Positions 1 to 64,000 of a stretch of DNA of 64,000 nt are shown here, piece by piece. Under the pieces are notes generated by a model that saw only the letters and a program-made list of their open reading frames with translations, was not told the DNA's origin and did no database searches. The stretch is from Tidjanibacter sp. (GTDB taxonomy: Bacteria; Bacteroidota; Bacteroidia; Bacteroidales; Rikenellaceae). The translations under genes were made by a program, and so were the position numbers. How positions within the stretch are numbered: the first letter of the stretch is position 1; each line of letters begins with the position of its first letter. The stretch lies in assembly GCA_017466345.1 (NCBI GenBank), contig JAFTUI010000006.1, positions 1 through 64,000 of the forward strand, read 5' to 3'.

Positions 1-104
1 GGGAGGGGTACACGGGTTACAAGGGTTACAAGGGTTACAGGGAGTCTTTCCTTGTGACCCCTGCTATCCCTGTTACCCTTGTTATCCCTGCTATCCCTGC
101 AACT
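1..104. repeat. Two opposed 9-bp tandem arrays
   Basis: Positions 14-40 hold three copies of GGGTTACAA (last copy ends in G). Positions 58-104 hold diverged 9-mers of the complementary type (CCCTGCTAT, CCCTGTTAC, CCTTGTTAT). The two arrays face each other, so the block can fold on itself. No gene is visible here; the nearest gene is cysS, whose 3' end lies at 330. Confidence 0.8.
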
Positions 105-105
105 C

Positions 106-134
106 TTAGGACTATTGACGTTAGACGTTAGACC
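106..134. repeat. TTGACGTTAGACGTTAGAC block, copy 1
   Basis: Reads CTTAGGACTATTGACG followed by a 7-bp repeat (TTAGACG). The same block follows a 9-mer array at 12498, 25020, 27132 and 59991, with a degenerate copy near 54679, so it is a dispersed intergenic module. Confidence 0.75.
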
Positions 135-136
135 GA

Positions 137-194
137 AAAAACGCAGACAACGAGATAGATGCAAGGCATACGAGAAAGCGGCTCCGTAGTTTGC
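137..194. repeat. Direct repeat, half copy of the hairpin element
   Basis: This 58-bp stretch matches 208-265 with only a few differences (AAAAACGCAGAYAACGAGAT at the start, CCGYAGTTTGC at the end). It lacks the right-hand half, so it looks like a truncated copy of the element that follows. Confidence 0.7.
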
Positions 195-207
195 CTTCCC
201 AAACGGT

Positions 208-330
208 AAAAACGCAGATAACGAGATAGATGCAAGGCATACGAGAAAGCGGCTCCGCAGTTTGCTTAGCGCAAATGAGGAAGCCGCTTATCGAAGTATA
301 ACGCAGCAGATGCTCGTTATATGCGTTTTT
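208..330 (-). repeat. Nested hairpin element A at the cysS 3' end
   Basis: Outer arms 208-225 and 313-330 pair over 18 bp with one mismatch. Inner arms AAGCGGCT (247-254) and AGCCGCTT (282-289) pair, and inside them TTTGC (261-265) pairs with GCAAA (271-275). The right end touches the cysS stop codon at 330-332. Read in the cysS direction the structure ends in a T run, so it could act as a transcription terminator or 3' stabiliser. Confidence 0.7.
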
Positions 331-1802
331 TACATTTGTTCCCAGGACATCGAACCGTCCTTATTATCCTTCACTCGGATACCAATCTCGGCAAGACGAT
401 TGCGGATCAGGTCGCTCGTAGCCCAATCTTTGTTGGCTTTGGCTGTGCGGCGCACCTCCAAAATCATCTCCATAAGGGGGTCCATTTGGTTGTTTGTGCT
501 ACCCTCCGACTTCTCGTTGCGAAGACCGAGAATGTCGAAAACATAGAGGTTTACAACACGTTTCAACTCCTCCAAGTCGGCAGCCGAGATGCTCTCTTTG
601 CCATCGGCAAGCGAGTTGATGATGCGCACCCAATCGAAGAGTGCGCTGATGACCATAGGCGATGAGAGGTCGTCATTCATAGCCTCCGAGCAGCGTTTTT
701 CGAGGTCGGCAACCTCCACCGAAGAGTTCTCCGAGGGCTTGATTTTCGAGAGGGTATCCACAGCCTTCATAAGTCTGTCGTAACCCTTCTCGGCTGCTTT
801 CAGTGCCTCGTTCGAGAAGTCGAGAGTCGAGCGGTAGTGCGCCTGCAAGATGAAGAAGCGCACCGTCATAGGCGAGTATGCCTGCTCCAACTTGTCGTGA
901 GTGCCACTAAAAAGCTGTTCGAGAGTAATGAAGTTACCCAGCGACTTACCCATCTTCTGACCGCCGATGGTAATCATATTGTTGTGTACCCAATAGCGTG
1001 CCGAGTCGTGCCCTACCGAGGCGCACGATTGGGCAATCTCGCACTCGTGGTGGGGGAACATAAGGTCCATACCGCCACCGTGAATATCAAACTGCTCACC
1101 GAGGTATTTGGTGCTCATTGCTGTACACTCCAAGTGCCAGCCGGGGAAGCCATCGCTCCAAGGCGAGCGCCAGCGCATAATATGTTCGGGCTGAGCCTTC
1201 TTCCAGAGTGCGAAGTCGTAGGAGTTGCGTTTGTCGCTCTGACCGTCAATCTCGCGAGTACCTACGAGCACATCATCGAGGTTGCGTCCCGAGAGTTTGC
1301 CATAGTGGAATTTCTCGTTGTACTTGGTAACATCGAAGTAGATGGAGCCGTTGCTCTCGTAGGCATAACCTGCATCGAGAATACGCTTTACGAGTTCTAT
1401 CTGTTCGATGATGTGACCGCTGGCGTGGGGCTCAATAGATGGGGGCAGAACGCCCAACTTATCCATAAAGGTGTGGTAGCGGTTGGTGTAGTACTGCGCA
1501 ACCTCCATAGGTTCGAGTTGTTCGAGCCTTGCCTTCTTTGTGATTTTATCCTCGCCCTCGTCTGCATCGTGCTCCAAGTGTCCCACATCGGTAATGTTGC
1601 GAACATAGCGCACCTTGTAGCCCAAAGCCTTCAAATAACGGAACAGAAGGTCGAAGGTAATTGCGGGGCGTGTGTGTCCCAAGTGGGGATCGCCATAGAC
1701 CGTAGGTCCGCAAACATACATACCAACGTGTTCGGGATTGAGGGGCTTAAACACCTCTTTCCTACGCGAAAGAGTGTTGTATAGCATCAACTTTGTATCC
1801 AT
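330..1802 (-). CDS. cysS: Cysteinyl-tRNA synthetase
   Basis: Charges tRNA-Cys with cysteine using ATP in the cytoplasm. The 490-residue protein is full length for the class Ia family. It shows the HIGH-type motif HLGH at 40-43, KMSKS as KMGKS at 283-287, and the zinc ligands expected for the family at C31, C226, H251 and E255. ATG start at 1802. It is divergent from the DUF2723 gene across a 93-bp spacer. The stop codon abuts nested hairpin element A, so the transcript probably ends there. Confidence 0.97.
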
Positions 1803-1828
1803 AATGTTCTCTTAATCGTTTTTTGAGG

Positions 1829-1860
1829 TTGTAAAAATACTCATTATTTTCTTAACTTTG
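1829..1860 (+). promoter_or_regulatory. Promoter for the DUF2723 gene
   Basis: Bacteroidota-type promoter: TTG at 1829-1831 and TAACTTTG at 1853-1860, separated by 21 bp. The predicted transcription start is about 25-30 bp before the ATG at 1896. Confidence 0.55.
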
Positions 1861-1895
1861 CAAAATAATTTCATCTATTAGGCTGTTATTTGACT

Positions 1896-4800
1896 ATGAA
1901 AGCATACAAAAGAATAAACAATCTGCTCGGATGGGGCGTTTTTCTCATCTCGCTGGTGGTCTATGTACTCACTGCCGAGCCATCGGCAAGTTTCTGGGAC
2001 TGCGGCGAATTTATCCCTACATCATATAAATTGGAGGTTGGACACCCCCCGGGTGCGCCTCTCTTTATGATGATTGCCAACTTCTTTACTCAGTTTGCCT
2101 TTGGCGATGTGGAGAGGGTGGCTTTTTTGGTCAATTTGATGTCGTGTGTGGCTTCGGCAGCGACCATTATGTTCCTCTTCTGGACCATCACACACATCGC
2201 ACGCCGTATGACCACCCGCCGCGAGGAGGAGCCCTCGAAGGCTAAGACCATCGCCATAATGGGCGCAGGCTTGGTGGGTGCATTGGCTTATACTTTTACC
2301 GACACATTTTGGTTCTCGGCAGTGGAGGCTGAGGTCTATGCCCTCTCGTCCCTGATGACCGCTGTGGTGGTGTGGGCTATTTTGCGTTGGGAGGATGTCG
2401 CCGACCAAAAGGGCAACGAGCGTTGGCTCGTCTTTATTGCCTATATGATGGGCTTGTCGATTGGCGTACATATCCTCAACCTGCTGACAATCCCCGCATT
2501 GGTCTTTGTCTATTACTTCCGCAAGACCGACAAAGTGACCACCAAGGGTATCATCTATTCCACCCTCATCAGTGGTGTGCTCATATTGTTCCTGAATAGT
2601 ATCGTCATCCCCTACACCACCCAGATTGGTGCGTGGTTCGACCGCGTGCTCAACTCTGTGGGTGTGCCCGTCAATGTGGGCTTTGCCATCTATGCTGTGT
2701 TGCTCTTTGTGGCTCTCGGTGTGGGTATTTGGCTCACTCAGAAGAGGGGGCTCAAACTTGCAAACCTTGCCATTACAGCCCTTACGGTAGTGCTCATTGG
2801 CTACTCGTCCTACGCTTCGGTCATCATCCGTGCTTCGGCAAATCCGCCAATGAACTCCAACGACCCCGACAACCCATATGCGCTCCTGTATCTGCTCAAC
2901 CGCGAGCAGTATGAGGCTCAACCTATTCTTTCGGGTGTGTCGTATGCAGCACCCGTGGAGGATGTCACATACCGTACCAAATACTACGTCAATGACGAGG
3001 GTAAGTATGTAGGCGAAAAGACCGTTAGTGGCTACACCTACCCCGATGAGTTCAAGATGCTCTTTCCCCGTATGTGGTCGAGCAACGAGAGGCATATTGA
3101 GGGCTACGAGTCGTGGGGACGTGTCAAAGGGCGCAGGGTGCGCTATGCGGGCGAAACATACACCGTACCCACCTTTGGCGAGAACCTCCGCTACTTCTTC
3201 GACTACCAACTCAACTTTATGTATTGGCGCTACTTCCTGTGGAACTTTGTGGGCAGGCAGAGCGACAACCAGAGTGTGGGCGAGATTACCGATGGCAACT
3301 GGCTCTCGGGCATAAAACCCATTGATGAGGCTATGCTCGGACCTCAGGATAACCTGCCCGATGAGATGGCAAAAAACAAAGGTCGCAACTGCTACTATTT
3401 CCTGCCCTTCATCTTGGGTTTGGTGGGTTTGTTGTGGCAACTCGGCAAGAACCCCCGCTACTTCACGGTGGTTATGTGGCTGTTTGTGATGATGGGTGTG
3501 GCTCTTGTGGTCTACTTCAACTCTCCCCCCGGGGAGCCTCGCGAGAGGGACTATGTCTATGCAGGCTCCTTCTATGCCTTCTCAATGTGGATAGGCTTTG
3601 GTGTGCTGGCTGTTTCGGAGTGGCTCCAAAAGGTGCTCAAAAAGAATAAGGCTGTGCCCGCGGTGGTGGCTACGGTGGTGTGCCTTTCGGTACCCACAAT
3701 CCTCGCCGCCGAGAACTGGGATGACCACGACCGCAGCGGTAGGTATGTTATGCGTGATATGGGCTACAACTATCTCTCGACCGTCTTGCCCAACTCCATA
3801 ATCATCAACTACGGCGACAACGACACCTACCCGATGTGGTACAACCAGGAGGTGGAGGGTGTGCGTCCCGATGTGAGGATTATGAACCAGAGTTACTTGG
3901 GTGGTGGCTGGTACATCGAGGAGATGAAGCAGACCTACAACGAGAGTGCTCCTGTGCCTTTCTCGTTCCCCAAGGAGAAATATATGTACGCCAACGACTA
4001 CATCTTTGTGGAGGATGTGGTGGACTATCGCGTGGATTTGAAGCAGGCGATGTCGGTCGTAAAGAGCGAAAGCCCCGCAACCAAAATCGCCTACTCGGAT
4101 GACCTAAAATTCGACTTTATGCCACAGCACAAACTCTCGCTGGCGGTAAATAAGGAGAATGTCTTAAAGGCGGGTATCGTCAAACCCGAAGACGCTCACC
4201 TCATACTCGACAGCATAGAGCTGAACATCACCAAGAGCACCCTCGAAAAGCCCGAAGTGATGATTCTTGATATGCTTGCCGAACTCGATTGGAGTCGCCC
4301 CGTCTACTTTGTGCAGCCCAACCTATTGAAAGGTATTGGCATTACCGACTATCTCCAATATGATGGCTACGCCTATCGCCTTGTGCCCATAAAGACACCT
4401 GTGGAGAGTGTTGCAGAGATGGGACGTATCGACACCGACTACCTCTATAATAATATAATGAATGTCTACCGCTATGGCAATGTGAAGGACGAGAGCGTCT
4501 ATATAGACAACTTCTCGCGCTACAACATCAACTCCACCCAAATTCGTGGAGGCTTTGCACGCCTTGCCGAGTCACTTGTGGCTGAGGGCAGGAGCGAGGA
4601 GGCTGTGGCAGTGCTCGACAGGGGCTTGGAGGAGTTGCCATTCTCGCAGGTGCCCCACGGCTACCAATCGTTCCCCTACATAGACGCCTACTATGCCGCC
4701 GGTGCACCCGACAAGGGCGATGCTTTGGCACGCGACTTTGCGAGGGATATTACGCAGAAACTCTACTACTACTTCACATTCCCCGACTCGAAACAACCCT

Positions 4801-5045
4801 TTGTGGAGAACGAGTTGGTAGATGAATTCCAATACTTGGAGCACCTTATCTACTCGGTGTTGCTGCCCCACGAACGCTACGAACTCGTCAATGAACTCGA
4901 CCGCAGTTTGGAGATTGCCGAACTCTTCTTTGGTATGACCCGCAACGAACAGGGGCAACCTGAGGCTACGGTGGCTCCTGTGAGCGACCGCACACGCGAG
5001 GAGTTCCTCCGCAGTATAGATGGCTATTTCCTCATTGAGGGGTAA
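1896..5045 (+). CDS. DUF2723 (TMEM260-like) multi-pass membrane protein
   Basis: A 1049-residue integral membrane protein. The N-terminal half has many hydrophobic segments beginning at about residue 9, and the family motif WDCGEF...VGHPPGAPL lies at about 36-58. The C-terminal 400 or so residues are soluble-looking and probably periplasmic. DUF2723 proteins resemble GT-C glycosyltransferases, and the animal relative TMEM260 is a protein O-mannosyltransferase; a role in glycosylating exported proteins is therefore plausible but not shown. ATG 1896 is preferred over an in-frame TTG at 1890. Monocistronic, ending in the shared inverted repeat at 5052. Confidence 0.88.
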   Translation: MKAYKRINNLLGWGVFLISLVVYVLTAEPSASFWDCGEFIPTSYKLEVGHPPGAPLFMMIANFFTQFAFGDVERVAFLVNLMSCVASAATIMFLFWTITHIARRMTTRREEEPSKAKTIAIMGAGLVGALAYTFTDTFWFSAVEAEVYALSSLMTAVVVWAILRWEDVADQKGNERWLVFIAYMMGLSIGVHILNLLTIPALVFVYYFRKTDKVTTKGIIYSTLISGVLILFLNSIVIPYTTQIGAWFDRVLNSVGVPVNVGFAIYAVLLFVALGVGIWLTQKRGLKLANLAITALTVVLIGYSSYASVIIRASANPPMNSNDPDNPYALLYLLNREQYEAQPILSGVSYAAPVEDVTYRTKYYVNDEGKYVGEKTVSGYTYPDEFKMLFPRMWSSNERHIEGYESWGRVKGRRVRYAGETYTVPTFGENLRYFFDYQLNFMYWRYFLWNFVGRQSDNQSVGEITDGNWLSGIKPIDEAMLGPQDNLPDEMAKNKGRNCYYFLPFILGLVGLLWQLGKNPRYFTVVMWLFVMMGVALVVYFNSPPGEPRERDYVYAGSFYAFSMWIGFGVLAVSEWLQKVLKKNKAVPAVVATVVCLSVPTILAAENWDDHDRSGRYVMRDMGYNYLSTVLPNSIIINYGDNDTYPMWYNQEVEGVRPDVRIMNQSYLGGGWYIEEMKQTYNESAPVPFSFPKEKYMYANDYIFVEDVVDYRVDLKQAMSVVKSESPATKIAYSDDLKFDFMPQHKLSLAVNKENVLKAGIVKPEDAHLILDSIELNITKSTLEKPEVMILDMLAELDWSRPVYFVQPNLLKGIGITDYLQYDGYAYRLVPIKTPVESVAEMGRIDTDYLYNNIMNVYRYGNVKDESVYIDNFSRYNINSTQIRGGFARLAESLVAEGRSEEAVAVLDRGLEELPFSQVPHGYQSFPYIDAYYAAGAPDKGDALARDFARDITQKLYYYFTFPDSKQPFVENELVDEFQYLEHLIYSVLLPHERYELVNELDRSLEIAELFFGMTRNEQGQPEATVAPVSDRTREEFLRSIDGYFLIEG

Positions 5046-5051
5046 GCCAAT

Positions 5052-5112
5052 GCACGACATATAATAGTTAGGGCTGACCAAAGCGGTCAGCCCTAACTAT
5101 TATATGTCGTGC
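5052..5112. terminator. Bidirectional terminator, 28-bp perfect inverted repeat
   Basis: Arms 5052-5079 and 5085-5112 are perfectly complementary around the 5-nt loop AAAGC. It lies between two convergent genes. The right arm contains the dusB stop codon and its last codons, so the dusB coding end is part of the stem. Confidence 0.85.
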
Positions 5113-6122
5113 GAAAGGGGTGCCGGCACCACCTGTGAGAAGTCATAATCACGCCAACGCTCGGCAGTGTAGTCCAGCAGGGCGCGTATCTCCTCGGGGT
5201 CGTAACTTGTGACGAGCTTCATACGGGTTTGCTTGAAGTCGGGCAGCCCCTTGAAGTAGTTGGAGAAGTGGCGGCGCATCTCGATGATGCCCACAAAGTC
5301 GCCCTTGGCAGCCAGCGAAAGGTCGAGGTGGTGTTTGGCAATCTCCACACGCTCTGGCACCGAAGGCTGGGGCAACTCCTCGCCTGTGGAGATAAAGTGC
5401 TTGCACTCGCGGAATATCCAGGGACGTCCGTATGTAGCCCTACCAATCATCACCGCATCCACGCCATACCTATCGAAACACTCGGCAGCACGAGTTGCCG
5501 AAGTGATGTCGCCATTACCGATGATGGGGATGTGGATGCGAGGGTTGTTTTTGACCTTGCCGATGAGGGTCCAATCCGCCTCGCCACGATACATCTGTGA
5601 GCGGGTTCTGCCGTGAATTGTCAGTGCCTGAATACCAACATCTTGCAGTCGTTCGGCAATCTCTTCAATGTTCTTGTTGTCGTCATCCCAGCCGAGTCGG
5701 GTTTTGACCGTTACGGGCAACTTTACGGCATCGACAATCTGGCGAGTCATCTCCACCATCAGAGACACATCCTTCATCATACCGCTACCCGCACCCCTAC
5801 CGGCAATTTTCTTCATCGGGCAGCCGAAGTTGATGTCGATAACATCGGGATTAGCCCTCTCTGCCAACTTTGCAGCCTCGACCATAGGCTCAATCAGATG
5901 ACCATAAATTTGTATGGCTACGGGGCGTTCGGTGTCCGACACGTTGAGTTTGCGAAAGGTCTTCTCGGCTCCGTGGAATAGACCATCGGACGACACAAAC
6001 TCAGTAGTGACCATATCCGCACCAAACTCCTTGCACAACTGACGGAACGAAGGGTCGGTGACATCCTCCATTGGGGCTAAAAAAATGGGCTTTTCGCCAA
6101 AATCTATCTTTCCTATCTTCAC
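5100..6122 (-). CDS. dusB: tRNA-dihydrouridine synthase (DusB type)
   Basis: FMN enzyme that reduces uridine to dihydrouridine in the tRNA D-loop using NADPH. The 340-residue TIM-barrel begins with the family motif FLAPMEDVTD at 14-23 and carries the catalytic cysteine C101 in INFGCPMKKI, followed by GRGAG. IIGNGDI further on fits the FMN phosphate site. It is convergent with the DUF2723 gene and divergent from argS, with overlapping promoters. The last codons lie inside the terminator stem. Confidence 0.93.
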   Translation of the reverse strand: MKIGKIDFGEKPIFLAPMEDVTDPSFRQLCKEFGADMVTTEFVSSDGLFHGAEKTFRKLNVSDTERPVAIQIYGHLIEPMVEAAKLAERANPDVIDINFGCPMKKIAGRGAGSGMMKDVSLMVEMTRQIVDAVKLPVTVKTRLGWDDDNKNIEEIAERLQDVGIQALTIHGRTRSQMYRGEADWTLIGKVKNNPRIHIPIIGNGDITSATRAAECFDRYGVDAVMIGRATYGRPWIFRECKHFISTGEELPQPSVPERVEIAKHHLDLSLAAKGDFVGIIEMRRHFSNYFKGLPDFKQTRMKLVTSYDPEEIRALLDYTAERWRDYDFSQVVPAPLSHDI

Positions 6123-6125
6123 TGT

Positions 6126-6158
6126 TTGCTAATTTTGCCCCAAAAATAGTTATATTTG
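6126..6158 (+). promoter_or_regulatory. argS promoter
   Basis: TTG at 6126-6128 and TATATTTG at 6151-6158, spacing 22 bp. It overlaps the dusB promoter on the other strand. Confidence 0.55.
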
Positions 6159-6170
6159 CGGTCTAAACAA
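6141..6170 (-). promoter_or_regulatory. dusB promoter
   Basis: Read on the minus strand: TATTTTTG at 6148-6141 and TTG at 6170-6168, spacing exactly 19 bp. The two -7 boxes of the divergent pair are interleaved. Confidence 0.55.
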
Positions 6171-6198
6171 TGCAAAGGAATAAAAATAAGATAAAGCA

Positions 6199-7977
6199 AT
6201 GACTATCGAACAGACACTTTTGGAGGCGGTAAATGCCTCGGTAGAGAAACTATATGGTCCTTTGGACGGTCTTACTCTCCAACTGCAAAAGACACGCAAG
6301 GAGTTCACAGGCGACTACACGCTTGTGGTTTTCCCTCTCTTGAAACGTAGTCGCAAATCGCCCGATGCTACTGCCAACGAGATTGGCGAAGTGTTGGTTA
6401 AGGAGTGCCCCTTTGTAGAGAGCACCAACACCATCAAAGGCTTCCTTAATATCTCGCTGAGGGCTGATTTTTGGCTCGGAGAGTTCGGCAAGATTGCCTC
6501 TGCCGAGAGGTATGGCATAGCACCTCGCAATGGCAAGACGCTGATGGTGGAGTACTCCTCGCCCAACACCAACAAACCCCTCCACCTCGGTCACGTTCGC
6601 AACAACCTTTTGGGCTACTCCGTATCGCAAATTCTCGAAGCGGCAGGCTACAAAGTCATCAAAGCAAACCTTGTGAACGACCGCGGTATTCACATCTGCA
6701 AGAGTATGCTCGCTTGGCAGCTCTATGGCAATGGCGAAACCCCCGAGTCGAGCGGTATGAAGGGCGACCACCTCGTGGGTAAGTACTACGTTGAGTTCGA
6801 CAAGCACTACAAGGCTCAAATCAAAGAGCTCGTAGAGGGTGGTATGGACGAAGAGGAGGCAAAGAAGGAGGCTCCCATTATGAAGGAGGCTCGCACGATG
6901 CTCCAAAAGTGGGAGGCACACGATCAGGAAGTATACGCCCTCTGGGAGAAGATGAACGGTTGGGTATATGAGGGCTTCGATGCCACCTACAAGGCTATGG
7001 GTGTCGGCTTCGACAAGGTATATTACGAGTCGCAGACCTACCTTTTGGGTAAGGATATTGTGGCAGACGGCTTGCAGAAGGGTGTCTTCTACCGCCGCGA
7101 GGATGGGTCGGTATGGATTGACCTTACGGCAGACGGCTTGGACGAGAAACTTCTGCTCAGGGGCGATGGCACAAGTGTCTATATGACACAGGACCTCGGT
7201 ACAGCACTCTCGCGCCAAAGGGACGAGAACCTTGATGGTATCATCTACGTTGTGGGTAACGAGCAGAACTACCACTTCCAGGTGCTGAAACTCGTCTTGA
7301 AGAAGATGGGCTACGAGTGGAGCGACAATATCTACCACCTCTCCTACGGTATGGTGGAGTTGCCCGAGGGTAAGATGAAGTCGCGCGAGGGCACGGTAGT
7401 GGATGCCGATGACCTTATTGAGGATATGGTTCAAACTGCCCGAGAGATGTCCGAGGAGCTCGGCAAACTCGATGGTATGACTCCCGAGGAGCAGGAGGAG
7501 ATAGCACGCATCGTGGGCTTGGGCGCACTCAAATACTTCATCCTGAAAGTAGACCCCAAGAAGACTATGCTCTTCAACCCCCGCGAGAGTATCGACTTCA
7601 ACGGCAACACAGGTCCCTTCATTCAGTACACCTATGCACGCATCCGCTCCGTATTGCGCAAGGCTGCCGAGGCAGGTGTTGTGGGTGCAGTGGCAGAGGG
7701 GCTGAGTCTTATTCCTGAGGAGGTGGAGATTGTGAAATATCTCGCCGACTTCCCCCAGACTGTTCAGCAAGCTGCTGCAACCTACTCGCCCAGCGTCATA
7801 GGTGCCTACATCTATGACTTAGCGAAGATGTACAACGGCTACTATCACGACCACTCCATCTTGCGCGAGGAGCGCGAGAGTGTGAGGGCTTTCCGAGTGC
7901 TTCTGAGTGCTACGGTTGCCGACATCATCGGCAGGGGTATGGCTCTGATGGGTATTGAGGTACCCGAAAGGATGTAG
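6199..7977 (+). CDS. argS: Arginyl-tRNA synthetase
   Basis: Charges tRNA-Arg. The 592-residue class Ia enzyme has an N-terminal Add1-like domain, the SSPNTNKPLHLGHVRN block with the HIGH-type motif HLGH at 129-132, and GKMKSREGT in the place of KMSKS. The C-terminal part is the anticodon-binding DALR domain, ending in GIEVPERM. Length and motif order are normal. It is convergent with the radical SAM gene and shares a terminator with it. Confidence 0.97.
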   Translation: MTIEQTLLEAVNASVEKLYGPLDGLTLQLQKTRKEFTGDYTLVVFPLLKRSRKSPDATANEIGEVLVKECPFVESTNTIKGFLNISLRADFWLGEFGKIASAERYGIAPRNGKTLMVEYSSPNTNKPLHLGHVRNNLLGYSVSQILEAAGYKVIKANLVNDRGIHICKSMLAWQLYGNGETPESSGMKGDHLVGKYYVEFDKHYKAQIKELVEGGMDEEEAKKEAPIMKEARTMLQKWEAHDQEVYALWEKMNGWVYEGFDATYKAMGVGFDKVYYESQTYLLGKDIVADGLQKGVFYRREDGSVWIDLTADGLDEKLLLRGDGTSVYMTQDLGTALSRQRDENLDGIIYVVGNEQNYHFQVLKLVLKKMGYEWSDNIYHLSYGMVELPEGKMKSREGTVVDADDLIEDMVQTAREMSEELGKLDGMTPEEQEEIARIVGLGALKYFILKVDPKKTMLFNPRESIDFNGNTGPFIQYTYARIRSVLRKAAEAGVVGAVAEGLSLIPEEVEIVKYLADFPQTVQQAAATYSPSVIGAYIYDLAKMYNGYYHDHSILREERESVRAFRVLLSATVADIIGRGMALMGIEVPERM

Positions 7978-7989
7978 GAGATGTACCGC

Positions 7990-8042
7990 ATAGAATAAGT
8001 AACCCCCAAACTGCCGAGCAGTTTGGGGGTTACTTATTCTAT
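7990..8042. terminator. Bidirectional terminator, 25-bp perfect inverted repeat
   Basis: Arms 7990-8014 and 8018-8042 pair perfectly around the 3-nt loop CGA. It serves argS and the convergent radical SAM gene, whose stop codon (8039-8041) lies in the right arm. Confidence 0.85.
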
Positions 8043-8722
8043 CCGACTCCGAGGTCGGTGTTCTCTATTAGCACTTCGGCTTTGGGATTGGCGAGTAGAG
8101 AGGGATATACCTCCTGCACGAACCACTCCGCAAGTCCTTTGTCACGCCTTACGGCTGTGGTGTTGGGACAGAAGAGATTGACGCTGTAATACTCAAACAA
8201 TCTCTCGGCAGTGGCTATGTCGGCGAGTATCTGGCTGCGAGTTTGTCCCTCCACGCCCACCAAGAGGCAGACACCCCGAAAGTGGCGAGCAATATCTTCG
8301 GGCTTCACATCGGGGGCAATGCCTTTGTGCCACTCCTCGCGTAGCGAGCCATCGAAACTCTCCACACCACATCTGAATTTCACTTCGGCAGGTGCAAACT
8401 GTGCCGCAAAACTCTCCAACTGACTGCGATACATATAGTGAGCCTCGAACCAGAGGGTGTGGATATTGCGTTCATTGATAATTTGGCGTATAAGAGCCAC
8501 CGTTTGGCTGTCGAGTTCCATTGCCGAGCCCGAATTGATAATATCCAGCACCCCAAACTCGCCCGTCACACGCTCCAACACCCGGCGGTTAACCTCAAAA
8601 GGGTTGGTGTTGCAATCGGTGTGGTAGTCGCAGAAGGTACACTTGTGCCAACGGCACCCATAGCCTTGCAGAAGCACAAATTCGCGCGGTAATTTTGTGG
8701 TTATTAGCGAGTAGCGTTGCAT
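8039..8722 (-). CDS. Short radical SAM protein, possible QueL-like queuine lyase
   Basis: A 227-residue radical SAM enzyme. The cluster cysteines form GCRWHKCTFCDY near residues 22-30, a CX4CX2C spacing rather than the usual CX3CX2C. The protein is shorter than most radical SAM enzymes and has no obvious auxiliary cluster domain. Its start lies 1 bp after the yhhQ stop, so it is translationally coupled to a queuosine-precursor transporter. In gut Clostridioides a radical SAM enzyme (QueL) converts salvaged queuine to preQ1, which makes that a reasonable hypothesis here. The family call is firm; the substrate is inference from context. Confidence 0.8.
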   Translation of the reverse strand: MQRYSLITTKLPREFVLLQGYGCRWHKCTFCDYHTDCNTNPFEVNRRVLERVTGEFGVLDIINSGSAMELDSQTVALIRQIINERNIHTLWFEAHYMYRSQLESFAAQFAPAEVKFRCGVESFDGSLREEWHKGIAPDVKPEDIARHFRGVCLLVGVEGQTRSQILADIATAERLFEYYSVNLFCPNTTAVRRDKGLAEWFVQEVYPSLLANPKAEVLIENTDLGVG

Positions 8723-8723
8723 A

Positions 8724-9476
8724 CTACCTATCGGCTATGTGTCGTTTTATCCAACCTATGGCAGCGTAGGCAAGCGGAGTACCAAAGACAATCTCTATGG
8801 CGAGTTTGAGCAGATATTGCAGGACTATCATCGCCACGAGGTCGTGGGTTGTCACAACACCCGCAAAGGCAATCAGCACAAAGGGAAGTGAGTCGAAGAG
8901 GTAGCCGACCATAGAACTGCCAATAGTTCGGAGCCAAAGGTGGCGACCACCCGTAACCTTTTTGAGTCGCTCCATACACCACGCATTGGAGAGTTCGCCC
9001 AGCAGAAAGCCCACAAGTGAGCCGAGGACTATGCGTGGCACATAGTCGAAGATGGTGTTGTAGGCTGTGGCTGTTTCTGAGAGGTAGTCGGGCGAGGGCA
9101 TAGCCACACCTATGCGGGTGCAGACCACCATAAGCACATTACAAAGGAGTGTGAGGATGATGACCTTGCGCGAGGTGCGGTAGCCCCAAATCTCGGTCAG
9201 TACATCGCCCAGCATATAGGCAAGTGGGAAAGTGATGGTGCCTGCATCGAAGTAGAAGAGCCCCCAGAGGCTCACAACCTTCACAGCCATAACATTCGAC
9301 ACCAAATAGAGCGTCACGAAGAGCGATGTTACCACCAACAGCAACGAGCCGCTACTAATACTCCTCTTGGGGTGCAGACAACTCTCCCTTTCGCCATTTG
9401 TTATCGTAGCAGAACTCTCTGCACCACTTCTGAGTTCATCGGTTTTGAAAGGGTTTTCCGTAACCTTGTTTGTCAT
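8724..9476 (-). CDS. yhhQ: Queuosine precursor transporter, YhhQ/VUT family
   Basis: A 250-residue inner-membrane protein with about six hydrophobic segments, starting near residue 42 after a polar N-terminal tail that is longer than in E. coli YhhQ. Family signatures are present: VSLWGLFYFDAGTITFPLAYMLGDVLTEIWGY and the later GELSNAW. YhhQ imports preQ0 and preQ1 in E. coli, and relatives can take queuine. Coupled to the downstream radical SAM gene, and 30 bp downstream of the YhcH gene in the same operon. No queC, queD, queE or queF is nearby. Confidence 0.92.
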   Translation of the reverse strand: MTNKVTENPFKTDELRSGAESSATITNGERESCLHPKRSISSGSLLLVVTSLFVTLYLVSNVMAVKVVSLWGLFYFDAGTITFPLAYMLGDVLTEIWGYRTSRKVIILTLLCNVLMVVCTRIGVAMPSPDYLSETATAYNTIFDYVPRIVLGSLVGFLLGELSNAWCMERLKKVTGGRHLWLRTIGSSMVGYLFDSLPFVLIAFAGVVTTHDLVAMIVLQYLLKLAIEIVFGTPLAYAAIGWIKRHIADR

Positions 9477-9506
9477 AAATAACTAACGTATTAATCGTTG
9501 ACACAA

Positions 9507-9965
9507 TTAGCGCAATCGTAACTTGGCGATAACTTTTACCAACTCACACCCCTCTTCCACAATGAAAGGTGCGTGACCATCCTCTGGGTAGAAGACCGTA
9601 AGTTCGCCGGCGCGGAGTGTGATAAAATGTTCGCATCGCTCGTTAGAGAAGCGCACATCCTTCGCTGCATCGTACTCGCCACGCCACACCTCAATCTCCT
9701 CCAAAGGTTTCCAACCCATAGTCTCTGTGCCCTTAAAGACGATCTGCACATCCATATAGTTGCGGTGCACCTCTATGGGTGCGTTCTCCGCAGTGAAGAG
9801 TGTGGCGGGAATGGCGTTGTTGACAAAGAGGTCGCGCCCCACAATCTCGTGTATGCCCTGAGGCAATGTCATAACATCCGTCTGCTCCAACCACTCAAAA
9901 AGTCGGGGCATCAAAGGGTGGAGTTTTTCGAGCTCCACCCTATTGTTAAGATTTGATAGTATCAT
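9507..9965 (-). CDS. YhcH/YjgK/YiaL family cupin
   Basis: A 152-residue single-domain cupin-like protein. The conserved EVHRNYMDVQ at about 66-75 and PEDGHAP at about 128-134 carry the metal or substrate histidines of this family. E. coli YhcH (NanQ) opens cyclic sialic acid, and others are thought to act as sugar anomerases; the substrate here is unknown. It begins 6 bp after the nfnB stop codon, so it is co-transcribed with the flavoprotein genes, an unusual partner. Confidence 0.88.
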   Translation of the reverse strand: MILSNLNNRVELEKLHPLMPRLFEWLEQTDVMTLPQGIHEIVGRDLFVNNAIPATLFTAENAPIEVHRNYMDVQIVFKGTETMGWKPLEEIEVWRGEYDAAKDVRFSNERCEHFITLRAGELTVFYPEDGHAPFIVEEGCELVKVIAKLRLR

Positions 9966-9971
9966 ATCTAC

Positions 9972-11357
9972 CTATTTGTTATTGAGGTATTCGTGGATAG
10001 CCTTAGCAGCCTTACGACCTGCACCCATAGCAAGAATTACGGTTGCAGCACCTGTCACTGCATCGCCACCTGCAAAGACACCCTCACGGGTTGTTGCGCC
10101 CTCCTCGGTAGCCACAAGGCAACCCCTACGGTTACGCTCCAAGCCCTCGGTAGTCGAAGCAATCAGGGGGTTGGGCGAAGTGCCGAGTGCCATAATAACG
10201 GTGTCGCACTCAATCTCAAACTCCGAACCTGCAACCTCAACGGGCGAACGGCGACCGCTCTCATCGGGCTCGCCAAGTTCCATCTTGACGCATCTGAGAG
10301 CCCTTACCCAGCCCTTCTCGTCAGCCTCAATCGAAACGGGATTGGTGAGCATTGCAAACTCAATACCCTCCTCTTTGGCGTGGTGAACCTCCTCAACACG
10401 AGCAGGAAGTTCTGCTTCCGAGCGGCGATATACGATATAAGCCTCTGCACCAAGTCGTTTTGCGCTCCTCACAGCATCCATAGCCACGTTACCACCACCT
10501 ACGACAGCAACCTTCTTGCCCCTACGAACAGGAGTGTCGTTCTCCTCGGGAGCGAAAGCTCCCATAAGGTTGATACGGGTGAGGAACTCGTTTGCCGAGA
10601 ATACGCCATTGAGGTTCTCGCCGGGGATGCCCATAAACTTAGGCAGACCCGCACCCGAGCCAACAAATACTGCATCGAAGCCCTCCTCGGTGAGGCTGTC
10701 GATAGTTACGGTGCGACCTACGATGATGTTCTTCTCGAACTTAACACCAAGCCTCGACACCTTCTCAATCTCCCTTGCCACGATGCGCTCCTTGGGCAGG
10801 CGGAATTCGGGAATACCGTAGCTCAAAACGCCACCCAAGCGGTGGAGAGCCTCGAAAACGGTTACCTCATAGCCCAACTTAGCCAAGTCGGCAGCACAAG
10901 CCAAGCCTGCGGGACCACTACCCACAACAGCCACCTTCTTGCCATTGGGTTCAATCTGGGCAGTCTCCTTCTTGCCGTTCTCCAACTGCCAATCGCCCAC
11001 AAACCTCTCCAACTTACCGATAGCAACGGGTTCGTGTTTGATGCCCAAGATACACGAGCCTTCGCACTGGCTCTCCTGAGGGCACACACGACCGCAAATC
11101 GAGGGCAACAGGGAGTCCTCGGCGATGATGTCGGCAGCCTGCTGGTAGTTGCCTGCAACAACCTCGGCAATGAAGTTAGGAATCTGGATGTTCACAGGGC
11201 AAGCCTGAACACAGCGAGGATTGCGGCAGTTCAGGCACCTGGATGCCTCCCTTTGAGCCTCCTCAACATTGAAACCGTAGCATACCTCCTCGAAGTTGGC
11301 TGCACGCTGGGCGGGGTCTTGCTCCCTAACGGGAGTACGCGAAATGATATTTGCCAT
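9972..11357 (-). CDS. NfnB/GltA-type FAD iron-sulfur oxidoreductase
   Basis: A 461-residue large subunit. The N-terminal half has cysteine clusters CLNCRNPRCVQACP (about 42-55) and CGRVCPQESQCEGSC (about 88-102) for two [4Fe-4S] centres. Two Rossmann motifs follow, GSGPAGLACA and GGGNVAMD. This is the fold of the glutamate synthase small chain, but together with the upstream gene it matches the NfnAB or sulfide dehydrogenase pair. NfnAB couples NADH, ferredoxin and NADP pools by electron bifurcation. No glutamate synthase large subunit lies here, so the Nfn reading is preferred. Confidence 0.9.
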   Translation of the reverse strand: MANIISRTPVREQDPAQRAANFEEVCYGFNVEEAQREASRCLNCRNPRCVQACPVNIQIPNFIAEVVAGNYQQAADIIAEDSLLPSICGRVCPQESQCEGSCILGIKHEPVAIGKLERFVGDWQLENGKKETAQIEPNGKKVAVVGSGPAGLACAADLAKLGYEVTVFEALHRLGGVLSYGIPEFRLPKERIVAREIEKVSRLGVKFEKNIIVGRTVTIDSLTEEGFDAVFVGSGAGLPKFMGIPGENLNGVFSANEFLTRINLMGAFAPEENDTPVRRGKKVAVVGGGNVAMDAVRSAKRLGAEAYIVYRRSEAELPARVEEVHHAKEEGIEFAMLTNPVSIEADEKGWVRALRCVKMELGEPDESGRRSPVEVAGSEFEIECDTVIMALGTSPNPLIASTTEGLERNRRGCLVATEEGATTREGVFAGGDAVTGAATVILAMGAGRKAAKAIHEYLNNK

Positions 11358-11395
11358 AATCTTTTTCTTTCTCTTTAAGGTTCTACATCTACGGT

Positions 11396-12268
11396 CTATT
11401 TATCCAAGCCGATGCGGCATTTGTGGTCTTTGTATTTTTCGAGTCTGCGCTGCTCCTCATCACGATACTGACCGCTACGGCGCATAGCCTCATCGAAGTC
11501 CACCTCGTGGGCATCGAACTCGGGACCATCAACGCAAGTGAACTTGGTCTTACCACCAACGCTCACCCTACAAGCACCGCACATACCCGTACCATCAACC
11601 ATCAGCGAGTTCAAAGAAGCGATGGTGGGAATGCCGAGTTCCTTAGTTGTGAGCGACACAAACTTCATCATAATCATAGGACCGATGGTGATTACCGTAT
11701 CATATTTCTTACCATCCTCCTCAACGAGTTTTTTAAGGCAGCCGGTAACCATACCGTGGAAGCCCTCCGAGCCGTCATCGGTAGCGATGTAGAGGTTGCC
11801 AGCAACAGCCCTCATCTCATCGGTCAAAATCAAAAGGCTCTTGGTCTTGGCACCGATGATAACATCGGCATCCACACCGTGCTCTTTGAGCCATTTAACC
11901 TGAGGATAGACAGGAGCGGTACCTACACCACCCGCAATGAAAAGGAGTTTTTTGCCTTTGAGTTCCTCGATGTTTTCGTAGATGAAGTCCGAGGGGCGCC
12001 CGAGAGGACCCGCAAAGTCCTCGACACACTCGCCCACCTCCTTCTCGGCAAGTTTGAGCGTAGACACACCCAGCGTCTGCACCACAATCTGCACCGTACC
12101 ACGCTCTATATCGTAGTCCGAGATGGTCAAGGGGATACGCTCGCCCTCGGGGGTGGAGCGAAGAATGATGAACTGACCGGGATGAGCCGAAGCAGCAACC
12201 CTGGGGGCGTGAATATCCATCAAGTAGATATTCTCTGCCAACTTTTCTTTCCTGAGAATTTCGTACAT
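11396..12268 (-). CDS. NfnA-type ferredoxin-NADP reductase subunit
   Basis: A 290-residue small subunit. An FAD-binding beta-barrel (residues 1-95, PGQFIILR, RIPLTISDYD) is followed by an NAD-binding domain (LLFIAGGVGTAPVYPQ) and a C-terminal [2Fe-2S] site with cysteines in GTGMCGACRVSVGGKTKFTC. The ATG at 12268 gives the normal MYEILRKEKL start; an upstream in-frame extension to 12382 is lysine-rich low-complexity and unlikely to be translated. First gene of the five-gene operon, 38 bp ahead of nfnB. Confidence 0.9.
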   Translation of the reverse strand: MYEILRKEKLAENIYLMDIHAPRVAASAHPGQFIILRSTPEGERIPLTISDYDIERGTVQIVVQTLGVSTLKLAEKEVGECVEDFAGPLGRPSDFIYENIEELKGKKLLFIAGGVGTAPVYPQVKWLKEHGVDADVIIGAKTKSLLILTDEMRAVAGNLYIATDDGSEGFHGMVTGCLKKLVEEDGKKYDTVITIGPMIMMKFVSLTTKELGIPTIASLNSLMVDGTGMCGACRVSVGGKTKFTCVDGPEFDAHEVDFDEAMRRSGQYRDEEQRRLEKYKDHKCRIGLDK

Positions 12269-12336
12269 AGTTCTTCTCGTTTTTTTGAAGTAGTTTTTAT
12301 ATGTTAGTTTGTCTTTATTTTTTTTCTTTTCTTTTC

Positions 12337-12358
12337 GCACCTTTTTGTAAAAAGGTGC
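12337..12358. other. Hairpin upstream of the nfnA gene
   Basis: GCACCTTTTT (12337-12346) and AAAAAGGTGC (12349-12358) form a 10-bp perfect stem with a 2-nt loop, 69 bp before the nfnA start in its probable 5' leader. No clear terminator tract follows on either strand, so the role is unknown. Confidence 0.45.
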
Positions 12359-12427
12359 TGCCAAAAACTTTTCGTGCACCAACCAATCGTAGTACTACCT
12401 ACCGCCTTGCTTAGGAGTGGCTTCGGA

Positions 12428-12536
12428 ACTCCCATTTCTCTCAGTCCTCTCATTTCTCCCATAAGCCCTATATGCCTTATATGCCCTATAAGCCTTAGGA
12501 CTATTGACGTTAGACGTTAGACGTTAGACGTTGGAC
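12428..12536. repeat. 9-mer array followed by TTGACG block, copy 2
   Basis: Positions 12428-12497 are diverged 9-mers (CTCATTTCT, CCCATAAGC, CCTATATGC). Positions 12498-12536 are the TAGGACTATTGACG block with four 7-bp units. Together with 12337-12358 and element B this fills the 400-bp gap between nfnA and the DUF1573 gene. Confidence 0.75.
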
Positions 12537-12545
12537 CAAAACCCC

Positions 12546-12669
12546 AGCGAGTGCATATCGTGAGGCGAGTTCAAGGCTTGGTTTTGATTTTGCTCGCAGT
12601 TTACTCTGCGTAAATGAGGAAGCAAAATCAAAAGCATAACGCAGAAATCGCCCACGAGATGTGCTCGCT
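12546..12669 (-). repeat. Nested hairpin element B at the DUF1573 3' end
   Basis: Outer arms 12546-12568 and 12648-12669 pair imperfectly. Inner arms TTTTGATTTTGCT (12582-12594) and AGCAAAATCAAAA (12621-12633) pair perfectly. The core CGCAGTTTAC...GTAAATGAGG is the family core, but the arms differ from every other copy. The right end overlaps the first base of the DUF1573 stop codon. Confidence 0.7.
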
Positions 12670-13409
12670 CAATTCTCGACTCTCACTGCACTCGTGCGAA
12701 ACAACTCCTCCGAAGGCTTACCATCTATCACAAACCGAAACTCGTCAATAATCAATTCGGGGCTCTCGGCTGTGGGAGCGTAGGTAAGCGTTAGCAAAGC
12801 CTTCTCGCCTGCCGCAAGGTCCACGGGGAGGTTTATTTCGAGCACTCCGCTACTCTTTTCCCACTCCACATCGAGCACTACACTCTGCTCGGAGGTGTTG
12901 GCGAGTGCTATGGTCATACTCTTGGTCTTGCCCACTGCCACCTTGCCAAAGGGTTTGAAGCTCGAATCGCTCCTCACTCCGCCTCCCAACTCGTAGGGGT
13001 AGCTATCCTCCACCGAGCGTGGGCGTGCTTTCACACGACCTTTTATATAGAGCGTTGTGCGCCCTTCGCCATTGTTGTAGACTATTGTTATGCTCTTAGC
13101 AATCCTTCCTCCCCTCTCCGTAGGGTCGAACACCACCGTAAATTCGCCCTCGCCACCAGCTTTGAGCGGTCGGCGCGAGTACTCGCCCGTGGTGCAACCA
13201 CACGAGGAATAAACCCTCTCGATGGTCACAAAGTCGTCTGAGGTGTTGCGGTAGTGGAATGTGTGGCTAACCTTTCCGTCCTCCTCATTGATGGTACCAA
13301 AGTCCCATTCGGTCTGCTCAAAGAGGAGCACCGCCCCCGCAGTAGGCTCTTGGGCAAAGAGCCCCACGCAAGCCATCACTGCCACCAACAAAAAAGATAC
13401 ACCACGCAT
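12669..13409 (-). CDS. DUF1573 secreted protein
   Basis: A 246-residue exported protein with a signal peptide (MRGVSFLLVAVMACVGLFAQ). The DUF1573 domain shows the hallmark YSSCGCTTGEY (about residues 69-79) after the WDFGTI motif, in an immunoglobulin-like beta fold; a second similar half follows (FGKVAVGKTKSMTIALANTS). These proteins are abundant in Bacteroidota and their role is unknown. Start chosen at ATG 13409 because the signal peptide begins there; the extension to 13445 would precede the promoter. Confidence 0.85.
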   Translation of the reverse strand: MRGVSFLLVAVMACVGLFAQEPTAGAVLLFEQTEWDFGTINEEDGKVSHTFHYRNTSDDFVTIERVYSSCGCTTGEYSRRPLKAGGEGEFTVVFDPTERGGRIAKSITIVYNNGEGRTTLYIKGRVKARPRSVEDSYPYELGGGVRSDSSFKPFGKVAVGKTKSMTIALANTSEQSVVLDVEWEKSSGVLEINLPVDLAAGEKALLTLTYAPTAESPELIIDEFRFVIDGKPSEELFRTSAVRVEN

Positions 13410-13415
13410 AACATA

Positions 13416-13445
13416 CAAAGATACCGTTTTACTTTGAGAAATCAA
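13416..13445 (-). promoter_or_regulatory. Promoter for the DUF1573 gene
   Basis: On the minus strand: TATCTTTG at 13423-13416 and TTG at 13445-13443, spacing exactly 19 bp. The predicted start site is only a few bases before the ATG at 13409, which implies a nearly leaderless message. Confidence 0.5.
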
Positions 13446-13507
13446 GCACCCGAAGCGATAATAATTACCCGATATGAAAATTTTTATAAAAAATATCGCA
13501 AAATTGT

Positions 13508-13537
13508 TTGGAGGTATCGTTTTTTGGCGTATATTTG
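13508..13537 (+). promoter_or_regulatory. tRNA-Asn promoter
   Basis: TTG at 13508-13510 and TATATTTG at 13530-13537 with 19-bp spacing, about 40 bp before the mature tRNA. Confidence 0.6.
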
Positions 13538-13576
13538 CACTCGCAAAACGGGAATAACCCGTGGAGCGGTAAAAAT

Positions 13577-13653
13577 TCCTCAGTAGCTCAGTTGGTTAGA
13601 GCACCTGACTGTTAATCAGGGGGTCCTAGGTTCAAGTCCTAGCTGAGGAGCCA
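13577..13653 (+). tRNA. tRNA-Asn (GTT)
   Basis: Acceptor arms TCCTCAG (13577-13583) and CTGAGGA (13643-13649) pair fully. The anticodon arm CCTGA-CTGTTAA-TCAGG gives anticodon GTT. The T arm contains GGTTCAAGTCC. Discriminator G is at 13650 and CCA is encoded at 13651-13653. It is a single tRNA gene with its own promoter and terminator. Confidence 0.97.
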
Positions 13654-13682
13654 AAAGGGTTGCGAAAGCAACCCTTTGTTTT
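13654..13682 (+). terminator. tRNA-Asn terminator
   Basis: AAAGGGTTGC and GCAACCCTTT form a 10-bp stem around a GAAA tetraloop (13664-13667), followed by a T-rich tract. Confidence 0.85.
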
Positions 13683-13745
13683 TTGTATTCTCTTGCGGGT
13701 TGGCAAAATCGCCAAGCCCGTTTTTTTATAGGTGCGCTAAAACCA

Positions 13746-13817
13746 CCCTTGTAACCCTTGTAACCCTTGTAACCCTTGTAACCCTTGTAACCCTTGTAAC
13801 CCTTGTAACCCTTGTAA
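13746..13817. repeat. Eight perfect copies of CCCTTGTAA
   Basis: A 9-bp unit repeated eight times without mismatch. The open frame through it would encode only a Leu-Val-Thr repeat and has no start signal, so it is not called a gene. It is a candidate variable-number repeat. Confidence 0.95.
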
Positions 13818-13832
13818 CCCCTACCCCATCAA

Positions 13833-13892
13833 AACCACTCTCCCCTACTCACGGGTATCTTTTTTAATACCCGTGAGTAGGGGAGAGTGGTT
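13833..13892 (-). terminator. Long hairpin, 26-bp perfect stem (GGGTATC family, copy 1)
   Basis: Arms 13833-13858 and 13867-13892 pair perfectly around the 8-nt loop CTTTTTTA. The inner part is the conserved core GGGTATCTTTTTTAATACCC shared with 39714 and 57494. It lies 16 bp past the stop codon of the minus-strand lipoprotein gene at 13909 and probably ends that transcript, though a T tract outside the stem is missing. Confidence 0.75.
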
Positions 13893-13908
13893 AGTTATCA
13901 GTTGTCAG

Positions 13909-14265
13909 TTACTCAATGAGCCACTGTTTGTCGCGTTTGACGAGCGTGTAGGTAGCACCGATATATTGTCCATTGCGGAGTGTAACAACCGCCTCCACAG
14001 TGGCGTCAGTTTCGCCCTCGCTGAGGCTCAGCACCTCGAAGTCGGTCATTCCGCCAGCCTCCAAGAGTTCGCCACACTGCTCCTCGAAAATCTCGCGGTA
14101 GAGAGCAACCTCGCTCTCTTCAACATCCATCAGTTCGACAGCCTCGCGCACCTTGCCATCCGAGAGTCTTTTCCAGCACTCCTCAACAACTCCTGCGGGA
14201 CTATTCTTGGAACTACAACTCACACACAGTGCCACAAGCGACACCACATACAATATCTTTTTCAT
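13909..14265 (-). CDS. Small lipoprotein with DUF4878-like fold
   Basis: 118 residues with a lipoprotein signal ([17 protein letters not shown], modified cysteine near 17). The rest resembles the DUF4878/SnoaL-like small alpha-beta domain: a helix with [24 protein letters not shown], then beta strands [10 protein letters not shown] and [13 protein letters not shown]. Function unknown. It follows the WG-repeat gene by 18 bp and is the last gene of that transcript, so it may work with the giant protein at the cell envelope. Confidence 0.7.
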
Positions 14266-14283
14266 ACTCGTCTATTATTTCTT

Positions 14284-17200
14284 CTATTGCAACATAACAT
14301 ACTCGCCACACTTGTGCATATAGCCAGCCTTACCATCCAAGAGGATAGCCGCATAGCCGTTCTCGAAGGTGGTTATGAGGTCGAACGTGGGCTCGCGCAG
14401 CACCTTACCCGAAGCATCAACAAGTCCTCTCTTGCCATTTATCAGTATGGCTGCCACGCCTTCCGTAAATTCGGAGACTGCATCGTAGATACAGGGTGCA
14501 ATAGGCATACCATCCGAGCCCACAAAGCCCCACTTACCATCGTGGCGCACCGCAAAGCGTCCCTCGCCAATGGGACGCACCCTCTCGTAGAGGCAAGGCA
14601 CAATCTCATCGCCGCTACTATTGACTGCACCGTAGCGGCCCGCACGCACCACAACCGAATAGCCCCTATCGAACGACTCGGCAAGGTCGTAGCGCACAAC
14701 AAAAGCGGTTCTGCCTGCGGGGTTGACAAACTCCATATTATCGCGGTGGATAACTCTCGCCAAGCCCCCCTTGAAGGGCTCCACCGCGGCATAGCGAGGC
14801 TCTATAACCTCCCTACCCGACAAATCAATAAAGCCCCATCTACTATCGACCTGCACCGCAGCGTAGCCCTCGGAGAAGTCGCCAATGGAGGTATATTTAC
14901 ACGAGGTTACAACCTCGCCCGTAGGGCTTACCACGCCATAGCGTCCCTTATAACCCACAACGACACAGCCTGTCTCAGGAAGAGGCTCGCCACGGTAGTC
15001 GTAGAGGCAGTTGCCACGTTGGTCGATGTAGTATGCCACACCATTGAGTGTTGCATAAGCCAGTCCGCCCTCGAAACTTGCAGCTCTGTCGAAGCGTGGA
15101 GATATGGCATAATCGCCAGCGGTATTGATATAGCCCCACTTACCACTCTCGGTCTTAACAGCTGCCACACCCTGCGAAAAACTCTCAACTTCGCTAAAAG
15201 ATGCAGGAATAATCATCTGTCCATCGCCGCTGAGGAAGCCCCACTGTCCGCGTAGTTTCACTGCCGCTCTGCCATCGCTGAAACTCTTTGCCTGCTCGAA
15301 GCGGCAAGCCACAACTTCGCGTCCCTGTTCATCTATAAAGCCATAGCGACCATTATATACCACCATCGCCATCTCCTCAACAAAAGGCTCTATGTGGTCG
15401 TACTTGCAGGGGGTTATCTCCTTGCCACTACCGCCTATCACGCCCCATTTATCGCCCGACATCACCATAGCAACATCGTGCGAGCCAAAGCCCGTAGTGC
15501 TGTCGTAGCAACAATCGACCACAACACTACCGACATCGTCTACAAAGCCCCACTTGACGCCCTTGCGCACAGCGTGGAGAGCCATACCTTCGCGGTAGTC
15601 CACCTCGTCCCACTGAGGAGCAATGATGACATTGCCATCAGCACCCATAATGCCGACCTGCTCGTCACTCGTGATGACATAATAGCCATTGGAGCCACCC
15701 TTGCCCTCGACATACTCAATAGAGTCGTAGGTCAGAGCCCTATTCTGAGCCACATCGACAATCGTGGTACCTATGATAATCCTGCCACTACCCTCCTCGG
15801 CAATGTGAGCAGGCATAACCATCCTATACTCTTCGTCCATAACGCCCCACTTGTCGTCTATCCTAACCCAAGCATAGCCATTATTGAAGACGGGCATCAG
15901 GTCGAGCGTGGGTTCTACCTTAACTCTGCCATCGCGGGTGATAACGCCCCAGCCTCCTTGCCACTCATACCACATCTCCTCTCTCTCGCCAAAGTCGGGA
16001 CGCTCCGAGAAGGTTGCATCGCACACAATCTCGCCATTGCGGCTCACAACACCCCAGCGATTGTTCCACCTGATCCAAGTGGTTTGTTCGCCTTCGGCAA
16101 AGTGTGGTTCGTGTGCGAGCATTGGGCGTAGTACGATGGTACCCTCGCGCGAGATGACGCCCCACTTACCACTCCATAGGCCCCAAGCAAGTCCCTCTTG
16201 GTTAAACTCTGGTCTATTTTGCAAGAAGGGATTGAGCAACACCTCTCCATTGCGGCTTACGATACCCCAAGCGCCATTCCAACAAGCCCAGCAACTGTCT
16301 TGTCCCTCAGAGAAGGTGGGACGTTCCAAGAGCATTGCCGAAAGTACAACCTCGCCATCGCGACTTACAACACCCCATTGGTCGTTCCACATAACCCAGC
16401 CCCTGCCGGTATCCTCATCAAAGAGTGGGCGCAAGGCAAGTATGGCATCGAAAATGATGCGACCATTGGGGGCTATTGCTCCCCATTTACCATTCCATTC
16501 CACCCACAAGATGTTGCTCTCATCGAAAACAGGGCACTCCGACAAGCGTGCATCGAAGATAACCTTACCCTCGCGAGTGATTGAGCCCCATTTGCCATTC
16601 CACTCCACCCAAGCATAGCTATCTCGGTTGAAGAGAGGTTTCGTATCCACAGCCACCTCAGAGAGTATCTCGCCAATCCTATTAACTGCTATCCACTTAC
16701 CTCTGCGTTCTGCCCACGCAACGCCATTCTTATCGAATAGAGGTTCCGAGCCGAGCGAGGCTTCGAGAAGCACCTCGCCAGCGTGGTTTACCACACCCCA
16801 CAGCGAGTTCCACTTAACCCACGCAACGCCTTGTTCATCGAACAGTGGTTCGTGCTCCACCACAGCATCAAACACAACCTTTCCCTCTTTGGCAATGGCG
16901 CCCCAGCGGTTGTTCCAACGCACCCAAGCCACGCCATCCTCGCCGAAGAGAGGCTGTTGTTCGACAACGAAGTCGAAAGCCACCGAGCCATCAATCCTAA
17001 TTGCGCCCCAGCACAATCCATTGCGCAGCCAAGCCACACCCTGCTCATCGAAGAGCGGCTTTTCGTCCAGAACAGCATCAAAGACCACCTCGCCCTTGCG
17101 CGAGAGTGCTCCCCAACGACCATTCCAGCGTGCCCACGCCACACCACCATCGAACATAGGGTAGTTATCCAACACCGGCTCAAAAACAATCTCGCCAACT

Positions 17201-18006
17201 GAGGATACAACACCCCAACCTCCCGACCAGCGTGCCCAAGCGACACCCTCCGAAAAGTCGTCCATCTGTTCTATGATAGGCTCGAATATGATTTGTCCTC
17301 TGTAATTGATAGCACCCCATCCATTGTTCCAGCGTGTCCAGCACACATCATTGAAGAATGTGGGGCGAGCAAAGAGCACAGGCTCAAAGAGAATATCTCC
17401 ATCGGGAGTTATGGCACCCCAACCACCGCCCCAATGAGCCCAGCAGACGCCATCGTCAAACTTTGGAGCATCGTAGAGCGCATAGTCGAAGAGCACCTCG
17501 CCGCTTTGGCTGATGAGTCCCCAGCGTTCCTCCTTCTCGATCCACGCCCTACCCTCCTCGAAGGTTGCGGGCGCACGAAACTGAGGTGCGAAAACCTCAT
17601 TGCCATTGCAGTCTATAAGGCCCCATCGGCTCTCCTTCTTAACCCACGCAAGGCGGTCTACAAAGGGGGTTATCGAGTCGTACTGAGGCTCGAAAAGATA
17701 TTCGGCATTGCGGCGGAGAACACCCCACTGCGCCCCATACTTAACTCTTGCAAGAGAGTCCTCGAAGGGCTCCACTGCCGAGAAAATCGTCTTAATGACC
17801 GTCTTACCCTTAGAGTCGGCATAGCCCCACTCCCCTCTGCGCTGAACGGGTACAAGCCTTCCTTCGAGATTTTTACCTTTCAGAGGGCGCAGGATGTGCG
17901 ATTGTGCCTCCGCATTGAGCGTGGCACATAGGAGCACAACAAAAGCCACCATCCCCACTCTGAGGATGTTGGCACATCTATTCACAAGGCTTCTTTCTCT
18001 CTTCAT
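14284..18006 (-). CDS. Giant exported WG-repeat protein
   Basis: 1240 residues. A signal peptide ends near residue 35 (LNAEAQS). The remainder is about 34 WG-containing repeats, each with the pattern W-G-[VAF]-[IV]-x5-G-x-[VI]-[IVL]-x-[EDP]. Repeats in the first two thirds are spaced about 43 residues apart and carry an extra VAWxRWN segment before the WG. Those in the last third resemble the ordinary KWGFI..G..VI..Y form. A few have lost the W (GVAYYID, GKRGLVD). WG repeats are thought to fold as beta-propeller or beta-solenoid scaffolds; the ligand is unknown. A weak -7 box (TAATTTTG) lies at 18040-18033. Confidence 0.88.
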
Positions 18007-18095
18007 CTATTTGATAACTACCTTAACCGCTACAAAATTACCGTTACAAAACGAAAAACGGAAATATAAGTGGTGAAAAAATTAGGTGTTGTTTA

Positions 18096-19331
18096 CTACA
18101 ATTTGGCGAGGACCCTCTCTAAGCCCACACCTCGCGAACCCTTAACGAGCACAAAAGCGTCCTCCAAAGGGTTCTCTTCGAGCCACACAGCCAGCTCTGC
18201 TGCACCCGCAAAGCGCACCACTCTGCTGTCGGTCATCTCCTCTGTTTTTGAGAAGTTGCTACCCACAAGCAGCACCCTCTCGGCACTGCCCGCCAGAGCC
18301 GCCCTAAGCACCTCCAAATGCTCCTCGTGGCTCCACTCGCCAAGTTCGAGCATATCGCCCAATATCAGCACTTTGTGGGGGTAGTCGGGATGGGTGGTTG
18401 CGTTATGATTTGCAATAGCCACACCCATACTCGAAGGGTTGGCATTGTAGCAGTCCACCGTTAGCAGGTTCCTTTGGGTGGTCATAGACTGCGAGCGGTT
18501 GTTGGAGGGTGTATAGTCGGCAATAGCCGACAAGATTTCCTCGTGCTCAACACCAAAATACTCGCCTACCGCCACCGCAGCAGCGATATTGTAGCGATTG
18601 TAGTCGCCCACAAGGTTACTCCTCACGCCTTCCGATAGCGAGGTCTTATAGCCCACCGTCTGCAAGCCCTCACGCTCGGCAACCATTGCACTAAGTACCT
18701 CATCATCCGAGCGGTAGAGAGCTACACCCCCACTCCTAAGCAGAAAGTCGTAGAGTTCGCCTTTACCCTTGCGGATGCCCTCCACACCGCCAAAGCCCTC
18801 CAAATGAGCCCTGCCGATGTTGGTGATGAGTCCATAGTCGGGCGCAGCGATGCTTGCCAAGAGTGCAATTTCGCCCTGGGCACTCGCACCCATCTCCACA
18901 ATCGCAAACTCGGCATCTGCGGGTATGGATAGCAGCGTCAGCGGAACGCCTATATGGTTATTCAGATTGCCTTGCGTGTAGCAGGTGCGCAATTTGCGCG
19001 AGAGGACCGCTGCCACCAACTCCTTGGTGGTCGTCTTACCATTTGTGCCCGTTATGGCGAGCACAGGCATAGAGAGTCTTGTACGGTGGTAGTGCGCCAA
19101 CTCTTGGAGCGTTCTAAGTGTGTCGGGCACGATAATATAGCGGTCATCCACCGCCACCTCAACACTATCCACAACTGCCCAGCGAGCACCAGCCTCCAAA
19201 GCCTTTGCAGCGTAGAGATTACCATCGAAATTATCGCCCCTCAGGGCAAAAAACATCTCCCCACCGACAATCTTCCTACTGTCGGTCACAACGCCCTTTG
19301 AGGCAAGGTATTTTTCGTACAAACTTTCCAT
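18096..19331 (-). CDS. murF: UDP-MurNAc-tripeptide D-Ala-D-Ala ligase
   Basis: Adds D-Ala-D-Ala to the UDP-MurNAc tripeptide, the last cytoplasmic step of the peptidoglycan precursor. 411 residues with Mur ligase N-terminal domain (VTDSRKIVGGEMFFALRG), the P-loop ITGTNGKTTTKEL near 100-112, and the downstream GNLNNHIGVPLTLL and VEMGASAQGEI motifs that distinguish MurF. ATG 19331 is used; an upstream TTG at 19349 adds six residues. It sits alone rather than in the usual mur/fts cluster. Confidence 0.94.
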   Translation of the reverse strand: MESLYEKYLASKGVVTDSRKIVGGEMFFALRGDNFDGNLYAAKALEAGARWAVVDSVEVAVDDRYIIVPDTLRTLQELAHYHRTRLSMPVLAITGTNGKTTTKELVAAVLSRKLRTCYTQGNLNNHIGVPLTLLSIPADAEFAIVEMGASAQGEIALLASIAAPDYGLITNIGRAHLEGFGGVEGIRKGKGELYDFLLRSGGVALYRSDDEVLSAMVAEREGLQTVGYKTSLSEGVRSNLVGDYNRYNIAAAVAVGEYFGVEHEEILSAIADYTPSNNRSQSMTTQRNLLTVDCYNANPSSMGVAIANHNATTHPDYPHKVLILGDMLELGEWSHEEHLEVLRAALAGSAERVLLVGSNFSKTEEMTDSRVVRFAGAAELAVWLEENPLEDAFVLVKGSRGVGLERVLAKL

Positions 19332-19423
19332 TGGAAATGCAAAATTCAAATGAGAGAAATGGGAGTTATGAGAGTTATGGGAGATATGGGACTATTTTTC
19401 AATTTTCAATTTTCAATTACAAA

Positions 19424-19461
19424 CACATTTAACTGCTTGGCAAGCCAAGCAGTTAAATGTG
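19424..19461 (-). terminator. manC terminator, 17-bp stem overlapping the gene end
   Basis: Arms 19424-19440 and 19445-19461 pair perfectly around CAAG. The right arm includes the manC stop codon (19453) and its last two sense codons. Confidence 0.75.
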
Positions 19462-20535
19462 CTTATCGCCCGCCTCGAACTTCACCGTCTCCACAAATCG
19501 CTTAATATGCTGCTCCGCCTTGCGAGGGCATACCATCAGCACATCGTCAGTATCGACCACAATATAGTCGTGCAACCCCTCCAAAACAGCAATTTTACCA
19601 TTGGGGAGTTTTATGATGCAGTTGTCGGTATCGAAGGTGAAGGTGTTGGTGCTAAGGGTGTTGCCCTTTTCGTCTTTGGGCGAGTGCTGGTAGAGGGAGC
19701 CCCACGTTCCCAAGTCACTCCAACCGAAGTCGCTACAACGCACCCACACATTCGAGGAGCGTTCCATAACGCCATAGTCAACCGAGATACCACCGCACTC
19801 AGGATATACCTTGTCTAACTCTGCCTGCTCGGTAGGCTTACCATAGTGTTCGCGTATGGAGTCGAGGATGGTGTAGGTTTCGTTTTGGTGCTCGCGGAAG
19901 GCTTCGAGGATTGTGGGCACCTTCCACACGAAGATACCCGAATTCCAGAAGTACTCGCCACTATCCACAAAAATTTTTGCCAACTCCTTATTGGGTTTCT
20001 CGGTGAAAGTTTTTGCCTTGTTGAACTTGCCCGACACCACACGCTTGCTAACCTGAATGTAGCCGTAGCCCGTCTCGGGACGTGTGGGCTGCAAACCTAT
20101 CGTCAGGAGCGTATCCTCCCTCTCCTCCACAAAGTCCATACACTGCTGTATGACCTCGCAGAAGTGGTGCTCGTTGATGATAAGGTGGTCGGAGGGACTA
20201 ACAACCATTGTCGCCTCAGGATTGAGGGCTTTGATGTGCATTGCGGCGTAGGCAATGCAGGGAGCGGTATTTTTGCCCACAGGCTCGCCCAACACCTGCG
20301 AGGGTGCTATCTCTGGCAACTCTTCGAGCACCATATCGCGGTATGCACTGTTGGTCGCCACGAGGATATTCTCGGTGGGTATGATGTTGGCAAAACGCTC
20401 GAAGGTGGCTCTCAGCAGACTCTTGCCCGTACCGAGCACATCGAGGAATTGTTTGGGGCGTTGACGGCGACTAATGGGCCAAAAGCGGCTACCTACGCCA
20501 CCCGCCATAATTACACAAAATTGGTTGTTGTTCAT
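19453..20535 (-). CDS. manC: Mannose-1-phosphate guanylyltransferase
   Basis: Makes GDP-mannose from mannose 1-phosphate and GTP. 360 residues, i.e. the nucleotidyltransferase domain without the fused isomerase domain of long ManC. Motifs: IMAGGVGSRFWPISRRQRPKQFL near the N-terminus, VSPSDHLI, FTEKPN and the GWSDLGTW segment. ATG 20535 is chosen because the GG(V)GSRFWP motif follows at the normal distance; an upstream extension to 20604 crosses the promoter. GDP-mannose would feed fucose, mannose or surface glycans. Confidence 0.94.
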   Translation of the reverse strand: MNNNQFCVIMAGGVGSRFWPISRRQRPKQFLDVLGTGKSLLRATFERFANIIPTENILVATNSAYRDMVLEELPEIAPSQVLGEPVGKNTAPCIAYAAMHIKALNPEATMVVSPSDHLIINEHHFCEVIQQCMDFVEEREDTLLTIGLQPTRPETGYGYIQVSKRVVSGKFNKAKTFTEKPNKELAKIFVDSGEYFWNSGIFVWKVPTILEAFREHQNETYTILDSIREHYGKPTEQAELDKVYPECGGISVDYGVMERSSNVWVRCSDFGWSDLGTWGSLYQHSPKDEKGNTLSTNTFTFDTDNCIIKLPNGKIAVLEGLHDYIVVDTDDVLMVCPRKAEQHIKRFVETVKFEAGDKHI

Positions 20536-20596
20536 CTCTCTTAGGCAATGTTTTTGGGTTGTTGAGCGTTTTTTACACAACTTCCCGCGGTTACTA

Positions 20597-20628
20597 TTGG
20601 ACAAAAGTACGAAATTTTACTACCTTTG
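20597..20628 (+). promoter_or_regulatory. pssA operon promoter
   Basis: TTG at 20597-20599 and TACCTTTG at 20621-20628, spacing 21 bp. Overlaps the manC promoter on the other strand. Confidence 0.6.
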
Positions 20629-20632
20629 CCAA
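20602..20632 (-). promoter_or_regulatory. manC promoter
   Basis: On the minus strand TACTTTTG at 20609-20602 and TTG at 20632-20630, spacing 20 bp. The boxes interleave with those of the divergent pssA promoter. Confidence 0.55.
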
Positions 20633-20682
20633 TTATTAAGGTATATATTTTTGGTATAAGACTACTTTTAGAACGCGAAAAT

Positions 20683-21408
20683 ATGAAAATAAAGTATTTT
20701 ACACTACCCAATTTGCTCACGCTTTGCAATCTTGCGTGTGGCGTCTTGGCGACAGTGTGTGCCGTAGCCTCCATTTGGGATACGACCATCTCGCTCAAAA
20801 TACCTCTGCTGCTTATCTTGGCATCGGCCATTTTCGACTTCCTCGATGGCTTTGCGGCAAGGCTCACAGGGCAGTACTCTGAGTTGGGTGTGCAACTCGA
20901 CTCGCTGGCCGATATGGTCAGCTTTGGCGTCACTCCTTCGCTCCTGCTGGTGGCAATGTTCTGCTCAACAGAGGGCATCGGTTGGTGGTGGCTCCTCTGC
21001 CTCGCGGTGGCACTCTGCTCGGCGCTGAGGCTCGCGAGGTTCAACATCGACCCCGAACAGAAGGAGAGTTTCATCGGTCTGCCTACCCCCGCACTTGCCA
21101 TTGCAGTGGGCTCCTTGGCGTGGGCTATGGAAGAGGGTGTGCTGACACTCTCTCCCAGCATAATCCTTGCCATAAGTGTTGTGGGTGCGTGGTTGCTCAT
21201 CTCGCCCCTGAGGATGTTCTCGTTCAAGTTCAAGAGTTTTGCCACAAGGGACAATGCTGTGCGCTATGGCTTTATCATTATGGCACTTACAGCTCTTATC
21301 GTAGGAGGACTCTCCACCCTCTGGTGCATCATCGTACTCTACATCATTACCTCTATTGTGGTAAGCATCGCCGAGGATTGCAAAGCAAAAAGAAACACAC
21401 GAGCATAA
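20683..21408 (+). CDS. pssA: CDP-diacylglycerol-serine O-phosphatidyltransferase
   Basis: Makes phosphatidylserine, the precursor of phosphatidylethanolamine. 241 residues with about seven hydrophobic segments. The CDP-alcohol phosphotransferase motif DG-x2-AR-x8-G-x3-D-x3-D is complete: D55, G56, A59, R60, G69, D73 and D77. ATG 20683 is used because it gives the normal membrane start MKIKYFTLPNLLTL. First gene of a plus-strand envelope operon with the porin (9-bp gap) and the transglycosylase. Confidence 0.95.
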   Translation: MKIKYFTLPNLLTLCNLACGVLATVCAVASIWDTTISLKIPLLLILASAIFDFLDGFAARLTGQYSELGVQLDSLADMVSFGVTPSLLLVAMFCSTEGIGWWWLLCLAVALCSALRLARFNIDPEQKESFIGLPTPALAIAVGSLAWAMEEGVLTLSPSIILAISVVGAWLLISPLRMFSFKFKSFATRDNAVRYGFIIMALTALIVGGLSTLWCIIVLYIITSIVVSIAEDCKAKRNTRA

Positions 21409-21417
21409 GACAAAAGC

Positions 21418-23556
21418 GTGAAAAAAGCACTCTACATACTCTCCGCTGTGTGTGCCGCACTCTTGTTGGGCACACTCACCTCTCGCGCCCAAAGTATGGA
21501 TGCCTTAGACTACGGACGTGACGGTGGCGCTGCGCTTGCAGCAGCGATGCAGAACGCCAACAACAACCCCTATTCGGGCGAAGTGGAACTCGATGAAAAT
21601 GGCAACCCCATTGTTCCGGAGGAGCAAACCGACTCAGTGAAGATCAAAGAGATTATGCCCTTGGAGTCCTACTTCTTTGGCGACTCCATACGCCGCCAAA
21701 AGCACTTCCGCTGGGTGGCAGACACCTACACCAACAACATCCGTATGGAGCAGGTTGACACCCTTTTGGGTATCTTCTCGCGCGACTACCCCTTCCAGAG
21801 GGAGGATGTGGGCGATGCGAATGTGGGCATATTGGGCGGAGTGAGCACCCCGCTGAACTTTGCCCGCCGCCCCAGAGGCAACGATTTCGACTTTGTGGAT
21901 GGGTACTACTCGTATCTCTTTACCATAGAGAACGCCTCGCACTACAACAATAAGCGTCCCTACACCTCGCTTGCCTACCAAACGGGCGGTCAGAAGCGTT
22001 ATGCCGAAGACAAACTCGAAGTACTGCACGCACAAAACGTAACCCCCTCAACGGGCTTCAACGTGCGCTACAACTCCTACCACTCGCGAGGCATCTACAA
22101 TTGGCAGCGCGGCAAAGTGACAGATTTTGCAGGCAATGTGAGCCATACGGGCAAACGCTACTCGCTCCACGCGGGAGTCATCGCCAACACCATCTCGCAA
22201 CGTGAAAATGGTGGTTTGGTGGAGGCTTGGCACGTTACCGACACCCTCTACGAGTCGGCACAAGGTATGCCTATGAAGATGAGCGATGCTCTCAACAAGG
22301 CATCGAACACCTCGCTCTATGCAGTGCAGACCTATGGTATTCCCTTTGTACCCCTCACAGACTCGGTATTCACTATGGCAGACCGCACAGCCATACACTT
22401 CGGTCACGCCATAACCTACAACCGTTGGGGCAGGCGCTATACCGACACCCGCGCTGGCACCTCCTACAACATCACCGACCGCACAGGTGCAGTTGTCGAG
22501 AAGCGCAACTTCTACGAGAATTGGTACATAGACCCAACAACTACAAGCGACACACTCGCAGAGTCGTTGCTCAGCAATAGACTCTTTGTGCAGTTTGTGC
22601 CCTACAACCGCGAGGGTGTGGTTGGTACGGTGGATGGCGGTATAGGCTGGGACCACCACCAATACTTCCAATTCCACTTAGACGACTATCTGAGTGGCTA
22701 CCGCACCGAGAAATTCAACACCTACTACGCCTACGCCGATGCGAAGGGATTTTTGGGTAGGTGGCTCGATTGGCACGGTAGGGCAAGGGTGAATGTTGCG
22801 GGCTATCGTGCAGGCGATATGAGCATTGACGCCGATGCAAACCTAAGGTTCTTTGTGAAGGAGCGTCCCATAACCCTCTCTGGTAGGCTCTCCTACTCGC
22901 TCCAAAGTCCCTCCTATTGGGAGCAAAACTACTTCTCGAACCACTTTGCGTGGACAAATAATTTTGAGCGTCAGAGTTTTACGGAGTTGGACGTGAGGCT
23001 TACAGTACCCCACACGGGGACTATCGTGGGCTTCAACCAGACACTCATAAGCGACCCCATCTACTATGGCACGGACGCTATGCCCACGCAGCGATTTGGT
23101 ATAGAGAGCGTGACGGGTATCTACCTCGAACAAAACTTCACTTTCGGTGGACTGCATCTGGACCATCGAGTGCTCTTCCAATATAGTTCGGCAGACGATA
23201 TTTTCCCAGTGCCTCGCTTGGCAGGAAACATCTCCTACTATTACACCTTCCAGCCCGTGAGGGATGTGCTGACACTGAAAATAGGTCTGGATTGTTGGGC
23301 AAATACCCCCTACTACGCTCAGGCATACAATCCCTCTACAATGATGTTCCACAATCAGCAAGAGGTACTGATTGGCAACTATCCATACGCCAACCTGTTT
23401 GTCACTGCCAAGTGGAAAACGATGCGCATTTTCGTACAGTATCAACACGCCAGCGAGGGACTCTTAGAGAATTTCAAAGACTCTTTCAGCGTTCCATTCT
23501 ACCCCTACAACAGGGCACTCATTAAGTATGGTATTTGCTGGTACTTCGACAATTAG
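21418..23556 (+). CDS. Putative porin family outer-membrane protein
   Basis: 712 residues with a signal peptide (MKKALYILSAVCAALLLGTLTSRAQ) and a GTG start. After an acidic linker (about 30-80) the protein is a long run of alternating aromatic and polar beta strands ending in the aromatic KYGICWYFDN, typical of a beta-barrel. It fits the Bacteroidota putative porin family (Porin_10). The channel substrate is unknown. Located between pssA and a transglycosylase gene, with 9-bp spacers on both sides. Confidence 0.85.
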   Translation: MKKALYILSAVCAALLLGTLTSRAQSMDALDYGRDGGAALAAAMQNANNNPYSGEVELDENGNPIVPEEQTDSVKIKEIMPLESYFFGDSIRRQKHFRWVADTYTNNIRMEQVDTLLGIFSRDYPFQREDVGDANVGILGGVSTPLNFARRPRGNDFDFVDGYYSYLFTIENASHYNNKRPYTSLAYQTGGQKRYAEDKLEVLHAQNVTPSTGFNVRYNSYHSRGIYNWQRGKVTDFAGNVSHTGKRYSLHAGVIANTISQRENGGLVEAWHVTDTLYESAQGMPMKMSDALNKASNTSLYAVQTYGIPFVPLTDSVFTMADRTAIHFGHAITYNRWGRRYTDTRAGTSYNITDRTGAVVEKRNFYENWYIDPTTTSDTLAESLLSNRLFVQFVPYNREGVVGTVDGGIGWDHHQYFQFHLDDYLSGYRTEKFNTYYAYADAKGFLGRWLDWHGRARVNVAGYRAGDMSIDADANLRFFVKERPITLSGRLSYSLQSPSYWEQNYFSNHFAWTNNFERQSFTELDVRLTVPHTGTIVGFNQTLISDPIYYGTDAMPTQRFGIESVTGIYLEQNFTFGGLHLDHRVLFQYSSADDIFPVPRLAGNISYYYTFQPVRDVLTLKIGLDCWANTPYYAQAYNPSTMMFHNQQEVLIGNYPYANLFVTAKWKTMRIFVQYQHASEGLLENFKDSFSVPFYPYNRALIKYGICWYFDN

Positions 23557-23565
23557 GAAGTTCCT

Positions 23566-24927
23566 ATGATTAAACCCTCTCAACTACACACCCCACTACT
23601 GCTAACCCTCACTGCGATACTGCTCTTTGCGATGGGTGGTTGTGGTACCGCTTCGCGCTACTTCAATGGCGAAGTGAGCCTTGCAATGTCGCAAGATGTG
23701 GCTGGTTATGCGGTAGTTGGTGGCGAGCACTATGGGTTTGGAGTGGAAGTGGCGGACACCATTGCCCGAACGATGAATAGCAAACTGAGGGTTTTGCCAC
23801 GACTTACGACCTCTGCCATTAGGGAGGGTTTGGAGCGTGGCGATATTGACATCGCCTTGGTCCCTCGTTCCGAGAGGGTGTTGCTCCACGACTTCCCTTC
23901 GGAGAGTTTCTACACCACCGGATATGTGTTTCTTATGCCCTCGTGGACAGCCAGCAAAGCGGATGTTTACGATGCCGAGATGTGGCGTGGTAAGCGACTA
24001 CTCACCGACAGCCACTTCCGCGACCACGCAACCTACAAGGAGTTCGTGCAGAATGGCATCTTGTGCGATACTGCTCGCTTGGACGGTATAGAGATGGCTC
24101 GTAGGGTTATGGCAGGGCGTGCCGATGCGCTCGTCTGCGAACGTAGCGAGGCAGAACTCGTAAAGTTTCTCTATCGCTCACTCTCGGAGGTAGTATCCAT
24201 CGAGGAGGAGTGCGAAGTGATACTCATCTTCGGCTCCCGCAAGATAAAAGAGGATTTCACAGCCCGACTTACCACTCTCTCCGCCTCGGAATACTACGCC
24301 ACTCTTGCAGACCTCTACTTCGGAGAGCGTTCTATTGCCGAGCGTTTCACGCAACTCAAATATCGCCCCACAAGGGTTGTTGGTGGCATCTCAGTGTGGG
24401 ACACCCAACTGCGCACCATCGCCAAACAGGTGGGTGTAGATTGGCGTCTGATGTCGGCTATGGCATACCACGAGTCGCGCTTCCGCAACGACCAGGTATC
24501 ACACAAAGGGGCTGTGGGACTGATGCAGGTGACACCTATCGCTGCCGAGGATTTGGGTGCAGATGAGGGCTACGACCTTGCCGACCCCAGCACCAACATT
24601 TCGCTTGCTGCAAGGCTCCTTAGACGCAACAGCCGCGCCCTCGGTTTCGGCAATTTCCCCTCCACAGACGACCAGATAGCCATTGTGGTGGCAAGTTACA
24701 ACTGTGGCATAACACGCACCATAGAGGCTCAAAGGCTGGTTGTAGCGGCGGGTGGCAATGGTAGCTCGTGGGACGAGATTAGCGCAATGATGACCAATAT
24801 GAGCTGCCCAGAGTGGATAGCCACCAGCGATTACAGGATGCGCCGCTTTGGCGATGCTCCCGTTACCATCGCCTACACCAACGCTGTGATGGCTCTCTAT
24901 GACACATATCGCTCTGCGATAAATTGA
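23566..24927 (+). CDS. MltF-like membrane-bound lytic transglycosylase
   Basis: 453-residue lipoprotein (lipobox cysteine C26 in AMGGC). Residues about 35-265 form a periplasmic solute-binding (SBP_bac_3) domain, and residues about 285-420 form the SLT lytic transglycosylase domain with catalytic glutamate E303 in AMAYHESRF, followed by GAVGLMQVTP and ASYNCG. It would cleave peptidoglycan with 1,6-anhydro-muramic acid formation. Same two-domain order as E. coli MltF. Good AGGAAG ribosome site 7 bp before the ATG. Last gene of the pssA operon. Confidence 0.93.
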   Translation: MIKPSQLHTPLLLTLTAILLFAMGGCGTASRYFNGEVSLAMSQDVAGYAVVGGEHYGFGVEVADTIARTMNSKLRVLPRLTTSAIREGLERGDIDIALVPRSERVLLHDFPSESFYTTGYVFLMPSWTASKADVYDAEMWRGKRLLTDSHFRDHATYKEFVQNGILCDTARLDGIEMARRVMAGRADALVCERSEAELVKFLYRSLSEVVSIEEECEVILIFGSRKIKEDFTARLTTLSASEYYATLADLYFGERSIAERFTQLKYRPTRVVGGISVWDTQLRTIAKQVGVDWRLMSAMAYHESRFRNDQVSHKGAVGLMQVTPIAAEDLGADEGYDLADPSTNISLAARLLRRNSRALGFGNFPSTDDQIAIVVASYNCGITRTIEAQRLVVAAGGNGSSWDEISAMMTNMSCPEWIATSDYRMRRFGDAPVTIAYTNAVMALYDTYRSAIN

Positions 24928-24941
24928 AAATTAAGGGTTCC

Positions 24942-25075
24942 TATGCCTTATATGCCTTATATGCCTTATATGCCTTATATGCCTTATATGCCTTATATGC
25001 CTTATATGCCCTATATGCCTTAGGACTATTGACGTTAGACGTTAGACGTTAGACGTTAGACATTAGACGCTCGAC
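24942..25075. repeat. 9-mer array (ATGCCTTAT) and TTGACG block, copy 3
   Basis: Positions 24942-25019 are about eight near-perfect 9-mers. Positions 25020-25075 are TAGGACTATTGACG plus six 7-bp units with slight decay at the end. The module sits directly upstream of a promoter. Confidence 0.9.
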
Positions 25076-25094
25076 AATAAATTTGGTAGCGGTT

Positions 25095-25128
25095 TTGTAC
25101 TTTTTCTCCAAAAAATACGTTACCTTTG
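25095..25128 (+). promoter_or_regulatory. Promoter of the lipoprotein/beta-barrel operon
   Basis: TTG at 25095-25097 and TACCTTTG at 25121-25128, spacing 23 bp, followed by a leader of about 60 nt. Confidence 0.5.
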
Positions 25129-25193
25129 CATAATGTGCGCACGCAAGGTAGCGCGCAAAGCAACAATACAGAGTAATAACACAACACTATACG

Positions 25194-26330
25194 ATGAAAA
25201 AGATAGTCAAACTTATGGGATTGCTTGCCGTCACGCTTGTGGTGGTGGCAACAGCCATCTCGTGCAACCCAGAGCCCGATGCTACCGATTTGGAGTTCAG
25301 CTATTCCACATTCAGTGTCGATGAGGGAGATGATGGCTACATCTCGGTCTACCTTATGGAGACACCCGAAAAACTCCCCGTAGTGGTGGATATGAAGGTT
25401 GAGATGAAGAGCGGAATGAATGCCGAGGGCAAAAAGTTGGTGCTCGATGATGTCATTGAGTTCATAACCACCGACCAAACCTATACGGTAAACAACATTA
25501 GCGACACCGAGAAAGAGATTAAAGGTGTGGAGGCAACCTACACCGAGTACAACAAAAAGGTCTATTTCACCACGAAACCCAACGACTATTTGCAGCAAGA
25601 GACCATCACGCTGCTCTTTACGATTACCAACGTGGAGGGTTCTAAGTTGGGCTCGCTCGACACCACTACCCTGACGATTGTCGATGACGAGAAGGCGCCC
25701 GCAGTGAAGGTCGGCTACTACGACACCCGCTACACCGCTCCCGCAGATGCTACTCGCGAGGGTAAGGGACAGTTCTATATGCAGCTCCACAAGGTGGGCA
25801 AGTATGAGTATGTCGCTTCGGGACTCTTCGGACTCCCCCGCCCCCGTTTAGTGGGCACTTTCAACCCCGAAGCCAAAACCATCAAGTTCGATGGCGAGGA
25901 CTACGACCACCGCCTATGGGCAGAGAAAACTGCTGAGGATGAGGCTCCATTTGTGCCCATCAATGCCTTCCGCAACGACACCCTTTGGGGTACTGCCTAC
26001 AACGAGAACAATATCCCCACCAAAGTACTCAAACTGCACGGTACGGTGGTAGATGGTAAGGAGGTTATTATGATGACCACCGAGGAGATTGCCGAGAATG
26101 CCAAAGGTGTCATCCTGTCGATTGACACCCCTTGTGGATACGAGATCTACCCATACAACAACAGCATTGTTGGACCAATGCCCGTGGGCACCTACGACTC
26201 TATGGCAAGTAGCGAGAGTATGACTTTCGGCACCACCAACTACCCCTTAGAGGTTAGCGCAACACGCGCCCTCGGTCCAGAGGATGTTCGCCCCTTTGCG
26301 GAGTGGCAACTCGCAGACATCAACCGATAA
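25194..26330 (+). CDS. Two-domain surface lipoprotein, unknown function
   Basis: 378 residues. The lipoprotein signal ends at C24 (VVATAISCN) and is followed by NPEPD, the kind of acidic stretch that exports lipoproteins to the cell surface in Bacteroidota (inference). Residues about 35-165 look like a Calx-beta-type repeat (FSVDEGDDGYISVYL ... TLTIVDDEKAP). The C-terminal half has GTFNPEAKTIKFDG and an alternating beta pattern. The plan matches the third lipoprotein of the Sus locus at 45736. Paired with a beta-barrel gene 16 bp downstream. Confidence 0.75.
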   Translation: MKKIVKLMGLLAVTLVVVATAISCNPEPDATDLEFSYSTFSVDEGDDGYISVYLMETPEKLPVVVDMKVEMKSGMNAEGKKLVLDDVIEFITTDQTYTVNNISDTEKEIKGVEATYTEYNKKVYFTTKPNDYLQQETITLLFTITNVEGSKLGSLDTTTLTIVDDEKAPAVKVGYYDTRYTAPADATREGKGQFYMQLHKVGKYEYVASGLFGLPRPRLVGTFNPEAKTIKFDGEDYDHRLWAEKTAEDEAPFVPINAFRNDTLWGTAYNENNIPTKVLKLHGTVVDGKEVIMMTTEEIAENAKGVILSIDTPCGYEIYPYNNSIVGPMPVGTYDSMASSESMTFGTTNYPLEVSATRALGPEDVRPFAEWQLADINR

Positions 26331-26346
26331 AAAAGCGTAACAGACG

Positions 26347-27000
26347 ATGATGAAAAGAGTTATTTCAGTAATGATGGCGGTAGCACTCTCCACCGCAGCC
26401 TTCGCACAGAGTGGCAGGAGTGCCAAAGAGATACGCCAAGACAACTTCATATTCGGCCCTAAGGTGGGTATTTCTATGCCCTACCAAAACATCGTTACCA
26501 ACACCACAGCCATACGCGATATGCTCGGTGGTGCAAACCTCGGAGCACAGTTTGGTGGCTATATGAGGGGTATGATTCCCTTCAAGAAGAGCAAGTTCTT
26601 GCTCTATGGGCAGTTGGAGGCTTCGTGGAATATGGACTTCTACTTTGGCGGAGGTGGCAACGCCTCGGCAGGCTACTTCAACATCCCGCTGATGATTGGT
26701 GGCGGCTATAAGTTGGCAAAAGATGTGATGCTGAGGGCCGCCTGGGGTCCTACCTATACCATTAATATATATAGCACCGCCAATACCGTCTTCAAGGACA
26801 CAGATGATAAGTATCAAACGGAGGTTGCCGAAATACTCACTCGCGATCCGTGGGGCTGGGCCGCCGACCTTGGCGTGGACTGGAAGAATTGGACTTTGGA
26901 TGTGAGATATGTCAACCAATACCGCTCGCATAGCTACATCCGCATCGCAGACGAAACCCGCTACATCTCGTGGGGTCTGACGGTCGGATACCGCTTCTAA
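26347..27000 (+). CDS. Small outer-membrane beta-barrel protein
   Basis: 217 residues with a signal peptide (MMKRVISVMMAVALSTAAFAQ). The rest alternates hydrophobic and polar residues in about eight to ten strands and ends in the aromatic TVGYRF, as expected for an OmpA-like or PorT-like (outer membrane beta-barrel) fold. No ligand can be predicted. Coupled to the upstream lipoprotein gene and ended by a strong terminator, so the two likely form one surface unit. The second ATG at 26350 is an equally possible start. Confidence 0.8.
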   Translation: MMKRVISVMMAVALSTAAFAQSGRSAKEIRQDNFIFGPKVGISMPYQNIVTNTTAIRDMLGGANLGAQFGGYMRGMIPFKKSKFLLYGQLEASWNMDFYFGGGGNASAGYFNIPLMIGGGYKLAKDVMLRAAWGPTYTINIYSTANTVFKDTDDKYQTEVAEILTRDPWGWAADLGVDWKNWTLDVRYVNQYRSHSYIRIADETRYISWGLTVGYRF

Positions 27001-27004
27001 AAAT

Positions 27005-27041
27005 AAGTGCGAATGCTTTGGGGCATTCGCACTTGTTTTTA
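27005..27041 (+). terminator. Intrinsic terminator
   Basis: AAGTGCGAATGC (27005-27016) and GCATTCGCACTT (27023-27034) form a perfect 12-bp stem followed by GTTTTTA. Confidence 0.9.
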
Positions 27042-27167
27042 GTCTAACGTCAAAAGTCCAACGTCTAACGTCTCAGGCTCAGTTCTCCCATATCTCCCAT
27101 AACTCCTATACGCCCTATAAGCCCTATAAGCCTTAGGACTCTTGACGTTAGACGTTAGACGTTAGAC
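27042..27167. repeat. Inverted TTGACG blocks around a 9-mer array, copy 4
   Basis: GTCTAACGTC-type units at 27042-27075 are the reverse complement of the units at 27143-27167, and CCCATATCT/CCTATAAGC 9-mers lie between. This is the only copy where the block occurs on both sides of the array, giving a long potential stem. Confidence 0.8.
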
Positions 27168-27188
27168 AAAAAAATTATCGCCAAAAAT

Positions 27189-27218
27189 TTGGCAGATAAT
27201 TTTTTTTGCATACCTTTG
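27189..27218 (+). promoter_or_regulatory. ABC operon promoter
   Basis: TTG at 27189-27191 and TACCTTTG at 27211-27218, spacing 19 bp, about 34 bp before the ATG. Confidence 0.6.
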
Positions 27219-27251
27219 CAGTGTACTAATACATTAATACACCCATACACT

Positions 27252-28088
27252 ATGATTAAAGTAAAGAATCTCGAATTCAGCTATCGCGCGAAGAGGCACA
27301 TCTTCCGCGACCTGTCGCTCTCGGTAGATGCAGGGCAAATCTGTGGTCTGTTGGGAAGCAACGGCATTGGCAAGAGCACCCTGCTGAAACTCCTCAGCGG
27401 ACTGCTCACTCCCAATTGTGGCAGTGTAACGACTCTGGGAGAGGAGGCTCAGCAGCGCACACTCTCTATGCTCCAAGAGATCGCCTATCTGCCCGAAGAG
27501 TTCTCGCTCCCCAACATCCGCGTGAAGGATTGGGTGGCAGTGACGACTCCCTTCTACGGCTCATTCGACCACGCCTTTTTCGCCAAGGCTATGGGCGAGT
27601 TCGAGGTGAACGAGGGCGAAAAGTTTGGCTCCCTCTCTATGGGACAGCGCAAAAAGGTACTCATAGCGTTTGCTATGGCGTGCAGCACCTCTCTGCTGCT
27701 CTTGGATGAGCCCACAAACGGACTCGACATCACCTCGAAGCAGACCTTCCGCCGTCTGTTGGCAGAGTGGGCAACCCCCTCTCGCACAGCCATCATCTCC
27801 ACACACCAAGTGAAGGATGTGGAGAACCTCTTGGACCACATCATCATCCTTGACAGCAAGGGTATGGTGGTAGACGCATCGACCTACGACATATCGCGCT
27901 ACCTGAGGTTTGCCATAGAGAGCTCGCCCGAAGGTGCCATCTACTCGCAACCTGCTTTGGGAGGTTACGCTACCGTAAGCGAGAACACCACCGAGAGCGA
28001 GAGCAACATCGACATCGAACTCCTCTTTGGTGCAGCCACCAAGGAGCCCCAGAGAGTAAGAAGTATCCTAAACCCCTCAACTAAATAA
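27252..28088 (+). CDS. ABC transporter ATP-binding protein
   Basis: 278 residues. Walker A GSNGIGKST at 35-43, signature LSMGQRKK near 136, Walker B LLLLDEPTNGLD, and the H-loop in IISTHQ. The signature starts LSMGQ rather than LSGGQ, as in many YtrB-like exporters. ATG 27252 chosen over upstream starts that lie in the promoter. With the membrane gene 13 bp downstream and the GntR gene it forms a YtrA-type operon, usually linked to envelope stress or peptide export. Confidence 0.93.
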   Translation: MIKVKNLEFSYRAKRHIFRDLSLSVDAGQICGLLGSNGIGKSTLLKLLSGLLTPNCGSVTTLGEEAQQRTLSMLQEIAYLPEEFSLPNIRVKDWVAVTTPFYGSFDHAFFAKAMGEFEVNEGEKFGSLSMGQRKKVLIAFAMACSTSLLLLDEPTNGLDITSKQTFRRLLAEWATPSRTAIISTHQVKDVENLLDHIIILDSKGMVVDASTYDISRYLRFAIESSPEGAIYSQPALGGYATVSENTTESESNIDIELLFGAATKEPQRVRSILNPSTK

Positions 28089-28101
28089 CCCCACTACTAT
28101 T

Positions 28102-28887
28102 ATGAAACAAACCTTTTCTTTCCGCCGTTTCGGTATGCTTGCCCGCAAGCACTACGCCGAAAATCGCATCAACTACATCGCCGGTTTGGGAGGCTACCTG
28201 ATGTTCCTCCTGCTGGGACTCTATGGCGCACTGCGAGAGAATTTGCCCTCGCTCGCTATGTTCGAGAGCGGCATCATCTTCGTGGCATTCTTTGTGCCTA
28301 TCGTTGTTGCAAAGATGAGTTTTGCGCCCTACATCTACCCCAATCGTCAGGTGGGGGCTTTCACTCTCCCCGCCACAAGGGGCGAAAAGTATCTCTTCGG
28401 TATGGTAAATACTCTCTTGGTATCTGCGCTGGCTGTTGTCGGTATGGAGGTGGCCGCCAGCCTTGTTGCGCCCCACTGTGCTGTGTTGAATGATTTTGAC
28501 TTTGTGCGCTCAATTGCGGGGCATTGGTTTGCAGGCTTGGGCGAGTTGTTGGTTGTAATGCCTATGTTCGCCTCAGTTACCATCTTTGCCTGCACCATTT
28601 CGCGCAAAGGCAACCTTGCTGTGCCGATGATTATCACTTGGGCTGCTATCGCTCTGCTCTACGCCCTCCCCACTCTAATACTGCAAAGTTGTGACGGATG
28701 GAGCGTGGCAACACTGGAATTTCCTGCCTTTATAACCACCTACAACAACCATATGGATGTTGGCAACCTTGTCTTTGAGTGCACCACCGAAAGGCTCTTC
28801 GACACCCGCTGGTGGCAGAACCTGATTTTGCCCGCCGTATTGCTTGTGGCAGCGTGGTTCAAGTTCCGCGAGTACGAAACAAAATAG
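28102..28887 (+). CDS. ABC transporter membrane subunit
   Basis: 261 residues with about six hydrophobic segments (for example YIAGLGGYLMFLLLGLYGAL, IIFVAFFVPIVVAKM, MIITWAAIALLYALP, LILPAVLLVAAWF). There is a short conserved stretch YPNRQVGAFTLPATRGEKYLFGMV typical of Bacteroidota ABC-2-like permeases. It should pair with the ATPase upstream. The transported substrate is unknown. Confidence 0.82.
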   Translation: MKQTFSFRRFGMLARKHYAENRINYIAGLGGYLMFLLLGLYGALRENLPSLAMFESGIIFVAFFVPIVVAKMSFAPYIYPNRQVGAFTLPATRGEKYLFGMVNTLLVSALAVVGMEVAASLVAPHCAVLNDFDFVRSIAGHWFAGLGELLVVMPMFASVTIFACTISRKGNLAVPMIITWAAIALLYALPTLILQSCDGWSVATLEFPAFITTYNNHMDVGNLVFECTTERLFDTRWWQNLILPAVLLVAAWFKFREYETK

Positions 28888-28901
28888 GGAGGGAACATAC
28901 T

Positions 28902-29285
28902 ATGGACTTTACAACCAACAAACCCATCTATCAGCACATCTACGATATTGTGACCGAGCGCATCATCCTCGGGCAATTGCGCGAGGGCGACCGAGTGCCC
29001 TCCGTGAGGGAACTTGCCGTAGAGTTGCAGGTAAACCCCAACACCGTAATGCGTGCCTACGATGCGCTATGTACGGGCGGCATCATCGCCTCCTCGCGTG
29101 GCATTGGCTACTTTGTGTCGGAGGGTGCAGCCGAGCGTGCGCTTGCCGAGAGCCGCAGGGAGTTTATCGAGGGCGAAATGGTCACTCTCTTTCGCCGTAT
29201 GACCACTCTCGGCATCAGTGCCGAGGAGCTCTCCACACTATACAACAACTATAAAACCGAACAAAACGATGAAAACAAGCAATAA
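28902..29285 (+). CDS. GntR-family regulator, YtrA-like
   Basis: 127 residues: an N-terminal winged helix (PIYQHIYDIVTERIILGQLREGDRVPSVRELAVELQVNPNTVMRAYDAL) and a short C-terminal helix pair without a large effector domain, the YtrA layout. Preceded by AGGGAGGGA 7-15 bp before the ATG. It probably represses the ABC operon in which it is encoded; usually this regulator comes first, here it comes third. Its 3' end overlaps the next gene by 17 bp. Confidence 0.9.
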   Translation: MDFTTNKPIYQHIYDIVTERIILGQLREGDRVPSVRELAVELQVNPNTVMRAYDALCTGGIIASSRGIGYFVSEGAAERALAESRREFIEGEMVTLFRRMTTLGISAEELSTLYNNYKTEQNDENKQ

Positions 29286-29664
29286 AATACTCCTTGTGGC
29301 AGCCTTATGCTTTATGGCATTTGCCACAGTGCAGATTATAAACGGTTACCGCCAAGTGCGCCAAGTGCGCCAAATGATACGCCCCATATTGGAGCAGATT
29401 GATAGTAGCGACATCCGAGTTATCCGTATGGTGCGCACCAACGACAACTATGTGGCAAGCAACAGTACCAAACACCAGAAGTCACGCCGCATCTATTTCA
29501 GCCACTGCAAACCCGATGCCTCCTCGCTCCGCATCGAGGGCGATACGCTGATTGTTACCCACGAGGGGCGTGTTCTTGTCCACATCCCCAGCGCCACACA
29601 CGTTATTGAGTGGGACGGCTCGGTAAGGGAACTCGAACCTCAAAACACTGCCACAGAGGATTAA
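29269..29664 (+). CDS. Small membrane-anchored protein of the ABC operon, unknown
   Basis: 131 residues. An N-terminal hydrophobic segment (KILLVAALCFMAFATVQII) is either an anchor or an uncleaved signal. The exported part has short beta strands (RIEGDTLIVTHEGRVLVHIPSATHVIEWDG) reminiscent of adhesin-like DUF2807 repeats, but too short for a firm call. It overlaps the GntR gene by 17 bp, so it belongs to the same transcript, and a terminator follows. No family recognised. Confidence 0.7.
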   Translation: MKTSNKILLVAALCFMAFATVQIINGYRQVRQVRQMIRPILEQIDSSDIRVIRMVRTNDNYVASNSTKHQKSRRIYFSHCKPDASSLRIEGDTLIVTHEGRVLVHIPSATHVIEWDGSVRELEPQNTATED

Positions 29665-29692
29665 TTGGCAGCGAGTGTTGTTAATAAAAGTG

Positions 29693-29727
29693 ACCTCGGG
29701 TAACGAAGTGGTTACCCGAGGTTTTTT
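29693..29727 (+). terminator. Intrinsic terminator of the ABC operon
   Basis: ACCTCGGGTAAC (29693-29704) and GTTACCCGAGGT (29711-29722) form a 12-bp perfect stem followed by TTTTT. Confidence 0.93.
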
Positions 29728-29756
29728 GTTGCTGCTGTGACAGGAGTGACAATAGT

Positions 29757-29817
29757 AACAAGGGTAACAAGGATAACAAGGATAACAAGGATAACAAGGA
29801 TAACAAGGATAACAGGA
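29757..29817. repeat. 9-bp tandem array (AACAAGGAT)
   Basis: About six to seven copies; the first has GGG in place of GGA and the last is shortened. Together with the two hairpin elements that follow it fills the 485-bp gap between the ABC operon and glpR. Confidence 0.9.
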
Positions 29818-29893
29818 ATAAATAGAGCCCATCGAGTGGGTTTTGTGGAGGAAATTTTGTGCCACCTCTCCCAACTCTCCCAACCTACGGGAG

Positions 29894-30000
29894 ATTTATG
29901 TGAGGGGTTTTCAAGGCTTGCGCAGCGCGAGAAAGCGGAGTTTACAAAAGTAAATGAGCATTTCGAGCGCAAGCGTAACACAGAAAACACCCACAGAAAT
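29894..30000 (-). repeat. Nested hairpin element, first of a tandem pair (C1)
   Basis: Outer arms 29894-29912 and 29983-30000 pair imperfectly (GGTTTTC with GAAAACA). The centre has AGTTTAC-AAAA-GTAAATGAG, a decayed version of the family core. A stretch at 29836-29864 (GTGGGTTTTGTGGAGGAAAT and on) repeats the outer arm of the next copy. Confidence 0.6.
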
Positions 30001-30023
30001 CAGCCGCCACAAGGCACACTTGG

Positions 30024-30148
30024 GCGAGTGGGATTTGTGGAGGAAATTTTGTGCCAAACAAGAAGGCGAGTCCGCAGTTTGCTCTTCGCAAATGAGGAAC
30101 TCGCCTATCGAAGTGCGGTGCAAAATTTACCCACAAGGCACACTCGCT
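30024..30148 (-). repeat. Nested hairpin element at the glpR 3' end (C2)
   Basis: Outer arms 30024-30055 and 30118-30148 pair imperfectly; inner arms AGGCGAGT (30064-30071) and ACTCGCCT (30099-30106) pair perfectly; the centre is CCGCAGTTTGC-TCTT-CGCAAATGAGG. The right end is one base from the glpR stop codon at 30150. Confidence 0.75.
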
Positions 30149-30149
30149 A

Positions 30150-30914
30150 CTATTTGGCGATGATAAGTGTAATACCCATATCCTCCAATCGGCTGGCAAC
30201 CTTTGTGGGAATACCCTCATCGGTAATGATAATATCCACCTCGTCCATATCGCAAATTTTGCTAAAACCCCTGCGGTGGAACTTGGATGAGTCGGCAAGT
30301 ACTATGACTTTCTGGGCAACCTTCATCATCTCGCGATTGAGGTCTGCCTCCCTGAGGTCGGTGGTCGTGATACCATAATCGAGGTCTATACCATCCACAC
30401 CAATGAAGAGTTTGCTACAACAGAAGTTGGGCAGGATGCTCTCGGCATACTTACCCACCACAGAGTTACTACTATGGCGCAAAGTGCCACCCAGCTGTAT
30501 AATATCTACCGCCTCTTGGGATGCCAAAATCTCCGACACGACTATTGAGGCAGATATGACGGTGAGTTTGTGTATGGGTTTGATGCTACGCGCCAGTGCG
30601 TGCATTGTCGTACCTGAGGCTATGATGATGGAGTCATCGCGCGTGATCATTGCTGCGGCAGCCTGACCAATACGCATCTTCTCCTCTATGGCGAGTTTTT
30701 CTTTCTCATTCACCGAGCGGTTGTTGATGTAAGGGTTGATGAGGATGGCCTTACCGTGACTGCGGTAGAGTTTGCTTTCGTGTTCGAGTTCGTTAAGGTC
30801 CTTACGAATCGTAACTGCCGACACATCGAGCAGTGCGGAGAGCTCTGCCACACCTATCGATTCCCTCTTTTTCAACTCTGCAATGATGATTTCGTGCCTC
30901 TCTTCTCTGGTCAT
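30150..30914 (-). CDS. glpR: DeoR-family repressor, likely GlpR
   Basis: 254 residues: N-terminal DeoR helix-turn-helix (REERHEIIIAELKKRESIGVAELSALLDVSAVTIRKDLNELE) and the C-terminal sugar-phosphate isomerase-like effector domain with IASGTTMHALAR, LGGTLR and GVDGIDLDYG. Divergent from the glp operon with 167 bp between start codons. In E. coli GlpR is released by glycerol 3-phosphate; the same role here is inferred from position. Bacteroidota-type promoter: TATATTTG at 30963-30956 and TTG at 30987-30985 on the minus strand. Confidence 0.9.
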   Translation of the reverse strand: MTREERHEIIIAELKKRESIGVAELSALLDVSAVTIRKDLNELEHESKLYRSHGKAILINPYINNRSVNEKEKLAIEEKMRIGQAAAAMITRDDSIIIASGTTMHALARSIKPIHKLTVISASIVVSEILASQEAVDIIQLGGTLRHSSNSVVGKYAESILPNFCCSKLFIGVDGIDLDYGITTTDLREADLNREMMKVAQKVIVLADSSKFHRRGFSKICDMDEVDIIITDEGIPTKVASRLEDMGITLIIAK

Positions 30915-30955
30915 AATGGCTCTCTTTTTGTGATATTAGGTGGTAGTTTCCAACG

Positions 30956-30987
30956 CAAATATAATAACAATTATATGTGAATAGCAA
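30956..30987 (-). promoter_or_regulatory. glpR promoter
   Basis: Minus strand TATATTTG (30963-30956) with TTG (30987-30985), spacing 21 bp. Confidence 0.5.
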
Positions 30988-31002
30988 AAAATAATCAAAA
31001 AA

Positions 31003-31071
31003 GTTTTGTTTGTAAAGAAAGATGTATTAATTTTGTTGTGCAATGAAACCACATAAGTTGCGAAACAAAAC
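31003..31071. promoter_or_regulatory. glp operon promoter with flanking inverted repeat (candidate GlpR operator)
   Basis: The glpA promoter has TTG at 31006-31008 and TAATTTTG at 31028-31035, spacing 19 bp. GTTTTGTTT at 31003-31011 overlaps the -33 box and its exact reverse complement AAACAAAAC lies at 31063-31071 in the leader. The pair brackets the start site, as expected for repressor binding. The repressor link is inference. Confidence 0.5.
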
Positions 31072-31081
31072 CTAAAACCGA

Positions 31082-32719
31082 ATGAACAACCTTGGCAATT
31101 ATGATGTTATAATCATAGGTGGTGGTGCCACAGGCGCAGGCACTGCACGCGATTGCGCACTTCGAGGCTTAAAGGTGCTACTCGTTGAGCGCAAGGACTT
31201 TGCGACAGGTGCTACGGGGCGCAATCACGGCTTGTTGCACAGCGGCGCACGCTATGCCGTAACCGACCAAGAGTCCGCCACAGAGTGCATCTCAGAGAAC
31301 AAAATTCTGCGCTCTATTGCCCGCCATTGTGTGGAGGAGACCGATGGTCTTTTCATTACTCTACCCGAGGACGACCTCGATTATCAGAAAAAATTTATCG
31401 ACTCCTGCTTGAAGGCAGGAATTTCTGCCGAAGCAATATCCCCCGAGGAGGCTCGCCGTATGGAGCCTTCGGTCAATCCATCGCTCATCGGAGCCGTAAA
31501 GGTGCCCGATGGAGCCATTGACCCATTCCGCCTTGTGTCTGCAAACATTCTCGATGCCCGTCTGCACGGCGCAAAGGTTTTGACCTACCACGAAGTGGTG
31601 GATTTCGTAAGGAGTGGCAATAGGATAGAGGGTGTGGTGCTACGCAACGCCTCTACGGGCAAACAGAGTGTGGCATACGCTCCCGTAACTGTTAATGCAG
31701 CAGGTATCTGGGGACACCTCATTGCTCGCAAGGCAGGAGTAGAGGTGGGTATGCTCCCCGCCAAAGGCTCTTTGTTGGTCTTTGGTCACAGAGTGAATAA
31801 TGTGGTCATCAACCGTTGCCGCAAGCCTGCCAATGCGGATATTTTGGTACCAGGCGACACCATTTGTCTTATAGGTACCACATCGGACAAAATTCCATTT
31901 GAAGATATAGACAAAAACGAGGTAACAGCCGAGGATGTGGATTTGTTGCTCCGCGAGGGTGCTATGTTGGCGCCTGCGCTTGCACACACCCGCATCCTGA
32001 GAGCTTATGCAGGCGTGCGTCCTCTGGTTGCTGACGATAGCGACCCCACGGGCAGGAGCGTCTCGCGCGGTATTGTATGCCTTGACCACGCTGTTAGGGA
32101 CGGCTTGGAGGGTTTTGTGACCATCACGGGTGGCAAACTTATGACCTACCGACTGATGGCAGAGTGGGCTACGGATATGGTATGCCGCAAGTTGGGCAGA
32201 ACAGCCCTCTGCACCACTGCCACCACTCCCCTGCCCGGCTCAAAGCTCGAAAAGAGGGAGAGTGCCGGCGAGCGCAAGCACTTCATCTCAATGCGTATGG
32301 GCGAGAAGGGTGCTGTGGGCAGACACGGCGAGAGAAGCCAGCAGATAGAATTCAACAATGCAAGCGATGCTGCACTTGTTTGCGAGTGTGAGCAGGTGTC
32401 GGTTGCCGAGATTAAATACGCCATCGAGAGCCTCGATGCCACTAACTTGGTAGACCTCAGACGCCGCACCCGTATGGGTATGGGTACCTGCCAAGGGCAC
32501 ATTTGCGCTGTGCGCACAGCAGGCATATTGGCAAAGAGCGACAAGGTAAATCACCAGGAGGCACTCTCGGATGTCGCTTCGTATGTGAACGAGAGGTGGA
32601 GAGGCATACGTCCCATCGCTTGGGGCGACTCGCTCGTGGAGGCACAGTTTACACGCTGGCTCTACGAGGGAGTATGTGGACTCTCGGAGGTTGCAACTAA
32701 CAAAGAGGAGAAGATATGA
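31082..32719 (+). CDS. glpA: Anaerobic glycerol-3-phosphate dehydrogenase subunit A
   Basis: Oxidises glycerol 3-phosphate to dihydroxyacetone phosphate with FAD. 545 residues: N-terminal dinucleotide motif IIIGGGATGAGTARDCALRG, the family block ATGATGRNHGLLHSGARYAV, and a C-terminal BFD-like [2Fe-2S] domain with CECEQV and CQGHIC. The C-terminal iron-sulfur domain marks the anaerobic GlpA rather than aerobic GlpD. ATG overlaps nothing upstream; the stop overlaps the glpB start by 4 bp (ATGA). Confidence 0.96.
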   Translation: MNNLGNYDVIIIGGGATGAGTARDCALRGLKVLLVERKDFATGATGRNHGLLHSGARYAVTDQESATECISENKILRSIARHCVEETDGLFITLPEDDLDYQKKFIDSCLKAGISAEAISPEEARRMEPSVNPSLIGAVKVPDGAIDPFRLVSANILDARLHGAKVLTYHEVVDFVRSGNRIEGVVLRNASTGKQSVAYAPVTVNAAGIWGHLIARKAGVEVGMLPAKGSLLVFGHRVNNVVINRCRKPANADILVPGDTICLIGTTSDKIPFEDIDKNEVTAEDVDLLLREGAMLAPALAHTRILRAYAGVRPLVADDSDPTGRSVSRGIVCLDHAVRDGLEGFVTITGGKLMTYRLMAEWATDMVCRKLGRTALCTTATTPLPGSKLEKRESAGERKHFISMRMGEKGAVGRHGERSQQIEFNNASDAALVCECEQVSVAEIKYAIESLDATNLVDLRRRTRMGMGTCQGHICAVRTAGILAKSDKVNHQEALSDVASYVNERWRGIRPIAWGDSLVEAQFTRWLYEGVCGLSEVATNKEEKI

Positions 32720-33945
32720 GGTTTGATAGTATAATAATAGGTGGCGGATTGTCGGGATTGATTTCCGGCATAGCCCTTGCTCGTGGCGGCTCAAAGGTGG
32801 CCCTCATCTCTGCGGGTGGTAGTGCCCTTCATTTCTTCTCTGGTTCTTTGGAGTTGTGGCACGAGGGAGCAATGGCTATGGTGCCTTTTTGCGAGAAACA
32901 CCCATCACACCCCTACGCCAAGATAGACACCGCTCGCGTGGAGCGTTACACAACCATTGTGAAGGATATTTTTGCCCGCGTAGGCATCACATTGCAGGGC
33001 TCCTCGGAGCAAAACCACCTGCGCCTTACGCCACTCGGCGCACTCAAACCCGCTTGGCTCACAATGGAGGGCTATGCGACCTTCTCGCTCGGTGGCGAGT
33101 GCGACTACCATAGCGTGGCTGTGGTGGGCATTGAGGGATACTTGGACTTCTACCCCGAATTTATTGCCGAATCGCTCAGTAATAGAGGCTTGGAGTGTGG
33201 CGTTTATAATGTAAGGCTCACGACTCTTGGTGGGCTCAGAGAGAGCTCTACGGAGATGCGTGCAGTGCAACTCTCGCGTGCGCTGAGTGGCAAGACCATC
33301 GAAGAACTCGCTCGTCAGATTGCCGAGAAGATCGAAGACGAGGAGGTTGTTTTGCTTCCCGCCATCTTCGGTTTGGGCGACAAGGATGCCACAAAGAGGA
33401 TTGAGGCTGTGGTAGGCAGACGTGTGCTGGTTGCACCAACGGTGTCGGCTTCGGTTGCGGGCGTGAGAGTGCAAAAGGCTCTTATGGATGAGTTCCAAAG
33501 GCTCGGAGGTACGGTGCTGAACAACGATAGCGCCACGGGGTGCCGAATTGAGGAGGGTAAGGTTGTGGCTATCCGCACCGCCAACCTCGAAGACGAAGAA
33601 CTTGTGGCAGAGAACTATATTCTCGCTACGGGAAGTTTCTTTGGCAGGGGTTTGGTTGCTACTGCCGAGGGTGTCTATGAGCCCGTTGTAGGTGTGGATG
33701 TTGTAGCCCCCGCCTCGCGCGAGGAGTGGTATTCGAAAGACCTTCTGGACGCACAACCTTTCGAGCGTTTTGGTGTGGCCACCGATAATAAGTTCCATCC
33801 ACTGCTGGATGGCAAACCCATCGAAAACCTCTATGCCATAGGTGCTCTGCTTGCAGGTGCCGATGCAGTTAAGGAGGGTTGTGGTGGCGGCATTGCCGTA
33901 ATGAGTGCCCTGAGGGTTGTTGAAGAGATTGAAAAAAGAGGCTAA
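32716..33945 (+). CDS. glpB: Anaerobic glycerol-3-phosphate dehydrogenase subunit B
   Basis: 409-residue FMN or FAD subunit that passes electrons from GlpA to the membrane. N-terminal motif IIIGGGLSGLISGIALARGGSKVALIS and the C-terminal NLYAIGALLAGADAVKEGCGGGIAV signature fit GlpB. The start codon overlaps the glpA stop, which points to translational coupling and equal amounts of A and B. Confidence 0.94.
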   Translation: MRFDSIIIGGGLSGLISGIALARGGSKVALISAGGSALHFFSGSLELWHEGAMAMVPFCEKHPSHPYAKIDTARVERYTTIVKDIFARVGITLQGSSEQNHLRLTPLGALKPAWLTMEGYATFSLGGECDYHSVAVVGIEGYLDFYPEFIAESLSNRGLECGVYNVRLTTLGGLRESSTEMRAVQLSRALSGKTIEELARQIAEKIEDEEVVLLPAIFGLGDKDATKRIEAVVGRRVLVAPTVSASVAGVRVQKALMDEFQRLGGTVLNNDSATGCRIEEGKVVAIRTANLEDEELVAENYILATGSFFGRGLVATAEGVYEPVVGVDVVAPASREEWYSKDLLDAQPFERFGVATDNKFHPLLDGKPIENLYAIGALLAGADAVKEGCGGGIAVMSALRVVEEIEKRG

Positions 33946-33949
33946 GAGT

Positions 33950-35212
33950 ATGAAGATAGAGCACAAAAATATCAGCGAGAACAACTTTGAGCAGTGCACC
34001 AAGTGTACCATCTGTACGGTCTACTGCCCAATGTTGGAGGCTAACCCCCTCTATCCCGGTCCCAAGCAGGCGGGTCCCGATGGGGAGCGTTACCGCCTGA
34101 AAAATGCCGCTTACTACGATATGGGGCTCAAATACTGCCTCAACTGCAAACGCTGCGAGGTGGCTTGCCCCTCGGGTGTGAGAATTGGAGATATAATCAC
34201 TCTTGCACGCGCCAAGAGTGGCAAGAGCAGTCACAAACTGCGCGATGCCATACTCGCCAATACCGACTTTGTGGGAGGTGTGGCGACAACAATGGCTCCT
34301 GTGGTAAATGCCACACTGGGGCTCAAACCCGTCAAAAGGGTTATGGATGCGGTGCTTGCCGTAGACCACCATCGCACAATGCCCAAGTATTCGAGCGAAA
34401 AGTTTACCACTTGGTTCCGCAAAAACGCTGCCGAGAGCCAAAAGCAATACGCAAAGCAAGTAACCTACTTCCACGGCTGCTACGCCAACTACAACTATCC
34501 ACAACTTGGCAAGGACCTTGTGAAGATTCTCAACGCTGTGGGCTATGGCGTAAATCTTATGGAGGGCGAGAGGTGTTGTGGCGTGGCTAAAATTTCGAGC
34601 GGACTGATGGAGCAGGCGAGCAGGGACGCTAAGCGCAACCTCTCGGAGATACGCAAGGCTGTGGCAAAAGGCGAGGAAGTGGTAGCCACCTCTTCGAGTT
34701 GCACATTTACCCTACGCGATGAATATGAGCACATTTTGGGCTTGGATAATCACGATGTAAGAAGTTCCATATCGCTCGCCACACGCTTCCTCTACCGCCT
34801 TGTGGAACGTGGCGAAGTGAGGCTCGCATTCCGCAAGGATTTCCGTATGAGGGCTGCATACCACTCGGCGTGCCATATGGAGCGAGGTGGCTGGACCATC
34901 TACTCCACCTCGCTGCTGAGGATGATAGAGGGGCTCGACCTTGTGATGCTCCCATCGCAGTGTTGCGGTATTGCGGGCACCTTCGGCTTCAAGAAAGAGA
35001 ACTACCGCTATTCGCAGGCTATCGGCAAGAGCCTCTTTGAGAAGATTGAGGAGTTGGGCGTGGAGATTGTTTCCACCGACTGCGAGACCTGCAAATGGCA
35101 AATAGAGATGTCCACATCGGCAAAAGTCCTCAACCCTATTTCGATTATTGCAGAGGCTTTGGACGTGGAAGAGACACGAAAACTAAATAACATACAACTA
35201 ATTAACCAATAA
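33950..35212 (+). CDS. glpC: Anaerobic glycerol-3-phosphate dehydrogenase subunit C
   Basis: 420-residue membrane-anchoring iron-sulfur subunit. Two [4Fe-4S] motifs, CTKCTICTVYCP (about 16-27) and CLNCKRCEVACP (about 63-74), precede two CCG domains (GERCCGVAK and the paired SACHMERGG / SQCCGIAGTFG). It delivers electrons to menaquinone in anaerobes. ATG 33950 is 4 bp after the glpB stop; upstream in-frame codons overlap glpB and are ignored. Confidence 0.95.
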   Translation: MKIEHKNISENNFEQCTKCTICTVYCPMLEANPLYPGPKQAGPDGERYRLKNAAYYDMGLKYCLNCKRCEVACPSGVRIGDIITLARAKSGKSSHKLRDAILANTDFVGGVATTMAPVVNATLGLKPVKRVMDAVLAVDHHRTMPKYSSEKFTTWFRKNAAESQKQYAKQVTYFHGCYANYNYPQLGKDLVKILNAVGYGVNLMEGERCCGVAKISSGLMEQASRDAKRNLSEIRKAVAKGEEVVATSSSCTFTLRDEYEHILGLDNHDVRSSISLATRFLYRLVERGEVRLAFRKDFRMRAAYHSACHMERGGWTIYSTSLLRMIEGLDLVMLPSQCCGIAGTFGFKKENYRYSQAIGKSLFEKIEELGVEIVSTDCETCKWQIEMSTSAKVLNPISIIAEALDVEETRKLNNIQLINQ

Positions 35213-35246
35213 CAAACTTATTAACTAATCACAAAACTTTACAATT

Positions 35247-36632
35247 ATGGGATTTTTGACACCTCCCCCCTTTAAGCCCGAACGCACGGGCGCAGAGGCA
35301 GACAAAGACTACAAACGTCTGCGCTGGCAGGTATTCATCGGAATCTTCATCGGCTATGCAGGTTTCTACATTGTCCGCAAGAACTTCTCGATGGCAATTC
35401 CATTCCTCGGTGAGTTTGGCTTCGAGAAAGGCGAGCTGAGTATCGTACTTTCGATGAACGCCATCGCTTACGCACTGTCGAAATTCTTGATGGGTAGCGT
35501 ATCCGACCGCAGTAATGCTCGCCGCTTCTTGCCCCTGGGTCTTATCTTGGCATCTATTGCTATGATGTTTATGATTGTACCCGTTGTGGCATTTGGTCCC
35601 GAGCAGAAGGGTTTGGCAATTGCAGTTATGGCAATTTTGAACTTCCTTGTAGGTTGGTTCAACGGTATGGGTTGGCCTCCTTGCGGAAGGGTTATGACCC
35701 ACTGGTTCTCGCAGAACGAGCGTGGTACGATGATGTCGATTTGGAACTGTGCCCACAATGTGGGTGGCGCACTCGTAGGTCCTATGGCTGTCTATGGCGC
35801 AATGTGGTTTGGCTCGTGGTTCTATGGCGAGCAGACCGAACTTTACTTCCTCATCGGTACTTACGTTTTCCCCGCTGTTGTGGCAATCTTCGTTGCTATT
35901 TTGGCATACATCCTCATCCGCGACACCCCACAATCGTGCGGTCTGCCTTCGGTTGAGAAGTGGCGCAACGACTATCCCAAGAATTACAGCGAGAAACACG
36001 AAGAGGTGCTCTCGACCAAAGAGATTTTCTTCAAACACGTTCTCAACAACAAACTCCTCTGGTACATCGCCATTGCTAACGCATTCGTGTATATGGTACG
36101 CTACGGCTGCCTCGACTGGGCTCCTACCTATCTGAAAGAGAGCGCAGGCTACGACATCAAACAGGCTGGCTGGGCATACTTCCTCTACGAGTTTGCGGCA
36201 ATTCCCGGTACTCTGGTGTGCGGTTGGCTGAGCGACAAGGTCTTCAAGGGTCGCAGGGCTATGCCTACCATCATCTTTATGGCTATCGTGGCTGTGTTCA
36301 TCTACCTCTATTGGCAGTTCTCGGCTAACGTGACCATCGTTACCATTTCGCTCATCGCCATTGGTTTCTTCATCTACGGTCCCGTTATGCTCATTGGTGT
36401 ACAGGCTCTCGACCTTGCTCCTAAGAACGCCGCAGGTACCGCCGCAGGTCTTACCGGCTTCTTCGGCTACTTCTTCGGTACTGCAATTTTGGCAAACATC
36501 GTTATTGGTTACGTTGCCGAGAAGGCAGGTTGGGATTGGACCTTCGTATTGCTGATTGCAGCGTGTCTGTTGTCGGTAGTTCTGATGGCTATGACCAACA
36601 AAGAGGAGAAGAGGCTCCTTGCAAAGAAATAA
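35247..36632 (+). CDS. glpT: Glycerol-3-phosphate transporter (MFS)
   Basis: 461 residues, twelve-helix major facilitator of the organophosphate:phosphate antiporter family. Family motifs: YIVRKNFSMAIPFL in helix 1, MGSVSDRSNARRFLPLG in the 2-3 loop, and the GWFNGMGWPPCGRVMTHWF segment of helix 5. Imports glycerol 3-phosphate in exchange for phosphate. A related hexose-phosphate specificity (UhpT) is possible from sequence alone, but the operon favours GlpT. 34 bp after glpC. Confidence 0.94.
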   Translation: MGFLTPPPFKPERTGAEADKDYKRLRWQVFIGIFIGYAGFYIVRKNFSMAIPFLGEFGFEKGELSIVLSMNAIAYALSKFLMGSVSDRSNARRFLPLGLILASIAMMFMIVPVVAFGPEQKGLAIAVMAILNFLVGWFNGMGWPPCGRVMTHWFSQNERGTMMSIWNCAHNVGGALVGPMAVYGAMWFGSWFYGEQTELYFLIGTYVFPAVVAIFVAILAYILIRDTPQSCGLPSVEKWRNDYPKNYSEKHEEVLSTKEIFFKHVLNNKLLWYIAIANAFVYMVRYGCLDWAPTYLKESAGYDIKQAGWAYFLYEFAAIPGTLVCGWLSDKVFKGRRAMPTIIFMAIVAVFIYLYWQFSANVTIVTISLIAIGFFIYGPVMLIGVQALDLAPKNAAGTAAGLTGFFGYFFGTAILANIVIGYVAEKAGWDWTFVLLIAACLLSVVLMAMTNKEEKRLLAKK

Positions 36633-36699
36633 CAAAACACAATTTCTATAAAACTAAAATTTTTAACCACTATTTATTAACCAAATTTCAAGTAAGTGT

Positions 36700-38064
36700 A
36701 TGAAAACTACTAAGAAAAACTTGTTGAAAGTTGCTACTATGGCGTTGGTTTTTGGTGCAACCCTGACATCTTGCACAAAAGACGTTATCAACGATCCATT
36801 TAGCACTAACGACATCCCCGAGTTGGGTACTTTGGACGAGGCACGCTTGGAGGTAATTGCTTACACTCCCAAGAATGCTATCATCGCTCACCGTGGTACT
36901 GAGTTCTGGGCTCCCGAAGAGAGCGAGGCTGCAATGCGTTGGGCTCGTAACCAGGGCGCAGACTATTTGGAGATTGACGTTCAGATGACCAAAGATGGTG
37001 TTGTACTCGCACTCCACGATGAGTCGTTGTCGCGCACTACCGACATCGAGAACGTTTATCCTACCCGCGAGGTGGATTACACAAGTTCGTTTACCTATGA
37101 TGAACTCCTCAAACTCGACATCGGTTCGTGGTTCAACGCTGCTGTTCCTGAGCGTGCTCGCGAGTCGTTCGTTGGTTTGGATATGCTCTGCGTTGAGGAC
37201 GTTTTGGCTATTGCTGAGGGTAAACGTATCAAACGTGACGAGAACGGCAAACGTGTTGTTGAGCGTGACGCTGAGGGCAACTACCTCCGCACCGTTTACG
37301 AGCCCGACCCCGCAGATAACGGCAACCGCCCCGGTGTGTATATCGAGACCAAATCGCCCATTATGTTCCCCGGTGTAGAGAGACAACTCCGCAAAGTTCT
37401 CGAAGAGAACGGTTGGTATGCAGCGGACATCAAAGACCTCAAAGAGATTGAGACTTTCCCCGGCAAGGTTGGCTTCGCTAACACTCCCGCTCGTGTCATT
37501 CTCCAAACATTCGATTCCGCAGGTTTGGCAAGTATGAAGGCTGCCTTTGCTCCCCGCGTAATGCCTACCCTCTATCTTATGATGGATATGGTAAACAGCA
37601 CTCCCGCAAGTTACGCTATGATGATTAATACCGGTATTAAGAATGGTGCTACCCATATGGGTCCCAACATCGACTATGTTGATGGTTATCCTACCAGCCT
37701 TAATGTATGGCAGACCGAGATGATTCGCTCGACCGGTATGGACATCCACGCTTGGTCGTTCAACACCAACGCTCAGTATCTTGCTTACACAGGTCCCTAC
37801 CGCGACATCGCCCGCGAGGGTGGCGCAGAGTACAACGCTTGCGATATGACCTTCACCAACCGTACCGACCTTACCATCAAATACTACAAAGAGACTTTGG
37901 CTCCCTATGCTGATGCTGGTAGGAACTACTTCCGTTCCAACGAGTCTTGCCGCGAATGGGGTAAGAAGAATGGCAACGAGGTTCTCGCAAATCTTCCCGA
38001 TGATATTCACGCATCGAAAGAGATTCTCGATCCCCGTAAGGTTCTCGATGATCTTGGTTACTAA
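36700..38064 (+). CDS. glpQ: Periplasmic glycerophosphodiester phosphodiesterase lipoprotein
   Basis: Releases glycerol 3-phosphate from deacylated phospholipids. 454 residues with a lipoprotein signal (VFGATLTSC, cysteine about 25). The GDPD active site is clear: AHRGTEFWAPEES (HRG plus E), DYLEIDVQMTKDGVVLALHD and the later VYIETKS lysine-glutamate pair. An insertion rich in charged residues (about 165-210) separates parts of the barrel. Supplies GlpT with substrate; 67 bp after glpT. Confidence 0.93.
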   Translation: MKTTKKNLLKVATMALVFGATLTSCTKDVINDPFSTNDIPELGTLDEARLEVIAYTPKNAIIAHRGTEFWAPEESEAAMRWARNQGADYLEIDVQMTKDGVVLALHDESLSRTTDIENVYPTREVDYTSSFTYDELLKLDIGSWFNAAVPERARESFVGLDMLCVEDVLAIAEGKRIKRDENGKRVVERDAEGNYLRTVYEPDPADNGNRPGVYIETKSPIMFPGVERQLRKVLEENGWYAADIKDLKEIETFPGKVGFANTPARVILQTFDSAGLASMKAAFAPRVMPTLYLMMDMVNSTPASYAMMINTGIKNGATHMGPNIDYVDGYPTSLNVWQTEMIRSTGMDIHAWSFNTNAQYLAYTGPYRDIAREGGAEYNACDMTFTNRTDLTIKYYKETLAPYADAGRNYFRSNESCREWGKKNGNEVLANLPDDIHASKEILDPRKVLDDLGY

Positions 38065-38108
38065 TAAATGTCAAATGAGTATTAACTAATAAAACAGAGA
38101 TTACGACT

Positions 38109-39485
38109 ATGAAAAAATATATCGTTATGGCTCTTTGCCTCGCAATGAGCGCTACTATGTTTGCTCAGGAGACAGAGGCTCAGAAAGAACTGAAAGCCGA
38201 AGTAAACAAGGGTATTGTTAAGTTCCAGTCCGAGGATGGCGACTATTCGTTCCGCGTAGGTGGTCGCGTAGTTCTCGATGGTTCGCACTATGTTGGTGGT
38301 TTCACCGATCGTGGTTCGGGTGCTGCTATGACCTCGGCTCGTCTTCGCATCATCAGCAAGATGGGTGACAAGGTAGACTTCAAACTCGATGCCGACTTTA
38401 TGTCAAGCACCTTCATCAAAGACGCTTACTTGCGTTATCACACCAGCGAGAACGGTTTTGTACGCTTCGGTAACATCACCGAGCCCTTCTCGGCAGAGAA
38501 CATCATCAGCACTTTCGATGAGCCTTTCATCGCCAAATCGGCAACTATGCAGGCATTTGGTACCGGTCGTGCTATTGGTGCTACCTACCGTCACTACCAC
38601 GATTACTTCTGGTTTGAGGGTGGTCTTTTCTCGGAGAAGATTCACGCACGCAAAGCCGGTGATATGGGTTGGGCTGCTACCGCACGTTTGCTCGGTCGCA
38701 TCCAGGGTGACGACTACCACTTCCACTTGGGTGGTGCTGTAACTACTCGCCGTCCCGATGCTAATGGTTATGCAGATGGTAGCGATGATTACAACCGCAC
38801 CGTTACTTTCTCTTCGAACTTGGAGAGCGCTATTGACAACACTCACTTCCTCTCGGCAACTGCCAACAATGCTAAGAACATCTTCAAGTACAACATCGAG
38901 GCTATGGGTCACTACAAGAACTTCTACGCCAAGGTAGAGTACACCGGTGTTAAGGTTGCTCGTGAGCGCAACTGGGAGGCACTTTGCCAGAGCTATGCAG
39001 GTTCGTTGATGGGTCTTTATATGCCTACTCCCGCTGCTGCCAAGGCTTTCTTGGGCGATGATTTGCAGTACAATTTCAGCGGTTACACTGCTGAGGTAGG
39101 TATGTTGGTAAAAGGTGGCGACTACAAATACAACTCGGTAGAGGCTTTGATGCGCCGTCCCGGTGCCGGTAGCCTCGAACTGTTGGCTCGCTACAACCAC
39201 ACCGACCTGAACACCATCAAAGAGGGTAGCATCTTCCACAACAACGGTTACACCGGTGCTGGTTTTTACAGCAACGCTATGATGATCGCCTTCTATATGA
39301 AGAACGACAGTGTTGCCGGTGGTAGCGCAGACACCTTCACTTTGGGTGCTAACTACTTCTTCACCGACCAGATTGTTCTCCGCGTGAACTACAACCTGGC
39401 TTACTACAACAACCCCTACAACCTCAACTACTGCTACGACAATGTTATGCACGCAGTTCAGGTTCGCTTGGGCTTCGAGTTCTAA
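38109..39485 (+). CDS. OprP/OprO-like outer-membrane porin
   Basis: 458 residues with a signal peptide (MKKYIVMALCLAMSATMFAQ). A short helical stretch (QKELKAEVNKG) precedes the barrel, which starts FQSEDGDYSFRVGGRVVLDG, as in the phosphate-selective porin O/P family, and ends in the aromatic VRLGFEF. Last gene of the glp operon, 44 bp after glpQ. Its place suggests uptake of anionic glycerophosphodiesters or glycerol 3-phosphate through the outer membrane (inference). Confidence 0.88.
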   Translation: MKKYIVMALCLAMSATMFAQETEAQKELKAEVNKGIVKFQSEDGDYSFRVGGRVVLDGSHYVGGFTDRGSGAAMTSARLRIISKMGDKVDFKLDADFMSSTFIKDAYLRYHTSENGFVRFGNITEPFSAENIISTFDEPFIAKSATMQAFGTGRAIGATYRHYHDYFWFEGGLFSEKIHARKAGDMGWAATARLLGRIQGDDYHFHLGGAVTTRRPDANGYADGSDDYNRTVTFSSNLESAIDNTHFLSATANNAKNIFKYNIEAMGHYKNFYAKVEYTGVKVARERNWEALCQSYAGSLMGLYMPTPAAAKAFLGDDLQYNFSGYTAEVGMLVKGGDYKYNSVEALMRRPGAGSLELLARYNHTDLNTIKEGSIFHNNGYTGAGFYSNAMMIAFYMKNDSVAGGSADTFTLGANYFFTDQIVLRVNYNLAYYNNPYNLNYCYDNVMHAVQVRLGFEF

Positions 39486-39550
39486 TCAAGGGTAAGCGAC
39501 TTATTCAAAAGACTGTTTTTTCATAATACAGTATATTTAAGTTTTGGGTG

Positions 39551-39585
39551 CCGCCCCCGCCAGAGATGGTGGGGGCGGTTTTTTT
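39551..39585 (+). terminator. glp operon terminator
   Basis: CCGCCCCCGCC (39551-39561) and GGTGGGGGCGG (39568-39578) pair with one G-T wobble and are followed by seven T residues. Marks the end of the glpA-to-porin transcript. Confidence 0.93.
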
Positions 39586-39602
39586 GTGGAGTAGCGGTAG
39601 TA

Positions 39603-39692
39603 GATATGAGAGATATGAGAGATATGAGAGATATGAGAGATATGAGAGATATGAGAGATATGAGAGATATGAGAGATATGAGAGATATGAGA
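39603..39692. repeat. Ten perfect copies of GATATGAGA
   Basis: Ten exact 9-bp units in a row between the glp terminator and the clpX 3' hairpin. The frame through it would give only a Met-Arg-Asp repeat with no start signal. Confidence 0.97.
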
Positions 39693-39713
39693 ATTGCTAC
39701 TACTTCCCACAAA

Positions 39714-39771
39714 AAACCTCCCCCTTGCTCTTGGGTATCTTTTTTAATACCCGTGAACAAGGGGGAGGTTT
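39714..39771 (-). terminator. Long hairpin, GGGTATC family, copy 2
   Basis: Arms 39714-39738 and 39747-39771 pair over 25 bp with two mismatches and one G-T pair around the loop CTTTTTTA. The outer arm sequence (CCTCCCCCTTG / CAAGGGGGAGG) is unrelated to copy 1, yet self-complementary. It lies 49 bp past the clpX stop. Confidence 0.75.
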
Positions 39772-39820
39772 ATTTTAGTTGTCGGTTATCAGCTATCAGC
39801 GACAGTTGGCGGCTAATGCT

Positions 39821-41122
39821 CTATGCCAACTTCTCGGAGCGTTTGATGCGACTCTCGGCGTACTCCTTAGTGAAGGTAAACTCCTTTAAGCCCGAAGATG
39901 GGAGGTCGAACATAGCGTCCGTAACAATCGCCTCGCAGATGCTTCTAAGTCCCCTCGCGCCCAACTTAAACTCCACAGCCTTATCTACAATGAAGTCCAA
40001 CGTAGCCTCATCAAACGAAATTTTCACGCCATCCAGCTCAAATAGTTTGGTGTATTGTTTGATGATGGAGTTTTTGGGCTCGGTGAGAATTTGGCGCAGT
40101 ATCTCCTTATCGAGCGGTTGCAGGTATGTCAGCACCGGCATACGACCAACAAGTTCGGGAATCAAGCCAAACGAGCGCAAGTCCTGAGGTGTGATATACT
40201 GCATAATGTTTTTGCGGTCGATATGTCGTGCTGCACCCTGGTTGTAGCCCACAACGCGGGTGTTGAGCCTCTGGCTAATTTTCTTCTCTATGCCGTCAAA
40301 AGCACCACCGCAGATGAAGAGTATGTTGCTCGTATTGACCTGCACAAACTTCTGCTCGGGGTGTTTCCTGCCGCCCTGAGGGGGAACATTCACTACCGTA
40401 CCCTCCAAAATTTTCAGCAGAGCCTGCTGCACGCCCTCGCCGCTAACATCGCGAGTAATGGAGGGGTTATCGCTCTTGCGGGCAATTTTATCCACCTCAT
40501 CAATGAATACGATACCTCTCTCTGCCTGCTCCACGTTGTAGTCTGCCACCTGCAAGAGGCGCGAGAGGATACTCTCCACATCCTCGCCAACGTAGCCTGC
40601 CTCGGTCAGCACCGTAGCATCCACAATCGTAAAGGGAACTTTCAGAAGTCGGGCTATGGTCCTCGCCAGCAGGGTTTTACCCGTACCCGTCTCGCCGACC
40701 ATAATGATGTTGGACTTTTCGATTTCCACATCGTCTATGGTTGCCGACTCCGAGTTGGGCGAGTTCTTCTTGGCGACATTCTGCTTATCCTGAGCCGCAA
40801 GAAGGCGTTTGTAGTGGTTGTAGACCGCCACCGAAAGCGTACGCTTAGCAGCATCTTGTCCGATGACGTACCTATCCAAGAATGCCTTTATCTCGGCGGG
40901 TTTTTTTAGGTCGCTCTTTTGGAGCGCGGGCACCGCCCCACCCTTTTTCTTCTTGGAGGCACTCTGCTCTTGCAACACCTCATAGCCACGCTCCACACAC
41001 TCATCGCAGATGGTCGCTCCGTTCATACCCGAAAAGAGCATACCCACATCCATCGCGCTACGTCCGCAGAACGAGCAAGAGTCTACGCCACCGTGTCTGT
41101 GATTATCTTTGTTATTTGCCAT
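39821..41122 (-). CDS. clpX: ATP-dependent Clp protease ATP-binding subunit ClpX
   Basis: 433-residue AAA+ unfoldase that feeds ClpP. Zinc-binding domain cysteines C16, C19, C39 and C42; Walker A GETGTGKT near 140; Walker [11 protein letters not shown]; the IGF-like loop that contacts ClpP and the sensor region are within the normal length. Second gene after clpP with a 15-bp spacer. Confidence 0.97.
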
Positions 41123-41137
41123 TTTTTTAAGAAAAGT

Positions 41138-41809
41138 CTATTTGTGTTTGCGTCCAACAAGCACCTCGTCAATCAAGCCATAAGCCTTAGCCTCCTCGGC
41201 ACGCATCCAATAGTCGCGGTCGGCATCGAGTTCTATCTTATCGAAGGGCTGCCCCGAGTGATGAGCGAGAATTTCGTAGAGTTCTTGTTTGTATTTGAGG
41301 ATTTCGCGTGCGGTAATTTCAATGTCCGAAGCCTGACCTTGCACTCCACCCAGAGGCTGATGAATCATCACGCGCGAGTGGGGCAATGCCGAGCGTTTAC
41401 CCTTAGTACCTGCTGTGAGCAGCACAGCACCCATACTTGCAGCCATACCCGTACAGATGGTCGCCACATCGGGCGCAACAAGTTGCATAGTGTCGTAGAT
41501 GCCCAAGCCTGCCGACACACTACCACCGGGCGAGTTGATATAAATCTGAATGTCGCGCTCTGCATCGGCAGTTTCGAGGAAGAGGAGTTGTGCTTGGATG
41601 ATGTTTGCCACATCGTCATTGATGGGGGCACCGAGGAAGATGATGCGGTCCATCATAAGGCGCGAGAAGACATCCATCTGCGCCACATTCAGGTTGCGCT
41701 CCTCAATAACGGTTGGCGACACATAGCCATCCAACAACTGACCATAACGGTGTAGGTTGAGCGAAGAGATACCCTGCGAGAGGGCAAATTTCTGGAATTC
41801 GTTTTTCAT
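41138..41809 (-). CDS. clpP: ATP-dependent Clp protease proteolytic subunit
   Basis: 223-residue serine peptidase. Catalytic triad S125 (GMAASMGA), H150 (MIHQPLGG) and probably D199. The N-terminal propeptide-like tail of about 30 residues is longer than in E. coli. Co-transcribed with clpX. Confidence 0.97.
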
Positions 41810-41873
41810 ATTGTCTTGTGCTACTGTTTCTATTCATTACAAAGGTTACACCACAATAGTTGCAACCGCTTCA

Positions 41874-41881
41874 CAAAGATA
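41874..41881 (-). promoter_or_regulatory. clpP -7 box
   Basis: On the minus strand TATCTTTG, about 65 bp before the clpP ATG. No TTG was found at the usual -33 distance. Confidence 0.4.
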
Positions 41882-41915
41882 GGAAAAAGAAGTTGAGAGT
41901 TGGCGAAAAAAAGTC

Positions 41916-43766
41916 TTATCGTCTGAAATATCCCTCAAAATCCACATCCAAGAGGTTAAATGGATCAAAGAGTGCATCTATAACTACCGCTGCTTCGAGC
42001 CTTGTTACAGCCCTATGTGAAGAGTACTCCTCCAAGCCCAACGAGTGCCACCACTCATCGGCAGGTGCTGGCAACTGAACGCCCAAACGTTTAAGTGCCC
42101 CCACAAATTCGCCAACTGTCACCTCGCCCGAGCCGAGTCCCAAGTCGCCACCGTAGAACTGCTCGGCAAAAATCTCCTCTGCCAGCAAAGGGGCATCGGG
42201 GCGGAAGAGGGTTTGGTTTTCCCAACCCACATTTCTACCCTCTCCTCGCAGGATACCTGTGGCACCAATGCGTTGTACAGCCCCAAAATGTTTGTGTTCC
42301 TTGGGCAGGTCTACATAGGGCATAATATAGCCTCCTGCATTGAGGAGCTCGGTCTGCACATCCCTTACCGACACCTCGCCCACATCCTTACCCTCCATAA
42401 CCGAGAGGGCAGCCAAGGCGCCTGCTGCTTGTCCGAGTTGCATAACAACGGGTTGGAGGCGGGTGGCTCCGTTGATGAGGTTAGACACCGAAATAGACTT
42501 CTCCACAACGAGCAAATTTTCAACCTCTTGGGGAATAATCACACCCAAAGGCACATTGAAAGAGGGTATGGGATAGAAGTGCAAATCGGGGAGTTCGCGC
42601 CACTTGGGATGAGCGAAGTGATGATGATCTACGGGGTAGTCGCCAACGGCAATACCTGTTCTGTAATAGGGGTGTTTGTAGTCGTAGGGGGCAGCCGCTG
42701 CATCCATAGTGAAGAACGCCTCGCCCACAATGCGCCTCGACTCACGATGATAGGGGAAGAAGGGAAGACCATCTTCGGTGGGGAAAACATCGTCTGCTAT
42801 GCCGAGGTTTTTCATTCCAAGTTGTGTCTGGATGAAGTATACAAAGCAGAGCGTATGATTTTTAGCCCTCATCAACGCCTCCTCGCGCTCCTTTGGCGAA
42901 GCATCCACAATGTTGGCGTAGTAGTCATTACCATAGATGGGCCAATTTATCATATAGCGTCCACCCGGGGTCTTGCCATAGGTAATCATCATATCCGAAG
43001 ACCACAGATACTGTCCCGTCTCGGTCTTTTCGTCACTCAGCGGATTAATGCACGCATTAGCAAAAAGCGTTGGGTCGTAGCCATCGGGCTGAGGAATGGT
43101 CATATCCGCACCCACACCATAGTCCTTCAAAAACGCCACATAGGTCAAATCCTGTATCACATTGTTTGCCTCCTCGGGCGCAATAGACTCCTCGGTGTCG
43201 TGGCGCGACTCCATACCTATGCGATACTCCACGCCACACGCCTTTGCCACATCGCCCAACTCGGTAGCGTCCACCAAAACATCCGCAACAACACTCCTGC
43301 GGCGTCCTTCGCTATCGCGATAGGCAACCTTCCACATCTCTCCACTGCGGCGCACACTCAGCAACTGAGCACACCTCTCCACAGTAAAGCAGTCTGCGCA
43401 AGAGTTGCAGATGTTGGTAAATACCTGCTGACCAATATGGGGGTCGAAATTGATATTGCTCACCCAGCCCGTTTGAAGAGCAGGGTAGCCACCATAGCGA
43501 GCAGCCAAAGAGTCGGTAAACTCTCCGAAGATGCCGCTTCTCATCTTATAGTTGCCATCCACACAGCTCACACCTGCCGAAGTGAGCATTCCTCCAAGCC
43601 AGGGGGTCTCCTCAATAATGAGGGTGCTGACACCCATCCTTGCAGATTGCACACCGGCACTCACGCCCGAAGCACCTCCTCCAACAATCACAATAGGGAT
43701 ATGCGTGGGAGTGCACGACAAGAGAAACAACGTCATCAGAGAGAATAAAATACCACTGTGTTTCAT
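41916..43766 (-). CDS. FAD-dependent oxidoreductase lipoprotein
   Basis: 616 residues with a lipoprotein signal (FSLMTLFLLSCTP, C18). FAD-binding motif IVIVGGGASGVSAGVQSARMG, then GGMLTSAGVSCVDGN and DATELGDVAKACG, the pattern of the FAD_oxidored family (PF12831-like) that is often linked to glycan breakdown. The last 120 residues (from about ILRGEGRNVGWENQTLF) look like an added helical domain resembling S-layer-homology units. Substrate unknown. It sits between tig and clpP, where no gene is expected. Confidence 0.85.
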   Translation of the reverse strand: MKHSGILFSLMTLFLLSCTPTHIPIVIVGGGASGVSAGVQSARMGVSTLIIEETPWLGGMLTSAGVSCVDGNYKMRSGIFGEFTDSLAARYGGYPALQTGWVSNINFDPHIGQQVFTNICNSCADCFTVERCAQLLSVRRSGEMWKVAYRDSEGRRRSVVADVLVDATELGDVAKACGVEYRIGMESRHDTEESIAPEEANNVIQDLTYVAFLKDYGVGADMTIPQPDGYDPTLFANACINPLSDEKTETGQYLWSSDMMITYGKTPGGRYMINWPIYGNDYYANIVDASPKEREEALMRAKNHTLCFVYFIQTQLGMKNLGIADDVFPTEDGLPFFPYHRESRRIVGEAFFTMDAAAAPYDYKHPYYRTGIAVGDYPVDHHHFAHPKWRELPDLHFYPIPSFNVPLGVIIPQEVENLLVVEKSISVSNLINGATRLQPVVMQLGQAAGALAALSVMEGKDVGEVSVRDVQTELLNAGGYIMPYVDLPKEHKHFGAVQRIGATGILRGEGRNVGWENQTLFRPDAPLLAEEIFAEQFYGGDLGLGSGEVTVGEFVGALKRLGVQLPAPADEWWHSLGLEEYSSHRAVTRLEAAVVIDALFDPFNLLDVDFEGYFRR

Positions 43767-43869
43767 AATTGAGAGTTGAGAGTTTTAGTTTTAGAGTTTT
43801 CGAGCAACCGCAAGTTGGTCAATTGAAAGCAGGGCGTTACCTTAATGCCCTTGCGATAATAGTTTTAGA

Positions 43870-44116
43870 TGCAAAAAGCAAAAGAACGGAGGGATTTTTG
43901 TGCCAAAAGAGAGAGCGAGTCCGCACAACGCAAAAAAGCAAAAGAACGGAGGGATTTTTGTGCCAAAAGAGAGAGCGGACTCCAAACAAACAACGCAAAA
44001 AGCAAAAGAGAAGAGGAATTTCAAGGCTTGCGAAGAAGGCGGCTCCGCAGTCAACGCAAAAAGCAAAAGAATGGAGGGCTTTTTGTGCCAAACGAGGGAG
44101 CGAGTCCGCACAACGC
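43870..44116. repeat. Tandem 60-bp units related to the tig 3' end
   Basis: Four units starting near 43871, 43930, 43994 and 44055, each beginning with CGCAAAAAGCAAAA (the second has one extra A). They come in two types: GGA-rich units ending AGTCCGCACAACG and units with GGCTTGCGAAGAAGGCGGCT. Their start matches the sense sequence of the tig end (AAAAAGCAAAATAG). The open frame through the block is repeat-derived and not called. Fills the 458-bp gap between tig and the FAD gene. Confidence 0.8.
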
Positions 44117-44238
44117 AAAAAGCAAAATAGAAGAGGAATTTCAAGGCTTGCGAAGAAGGCGGCTCCGCAGTTTGCTCGGCGCAAATGAGGAAGCCGCCTT
44201 CAAGCGTAACGAAGAAATTACCTTCTATTTTGCTTTTT
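44117..44238 (-). repeat. Nested hairpin element at the tig 3' end (D)
   Basis: Outer arms 44117-44133 and 44222-44238 are a perfect 17-bp inverted repeat, and the right arm lies inside the tig coding end (stop at 44225). Inner arms AAGGCGGCT and AGCCGCCTT flank the core CCGCAGTTTGC-TCGG-CGCAAATGAGG. Confidence 0.8.
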
Positions 44239-45556
44239 TGGCGAGGATTTTGTTCAACTCAGCAATAGTCACACTCTTGTTCGACACCTTCACGAGAGGA
44301 GTTACAGCCTCGATAACCTTAGCCTCGTAAACCTTCTCGATGAGTTTGTTGGACTCCTCCTTGTTGGAGAGAATCTGCTGTGCGTAGTTGGCGAGCATCT
44401 CGTCAGCCACGTTCATCATACCATACTGTGCGAACTGTGCAGCAGCGTATGCCTTAGCCTCAGCCTCCATATCCTCGGGTTTAACCTCTACGCCGAGCTT
44501 CTTGGCGAAGAATTTGAGGATTGCAGTCCAGCGCATCATATCTGCAAAGGGAGCAAAGTCCTTCTCAATCTCCTCCATAGTGAACTTACCCTCGTTGATG
44601 GCGAGCAACCAGCGTTTCAGGAAGTCCTCGGGAAGTGTGAGGGCTGCTTTCTCCAAGAGGTACTCGCGGAGAGTCTGAGTGAAGACATAGTCGCTCTCCT
44701 TTTTGAGCTCAGCCTCAATCTTCTTGTCGATCATCTTCTCGAACTCCTCGGCGCTCTTAACATCGCCTGCGGGGAATGCCATCTTGAAGAACTCCTCGTT
44801 CAACTCGGGGTCTGCATATTTGCGGATTTTGGTGATGGTGAGGTTGAACTCGGGGTTGATACCCTCCAACTCGTTCTCCTTCAAGCCAAGTACCGAAGCC
44901 CTCTGCTGTGCGCTCTTGTAGAGCTCGTTTACGTTCACAATCATCTGGTCGCCAACCTTCTTGCCGATGTAGGGTTTGCGCTCCTCGTCAGTCATACTGA
45001 TAAGACCAACGTAAGCGTCCTCAGTCTTAATCTCGCCGTTGTCGAGGGTGCACATCACAGCCTCGTCCTTCTCCACAACGTCTACATCTACGAGTTTGCC
45101 ATAGGTGCGGAGGAATTGGCTACGGTAGCCCTCGCGCATCTCCTCGTCTACTTTGATTTTGTAGCGGGTAACCTTGTCTTTCTCGGAGAGTTCGAGCTCC
45201 ACAACGGGAGCCAAGCCTACCTCGAAGATGAACTCGTGGTCGGTGTTGTTGTCGAAGTCGAAAGCACCCTGCTCATCGCTGGGCATAACGTCACCCATAT
45301 AGTCGATACCCTCTTTCTCGATGTATGCGAAGCAGTTGTCGGAAGCCATCTTATAGGCGGTCTCGGCAACTACACCTTTGCGGTACATCTTGTTGATGAT
45401 GCCCATAGGTACCATACCGGGGCGGAAGCCGGGGATGTTAGCTTTGCGTTTGTACTCACGGAGTTTTTTGTCCACCTCTGCTGCATAGTCAGCCTCCGAA
45501 ACGGTGATTTTGATAATCGCGGTTTGGTTTTCGCGAGCCTCTTTGATGATGTTCAT
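44225..45556 (-). CDS. tig: Trigger factor
   Basis: 443-residue ribosome-associated chaperone. N-terminal ribosome-binding domain with the signature IPGFRPGMVPMGII (about 39-52), a central degenerate peptidyl-prolyl isomerase-like region and a long C-terminal helical domain. Length is usual for Bacteroidota. The last residues KKAK are encoded by an A-rich tail that is duplicated in inverted form downstream. In many Bacteroidota tig is directly followed by clpP and clpX; here 2.4 kb intervene. Confidence 0.95.
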   Translation of the reverse strand: MNIIKEARENQTAIIKITVSEADYAAEVDKKLREYKRKANIPGFRPGMVPMGIINKMYRKGVVAETAYKMASDNCFAYIEKEGIDYMGDVMPSDEQGAFDFDNNTDHEFIFEVGLAPVVELELSEKDKVTRYKIKVDEEMREGYRSQFLRTYGKLVDVDVVEKDEAVMCTLDNGEIKTEDAYVGLISMTDEERKPYIGKKVGDQMIVNVNELYKSAQQRASVLGLKENELEGINPEFNLTITKIRKYADPELNEEFFKMAFPAGDVKSAEEFEKMIDKKIEAELKKESDYVFTQTLREYLLEKAALTLPEDFLKRWLLAINEGKFTMEEIEKDFAPFADMMRWTAILKFFAKKLGVEVKPEDMEAEAKAYAAAQFAQYGMMNVADEMLANYAQQILSNKEESNKLIEKVYEAKVIEAVTPLVKVSNKSVTIAELNKILAKKAK

Positions 45557-45615
45557 AGCGTATTTATATGTTTTTGTTACTGATTATCTACCTTTTAGCC
45601 ACAATTTGCGGAGTG

Positions 45616-45645
45616 CAAAGGTAATAATTTTCCGCCAAATAGCAA
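45616..45645 (-). promoter_or_regulatory. tig promoter
   Basis: Minus strand TACCTTTG (45623-45616) and TTG (45645-45643), spacing 19 bp, 60 bp before the ATG. Confidence 0.6.
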
Positions 45646-45656
45646 CCATTAGGCGC

Positions 45657-45695
45657 AAAAAAAGGAGGCGCGACCTCTTTTGAAGGTCGCGCCTC
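45657..45695 (-). terminator. Terminator of the susCD operon
   Basis: GAGGCGCGACCT (45665-45676) and AGGTCGCGCCTC (45684-45695) form a perfect 12-bp stem. On the minus strand it is followed by CCTTTTTTT. It lies between the Sus lipoprotein gene and the tig promoter. Confidence 0.9.
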
Positions 45696-45735
45696 TCGAT
45701 TTTAGGTAGAGTTTTTCAACTCTTCGGCTTATGGT

Positions 45736-46746
45736 TTACTGTATTTTGGTAAATACAACGCCCTTGTAGCCAGGGAGAGCATCATACATATGCTCAACCA
45801 AATCGTAGTCGTTGGTAGGATCTACAGTCCAGAAACCAAACCTAACTACAATATTCTCAGGGAATGTGATGGTAGTACTTTCGTCATCGTACTTGAACTC
45901 AGTATTTACCCTCCATTCGGTCGAAGTAGCTTCGGTGGTAGCATCGTACATCTGAGATACCAAGAATACTGTATAGTCTTCGGTCACTGGTACCAACAAC
46001 TCCAATGGAGCAAACTGCATTCGTTTAGTCTCCGCGTCATAATAACCATACAATGCGTGGCCTGTTTCAGACTCACATACGAAGCACTCGGTAGTAGTCT
46101 CCCAGCGTATTGAAACCTCAGTCCAGGCGTATTTTTCGACAGGATACTCAGCCTCGTCAGTTCCGTCATACCAAGCACTATCGGTGTAAGATACAGCAAA
46201 TGTACCGCACATACGGTCGCGATCACTCTTAGTCAAAACAACTCGGCACTGTTTCTGCTCGCCAATAGTGGTAGTTGAAGACTCAATCTCGAATGTAGCA
46301 CGAATGTCATCGGGCTCGGTGTTTACGATTTTAAGCTCCAAATTCACGGTTTTGGTCCACTTCTTAGTCTCTTCGTCATAGTACTTATTGGGATCTTTTT
46401 CATCGTAGTACTTGTCGTAGGCGGGGAAGTTGAGATCGAAAGTGGTGATGATATACTCGCCATCGCCCTTTTTGCCAGTCTCATTGTGCTTACCCTCAAA
46501 AGGCTCGCCCGTAACAACAGGTTTAATCTTTACCGACACATTGCAAGAGTTCATACCCTCCTCGGTGTCGGACGTGATGGTCAAAGGTATATTAATATAG
46601 CCCGAACCATAGTCGCTCGGTATTTCTGCTTTTGCAAACTGCACAGTGGTCTGTCCAGGAGTGCCATCCTCCTCGGCAAAAGTACCGCAAGAGACAAAAC
46701 CCATCGTAAGCAGAAGAGCCGCTGCAATATATTTAATAAATTTCAT
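45736..46746 (-). CDS. Third lipoprotein of the SusCD operon, unknown
   Basis: 336 residues; lipobox MGFVSC (cysteine about 20) followed by an acidic EEDG stretch suggestive of surface export. N-terminal half is a Calx-beta-like domain (TTVQFAKAEIPSDYGSGYINIPLTI ... CRVVLTKSD). The C-terminal half is beta-rich with GYYDAETKRMQF. The same order of domains is seen in the lipoprotein at 25194. Sus operons often end with such a surface glycan- or ligand-binding lipoprotein. ATG 46746 used; 39 bp after susD. Confidence 0.75.
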   Translation of the reverse strand: MKFIKYIAAALLLTMGFVSCGTFAEEDGTPGQTTVQFAKAEIPSDYGSGYINIPLTITSDTEEGMNSCNVSVKIKPVVTGEPFEGKHNETGKKGDGEYIITTFDLNFPAYDKYYDEKDPNKYYDEETKKWTKTVNLELKIVNTEPDDIRATFEIESSTTTIGEQKQCRVVLTKSDRDRMCGTFAVSYTDSAWYDGTDEAEYPVEKYAWTEVSIRWETTTECFVCESETGHALYGYYDAETKRMQFAPLELLVPVTEDYTVFLVSQMYDATTEATSTEWRVNTEFKYDDESTTITFPENIVVRFGFWTVDPTNDYDLVEHMYDALPGYKGVVFTKIQ

Positions 46747-46785
46747 AGTTTTTCTCAAATTTTAGAGTTACACCTATATTATATA

Positions 46786-48321
46786 TTAATAGCCAAGGTT
46801 CTGCTGACCCTTCATCTGAGGATTGACATCCATCTCCCTCTTAGGAATAGGCCAAATAGCGCGAGAGTGAGTGATAGATTTGTCGTACTGAGACAATTCG
46901 CTACCATTGTATACCAAACTAACACTCTGAGGTTCGCCGTGTGTAAGGTCGTCTTTCCAGCGTTTGAGGTTGATCATACGGAAGCCCTCGCCCACAAACT
47001 CACGACTCCACTCAGCTTTAATGTGAGTCATAATGTTGCTGCTATCGTACTCCTCATCCACATAGTTCTTGATACGCGATGCACGCAACTCGTTCAGTCT
47101 ATTACTTGCCTTCTGCAAGCCAACATCAGTTTTGAGCATAGCTGCTGCCTCTGCCAAAGTGAGGTACATCTCCGAGATACGAATCTTACCGGCATTGACA
47201 TAGTTGAGCACGCCCGTAGTCTTCTGATAGATGGGGTTGCCTACAAACTTCCACAAGAGTTCCAGATCTTCGGGATCCTGACCAGCGGCTTCAATCTCAT
47301 GGGTTTGGAAGAAAAGTGGGTAGCGCATATCATTCGCCTTGTCGTAGAGATTGAGCAAGGTCTTCGAAGGAATGTAGAAAGGATCGGGATCTTCGCCAGT
47401 ACCCTTCTTATTGTCATTGATAAAGAGACTACCTGTCGAGGTTGGAGGATCGTTCAACTCACCATAAACCACAAAGATAAGCTCCTTCGAGATGTCGCTA
47501 ATAAACAAGCTCTCCAACTCTGCATCATCTTTTGCCAAGGTATACCTATTAGAGAGGATAACCTCCTCCGCATAGCTTGCTGCCTTAGGATAATCCTGCA
47601 TATTGAGGTAGAGACGAGCCAAAAGAGCCTTTACAAGGTCTTTGGAGTAGTAGTTGTTGTTTGCCTGACCCTCCGCGGACATATCGAGAGCTGTAAGAAG
47701 ATCGTCCTCGATCAACTTATAGGTGTCTAAGAGGCTACTACGACCAGGATAGGTGGTAACATCCGAGGAGGGGTTGTAGGCAGTCTGCAAGGGAAGGCCC
47801 AACTTATCGTTGCCTTCTTCGTGTACAAGAGGATCGTAAGCCACGCAGAATTTGGTTACCAAGTCCCAGTAGAGCATTGCACGGGTAAGGTGCGCCTCTG
47901 CATAGTAGTCTTGGAGAGTTGCCTTATCCTCTTCGCTCAGACCAGACTTCTCGTCATCCAAGAGTTTCTTGTAAGCATCAATGGTGTAGTTTACGCTAAC
48001 GATAGCTGCGTAGTCGCCATACCAAAGGCTCTCGGCAGTGGGCTCGGTAGAGGTCATCTCCCAGCGATACAACGAACCATTGACATTACCATAGTCTACC
48101 ATCGCGTGGAACATACCGCCGCGAATCTCCTCCATGGTGTAGCGAGCACCTCCGAGAAGCGACTTCATAGGAGTATAAAGACCTACGCGGAAACCTGCTG
48201 CATCCTGCATAGTCTTTACGCCCTCCTCCTCCAAAATAGCACCGTGGGGGAACTTATCCATATTGCACGATGCCAAAAGGGCTGTAAGTGCACTAACTGC
48301 AATAATAATTATCTTTTTCAT
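46786..48321 (-). CDS. SusD/RagB family nutrient-binding lipoprotein
   Basis: 511 residues. Lipoprotein signal (TALLASCNMDKF), then the SusD TPR-like helical fold (EAHLTRAMLYWDLVTKFC is the usual landmark, and LAEAAAM and LKRWKDDL occur later). It caps the SusC channel at the cell surface and binds the ligand. The ligand cannot be predicted. A second ATG six bases upstream (48327) is an alternative start. Confidence 0.93.
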   Translation of the reverse strand: MKKIIIIAVSALTALLASCNMDKFPHGAILEEEGVKTMQDAAGFRVGLYTPMKSLLGGARYTMEEIRGGMFHAMVDYGNVNGSLYRWEMTSTEPTAESLWYGDYAAIVSVNYTIDAYKKLLDDEKSGLSEEDKATLQDYYAEAHLTRAMLYWDLVTKFCVAYDPLVHEEGNDKLGLPLQTAYNPSSDVTTYPGRSSLLDTYKLIEDDLLTALDMSAEGQANNNYYSKDLVKALLARLYLNMQDYPKAASYAEEVILSNRYTLAKDDAELESLFISDISKELIFVVYGELNDPPTSTGSLFINDNKKGTGEDPDPFYIPSKTLLNLYDKANDMRYPLFFQTHEIEAAGQDPEDLELLWKFVGNPIYQKTTGVLNYVNAGKIRISEMYLTLAEAAAMLKTDVGLQKASNRLNELRASRIKNYVDEEYDSSNIMTHIKAEWSREFVGEGFRMINLKRWKDDLTHGEPQSVSLVYNGSELSQYDKSITHSRAIWPIPKREMDVNPQMKGQQNLGY

Positions 48322-48344
48322 AGTCATATCTTCTTTTAAGAGGT

Positions 48345-51338
48345 TTAGAACGACAATTCAAGACCGAAAGTATACTGACGAGTATTGGGATATACACCCT
48401 GTGTTACCCACGACATATACTCAGGATCTACACCCATAAAGTCGGTAATTGTAAGAAGGTTTCGACCGATTGCATAAACCCTTGCGCCCTGAATGAACGC
48501 ACCCCTACCAAACCAGTGACCGGGGATGTTATACGAAACGGTAAGGTTCTTCAAACGCAAGAATGAAGCATTCGACAAGTAGCGATCCGACAACTCCTCG
48601 AAGAGTGTATCCTTGTTAGGAATGTTGGTAATATCACCAGGCTCCATCCACATATTGTGCATATCTTTGGAGAAGTGCATCATACCAGGAGCAGCGCCCT
48701 CAGGACAGTGAGTAAAACGCATCTCGTTTACCATCACCCACCTGTCGCCAATCCACGAGAAGTCAGCAGCAACCTGCAAGTTACCCCACATCAACGAGGT
48801 ACCAAAACCACCCGACCAAGCTGCCATATACTTCTTGCCATCGAGCCAAGTAGAATAAGTGTCGGACCACTGTTTGGTAACATTACCATCGAGATCGTAG
48901 TAGAGAGCACTACCATCGCGAGGATCTACACCCGCAAACTTAACGGTACTAAGTTCAAACATACTGTGACCAACTGCAAGGCGGGTAGCCGAACCTGCAT
49001 TAACAATGTCGGTAACATCGCCATAGAGATCCAAAACCTCGTTGTCGTTGTATGCTACGTTGCCATAGATGCTCCACAACAGATTGTGGGTCTGAACAAG
49101 GTCGTAGCTAAGTTGCAACTCGAAACCGCGGTTGCGCATACTACCTACGTTACCCGAACCCGAACCGTAACCTGTGGTTGCCGAGTAGGGAATATCCATC
49201 AGCATATCCTTAGTAACACGGTTGTAGACATCCAAGTCGAAGCTCATACGGTTGAACAAGCGACCCGAAAGACCTACGTTCAGAGTATGAACGGTCTCCC
49301 AAGTGATACCCTCATTAGAAGGAGTTGCCACGCCCATACCAATCTGACCATCGTACTGACCGCCGACACCAATCAGACCATAAGGTGCATAAAGACCAAT
49401 ATCGGAGTTACCGGTGGTACCATACGATGCTTTCAGACGCAAATCGTTGATGTAGTCATAGGGAAGCATAAACTCCTCGCCCTTCACGTTCCACATACCA
49501 CCAATCGACCAGAAAGTACCCCAGCGGTGACCCTTTGCAAAGTGCGAAGAACCATCGGCACGCAGCGAAGCGTCAATGTGGTACTTGCCATCGTAGTTGT
49601 ACGATGCACGACCAAATACGGAGTTAAATACCTCCTCGGAGATGCTGTGACCGGCAAGCTGTACCTGAGTCAAGTCGCCGGCACCCATCATAATAACACG
49701 CTCATCGGTAAGACCAATCACGCCCACACCAAAGCCTTCGCTCTTAGCCACGTTAGCCTCCTGACCTGCAAGCAGTGTCCAGTTGTGCAAATCGTCAATG
49801 CTAAACTTATACTCGATGGTATTGGTTGCCGAAAGGCGATAGTAGCGCGAGAAATCCTCACCACGCTGACCAGAGTATTCGTTAAAGTCAGATGGCAAAA
49901 CCGTACCACTCGAACGACCATCGGAAGCGTCAATTGCCTGCACAGCCTTCAAGGTAAGACCAGGGATGGGCTTGATCTCCTCGTAAAGGATACCATTCAA
50001 GCCAACATTGGTTGTGTTGCAAGGATACCTGTCGAGGATGTAGTGGGGGTTGTACTGAGGGTTGGGGAAACCATCCTCCTCGCCCAAATAAGTCAACTCC
50101 TCGCCATACTCCCAAGAGCCATCTGCATTGCGAATGATCTCATAGGGTGCGTTGTAAGGCGCCGCAGCGTATACAAACGAGTCAACCGAACCAAAAGTAA
50201 AACCACCTGTCAACGAAGCATCATACTCCTGATAGTTGAGGGAGATATTTGCACCAATCTTCAACCACTCTTTTGCCTGAACGTCAATGTTACTACGGAA
50301 GTTGTAGCGAGTATTACGCGAACACTTTGCGATACCATCAGTATCGAGGTAACCAGCCGAAATGTAGTAGCTAATGCCATTGGCAGCACCAGCAACCGAA
50401 GCATCAATACCCTTAACAGGTGCATTGTTGCCAAATGCGTAGTCCGTCCAGTCGAATGTGAAGTCATTATCCATCACAAATTTCTTCTTACTACGCCAGC
50501 TATCACCCTTACTATCGATAGTCAATTCGGGCCAAATCTTCTCCTCAAAGAGCATCTGCTCAGGACCATCCATAAGTTGGTAGCCCCTATTCTCAACCTT
50601 TGTGGAGAAACCACCCTGCATACGAATCTGAACCATCGACTTGGCAGCAGAACCGCGTTTGGTGGTAACGTACATTACACCAGCAGCAGCACGCGAACCA
50701 TAGATGGAGGTCGAAGCAGCATCTTTCAGCAGCACCACATTCTCGATGTCATTCGAGTTGAGGCTGTTGAGCACCGAACCACTAACGGGAGTACCATCCA
50801 AAATTACCAAAGGCTCCATTGCGGTAAACGAGGTTGCACCGCGCATCATCATCGAAGAACCAGCAGCGGGCTCACCCGAAGAGGTGAAGACCTGCAAGCC
50901 AGGAATCTTACCCTGCAATACGTCAGCCACGTTAGCCACGGGAGTATTTGCAACCTTGTCGCCCTTTACACTCGAAACCGAGCCAACGAGCGATTTAGCA
51001 GCAACACCCGAACCGTAGCCCACAACAATCAGCTCCTCCATCTGATGAGCATCAGCCCTCATCACAACATCAATAGTTGTGCGACTGCCAACTGCAATAG
51101 TCTGAGTAGCCATACCCACATACGAGAATTCGAGCGTTGCTTTCTTGTCCGCCCTAATCTCGTACTGACCATTGAAATCAGTAATCGTTGCTGTTGTCGT
51201 ACCGACTACCGATACGGTTGCGCCAAGAACGGGAGCTCCGCTCTCATCGACTACCGTACCACTAATTCGCTGCCCTTGCGCCACTGCACCAACGCAGAAC
51301 ATCAAGGTCGCAAAAATTGATAGTACAATTTTTCTCAT
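48345..51338 (-). CDS. SusC/RagA family TonB-dependent transporter
   Basis: 997 residues. Signal peptide MRKIVLSIFATLMFCVGAVAQ; a carboxypeptidase-like regulatory domain (ISGTVVDESGAPVLGATVSVVG) at about 25-95; TonB-dependent plug (VADVLQGKIPGLQVFTSSGEPAAG); then a 22-strand barrel ending in TRQYTFGLELSF. No N-terminal signalling domain, so no sigma-factor coupling is expected. First gene of the operon; no glycoside hydrolase, peptidase or regulator is adjacent. Confidence 0.95.
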   Translation of the reverse strand: MRKIVLSIFATLMFCVGAVAQGQRISGTVVDESGAPVLGATVSVVGTTTATITDFNGQYEIRADKKATLEFSYVGMATQTIAVGSRTTIDVVMRADAHQMEELIVVGYGSGVAAKSLVGSVSSVKGDKVANTPVANVADVLQGKIPGLQVFTSSGEPAAGSSMMMRGATSFTAMEPLVILDGTPVSGSVLNSLNSNDIENVVLLKDAASTSIYGSRAAAGVMYVTTKRGSAAKSMVQIRMQGGFSTKVENRGYQLMDGPEQMLFEEKIWPELTIDSKGDSWRSKKKFVMDNDFTFDWTDYAFGNNAPVKGIDASVAGAANGISYYISAGYLDTDGIAKCSRNTRYNFRSNIDVQAKEWLKIGANISLNYQEYDASLTGGFTFGSVDSFVYAAAPYNAPYEIIRNADGSWEYGEELTYLGEEDGFPNPQYNPHYILDRYPCNTTNVGLNGILYEEIKPIPGLTLKAVQAIDASDGRSSGTVLPSDFNEYSGQRGEDFSRYYRLSATNTIEYKFSIDDLHNWTLLAGQEANVAKSEGFGVGVIGLTDERVIMMGAGDLTQVQLAGHSISEEVFNSVFGRASYNYDGKYHIDASLRADGSSHFAKGHRWGTFWSIGGMWNVKGEEFMLPYDYINDLRLKASYGTTGNSDIGLYAPYGLIGVGGQYDGQIGMGVATPSNEGITWETVHTLNVGLSGRLFNRMSFDLDVYNRVTKDMLMDIPYSATTGYGSGSGNVGSMRNRGFELQLSYDLVQTHNLLWSIYGNVAYNDNEVLDLYGDVTDIVNAGSATRLAVGHSMFELSTVKFAGVDPRDGSALYYDLDGNVTKQWSDTYSTWLDGKKYMAAWSGGFGTSLMWGNLQVAADFSWIGDRWVMVNEMRFTHCPEGAAPGMMHFSKDMHNMWMEPGDITNIPNKDTLFEELSDRYLSNASFLRLKNLTVSYNIPGHWFGRGAFIQGARVYAIGRNLLTITDFMGVDPEYMSWVTQGVYPNTRQYTFGLELSF

Positions 51339-51408
51339 ACGATTAATTTTTAGTTTATGTTGTTAATAAAAGTTTTTTGTTAGCGTTATTTCGTTTTTCT
51401 TTTTTCTC

Positions 51409-51460
51409 GTCCTTCTTCATTCATCCCCGTCCTTCTTCATTCCTCGTCCTTCCTCCGTCC
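51409..51460 (-). repeat. Repeated purine-rich segment in the susC leader
   Basis: CGTCCTTCTTCATTC occurs at 51409-51423 and 51429-51443, with a shorter third copy near 51446. Read in the susC direction it is GAATGAAGAAGGACG, 70-125 bp before the start codon. The rest of the 51339-51690 gap shows nothing recognisable; no TAnnTTTG box for susC was found. Confidence 0.55.
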
Positions 51461-51690
51461 TCTTCATCCCAGCCTCGCCCTCATTTTTGTTACACTTGCG
51501 CACACATCGCGCGTACACGGGCGCACAACTCGGACAGCCTCAATCACTTAACCTCGCCAATGCCCGCTATTCGCATTTTTGAGGCACATTTTAGAGTGTA
51601 AAATTACGGAATTAATACGACATTTCCAACTCCTCGCTGAAAATAATTTCACATTCGTGATATCTTTTTTCATTTATGAGCAAAAAGCGA

Positions 51691-51739
51691 CAATTTTCAA
51701 CTTTCAACTTTTAACTTTCAACTTTCGATTGTATCTTTG
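51691..51739 (+). promoter_or_regulatory. tkt promoter with AATTTTC-type tract
   Basis: TATCTTTG at 51732-51739 is the -7 box. The -33 region holds CAATTTTCAACTTTCAACTT-type repeats without TTG. The stretch TTTCGATTGTATCTTTGTG is identical to that before lysS. Confidence 0.5.
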
Positions 51740-51800
51740 TGCAACTTCTTGGAATAAAAAAGAAAAACAATAAGACATAACTCAAAAAGACAAAAAACCT

Positions 51801-53819
51801 ATGAACAACCTCATTTCACGCAAGGCAGCAGACAACATCCGAATTCTCGCACTCTCGATGGTCGAGAAAGCCAAATCGGGACACCCCGGAGGTGCTATGG
51901 GCGGTGCCGACTTCATCAACGTGCTCTACTCGGAGTTCCTGCGCTACGACCCCGACAACTACGCCTACCCCTTCCGCGATAGGCTCTTCCTCGACCCCGG
52001 TCATATGTCGCCTATGCTCTATGGCGTGTTGGCTCTTGCGGGCATTATGCCTATGGAAGAGCTCAAAAACTTCCGCCAGTGGGGCAGCGTAACACCTGGT
52101 CATCCTGAGCGCGATTTGGCTCACGCCATCGAGAACACTTCGGGTCCTCTCGGACAGGGGCACGCAATGGCTGTCGGTGCGGCTATGGCAGAGCGTTTCT
52201 TGGCGGCTCGCTTTGGCGAGTGGACAGCACACAAAACCTATGTTTACATCTCTGACGGAGCCGTTCAGGAGGAGATTTCGCAGGGCGTAGGTCGCATCGC
52301 AGGTCACCTCGGACTCTCCAACATCATTATGTTCTACGACTCGAACAACATCCAGCTTTCGACCACCGTAGAGGATGTAGATACTGAGGATATTGCAGCC
52401 AAATATAAGGCTTGGAATTGGAATGTTTTGGAGTGCGAGGGCAACTCTGCCGAGAGCATCCGCAAGGCTCTTCGTGCGGCTCTCACGGAGCAGGAGCGCC
52501 CCACCCTCATCATAGGCAAAACCCTTATGGGACTGGGAGCTATGGACGCCGAGGGCGGCAGCTTCGAGAACAAAATTTCCACCCACGGACAGCCCATTTC
52601 GGCAGCGGGTGCAGACCCCAAGAAAACCATCGAAAATCTGGGTGGCAACCCCGAAAATCCCTTCGTCATTTTCCCCGAGGTTGAGGCACTCTATACTGCT
52701 CGCCGCGAGGAACTTAGGGCGTGGGCAGCAGAGCGCAAAGAGGTGGAGCGCAAGTGGCGCGAGGAGAACCCCGAACTCGCCGCAAAACTCGACCTTTTCC
52801 TGAGCGGGAAAACCCCCGAAATTGACTACTCGAAGATAGATATTGCAGCAGGTTCTGCAACCCGCAACGCTTCGGCTACCGTACTTGGTGCTTTTGCCGA
52901 GCAGGTGGAGAATATGGTGGTTGCGAGTGCCGACCTGAGCAACTCCGACAAGACCGATGGCTACCTCAAAAAGACACACGCATTCCGCAAGGGCGATTGG
53001 AGCGGTAAGTTCTTCCAGGCTGGCGTGTCGGAGCTGACGATGGCTTGTATTATGAATGGTATGGCTCTCCACGGAGGTATCATCCCCGCGTGCGGTACCT
53101 TCTTTGTCTTCTCGGACTATATGAAACCCGCAGTAAGGTTGGCGGCTCTTATGAGGGCACACGTTATATATATATGGAGTCACGACTCGTTCCGCGTGGG
53201 CGAGGATGGTCCCACCCACCAGCCTATCGAGCACGAGGCTCAAATCCGCCTCTTGGAGCATCTGAGGAACCACAGTGGCGAGCGCAGTTTAGTTGTATTG
53301 CGCCCCGCCGATGGTGCCGAGACTGTTGAGGCTTGGAAGTTGGCAATGGCAGAGGAGCGCCCTGTGGCACTCATCACTTCGCGCCAGAACATCAAAGATC
53401 TGCCTGCCGAGAGTGGCGACCGCCGCAAAGAGGCAGAGGGCTTGCGCAAGGGTGGCTATGTGGTTTGCGACTCGGAGGGTGCCAAAGCCACACTCATCGC
53501 CAGCGGTAGTGAGGTCTCGACACTCGTGGAGGGTGCCGAACTGCTTAGGGCTGAGGGTATTGAGGTGCGCATCGTAAGCGTTCCCAGCGAGGGCTTGTTC
53601 CGCGACCAGAGCAAGGAGTATCAGCGCGAGGTGCTGGGCGAGCTTCCCCGCTATGGTATGACCGCAGGTCTGCCCGTAACGCTCGAAGGTCTTGTCGGCG
53701 AGAGGGGCAAGGTGCACGGTGTGGACCACTTCGGCTACTCGGCTCCCTACAAGGTTCTCGATGAGAAGTTCGGCTTCAATGGTGCAACTGTTGCTGCCGA
53801 GGTCAAAGAACTCTTGTAA
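51801..53819 (+). CDS. tkt: Transketolase
   Basis: Thiamine-diphosphate enzyme that moves two-carbon units between pentose and other sugar phosphates. 672 residues, full length with all three domains. Motifs: GHPGGAMGGAD near 28-38, the ThDP loop SDGAVQEEIS, the acidic DLSNSDKTDGY in the Pyr domain and the HDSFRVGEDGPTHQPIEH block. ATG 51801. Confidence 0.96.
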   Translation: MNNLISRKAADNIRILALSMVEKAKSGHPGGAMGGADFINVLYSEFLRYDPDNYAYPFRDRLFLDPGHMSPMLYGVLALAGIMPMEELKNFRQWGSVTPGHPERDLAHAIENTSGPLGQGHAMAVGAAMAERFLAARFGEWTAHKTYVYISDGAVQEEISQGVGRIAGHLGLSNIIMFYDSNNIQLSTTVEDVDTEDIAAKYKAWNWNVLECEGNSAESIRKALRAALTEQERPTLIIGKTLMGLGAMDAEGGSFENKISTHGQPISAAGADPKKTIENLGGNPENPFVIFPEVEALYTARREELRAWAAERKEVERKWREENPELAAKLDLFLSGKTPEIDYSKIDIAAGSATRNASATVLGAFAEQVENMVVASADLSNSDKTDGYLKKTHAFRKGDWSGKFFQAGVSELTMACIMNGMALHGGIIPACGTFFVFSDYMKPAVRLAALMRAHVIYIWSHDSFRVGEDGPTHQPIEHEAQIRLLEHLRNHSGERSLVVLRPADGAETVEAWKLAMAEERPVALITSRQNIKDLPAESGDRRKEAEGLRKGGYVVCDSEGAKATLIASGSEVSTLVEGAELLRAEGIEVRIVSVPSEGLFRDQSKEYQREVLGELPRYGMTAGLPVTLEGLVGERGKVHGVDHFGYSAPYKVLDEKFGFNGATVAAEVKELL

Positions 53820-53896
53820 AACACCTCATTTTGAGAACTCGAAGGAGAAAAACACAAAATTTTCAATTTTCTATTTTCAATTTTCAATTTAATGCG

Positions 53897-53904
53897 TATA
53901 TTTG
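53897..53904 (+). promoter_or_regulatory. rplU -7 box
   Basis: TATATTTG, 34 bp before the ATG. Upstream positions 53857-53890 are AATTTTC-type repeats as before tkt and lysS. Confidence 0.5.
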
Positions 53905-53938
53905 CGGGCTAATTTTAGCTAAAATTAATTTATAAACT

Positions 53939-54253
53939 ATGTACGTAATAGTAGAAATCGCAGGCCAACAGTTTAAGGCTGAGAAAGGTAGGAAGCTCTA
54001 CGTAAACCGTCTCCACGAGGAAGTAGAAGCCTCGGTGAGCTTCGACAAAGTCCTGCTGGTAGACAATGACGGTCAGGTTTTGGTAGGCACACCTGTTGTA
54101 GAAGGTGCCTCTGTAAAAGCTAAGGTTCTTCGTCACCTGAGGGATGACAAAGTGCTCGTTTTCAAGAAGAAACGCCGCAAAGGCTATCAGAAATTGAACG
54201 GTCACCGTCAGTATCTTACCCAGGTGGTAGTAGAGGACATTATTGTTGCATAA
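53939..54253 (+). CDS. rplU: Ribosomal protein L21
   Basis: 104 residues, the normal size. Starts [25 protein letters not shown] and contains the conserved [15 protein letters not shown] near the C-terminus that contacts 23S rRNA. Cotranscribed with rpmA 20 bp downstream, the standard arrangement. Confidence 0.97.
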
Positions 54254-54273
54254 CTAAAAAAAATTCACAGACA

Positions 54274-54534
54274 ATGGCACACAAGAAAGGTGTAGGTAGT
54301 TCAAAGAACGGCCGTGAGTCGGAGAGCAAACGACTCGGCGTAAAATTGTTCGGCGGTGAATTTGCAAAAGCAGGCAACATTCTGGTCCGCCAGCGTGGTA
54401 CCGTACACAACCCCGGCGAGAACGTGGGTATGGGTAAAGACCACACTCTCTTCGCTCTGGTAGATGGCACCGTAACTTTCCGCAAGAAAGAGGGTGGTAA
54501 ATCTTTCGTGAGCGTTACTCCTCTGAGCGAGTAA
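54274..54534 (+). CDS. rpmA: Ribosomal protein L27
   Basis: 86 residues. N-terminal [24 protein letters not shown] is the conserved tail that reaches the peptidyl-transferase centre; no cleavable extension is present. RQRGT and [14 protein letters not shown] follow. Confidence 0.97.
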
Positions 54535-54555
54535 TCGAAGAACTCAACAAAAAGG

Positions 54556-54591
54556 AAAAACGACTGTCGGGCAACCGATGGTCGTTTTTTT
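54556..54591 (+). terminator. rplU-rpmA terminator
   Basis: Stem 54556-54570 with 54575-54589 (AAAAACGAC ... GTCGTTTTT with two wobble pairs inside) around GCAA, followed by a T run. Confidence 0.88.
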
Positions 54592-54605
54592 GTGCTCTGC
54601 TTTTT

Positions 54606-54715
54606 GGGAGTTATGGGAGTTATGGGAGTTATGGGAATCATCCTATAAGCCCTATATGCCCTATATGCCCTATATGCCTTAGGACTCTTATACGTTAAAC
54701 TGCGCCTTTGGCGCA
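54606..54715. repeat. 9-mer arrays, degenerate TTGACG block and short hairpin
   Basis: Three copies of GGGAGTTAT (54606-54632) are followed by CCTATATGC-type 9-mers, then CCTTAGGACTCTTATACG (a decayed block), then TGCGCC-TTT-GGCGCA (54701-54715), a 6-bp hairpin that recurs as TGCGCC-TAT-GGCGCA at 60924. Confidence 0.75.
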
Positions 54716-54723
54716 ATACAATT

Positions 54724-54766
54724 TTCATTGTCAATTTTCAATTTTCAATTTTCGATTGTATCTTTG
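54724..54766 (+). promoter_or_regulatory. lysS promoter with AATTTTC tract
   Basis: TATCTTTG at 54759-54766, preceded by four AATTTTC-type units. Same TTTCGATTGTATCTTTGTG as the tkt promoter. Confidence 0.5.
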
Positions 54767-54814
54767 TGGGTTAATTGGGAAAATATCGAACAAAAATAAA
54801 TAGAGAGAAACAAT

Positions 54815-56539
54815 ATGAGTAACCTCAACCTTTCCGAACAGGAGATTCAGCGTAGGGCTTCGTTGCAGGCACTGCGCGACTTGGGTATCGACCCCTACCC
54901 TGCTGCGCGTTATGACGTAACCGCTACCGCAGGGCAGATAGCAGCAGAGTTCGATGCCGAAAAGGGCAACTTTGCCGACATCACCATCGCAGGTCGTCTG
55001 ATGAGCCGCCGTATTATGGGTAGCGCATCGTTCTTCGAGTTGCAGGACCACACCGGTCGCATTCAGGTCTACATCCGCCGCGATGATGTATGCCCCGAAG
55101 GCGACACCACACTCTACAACACCGTATTCAAAAAACTGCTCGACATAGGCGACATCATCGGTGTGCGCGGCTTTGCGTTCATCACCCAGACGGGCGAACT
55201 CTCCGTACACTGCAAGGAGTTCACACTCCTCTCGAAGAGCATCCGTCCTCTGCCCATCGTAAAGGAGAAAGATGGTCAGGTGTTTGACGCCTTCACCGAC
55301 CCCGAGCAGAGATACCGCCAGAGGTACGTTGACCTCATCGTAAACCCCCACGTTAAGGAGGTTTTTGTCAAGAGGGCAAAGATTATGAACACTATGAGGG
55401 AGTACTTCAACGAGGCAGGTTGCTTGGAGGTTGACACACCCGTATTGCAGCCCATCCCCGGTGGTGCTGCGGCACGTCCCTTCATCACGCACCACAACTC
55501 CTTGGACACAGACCTCTACTTGCGTATCGCCAATGAGCTCTACTTGAAGAGGCTCATCGTGGGTGGTTTCAATGGTGTCTATGAGTTCTCGCGCAACTTC
55601 CGCAACGAGGGTATGGACCGCACCCACAACCCCGAGTTTACCTGTATGGAGATCTATGTCCCCTATAAGGACTACTTCTGGATGATGGAGTTCACGGAGA
55701 AGATGTTGGAGAAAGTTTGCGTGGCTGTAAACGGCACCAATGAGGTCAACATTGCAGGCAATACCATCTCCTTCAAGGCTCCCTTCCGCCGGCTTTCGAT
55801 GACCGAGGCTATTAAGGAGAAGACGGGTTACGACATCACAGGGCAGAGCGAGGAGCAACTCCGCGAGGCTTGCGTAAGGCTGAACGTGGAGATTGACGAC
55901 ACGATGGGTAAGGGTAAACTGATTGACGCCATCTTCGGCACCTACTGCGAGGAGCATCTCATTCAGCCCACCTTCATTACGGACTACCCCATCGAGATGT
56001 CGCCCCTTTGCAAGCGTCACCGCAGCAACCACGACCTCACGGAGCGTTTTGAACTCTTTGTGAACGGCAAAGAGTTGTGTAATGCCTACTCGGAGCTGAA
56101 CGACCCCATCGACCAATACGAGCGTTTTCAGGAGCAGTTGCGCCTCTCGGAGAAAGGCGATGATGAGGCAATGTTCATCGATATGGACTTTGTGAGGGCT
56201 TTGGAGTACGGTATGCCTACCTGCTCGGGTATGGGTATCGGCATCGACCGCCTTACGATGTTTATGACGGGACAGCAGACCATTCAGGATGTGCTTCTCT
56301 TCCCCCAGATGAAACCCGAAAAAGGCAGCCAGAAAGACTCGGACGAGAAATACTTGGAGAAAGGTATTCCCGCAGAGTGGATTCCCGTATTGCAGAAGAT
56401 GAGTTTCGTGAAGGTTGAGATGTTGCAGAAACTCTCCGCCGGCAAACTCTTCAACGACTTGTGTGGCTTCAACAAGAAGAACAAACTCGGCTTGAAGAAC
56501 CCCACAATGGACGAGGTGAAAGGCTGGATTAGCGAATAA
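54815..56539 (+). CDS. lysS: Lysyl-tRNA synthetase, class II
   Basis: 574 residues, longer than E. coli LysS (about 505) because of a C-terminal extension of about 70 residues (from about [17 protein letters not shown]) seen in Bacteroidota. N-terminal OB-fold anticodon domain ([14 protein letters not shown]), motif 2 [18 protein letters not shown] and motif 3 GMGIGIDRL. Followed by tpiA after 38 bp. Confidence 0.96.
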
Positions 56540-56577
56540 TTCAAAATTCAAAATTCAAAATTGATATACAATTAATT

Positions 56578-57330
56578 ATGCGTAAACAGATTGTAGCGGG
56601 TAACTGGAAGATGAATACCACCCCCGCAGAAGGTTTAGAGTTAGTTAAAAACGTAATCGCACAGAGCGCAGAGGTGCGCGAGGACGTAAACTTCATCGTT
56701 TGCCCTCCCTTTACCCACCTCTCGCAGGTTGCTGAGGCTGCCAAAGGTAGCCGCGTGAAGGTTGGCGCACAGAACTGCGCTGCCGAGGCTAAGGGTGCCT
56801 ACACCGGCGAGGTTAGTGCCGCTATGCTCTCTTCGCTCGGCATTGAGTATGTTATTCTTGGTCACAGCGAGCGCCGCGAGTACTATGGCGAGACCAGCGA
56901 AACCCTCAACAAGAAGATGGCTCAGGCTTACGCCAACGGTCTTACCCCCATCTACTGCGTGGGCGAGCGTTTGGAAGAGCGTGAGGCAGAGCGCCACTTC
57001 GAGGTTGTGAAGGCTCAGATTGAGGAGGTTGTTTTCAACCTCACTCCCGAGCAGTTCGCAAAGCTCGTTATCGCTTATGAGCCCGTTTGGGCTATCGGCA
57101 CCGGCAAGACCGCTACTGCCGAGCAGGCAGAGGAGATTCACGCCTACATCCGCAGCGTCTTGGCTGAGAAATTCGGTGCAGCAGCAGCCGAGACCGCTAT
57201 CCTCTATGGTGGCTCGTGCAAACCCAGCAATGCCGAGGAGATTTTCGCCAAAGAGAACGTGGACGGTGGTCTTATTGGTGGTGCAGCCCTCAAAGCCGAG
57301 GACTTCATCGCCATCGGCAAAGGCTTCTAA
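56578..57330 (+). CDS. tpiA: Triose-phosphate isomerase
   Basis: Interconverts dihydroxyacetone phosphate and glyceraldehyde 3-phosphate. 250 residues. GNWKMN at 8-13 (K11), catalytic histidine in LGHSERR, catalytic glutamate in [14 protein letters not shown], and phosphate loop YGGS. The product of the GlpABC reaction enters glycolysis here. Spacers on both sides carry AAAATTC repeats. Confidence 0.97.
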
Positions 57331-57354
57331 TTTTGAATTCAAAATTCAAAATTG

Positions 57355-57384
57355 AGGTGCGCTCCTTTGGGGCGCACCTTTTTT
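57355..57384 (+). terminator. tpiA terminator
   Basis: AGGTGCGCTCC (57355-57365) and GGGGCGCACCT (57369-57379) pair with one G-T wobble around TTT, followed by TTTTT. Confidence 0.9.
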
Positions 57385-57436
57385 ATAAACATCTTTCTCT
57401 CCCCTTTCGTAGGGTATAAACTTATTTTTATTTAGG

Positions 57437-57515
57437 GGGAGAGTTCCCATATCTCCCATAAGGCTTATAAGCCCTATATGCCCTATACGAACACGGGTAT
57501 TAAAAAAGATACCCG
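57437..57515. repeat. 9-mers and the GGGTATC-family core, copy 3
   Basis: CCCATATCT and CCTATATGC-type units run from about 57447 to 57488. At 57494-57515 CGGGTAT-TAAAAAAG-ATACCCG is the exact core of the hairpins at 13833 and 39714 in the other orientation, so it keeps the same orientation to its upstream gene (tpiA). The long outer arms are missing. Confidence 0.7.
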
Positions 57516-57617
57516 AGAACAAAGGGGGGTGCCTTTTTAAGGTTGAGAGCGGTAGATGCCAACCGCCTGCCTACGGCAGTCGTGGCAAGACGGATAAGGC
57601 AACCCTCCACTGCACAA

Positions 57618-57634
57618 ACTGACAAAATGTCAGT
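57618..57634. promoter_or_regulatory. Perfect palindrome upstream of htpG
   Basis: ACTGACAAAATGTCAGT: 7-bp arms around AAA. It lies 10 bp before the sigma-54-like site and 75 bp before the htpG start codon. It is not a CIRCE element. Probably a binding site for a stress regulator (inference). Confidence 0.55.
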
Positions 57635-57644
57635 CCACTCTGCG

Positions 57645-57660
57645 TGGCATACTGTTTGCT
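57645..57660 (+). promoter_or_regulatory. Sigma-54-like promoter of htpG
   Basis: TGGCATACTGTTTGCT fits TGGCAY-N5-TTGCW with the invariant GG and GC 10 bp apart. It is 48 bp before the ATG at 57709. No TAnnTTTG box at normal spacing was found. Confidence 0.6.
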
Positions 57661-57708
57661 CCTCGTAGTGCCAAAACGAACTAAAAAAACACAAAAAAAT
57701 ATACAACT

Positions 57709-59769
57709 ATGAAAAACGGAACTATCGGAGTAACAACAGAGAACATCTTTCCTGTAATCAAGAAATTCCTCTACTCGGACCACGAGATTTTCTTGCGCGA
57801 GATTGTAGCCAACGCTGTGGATGCCTCGCAGAAGATGCGCACCATAGCCGCCAGCGGAGCCTACGAGGGCGAACTCGGCGAGTTGAGGGTGCGTGTGGCA
57901 GTAGATGCGGAGGCAAAGACCATCACCGTAAGCGACAATGGCGTAGGTATGACAGCCGAGGAGGTCGATCGCTACATCAACCAGATAGCTTTCTCGTCTG
58001 CCGAGGAGTTTATGGCAAAGTACAAGGACCAAGCCATCATCGGTCACTTCGGTTTGGGTTTCTACTCGGCATTTATGGTCAGCCGCAAGGTGGAGATTCG
58101 CACCCAGAGCTACCACGCCGAGGAGCCTACAATGCTCTGGTCGTGTGACGGCACGCCCGAGTACACCCTCACAGAGAGCGACACCAAGCGCGAGAGGGGT
58201 ACGGATATTATTATGTACCTCGCCGATGACGCCACCGAGTTTGCCGACCAGAGCCGCATACGCGAGATGCTCCGCAAGTATTGTCGTTTCTTGCCCGTAG
58301 AGATTGTCTGCGGCAAGCACCAAGAGTGGAAGAACGGCAAGTACGAGGACACCGACCGCGACTATGTCATCAACGACACCGACCCCCTCTGGACCCGCAA
58401 GCCCACCGAGATTACCGAGGAGCAATACAAGGAGTTCTATGCAGAGTTGTACCCCACTGCCGAGGATCCTCTATTCAGCATCCATCTGAACATCGACTAC
58501 CCCTTCAACCTTACGGGTATTCTCTACTTCCCCAAGATTCGCAACAACTTCGAGGTGCAGAAAAACCGCATTCAGCTCTACTGCAACCAGGTATTTGTAA
58601 CCGACTCGGTGGAGGGTATCGTGCCCGAGTATCTCACTCTGTTGCACGGCGTTATAGACTCGCCCGACATTCCTCTGAACGTATCGCGCAGTTACTTGCA
58701 GAGCGACAGCAACGTGAAGAAAATCTCCTCCTACATCACCCGCAAGGTGGGCGACAGGTTGCAGGAACTTTTCAATACTATGCGACCTGAGTTCGAGAGC
58801 AAGTGGGACGATTTGAGGATTTTCATCGAGTATGGCATCGTTACGGACGAGAAGTTTGCCGAGAAAGCCAAAGGTTTCACGCTGCTGAAAAACAGCGAGG
58901 GTAAGTACTTCACTCCCGAAGAGTACCGCACCCTCACAGCCGACAACCAAACCGACAAGAACGGCAACCTCGTATGGCTCTACACCGACTCGGTGGAGGA
59001 CAAATATGCCTTCGTGGAGGGTGCAAAAGCCAAGGGCTACGATGTACTCATTATGGACGGACCGCTGGATGGTCACTTCATAAACTACTTCGAGAGCAAG
59101 AACGAGAAGACACGCTTTGTGAGGGTTGACTCCAACGTCATCGACAAACTCATCGAGAAAGAGAACAACCTCTCCATAGCCCTCACAACCTCGCAGCAGG
59201 AGTTACTGCGCCCCGTCTTCGAGAGTCAGCTGCCTGTGGAGGATAAGATTCACTACAACATCTCCTTCGAGGCTATGGCAAGCGATGAGGACCCCGTAAC
59301 CATCACCCGCGATGAGTTTATGCGCCGTATGAAGGAGATGGCACAAGTGAGTGGTGGCGGTATGAGTCAGTTCTACGCCCAGATGCCCGACAGCTACACC
59401 ATAGCCATCAACGGCAACCACCCCTTGGTGGCAGAGATTTTGGGCGATGTAGAGCGTGAGTGTGGCGAGAAGGTAGCCTCTGCCGACAAGAAGATTGAGA
59501 GCCTCGAAAACCAACTCTCCTCGCTGGAAACACTCATCAAAGATAAGAAAGCCGAGGAACTCAGTGACGAGGAGCGTACACAAAAGAGCGATTTGGAAAA
59601 CAAAATTGCCGAACGCCGCCAACAGCGCACCGACCTGCTACGCGAGGAGGGTAAGAAGAACATTCTCGTTAAGCAACTCATAGACCTTGCGCTGCTCTCG
59701 AACGGAATGCTCAAAGGCGAGAGCCTTGCAGCCTTCATCCGCCGCAGCGTAAAACTGATACATAAATAA
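57709..59769 (+). CDS. htpG: Molecular chaperone HtpG (Hsp90)
   Basis: 686 residues. GHKL ATPase motifs: LREIVANAVDASQK, SDNGVGM and GHFGLGFYSAFMV. Middle and C-terminal dimerisation domains follow. Residues about 590-650 are a highly charged predicted coiled coil (KKIESLENQLSSLETLIKDKK and on) before the last helices; this insertion is absent from E. coli HtpG, which is about 624 residues. Regulation appears to differ from neighbours, with a sigma-54-like site and palindrome upstream. Confidence 0.96.
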   Translation: MKNGTIGVTTENIFPVIKKFLYSDHEIFLREIVANAVDASQKMRTIAASGAYEGELGELRVRVAVDAEAKTITVSDNGVGMTAEEVDRYINQIAFSSAEEFMAKYKDQAIIGHFGLGFYSAFMVSRKVEIRTQSYHAEEPTMLWSCDGTPEYTLTESDTKRERGTDIIMYLADDATEFADQSRIREMLRKYCRFLPVEIVCGKHQEWKNGKYEDTDRDYVINDTDPLWTRKPTEITEEQYKEFYAELYPTAEDPLFSIHLNIDYPFNLTGILYFPKIRNNFEVQKNRIQLYCNQVFVTDSVEGIVPEYLTLLHGVIDSPDIPLNVSRSYLQSDSNVKKISSYITRKVGDRLQELFNTMRPEFESKWDDLRIFIEYGIVTDEKFAEKAKGFTLLKNSEGKYFTPEEYRTLTADNQTDKNGNLVWLYTDSVEDKYAFVEGAKAKGYDVLIMDGPLDGHFINYFESKNEKTRFVRVDSNVIDKLIEKENNLSIALTTSQQELLRPVFESQLPVEDKIHYNISFEAMASDEDPVTITRDEFMRRMKEMAQVSGGGMSQFYAQMPDSYTIAINGNHPLVAEILGDVERECGEKVASADKKIESLENQLSSLETLIKDKKAEELSDEERTQKSDLENKIAERRQQRTDLLREEGKKNILVKQLIDLALLSNGMLKGESLAAFIRRSVKLIHK

Positions 59770-59808
59770 AAATTTAGGACTTCCGAAAGCGGAAGCCCTA
59801 AATTTTTG
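59768..59808 (+). terminator. htpG terminator
   Basis: AAAATTTAGG-A-CTTCC and GGAAG-C-CCTAAATTTT form a long stem with one internal mismatch around a short loop, ending in a T tract. It starts right after the htpG stop codon. Confidence 0.85.
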
Positions 59809-59883
59809 CCGACCACGGACAAACGACACACCCCCGCGCTCCGCACCTAACTTTGGGGAGGGTGCAAGGGTTGCAGGGATAAC

Positions 59884-60023
59884 AGGGTATTAAGGACGTT
59901 AAGGACGTTAAGGTCATTAAAGCCATTAAAGCCATTAAACTCCTTAAATTCCCATAAGCCCTATATGCCTTATAAGCCATATAAGCCTTAGGACTATTGA
60001 CGTTGGACGTTAGACGTTAGACC
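59884..60023. repeat. 9-mer array and TTGACG block, copy 6
   Basis: AGGACGTTA, AAGCCATTA and CCTTATAAG-type 9-mers shade into one another without losing the 9-bp register, then TAGGACTATTGACGTTGGACG and two 7-bp units. A clear example of several 9-mer types fused into one array. Confidence 0.8.
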
Positions 60024-60032
60024 AAAATTCCC

Positions 60033-60154
60033 AGCGAGTGGGTTTTGTGGAGGAAATTTTGTGCCAAACAAGAAGGCGAGTCCGCAGTTTACTAAACGTA
60101 AATGAGGAACTCGCCTTTCGCAGTGCGGTGCAAAATTTACCCACAAGGCACACT
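60033..60154 (-). repeat. Nested hairpin element, first of a tandem pair (E1)
   Basis: Outer arms 60033-60065 and 60128-60154 share GGAAATTTTGTGCC / GGTGCAAAATTT pairing. Inner arms AAGGCGAGT (60073-60081) and ACTCGCCTT (60109-60117) flank CCGCAGTTTAC-TAAAC-GTAAATGAGG. Nearly the same as the element before glpR. Confidence 0.75.
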
Positions 60155-60155
60155 T

Positions 60156-60282
60156 GGGCGAGTGGGTTTTGTGAGGCGAGTAGTAGGCGCAAAAGAAAAC
60201 CACCTTCGTAGTTTACTTAACGTAAATGAGAAGGTGGTTTATCGCAGTGCAACGACCTAATCGCCCACAAAACACGCTCGCT
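60156..60282 (-). repeat. Nested hairpin element at the recR 3' end (E2)
   Basis: Outer arms 60156-60179 and 60261-60282 pair imperfectly. Inner arms AAACCACCTT (60197-60206) and AAGGTGGTTT (60231-60240) pair perfectly and are unlike those of E1. Core CGTAGTTTAC-TTAAC-GTAAATGAG. The right end runs into the recR stop codon (60281-60283). Confidence 0.75.
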
Positions 60283-60880
60283 ACCGCTGCACTTCGGTTC
60301 TATTGTGTAGAGCGTGAGCAATAGTAAGTTCGTTGGCATACTCAATCTCATCGCCAACACCTATACCACGAGCGATTTTGGTAATTTTCAGATTGGGGAA
60401 TTGTGCCAAGCGGCGCATAATATAGAAGAGTGTGGTCTCGCCCTCCACCGTTGCGCCAATAGCCAAAATTACCTCCTTTATCTCGCCACGGGCAATGTTC
60501 TCCACTAAGAGGTCAATTTTCAGGTCGCTCGGACCTATACCCTGCATAGGCGAGATGATACCGCCCAAGACGTGATACAGACCGTTGTACTGTCGGGTAT
60601 TCTCGATAGACATCACATCGCCCACCTGCTCCACCACACACACCGTGCTCCTATCCCTTGCAGGATTGGCACAGATGGGGCATATCTCCTCATCGGTAAG
60701 GTTGTTGCAGCGGGCGCAGAAGCGCACATCCCTACGGAAGCGCACCAACGACTCGGCAAGAGCCGCCACCTCCTCGGGCTCCTCGTGCAACAAGTGAAGA
60801 GCCAGGCGCAACGCTGTACGTCTACCCACAGATGGCAACTTCGAGAGTTCGCCTACGGCATCGTTTAGTAACTTTGACAT
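60281..60880 (-). CDS. recR: Recombination protein RecR
   Basis: 199 residues, normal length. N-terminal helix-hairpin-helix (LSKLPSVGRRTALRLALHLL), zinc cysteines C55, C58, C67 and C70, then the TOPRIM domain with VVEQVGDVMSIE and the Walker-like GATVEGETT. Acts with RecO to load RecA at gaps. Downstream of batE by 93 bp of A/T-rich repeats; the operon link is uncertain. Confidence 0.97.
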   Translation of the reverse strand: MSKLLNDAVGELSKLPSVGRRTALRLALHLLHEEPEEVAALAESLVRFRRDVRFCARCNNLTDEEICPICANPARDRSTVCVVEQVGDVMSIENTRQYNGLYHVLGGIISPMQGIGPSDLKIDLLVENIARGEIKEVILAIGATVEGETTLFYIMRRLAQFPNLKITKIARGIGVGDEIEYANELTIAHALHNRTEVQR

Positions 60881-60892
60881 TCTATTGGTAAT

Positions 60893-60973
60893 TCAAAATG
60901 CAAAATTCAAAATTCAAAATTACTGCGCCTATGGCGCACCTTAATTCTCAATTTTCAATTCTCAATTTTCAAT
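60893..60973. repeat. A/T-rich 7-bp repeats and hairpin between batE and recR
   Basis: CAAAATT units (about 60893-60920), hairpin TGCGCC-TAT-GGCGCA (60924-60938), then AATTTTC/AATTCTC units to 60973. The same parts occur before lysS. No gene. Confidence 0.7.
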
Positions 60974-61735
60974 TCAAATCACTTCTATCGCAGAGGTACG
61001 TATCCATCCCTCGTTGCCATCGGCGATGCGTATCTCGCTCCACTCGCCAAAGGCATCCAACACCTCCACCTTCGTACCCTCGTGGAGTATGAAGAGGTCT
61101 TTGCCGCTCTTCTCGGGCGAGGCTTTAACCACCGCAGCAGTCGAGAGCACCACAGCCTCGTCTTGGCTTGTGAGTACCCTGCGCGAGTCGGCACCAAAAG
61201 AGATTGACAGAATAGTCGCCACAAGCATCACAAGAGCCACCACAAAGCCCGTCTTGCGCACCTTGCGCCTTGCGGAAAGCAGGTAGAAGCCCGCAGCCAC
61301 AAGTGTCACACCCAAGCAGATGAGCGCACTGACGCCCCACTTGTCGGAACTCATAACCCTTGCCACGCTACCCATCCAGCGGCTGAGCGCAAATTCGGGT
61401 ACAGCCTCAATTTTATCCTTCACGAAACTCTGTGCATAGGCCAGGTTATAGGCAATATCGTCATCGCCCGGCGCGAGTCTTTGTGCACGATAGTAGTTGA
61501 GTATTGCTTTACCCTTTTTGCCTGCCTTGAAGTTGGCACCTGCAAGGTTGTAGTAGAGGTCGGCACTCTCCCACCCCTCGTTTACAATAGAGTCGTAGGT
61601 TGCCACAGCACCGTTCCAATCGCCTGCCGAGTAGAGGTGGTTGCCACGCTCCCAAAGCACTTGTCTATCCACACTTTCGCCAAAAGATGCGAGGGACAAA
61701 CACATAGCAACAAATATCAAAATTGTCTTTTTCAT
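60974..61735 (-). CDS. batE: BatE-like TPR and SH3 protein
   Basis: 253 residues. Signal peptide (MKKTILIFVAMCLSLASFGES), two to three TPR units (WERGNHLYSAGDWNGAVATYDSIV, ADLYYNLAGANFKAGKKGKAILNYYRAQRLAPGD), two membrane segments (ALICLGVTLVAAGFYLL and TGFVVALVMLVATILSI), and a C-terminal bacterial SH3 domain (VKASPEKSGKDLFILHEGTKVEVLD ... EGWIRTSAIEVI). Part of the Bacteroides aerotolerance gene set; starts 16 bp after batD. Confidence 0.88.
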   Translation of the reverse strand: MKKTILIFVAMCLSLASFGESVDRQVLWERGNHLYSAGDWNGAVATYDSIVNEGWESADLYYNLAGANFKAGKKGKAILNYYRAQRLAPGDDDIAYNLAYAQSFVKDKIEAVPEFALSRWMGSVARVMSSDKWGVSALICLGVTLVAAGFYLLSARRKVRKTGFVVALVMLVATILSISFGADSRRVLTSQDEAVVLSTAAVVKASPEKSGKDLFILHEGTKVEVLDAFGEWSEIRIADGNEGWIRTSAIEVI

Positions 61736-61751
61736 AACCTCTTGCTCCGTC

Positions 61752-63587
61752 TTATTTGTTAATTACTGCTTCAAGGCGCGAGATAGCCTCAACGCCCCTC
61801 AGGTAGGCATCCTCGATGTGCACAGAGCCTACGGGGGCATACTGAGCGTATTCGCAGTCGGTAATGAGTCCAACATAAGCCTCCACATCCTCACTTGCGA
61901 CACCCTTGCGGGCGAGTCTTTCGCGCACGTTCTCCTTCGTGAGATCGGCAGCGGGGATGTTGAGTTTATCTCCGAGGTAGCCCCACAAGCCCCTAAGCAT
62001 CTCCTCATAGAAGCCCCTATTGTTCTGCTCCTTCATATACTTCTCTGCCGCGCGGAAGCGAGCCAAAGCCACCTTATTAGCCCTCTTGCCTTTGAGCATA
62101 GCCTGGTTGCGCATCTGTTTGAGGTAGCGTCTGAGCCACAGCATCGTAGCGACAAAAACCACCACCATACCTATCGCAATAGCCCACCACAAACCACCAA
62201 ATACAAAGAACCTATCCCTCTGGCGGAAGTTGCCATCGGAGGTCTTTATGAAGCGGATGTCCCTGCCGAGGAACTTGATGTCCTCCTTGTCTATACCGCT
62301 CACAAGGGCTGCATTGGGCATACCGCTGGTAGCAGTGGAGTCGGGAGTGACGTGTATGGCATATTCGGCAGCTGTGAGGGTTACATACTTTGCCAAGCGG
62401 GGGTTGAAATAGGTAAATTCGAGTGCAGGGATGAAGAAGTCGCCCTCGGCACGAGCAATCATAGGGTACTCGAACTGTCGGTAGCCACTCACACCTCTTG
62501 CGGTGGTCTGGATGCTCTCGGAACTCTTGACGCTATACTGCTCAAACGATGTCGGCAGTGCTATCTGAGGAGCCTGAATCATCGAGAGGTTGCCCGTACC
62601 CAAGATTTTCACAACATAGGTAACGGCACTATTAGCCTCAATCTCGTCTGCTGGTGGTGTTACCTCCAACTCAAACTCGCCCACAGCACCACTGAAACTC
62701 TCAGGAGCACCCTCGGGCAGAGGTTTCACGTTGAGTGCTATCTCTTTGGAGCGCACCACGCGGCGCACCTCCTGAATTTGTGGCACATCGAAGAAGTCGG
62801 CAAAGGGGTCGTGTCCTCGGCGTGGGTTTTTGACCTGCAAACGCGCCACAATAGACATCTCCAAAGGCTCCACCTTCATCGAGCCGCTCTGCTGCGGGAA
62901 GAGCAGATACTCTGCCAAAGGCACCGACTCGTAGAGTTTGCCATTGTACTCCTCCCTCACCCATCGATTGGCATCCACATTGAGCCTTTGGGTCCAAAAG
63001 CCCGCGAAGGAGGGCATCTTCTGCCCTTCGGCATTCATCGCCACACGAGTGAGTAGTTTGTAGGTCACAAGCACAGGCTGCCCCTTGTAGACATTGGTTC
63101 TATCCACCGATGCCACAATCAGCACATCATCCTCAGCAAGCGTTGCAGTAGGAGTCTGAGCCTTATTGTTCCCTTGTGAGCCTTGCTGTGAGGAGTTCTG
63201 CACCTCTTTGACGACCTTCACTGTTGTGGCAGTGGTCTTGTAGGTCTTACCGTCTGCCCTAACACTCGCCTCGCCAATGGTAAATTCGCCCTCCGAGTTT
63301 GCCACCAGCACAAAACTGTATGTGTGGTTCTCGGACTTGGTCATCTTGCCATTTGTGAACTGCACACTGCTACTCGTGGAGGTCGAAGGACCCGCAAGCA
63401 CATCGAAGCCCTCGAACGTGGGAGCCTCGAAGTTGCGTGGCGATGAGTTAATCGAAAACTCCACGCCAAAGGGCTCGCCAACAGCTACGACCTTCGGAAC
63501 GCTAATCTCGAAGGAGATCTCCTCGCCCAGCGCAACCCCCGCAAAGGAGAGTATCGCAACAAAGAATAGAAGAATTTTTTTGACCAT
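61752..63587 (-). CDS. batD: BatD family protein
   Basis: 611 residues. Signal peptide (MVKKILLFFVAILSFAGVALG), a periplasmic beta-rich BatD region (FEISVPKVVAVGEPFGVEFSINSSPRNFEAPTFEGFDVLAGPSTS), and one membrane helix near 460 (WWAIAIGMVVVFVATMLWL) before a cytoplasmic tail. A linker with glutamines (QNSSQQGSQGNNKAQ) lies near 130. In Bacteroides the bat operon runs A-B-C-D-E; here only D and E are present at this site. Confidence 0.9.
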   Translation of the reverse strand: MVKKILLFFVAILSFAGVALGEEISFEISVPKVVAVGEPFGVEFSINSSPRNFEAPTFEGFDVLAGPSTSTSSSVQFTNGKMTKSENHTYSFVLVANSEGEFTIGEASVRADGKTYKTTATTVKVVKEVQNSSQQGSQGNNKAQTPTATLAEDDVLIVASVDRTNVYKGQPVLVTYKLLTRVAMNAEGQKMPSFAGFWTQRLNVDANRWVREEYNGKLYESVPLAEYLLFPQQSGSMKVEPLEMSIVARLQVKNPRRGHDPFADFFDVPQIQEVRRVVRSKEIALNVKPLPEGAPESFSGAVGEFELEVTPPADEIEANSAVTYVVKILGTGNLSMIQAPQIALPTSFEQYSVKSSESIQTTARGVSGYRQFEYPMIARAEGDFFIPALEFTYFNPRLAKYVTLTAAEYAIHVTPDSTATSGMPNAALVSGIDKEDIKFLGRDIRFIKTSDGNFRQRDRFFVFGGLWWAIAIGMVVVFVATMLWLRRYLKQMRNQAMLKGKRANKVALARFRAAEKYMKEQNNRGFYEEMLRGLWGYLGDKLNIPAADLTKENVRERLARKGVASEDVEAYVGLITDCEYAQYAPVGSVHIEDAYLRGVEAISRLEAVINK

Positions 63588-63625
63588 TACACTCTTGTGG
63601 TTTATACCTATCTCTTCACACCATA

Positions 63626-63658
63626 ACGGGGCTACCCCGTTTTCAGGGGTAGCCTCGT
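63626..63658. terminator. Hairpin between the fumarase gene and batD
   Basis: ACGGGGCTACCCC (63626-63638) pairs with GGGGTAGCCTCGT (63646-63658), one G-T pair. No strong T tract follows in the fumarase direction, so termination is uncertain. Confidence 0.6.
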
Positions 63659-63684
63659 ATATGGAAACGAAGTTATCTTATAGT

Positions 63685-64000
63685 TTAGTGCTTAAACTCT
63701 GCAAAAAAGTCGTTGCCCTTATCATCAACGATGATAAATGCAGGGAAGTTCTCAACGTAAATCTTCCTCACAGCCTCCATACCGAGTTCGGGGAAGTCCA
63801 CAACCTCAACGCTCTTGATGCTCTGTTTTGCAAGGATTGCAGCAGGACCTCCAATGGAGCCGAGGTAGAAGCCGCCGTGCTTCTGGCAAGCGTCCGTAAC
63901 TGCCTGCGAGCGGTTACCCTTAGCCACCATCACCATCGAGCCTCCTACGCTCTGGAACAAATCAACGTAGGGGTCCATACGACCTGCTGTGGTGGGACCA
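63685..64000 (-). CDS. Class I fumarate hydratase, C-terminal part (cut by window end)
   Basis: The last 105 codons of an iron-sulfur fumarase. The visible part begins [31 protein letters not shown], a hallmark of class I fumarase C-terminal domains, and goes on to [36 protein letters not shown]. It would convert fumarate and malate in the reductive branch that ends in fumarate respiration, in line with the GlpABC electron source. The 5' part lies beyond 64000. Confidence 0.93.

Follow-up and report, generated by a model that had tools for sequence, protein, structure and literature searches.

Palindromic Repeats at Bacterial Gene Ends

ERIC (IRU, RU-1; MITEEc1, MITEPlu5) is a nested hairpin of 127 bp (123 bp in Photorhabdus), and work on the ERICs of Yersinia by De Gregorio, from 2005, is said to have found that stop-adjacent copies favor one orientation. 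Integron attC sites have free stems and conserved unpaired bases and lie at gene ends in one orientation. ERIC has been described from Enterobacteriaceae and Vibrionaceae (PMC10969869), and copies at gene 3′ ends are reported to affect the mRNA (PMC2229807; PMC10969869). In a fusion reported from Erwinia, the stop of one gene was apparently removed and another gene was extended because ERIC starts with TATAC (PMC2759123).

Here we analyzed a nested hairpin of about 125 bp that a gut bacterium carries in dozens of copies, in one orientation to the gene. We regard it as a new, ERIC-like variant. Among the papers listed in literature searches (for the core sequence, 20 of 32 matches), judged by titles and abstract openings, none was recognized as an earlier description of it.

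Copies in the Window

The window, i.e., the whole stretch of DNA analyzed (positions 1–64,000), contains five gene-end copies, which adjoin or overlap the stops of five unrelated minus-strand genes, and several tandem copies (Table 1). The preliminary description had placed the gene-end copies at the stops of cysS, a DUF1573 gene, glpR (here a DeoR/GlpR-type regulator gene), tig, and recR, and all five were verified beside or over these stops. It had also listed two tandem copies; the one at 60,033 is complete, whereas the core of the one at 29,894 is degenerate. Judged by eye, the outer arm of copy 4 covers the tig stop and reaches into the coding end, taking in three or more of the final codons. 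Rfam gave no match to the element in the window at gathering scores.

Table 1. Copies of the element in the window, with neighboring stop codons and cores.
Feature	Position	Strand	Stop codon, core, and remarks
Copy 1	208–332	−	From the cysS stop codon (330–332) to the far arm; core 255–281
Copy 2	12546–12671	−	DUF1573 gene stop TGA 12669–12671; core starts at 12594
Copy 3	30024–30152	−	DeoR/GlpR-type regulator gene stop TAG 30150–30152; core 30072–30098
Copy 4	44112–44238	−	tig stop TAG 44225–44227; core 44165–44191
Copy 5	60156–60283	−	recR stop TAG 60281–60283; core starts at 60206
Full tandem copy	60034–60154	−	Downstream of copy 5, 124-nt spacing; core 60082–60108
Degenerate tandem copy	29894–30010	−	Downstream of copy 3; degenerate core; by eye
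Partial copy	133–215	−	Downstream of copy 1; one half, truncated core; limits approximate
Tandem partial copies (repeat families D10, D13)	43866–44111	−	Outer arm repeated downstream of copy 4

Number, Position, and Orientation in the Genome

The initial observation was real and understated: the exact core matched 83 times in the 1.82-Mb genome and the reversed pattern not once. A looser pattern yielded 85 copies in 41 partly overlapping genome stretches totaling 774,454 bases. A gene stop lies on one constant side of the core in 80 of these copies, and the remaining five have none. The distance from core to stop in the 80 copies is 46–54 nt in 52, 30–45 nt in six, 55–72 nt in nine, 100–200 nt in nine (mostly tandem copies), and more than 200 nt in four. 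On the opposite side of the 85 cores, 44 stops were seen, the closest 77 nt away and none within 72 nt. Copies are not random relative to stops, and the preliminary reading thus withstood the first of its two refuting conditions. Some clustering of copies by strand was also noticed within contigs.

Conserved Boxes and Covarying Arms

The predicted folding of six sequences (the five gene-end copies and the tandem copy at 60,033) gave −43 to −54 kcal/mol, with z values of −4.0 to −7.6 that no shuffle equaled. Two boxes are kept (NCGTT/GCCTNG and TCCTCA/CTGCGG in gene sense), together with a small apical stem, and the paired arms vary freely. The inner arms had been said to pair perfectly, which is slightly overstated: 8–9 of 9 bases are paired in 64 of 85 copies and five or fewer in nine. 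Complementarity is mostly retained when arms change, except in those nine copies and in one broken half-exchange copy; double-change cells number 108, whereas shuffles averaged 30.4 and none of 500 reached the observed count. The preliminary reading withstood its second refuting condition as well.

Of 39 arm cells that are not Watson–Crick pairs, only three are G-U when read in the transcribed strand, and 24 of 58 hairpins have a T-tract after them. On these two counts, the folded-RNA selection suggested earlier is weakly supported.

Genomes G013 and G018, which are about 95% identical, have loci in common. A comparison of two genomes with 95% identity shows a complete swap of the inner hairpin at one locus; at a second locus of this pair, only one half was exchanged, leaving mismatched arms. 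No pair of filled and empty sites was found at strain-level divergence.

Junction With the Stop Codon

Most copies in the genome start inside the stop codon or at most 2 nt from it. At AAA-type ends, the commonest kind, the stop is TAA in 25 of 25 cases, compared with 25 of 38 in controls (gene ends with AAA after the stop; Fisher 0.0008), and the third stop base appears to be supplied by the element. CGA-type ends showed no such difference, with TAG in 10 of 11 versus 11 of 15 control ends followed by CGA (Fisher 0.36). TA stands at the far end in five of 42 copies of this genome, compared with a background of 5.6%, and no TA duplication was detected there.

Thirty-eight G017 orthologues were readable, and in 35 of these no element was present in the stretch inspected by eye. 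C-terminal length, also judged by eye, was equal in 20 and within one residue in 32 of the 38, which indicates that the stop of the docked genes is old; control genes without the element equaled G017 in length in 104 of 178 cases. Relative to G017, 11 of 38 docked genes fall short by one codon and one is longer by a codon, versus 17 and 17 of 178 controls. At some of these genes, the element thus seems to take over the stop a codon early, which suggests that the old stop is not its exact docking site everywhere.

Distribution in Other Genomes

The same core is present in other Bacteroidota and in Proteobacteria. The element sits at stops in one orientation in this genus, and so does the majority of the copies examined from Proteobacteria. 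In genome sets that are related and partly overlapping, the rule is followed by 55 of 70 copies here (three on the other side), 32 of 40 in G013 (one), 10 of 11 in G018 (one), 19 of 24 in other relatives of the clade (none), 44 of 69 at further loci (seven), and 15 of 21 in Proteobacteria (four). Among gammaproteobacteria, the core is sporadic, because only five of 369 genomes, one of which is the seed genome, have the exact core.

Elsewhere in the Bacteroidota, some genomes carry the core as a dispersed repeat that has apparent target duplications of 8 bp or about 5 bp and no fixed tie to stops. Direct repeats of 8–9 bp lie 48–50 nt on either side of the core at 10 of 21 places in G061, and repeats of 5–7 bp in six of 18 in G066 are suggestive of target duplication, both counts standing without a shuffled control; a stop tie was seen in four of 22 and none of 17 copies, respectively. 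The opposition drawn earlier between a functional element and an ordinary mobile palindrome therefore does not hold, since the same core is elsewhere a repeat with apparent target duplications.

Relationship to ERIC and Other Known Systems

Like ERIC, the element is a nested imperfect palindrome close to 127 bp and lies beside stops in a preferred orientation. The two share the boxes CTGCGTT and GCCTTG and the core TCA-YTTRC...GYAAR-CT at nearly equal spacing. A joint box motif, composed after both families had been seen, matched once in the published ERIC sequence consulted, 94 times in the loci examined (75 with the full core), and not at all in 11.3 Mb of shuffles. ERIC lies within 6 nt of a stop at four of seven loci, three in the element's orientation (1, 4, and 6 nt) and one opposite (4 nt, at panC). 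The preliminary statement that no named element has this layout was accordingly too strong, and GTAG REP termini too are reported to supply stop codons, often TAG (PMC3733652).

Neither family was detected by the profile of the other. With the element profile R1 searched against L473, E. coli ERIC scored 6.1 bits (E 3.9), below unrelated places there; RF02818 matched ERIC (E 9.3e-8, below the gathering score) and none of seven element loci at E 0.1. Different from ERIC, the element appears to supply a stop with its own ends, its arms change from copy to copy, its inner-loop bases are unlike, no TA duplication was detected, and its hosts found so far are mostly Bacteroidota. Stop docking is the rule for the element and one mode for ERIC.

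REP/RAYT repeats are likewise intergenic palindromes, but they measure 20–40 bp, carry a tagged tetranucleotide, and often have a Y1 transposase; the genome studied here contains no Y1_Tnp match, for which reason mobilization by a RAYT was rejected. Intrinsic (rho-independent) terminators also place a hairpin directly 3′ of the stop, and one subclass of the element has A- and T-tracts, but the element is about 125 nt long with conserved boxes; 24 of the 58 copies scored have a T-tract. The likeness to attC is one of layout only, and the host genes of the element are core genes (cysS, recR, tig).

Origin of the Element

We lean, with modest confidence, toward an ERIC-like, non-autonomous palindromic mobile family of about 125 bp that docks at stops and becomes the 3′ structure of the gene. 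Copies would enter at the TA or TG of a stop codon, or just before it, and bring a stop with them, at hardly any cost to the host gene. A long hairpin made of the element would then close the 3′ end of the transcript, and where A- and T-tracts are present it would probably be a two-way intrinsic terminator. Later, hairpin tips may be exchanged between copies by gene conversion, which would replace both arms at once and so keep complementarity. A bolder proposal, which we consider doubtful, treats the two-box hairpin core as an ancient selfish module in its own right, shared by ERIC-like elements across phyla. It would ride on varied transposon ends (8-bp, about 5-bp, perhaps TA duplications) and in some lineages enter stops in sense by a stop-sensing step, e.g., one linked to the ends of transcripts or to ribosomes during translation.

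A relative or look-alike of ERIC in Bacteroidota and other Proteobacteria, with varying arms and fixed boxes, may show which bases matter, the variable arms amounting to many natural experiments. Narrow docking with an element-supplied stop would cleanly illustrate a landing site that does almost no harm, and it raises the question of how a DNA element finds a stop codon. In gut bacteria, dozens of housekeeping genes have 3′ ends altered by the element.

A host 3′-end RNA element (terminator or mRNA stabilizer), selected after stops in sense and spread by gene conversion, with any mobile past over, would suit the narrow spacing in sense orientation that several lineages show, the strong folding, the conserved boxes with free stems, and the loci common to G013 and G018. 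RNA should tolerate wobble, however, and the arms contain hardly any G-U; together with the T-tract in only 24 of 58 copies, the many G017 orthologues without the element, and the same core as a dispersed repeat in G061 and G066, this makes such an origin unlikely in our judgment. Slightly less credit is due to random mobile insertion without stop preference, after which selection left only sense copies abutting stops. Copies with intact target duplications in G061 and G066 are indeed not stop-tied and docked copies show no TA duplication, but a spread of a few nucleotides (52 of 80 copies at 46–54 nt) and the third-base association at AAA-type ends are hard to obtain by filtering alone.

The element might also have entered the loop of existing stop-centered palindromes, the locus-specific outer arms being old terminator stems. 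The outer arm runs at least five into the coding end in four of 60 copies versus 0.6% for swapped flanks, the tig outer arm also continues there by eye, and stop-centered palindromes exist in some relatives (recR). Stop-centered perfect stems of at least seven are rare, however (seven of 486 gene ends without the element), for which reason we reject them as targets, and no trace of arm sequences was seen by eye in the G017 orthologues inspected; this origin is improbable. Insertion by reverse transcription at mRNA stop codons that an A-site nuclease has cut would account for both sense orientation and stop precision, and this genome has one RVT_1 gene. Of the 12 genomes searched, several of which are incomplete, six had no RVT_1 match, including the carriers G070, G071, and G406, which largely refutes such an origin, the least probable of those considered, unless the enzyme disappeared once the copies were in place.

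Carriage by phage was rejected, since the core pattern had no match in viral_contigs. Mobilization by an IS630-type MITE transposase was likewise rejected, since none of 24 genus genomes exceeded the DDE_3 cut-off; three weaker DDE_3 matches are present in G004, G007, and G016, all genomes without the exact core.

Layout and copy number

Reading the sequence bore out the five window copies and their genes as listed in the preliminary description. In gene sense, the 5′ half runs from the stop codon through the outer arm, an NCGTT box, the inner arm, TCCTCA and TTTRC to the loop, which is followed by GYAAA, CTGCGG, the partner inner arm, a GCCTNG box and the partner outer arm. In many copies of the window's genome (1.82 Mb, 30 contigs), the outer boxes are swapped for other self-complementary modules. 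Searching this genome with the exact core pattern gives 83 matches, and the reversed control gives 0. A looser pattern yields 85 copies in 41 stretches; that set leaves out any copy closer than 100 nt to a contig end, contig C30 with its 2 exact copies, and the first one on C29. Because a copy lies within ~420 nt of the edge of contigs C12, C13, C17, C19, C22, C29 (starts) and C5 (end), the repeat probably breaks the assembly, and there may be more copies than were counted.

Position relative to stop codons

Of the 85 copies of the window's genome, 80 have a stop codon facing the core from its right, 52 of them at a distance of 46–54 nt; on the left side there are 44 facing stops, the closest at 77 nt. 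Docking was also scored with a uniform rule, which requires a reading frame of 100 aa or more to stop 30–75 nt before the core and was applied to copies flanked by 400 nt on either side.

Docking of core copies under the uniform rule
Set	Docked	Other side	Remarks
Window's genome	55/70	3	
G013 (relative in genus)	32/40	1	
G018 (relative in genus)	10/11	1	
Other clade relatives	19/24	0	
Remaining loci of wider locus set (116 stretches)	44/69	7	includes records of same species as some compared genomes, so sets overlap; titled records 27/41 (other side 3) vs untitled ones (36 of the 116 stretches) 17/28 (other side 4)
Proteobacteria	15/21	4	L370 and L388 placed in their genome by likeness
Mixed set of other Bacteroidota	4/8	1	

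Host genes elsewhere, with frames named by eye, resemble ftsZ (Zetaproteobacteria), ndk (Kangiella), lptG (Pseudoalteromonas) and panC (a Bacteroidetes MAG). Variant-core elements missed by the exact pattern were seen at the cysS stop in three loci (L231, L232 and L236) from genomes outside the 13-genome clade.

Exact core copies are also present in Bacteroidales GMC8 (G061, 80), a Cytophagales genome (G062, 41) and a Flavobacteriales genome (G066, 18). By the uniform rule, copies of G061 and G066 are undocked, with 4/22 and 0/17 at stops. As raw counts with no shuffled control, direct repeats of 8–9 bp lie 48–50 nt either side of the core in 10 of 21 places of G061 (2 of the 21 at contig edges), and 5–7-bp repeats occur near the ends in 6 of 18 places of G066. 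One core therefore seems to occur with various ends and duplication lengths.

Age of the stop codons

Genes whose element starts with AAA end in TAA in 25/25 cases, compared with 25/38 controls in which AAA follows the gene end (Fisher 0.0008). Elements of CGA type follow TAG in 10/11 cases, close to their controls (11/15; Fisher 0.36), and thus only the AAA/TAA association counts. A G017 orthologue was available for 39 of 67 docked genes (0.8 of 1.8 Mb of G017 being covered), 38 of them readable; 35 of these 38 lack an element in the 137 nt examined, the other 3 carrying one of their own. Counted by eye, C-terminal lengths are identical in 20/38, within one residue in 32/38 and within three in 36/38, the docked gene being one residue shorter in 11/38 and one longer in 1/38. 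Among element-free control genes, 104/178 are identical, the G017 protein being one residue longer in 17 and one shorter in 17. On this comparison the stops at docked genes are old, yet for some of these genes the element seems to have come to provide the stop one codon early. The lptG copy of Pseudoalteromonas is absent in 29/29 other loci (167 nt examined each; 39 other genomes searched).

In a few copies the arm extends into the coding end (at least 5 matched bases in 4/60, vs 0.6% for swapped flanks), as it does by eye in the tig copy. Palindromes centred on the stop codon, in which the last codons of the host gene recur as their reverse complement in the downstream arm, were observed in L032 (minus strand, near 2562) and at recR of G019 and G010 (L243, L245).

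Arm complementarity and its origin

In a 35-sequence alignment across phyla, from which the scored structure was itself taken, each of the eight inner-arm pairs varies by changes on both sides. Double-change cells number 108, where shuffling gives a mean of 30.4 (reached in 0/500 shuffles), and the covariation score is 0.537 vs 0.07–0.17 when slid. Two cruder measures were no better than shuffles (9 vs 8.0 pairs with at least one double change; 22 vs 25.9 further pair types). Single-side changes total 1. The earlier claim that arms stay complementary within each copy stood in general, since in each third of the arm (inner, middle and outer) the arms of one copy match each other better than they match those of different copies. 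It did not hold for every copy: 9/85 pair at most 5/9 inner bases.

Such complementarity could reflect selection on RNA, a DNA palindrome or a copying process. The element RNA would fold strongly according to modelling, and a T-tract follows the far arm in 24/58 docked copies, 20 of these 24 also having an A-tract at the stop, which may make them two-way terminators. According to PMC2229807 and PMC10969869, Yersinia ERICs (enterobacterial repeats) at gene 3′ ends lower the upstream transcript via an RNase E site. Among 68 copies of the window's genome with at least 7/9 inner pairs, only 3 of 39 non-Watson-Crick cells are G-U in the transcribed strand, compared with ~1/6 expected by our estimate from random single changes, and this low share speaks for a DNA palindrome or copying process over RNA selection.

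Ten pairs were compared between G013 and G018 (94–96% identity in two regions); apart from the four described here, most are the same in both genomes. In L332/L339, the stop and outer arm are unchanged, but the inner hairpin is different throughout on either side, the pattern that a conversion tract across the centre would leave; L306/L347 gives a similar picture. L308/L340 changed in one half, at the core, leaving the G013 arms mismatched, and L325/L337 pairs a truncated with a full element. Tip exchange, which would replace both arms, explains the surviving complementarity; the half exchange of L308/L340 shows the outcome when it fails.

Comparison with ERIC

The published E. coli ERIC sequence (PMC2759123) equals the element in length, and its boxes CTGCGTT...TCA-C-TTAC...GTAA-G-CT...GCCTTG stand in matching order at nearly equal spacing. 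A box motif, composed after inspection of both, occurs once in ERIC, at 94 places in the examined loci (75 with full core) and 0 times in 11.3 Mb of shuffles. Ten records from E. coli, Klebsiella and Pantoea, covering seven distinct ERIC loci, served as a yardstick. ERICs after ybhI, hsdR and potI lie 1, 4 and 6 nt past the stop in the element's orientation, and those near psuT and rpnC 54 and ~89 nt past it, the latter also 4 nt from the panC stop in opposite orientation; the two near lpdA/aceF and mbtH point the opposite way. The element is therefore taken to work in the manner of ERIC, with which it may have a common origin. It is not filed as ERIC, because the element family model has no match to ERIC, Rfam RF02818, which matches ERIC, misses the elements, no TA duplication was seen at them, and no IS630-type transposase reached the cut-off. 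An E. coli ERIC (L473, 2505–2628) scores 48 bits (E 9e-8) with RF02818 ('Vibrio RNA AS5'), below the gathering score of 96, which points to a possible relation between that antisense RNA family and ERIC.

Neighbouring features

Arrays of 9-bp units, such as TGCCTTATA, ACCCTTGTA and AGATATGAG, were observed in the window. They are often adjoined by a GACGTTAGACGTTAGAC tail, which also follows many elements and some ordinary terminators. A protein of 1240 aa built from WG repeats (PF14903, 10 stretches) is also encoded.

Coordinates of neighbouring features in the window
Feature	Position	Location
9-bp-unit arrays	12430-12499, 24937-25024, 27077-27146, 54623-54692, 59932-59992, others	intergenic
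WG-repeat protein	14284-18006
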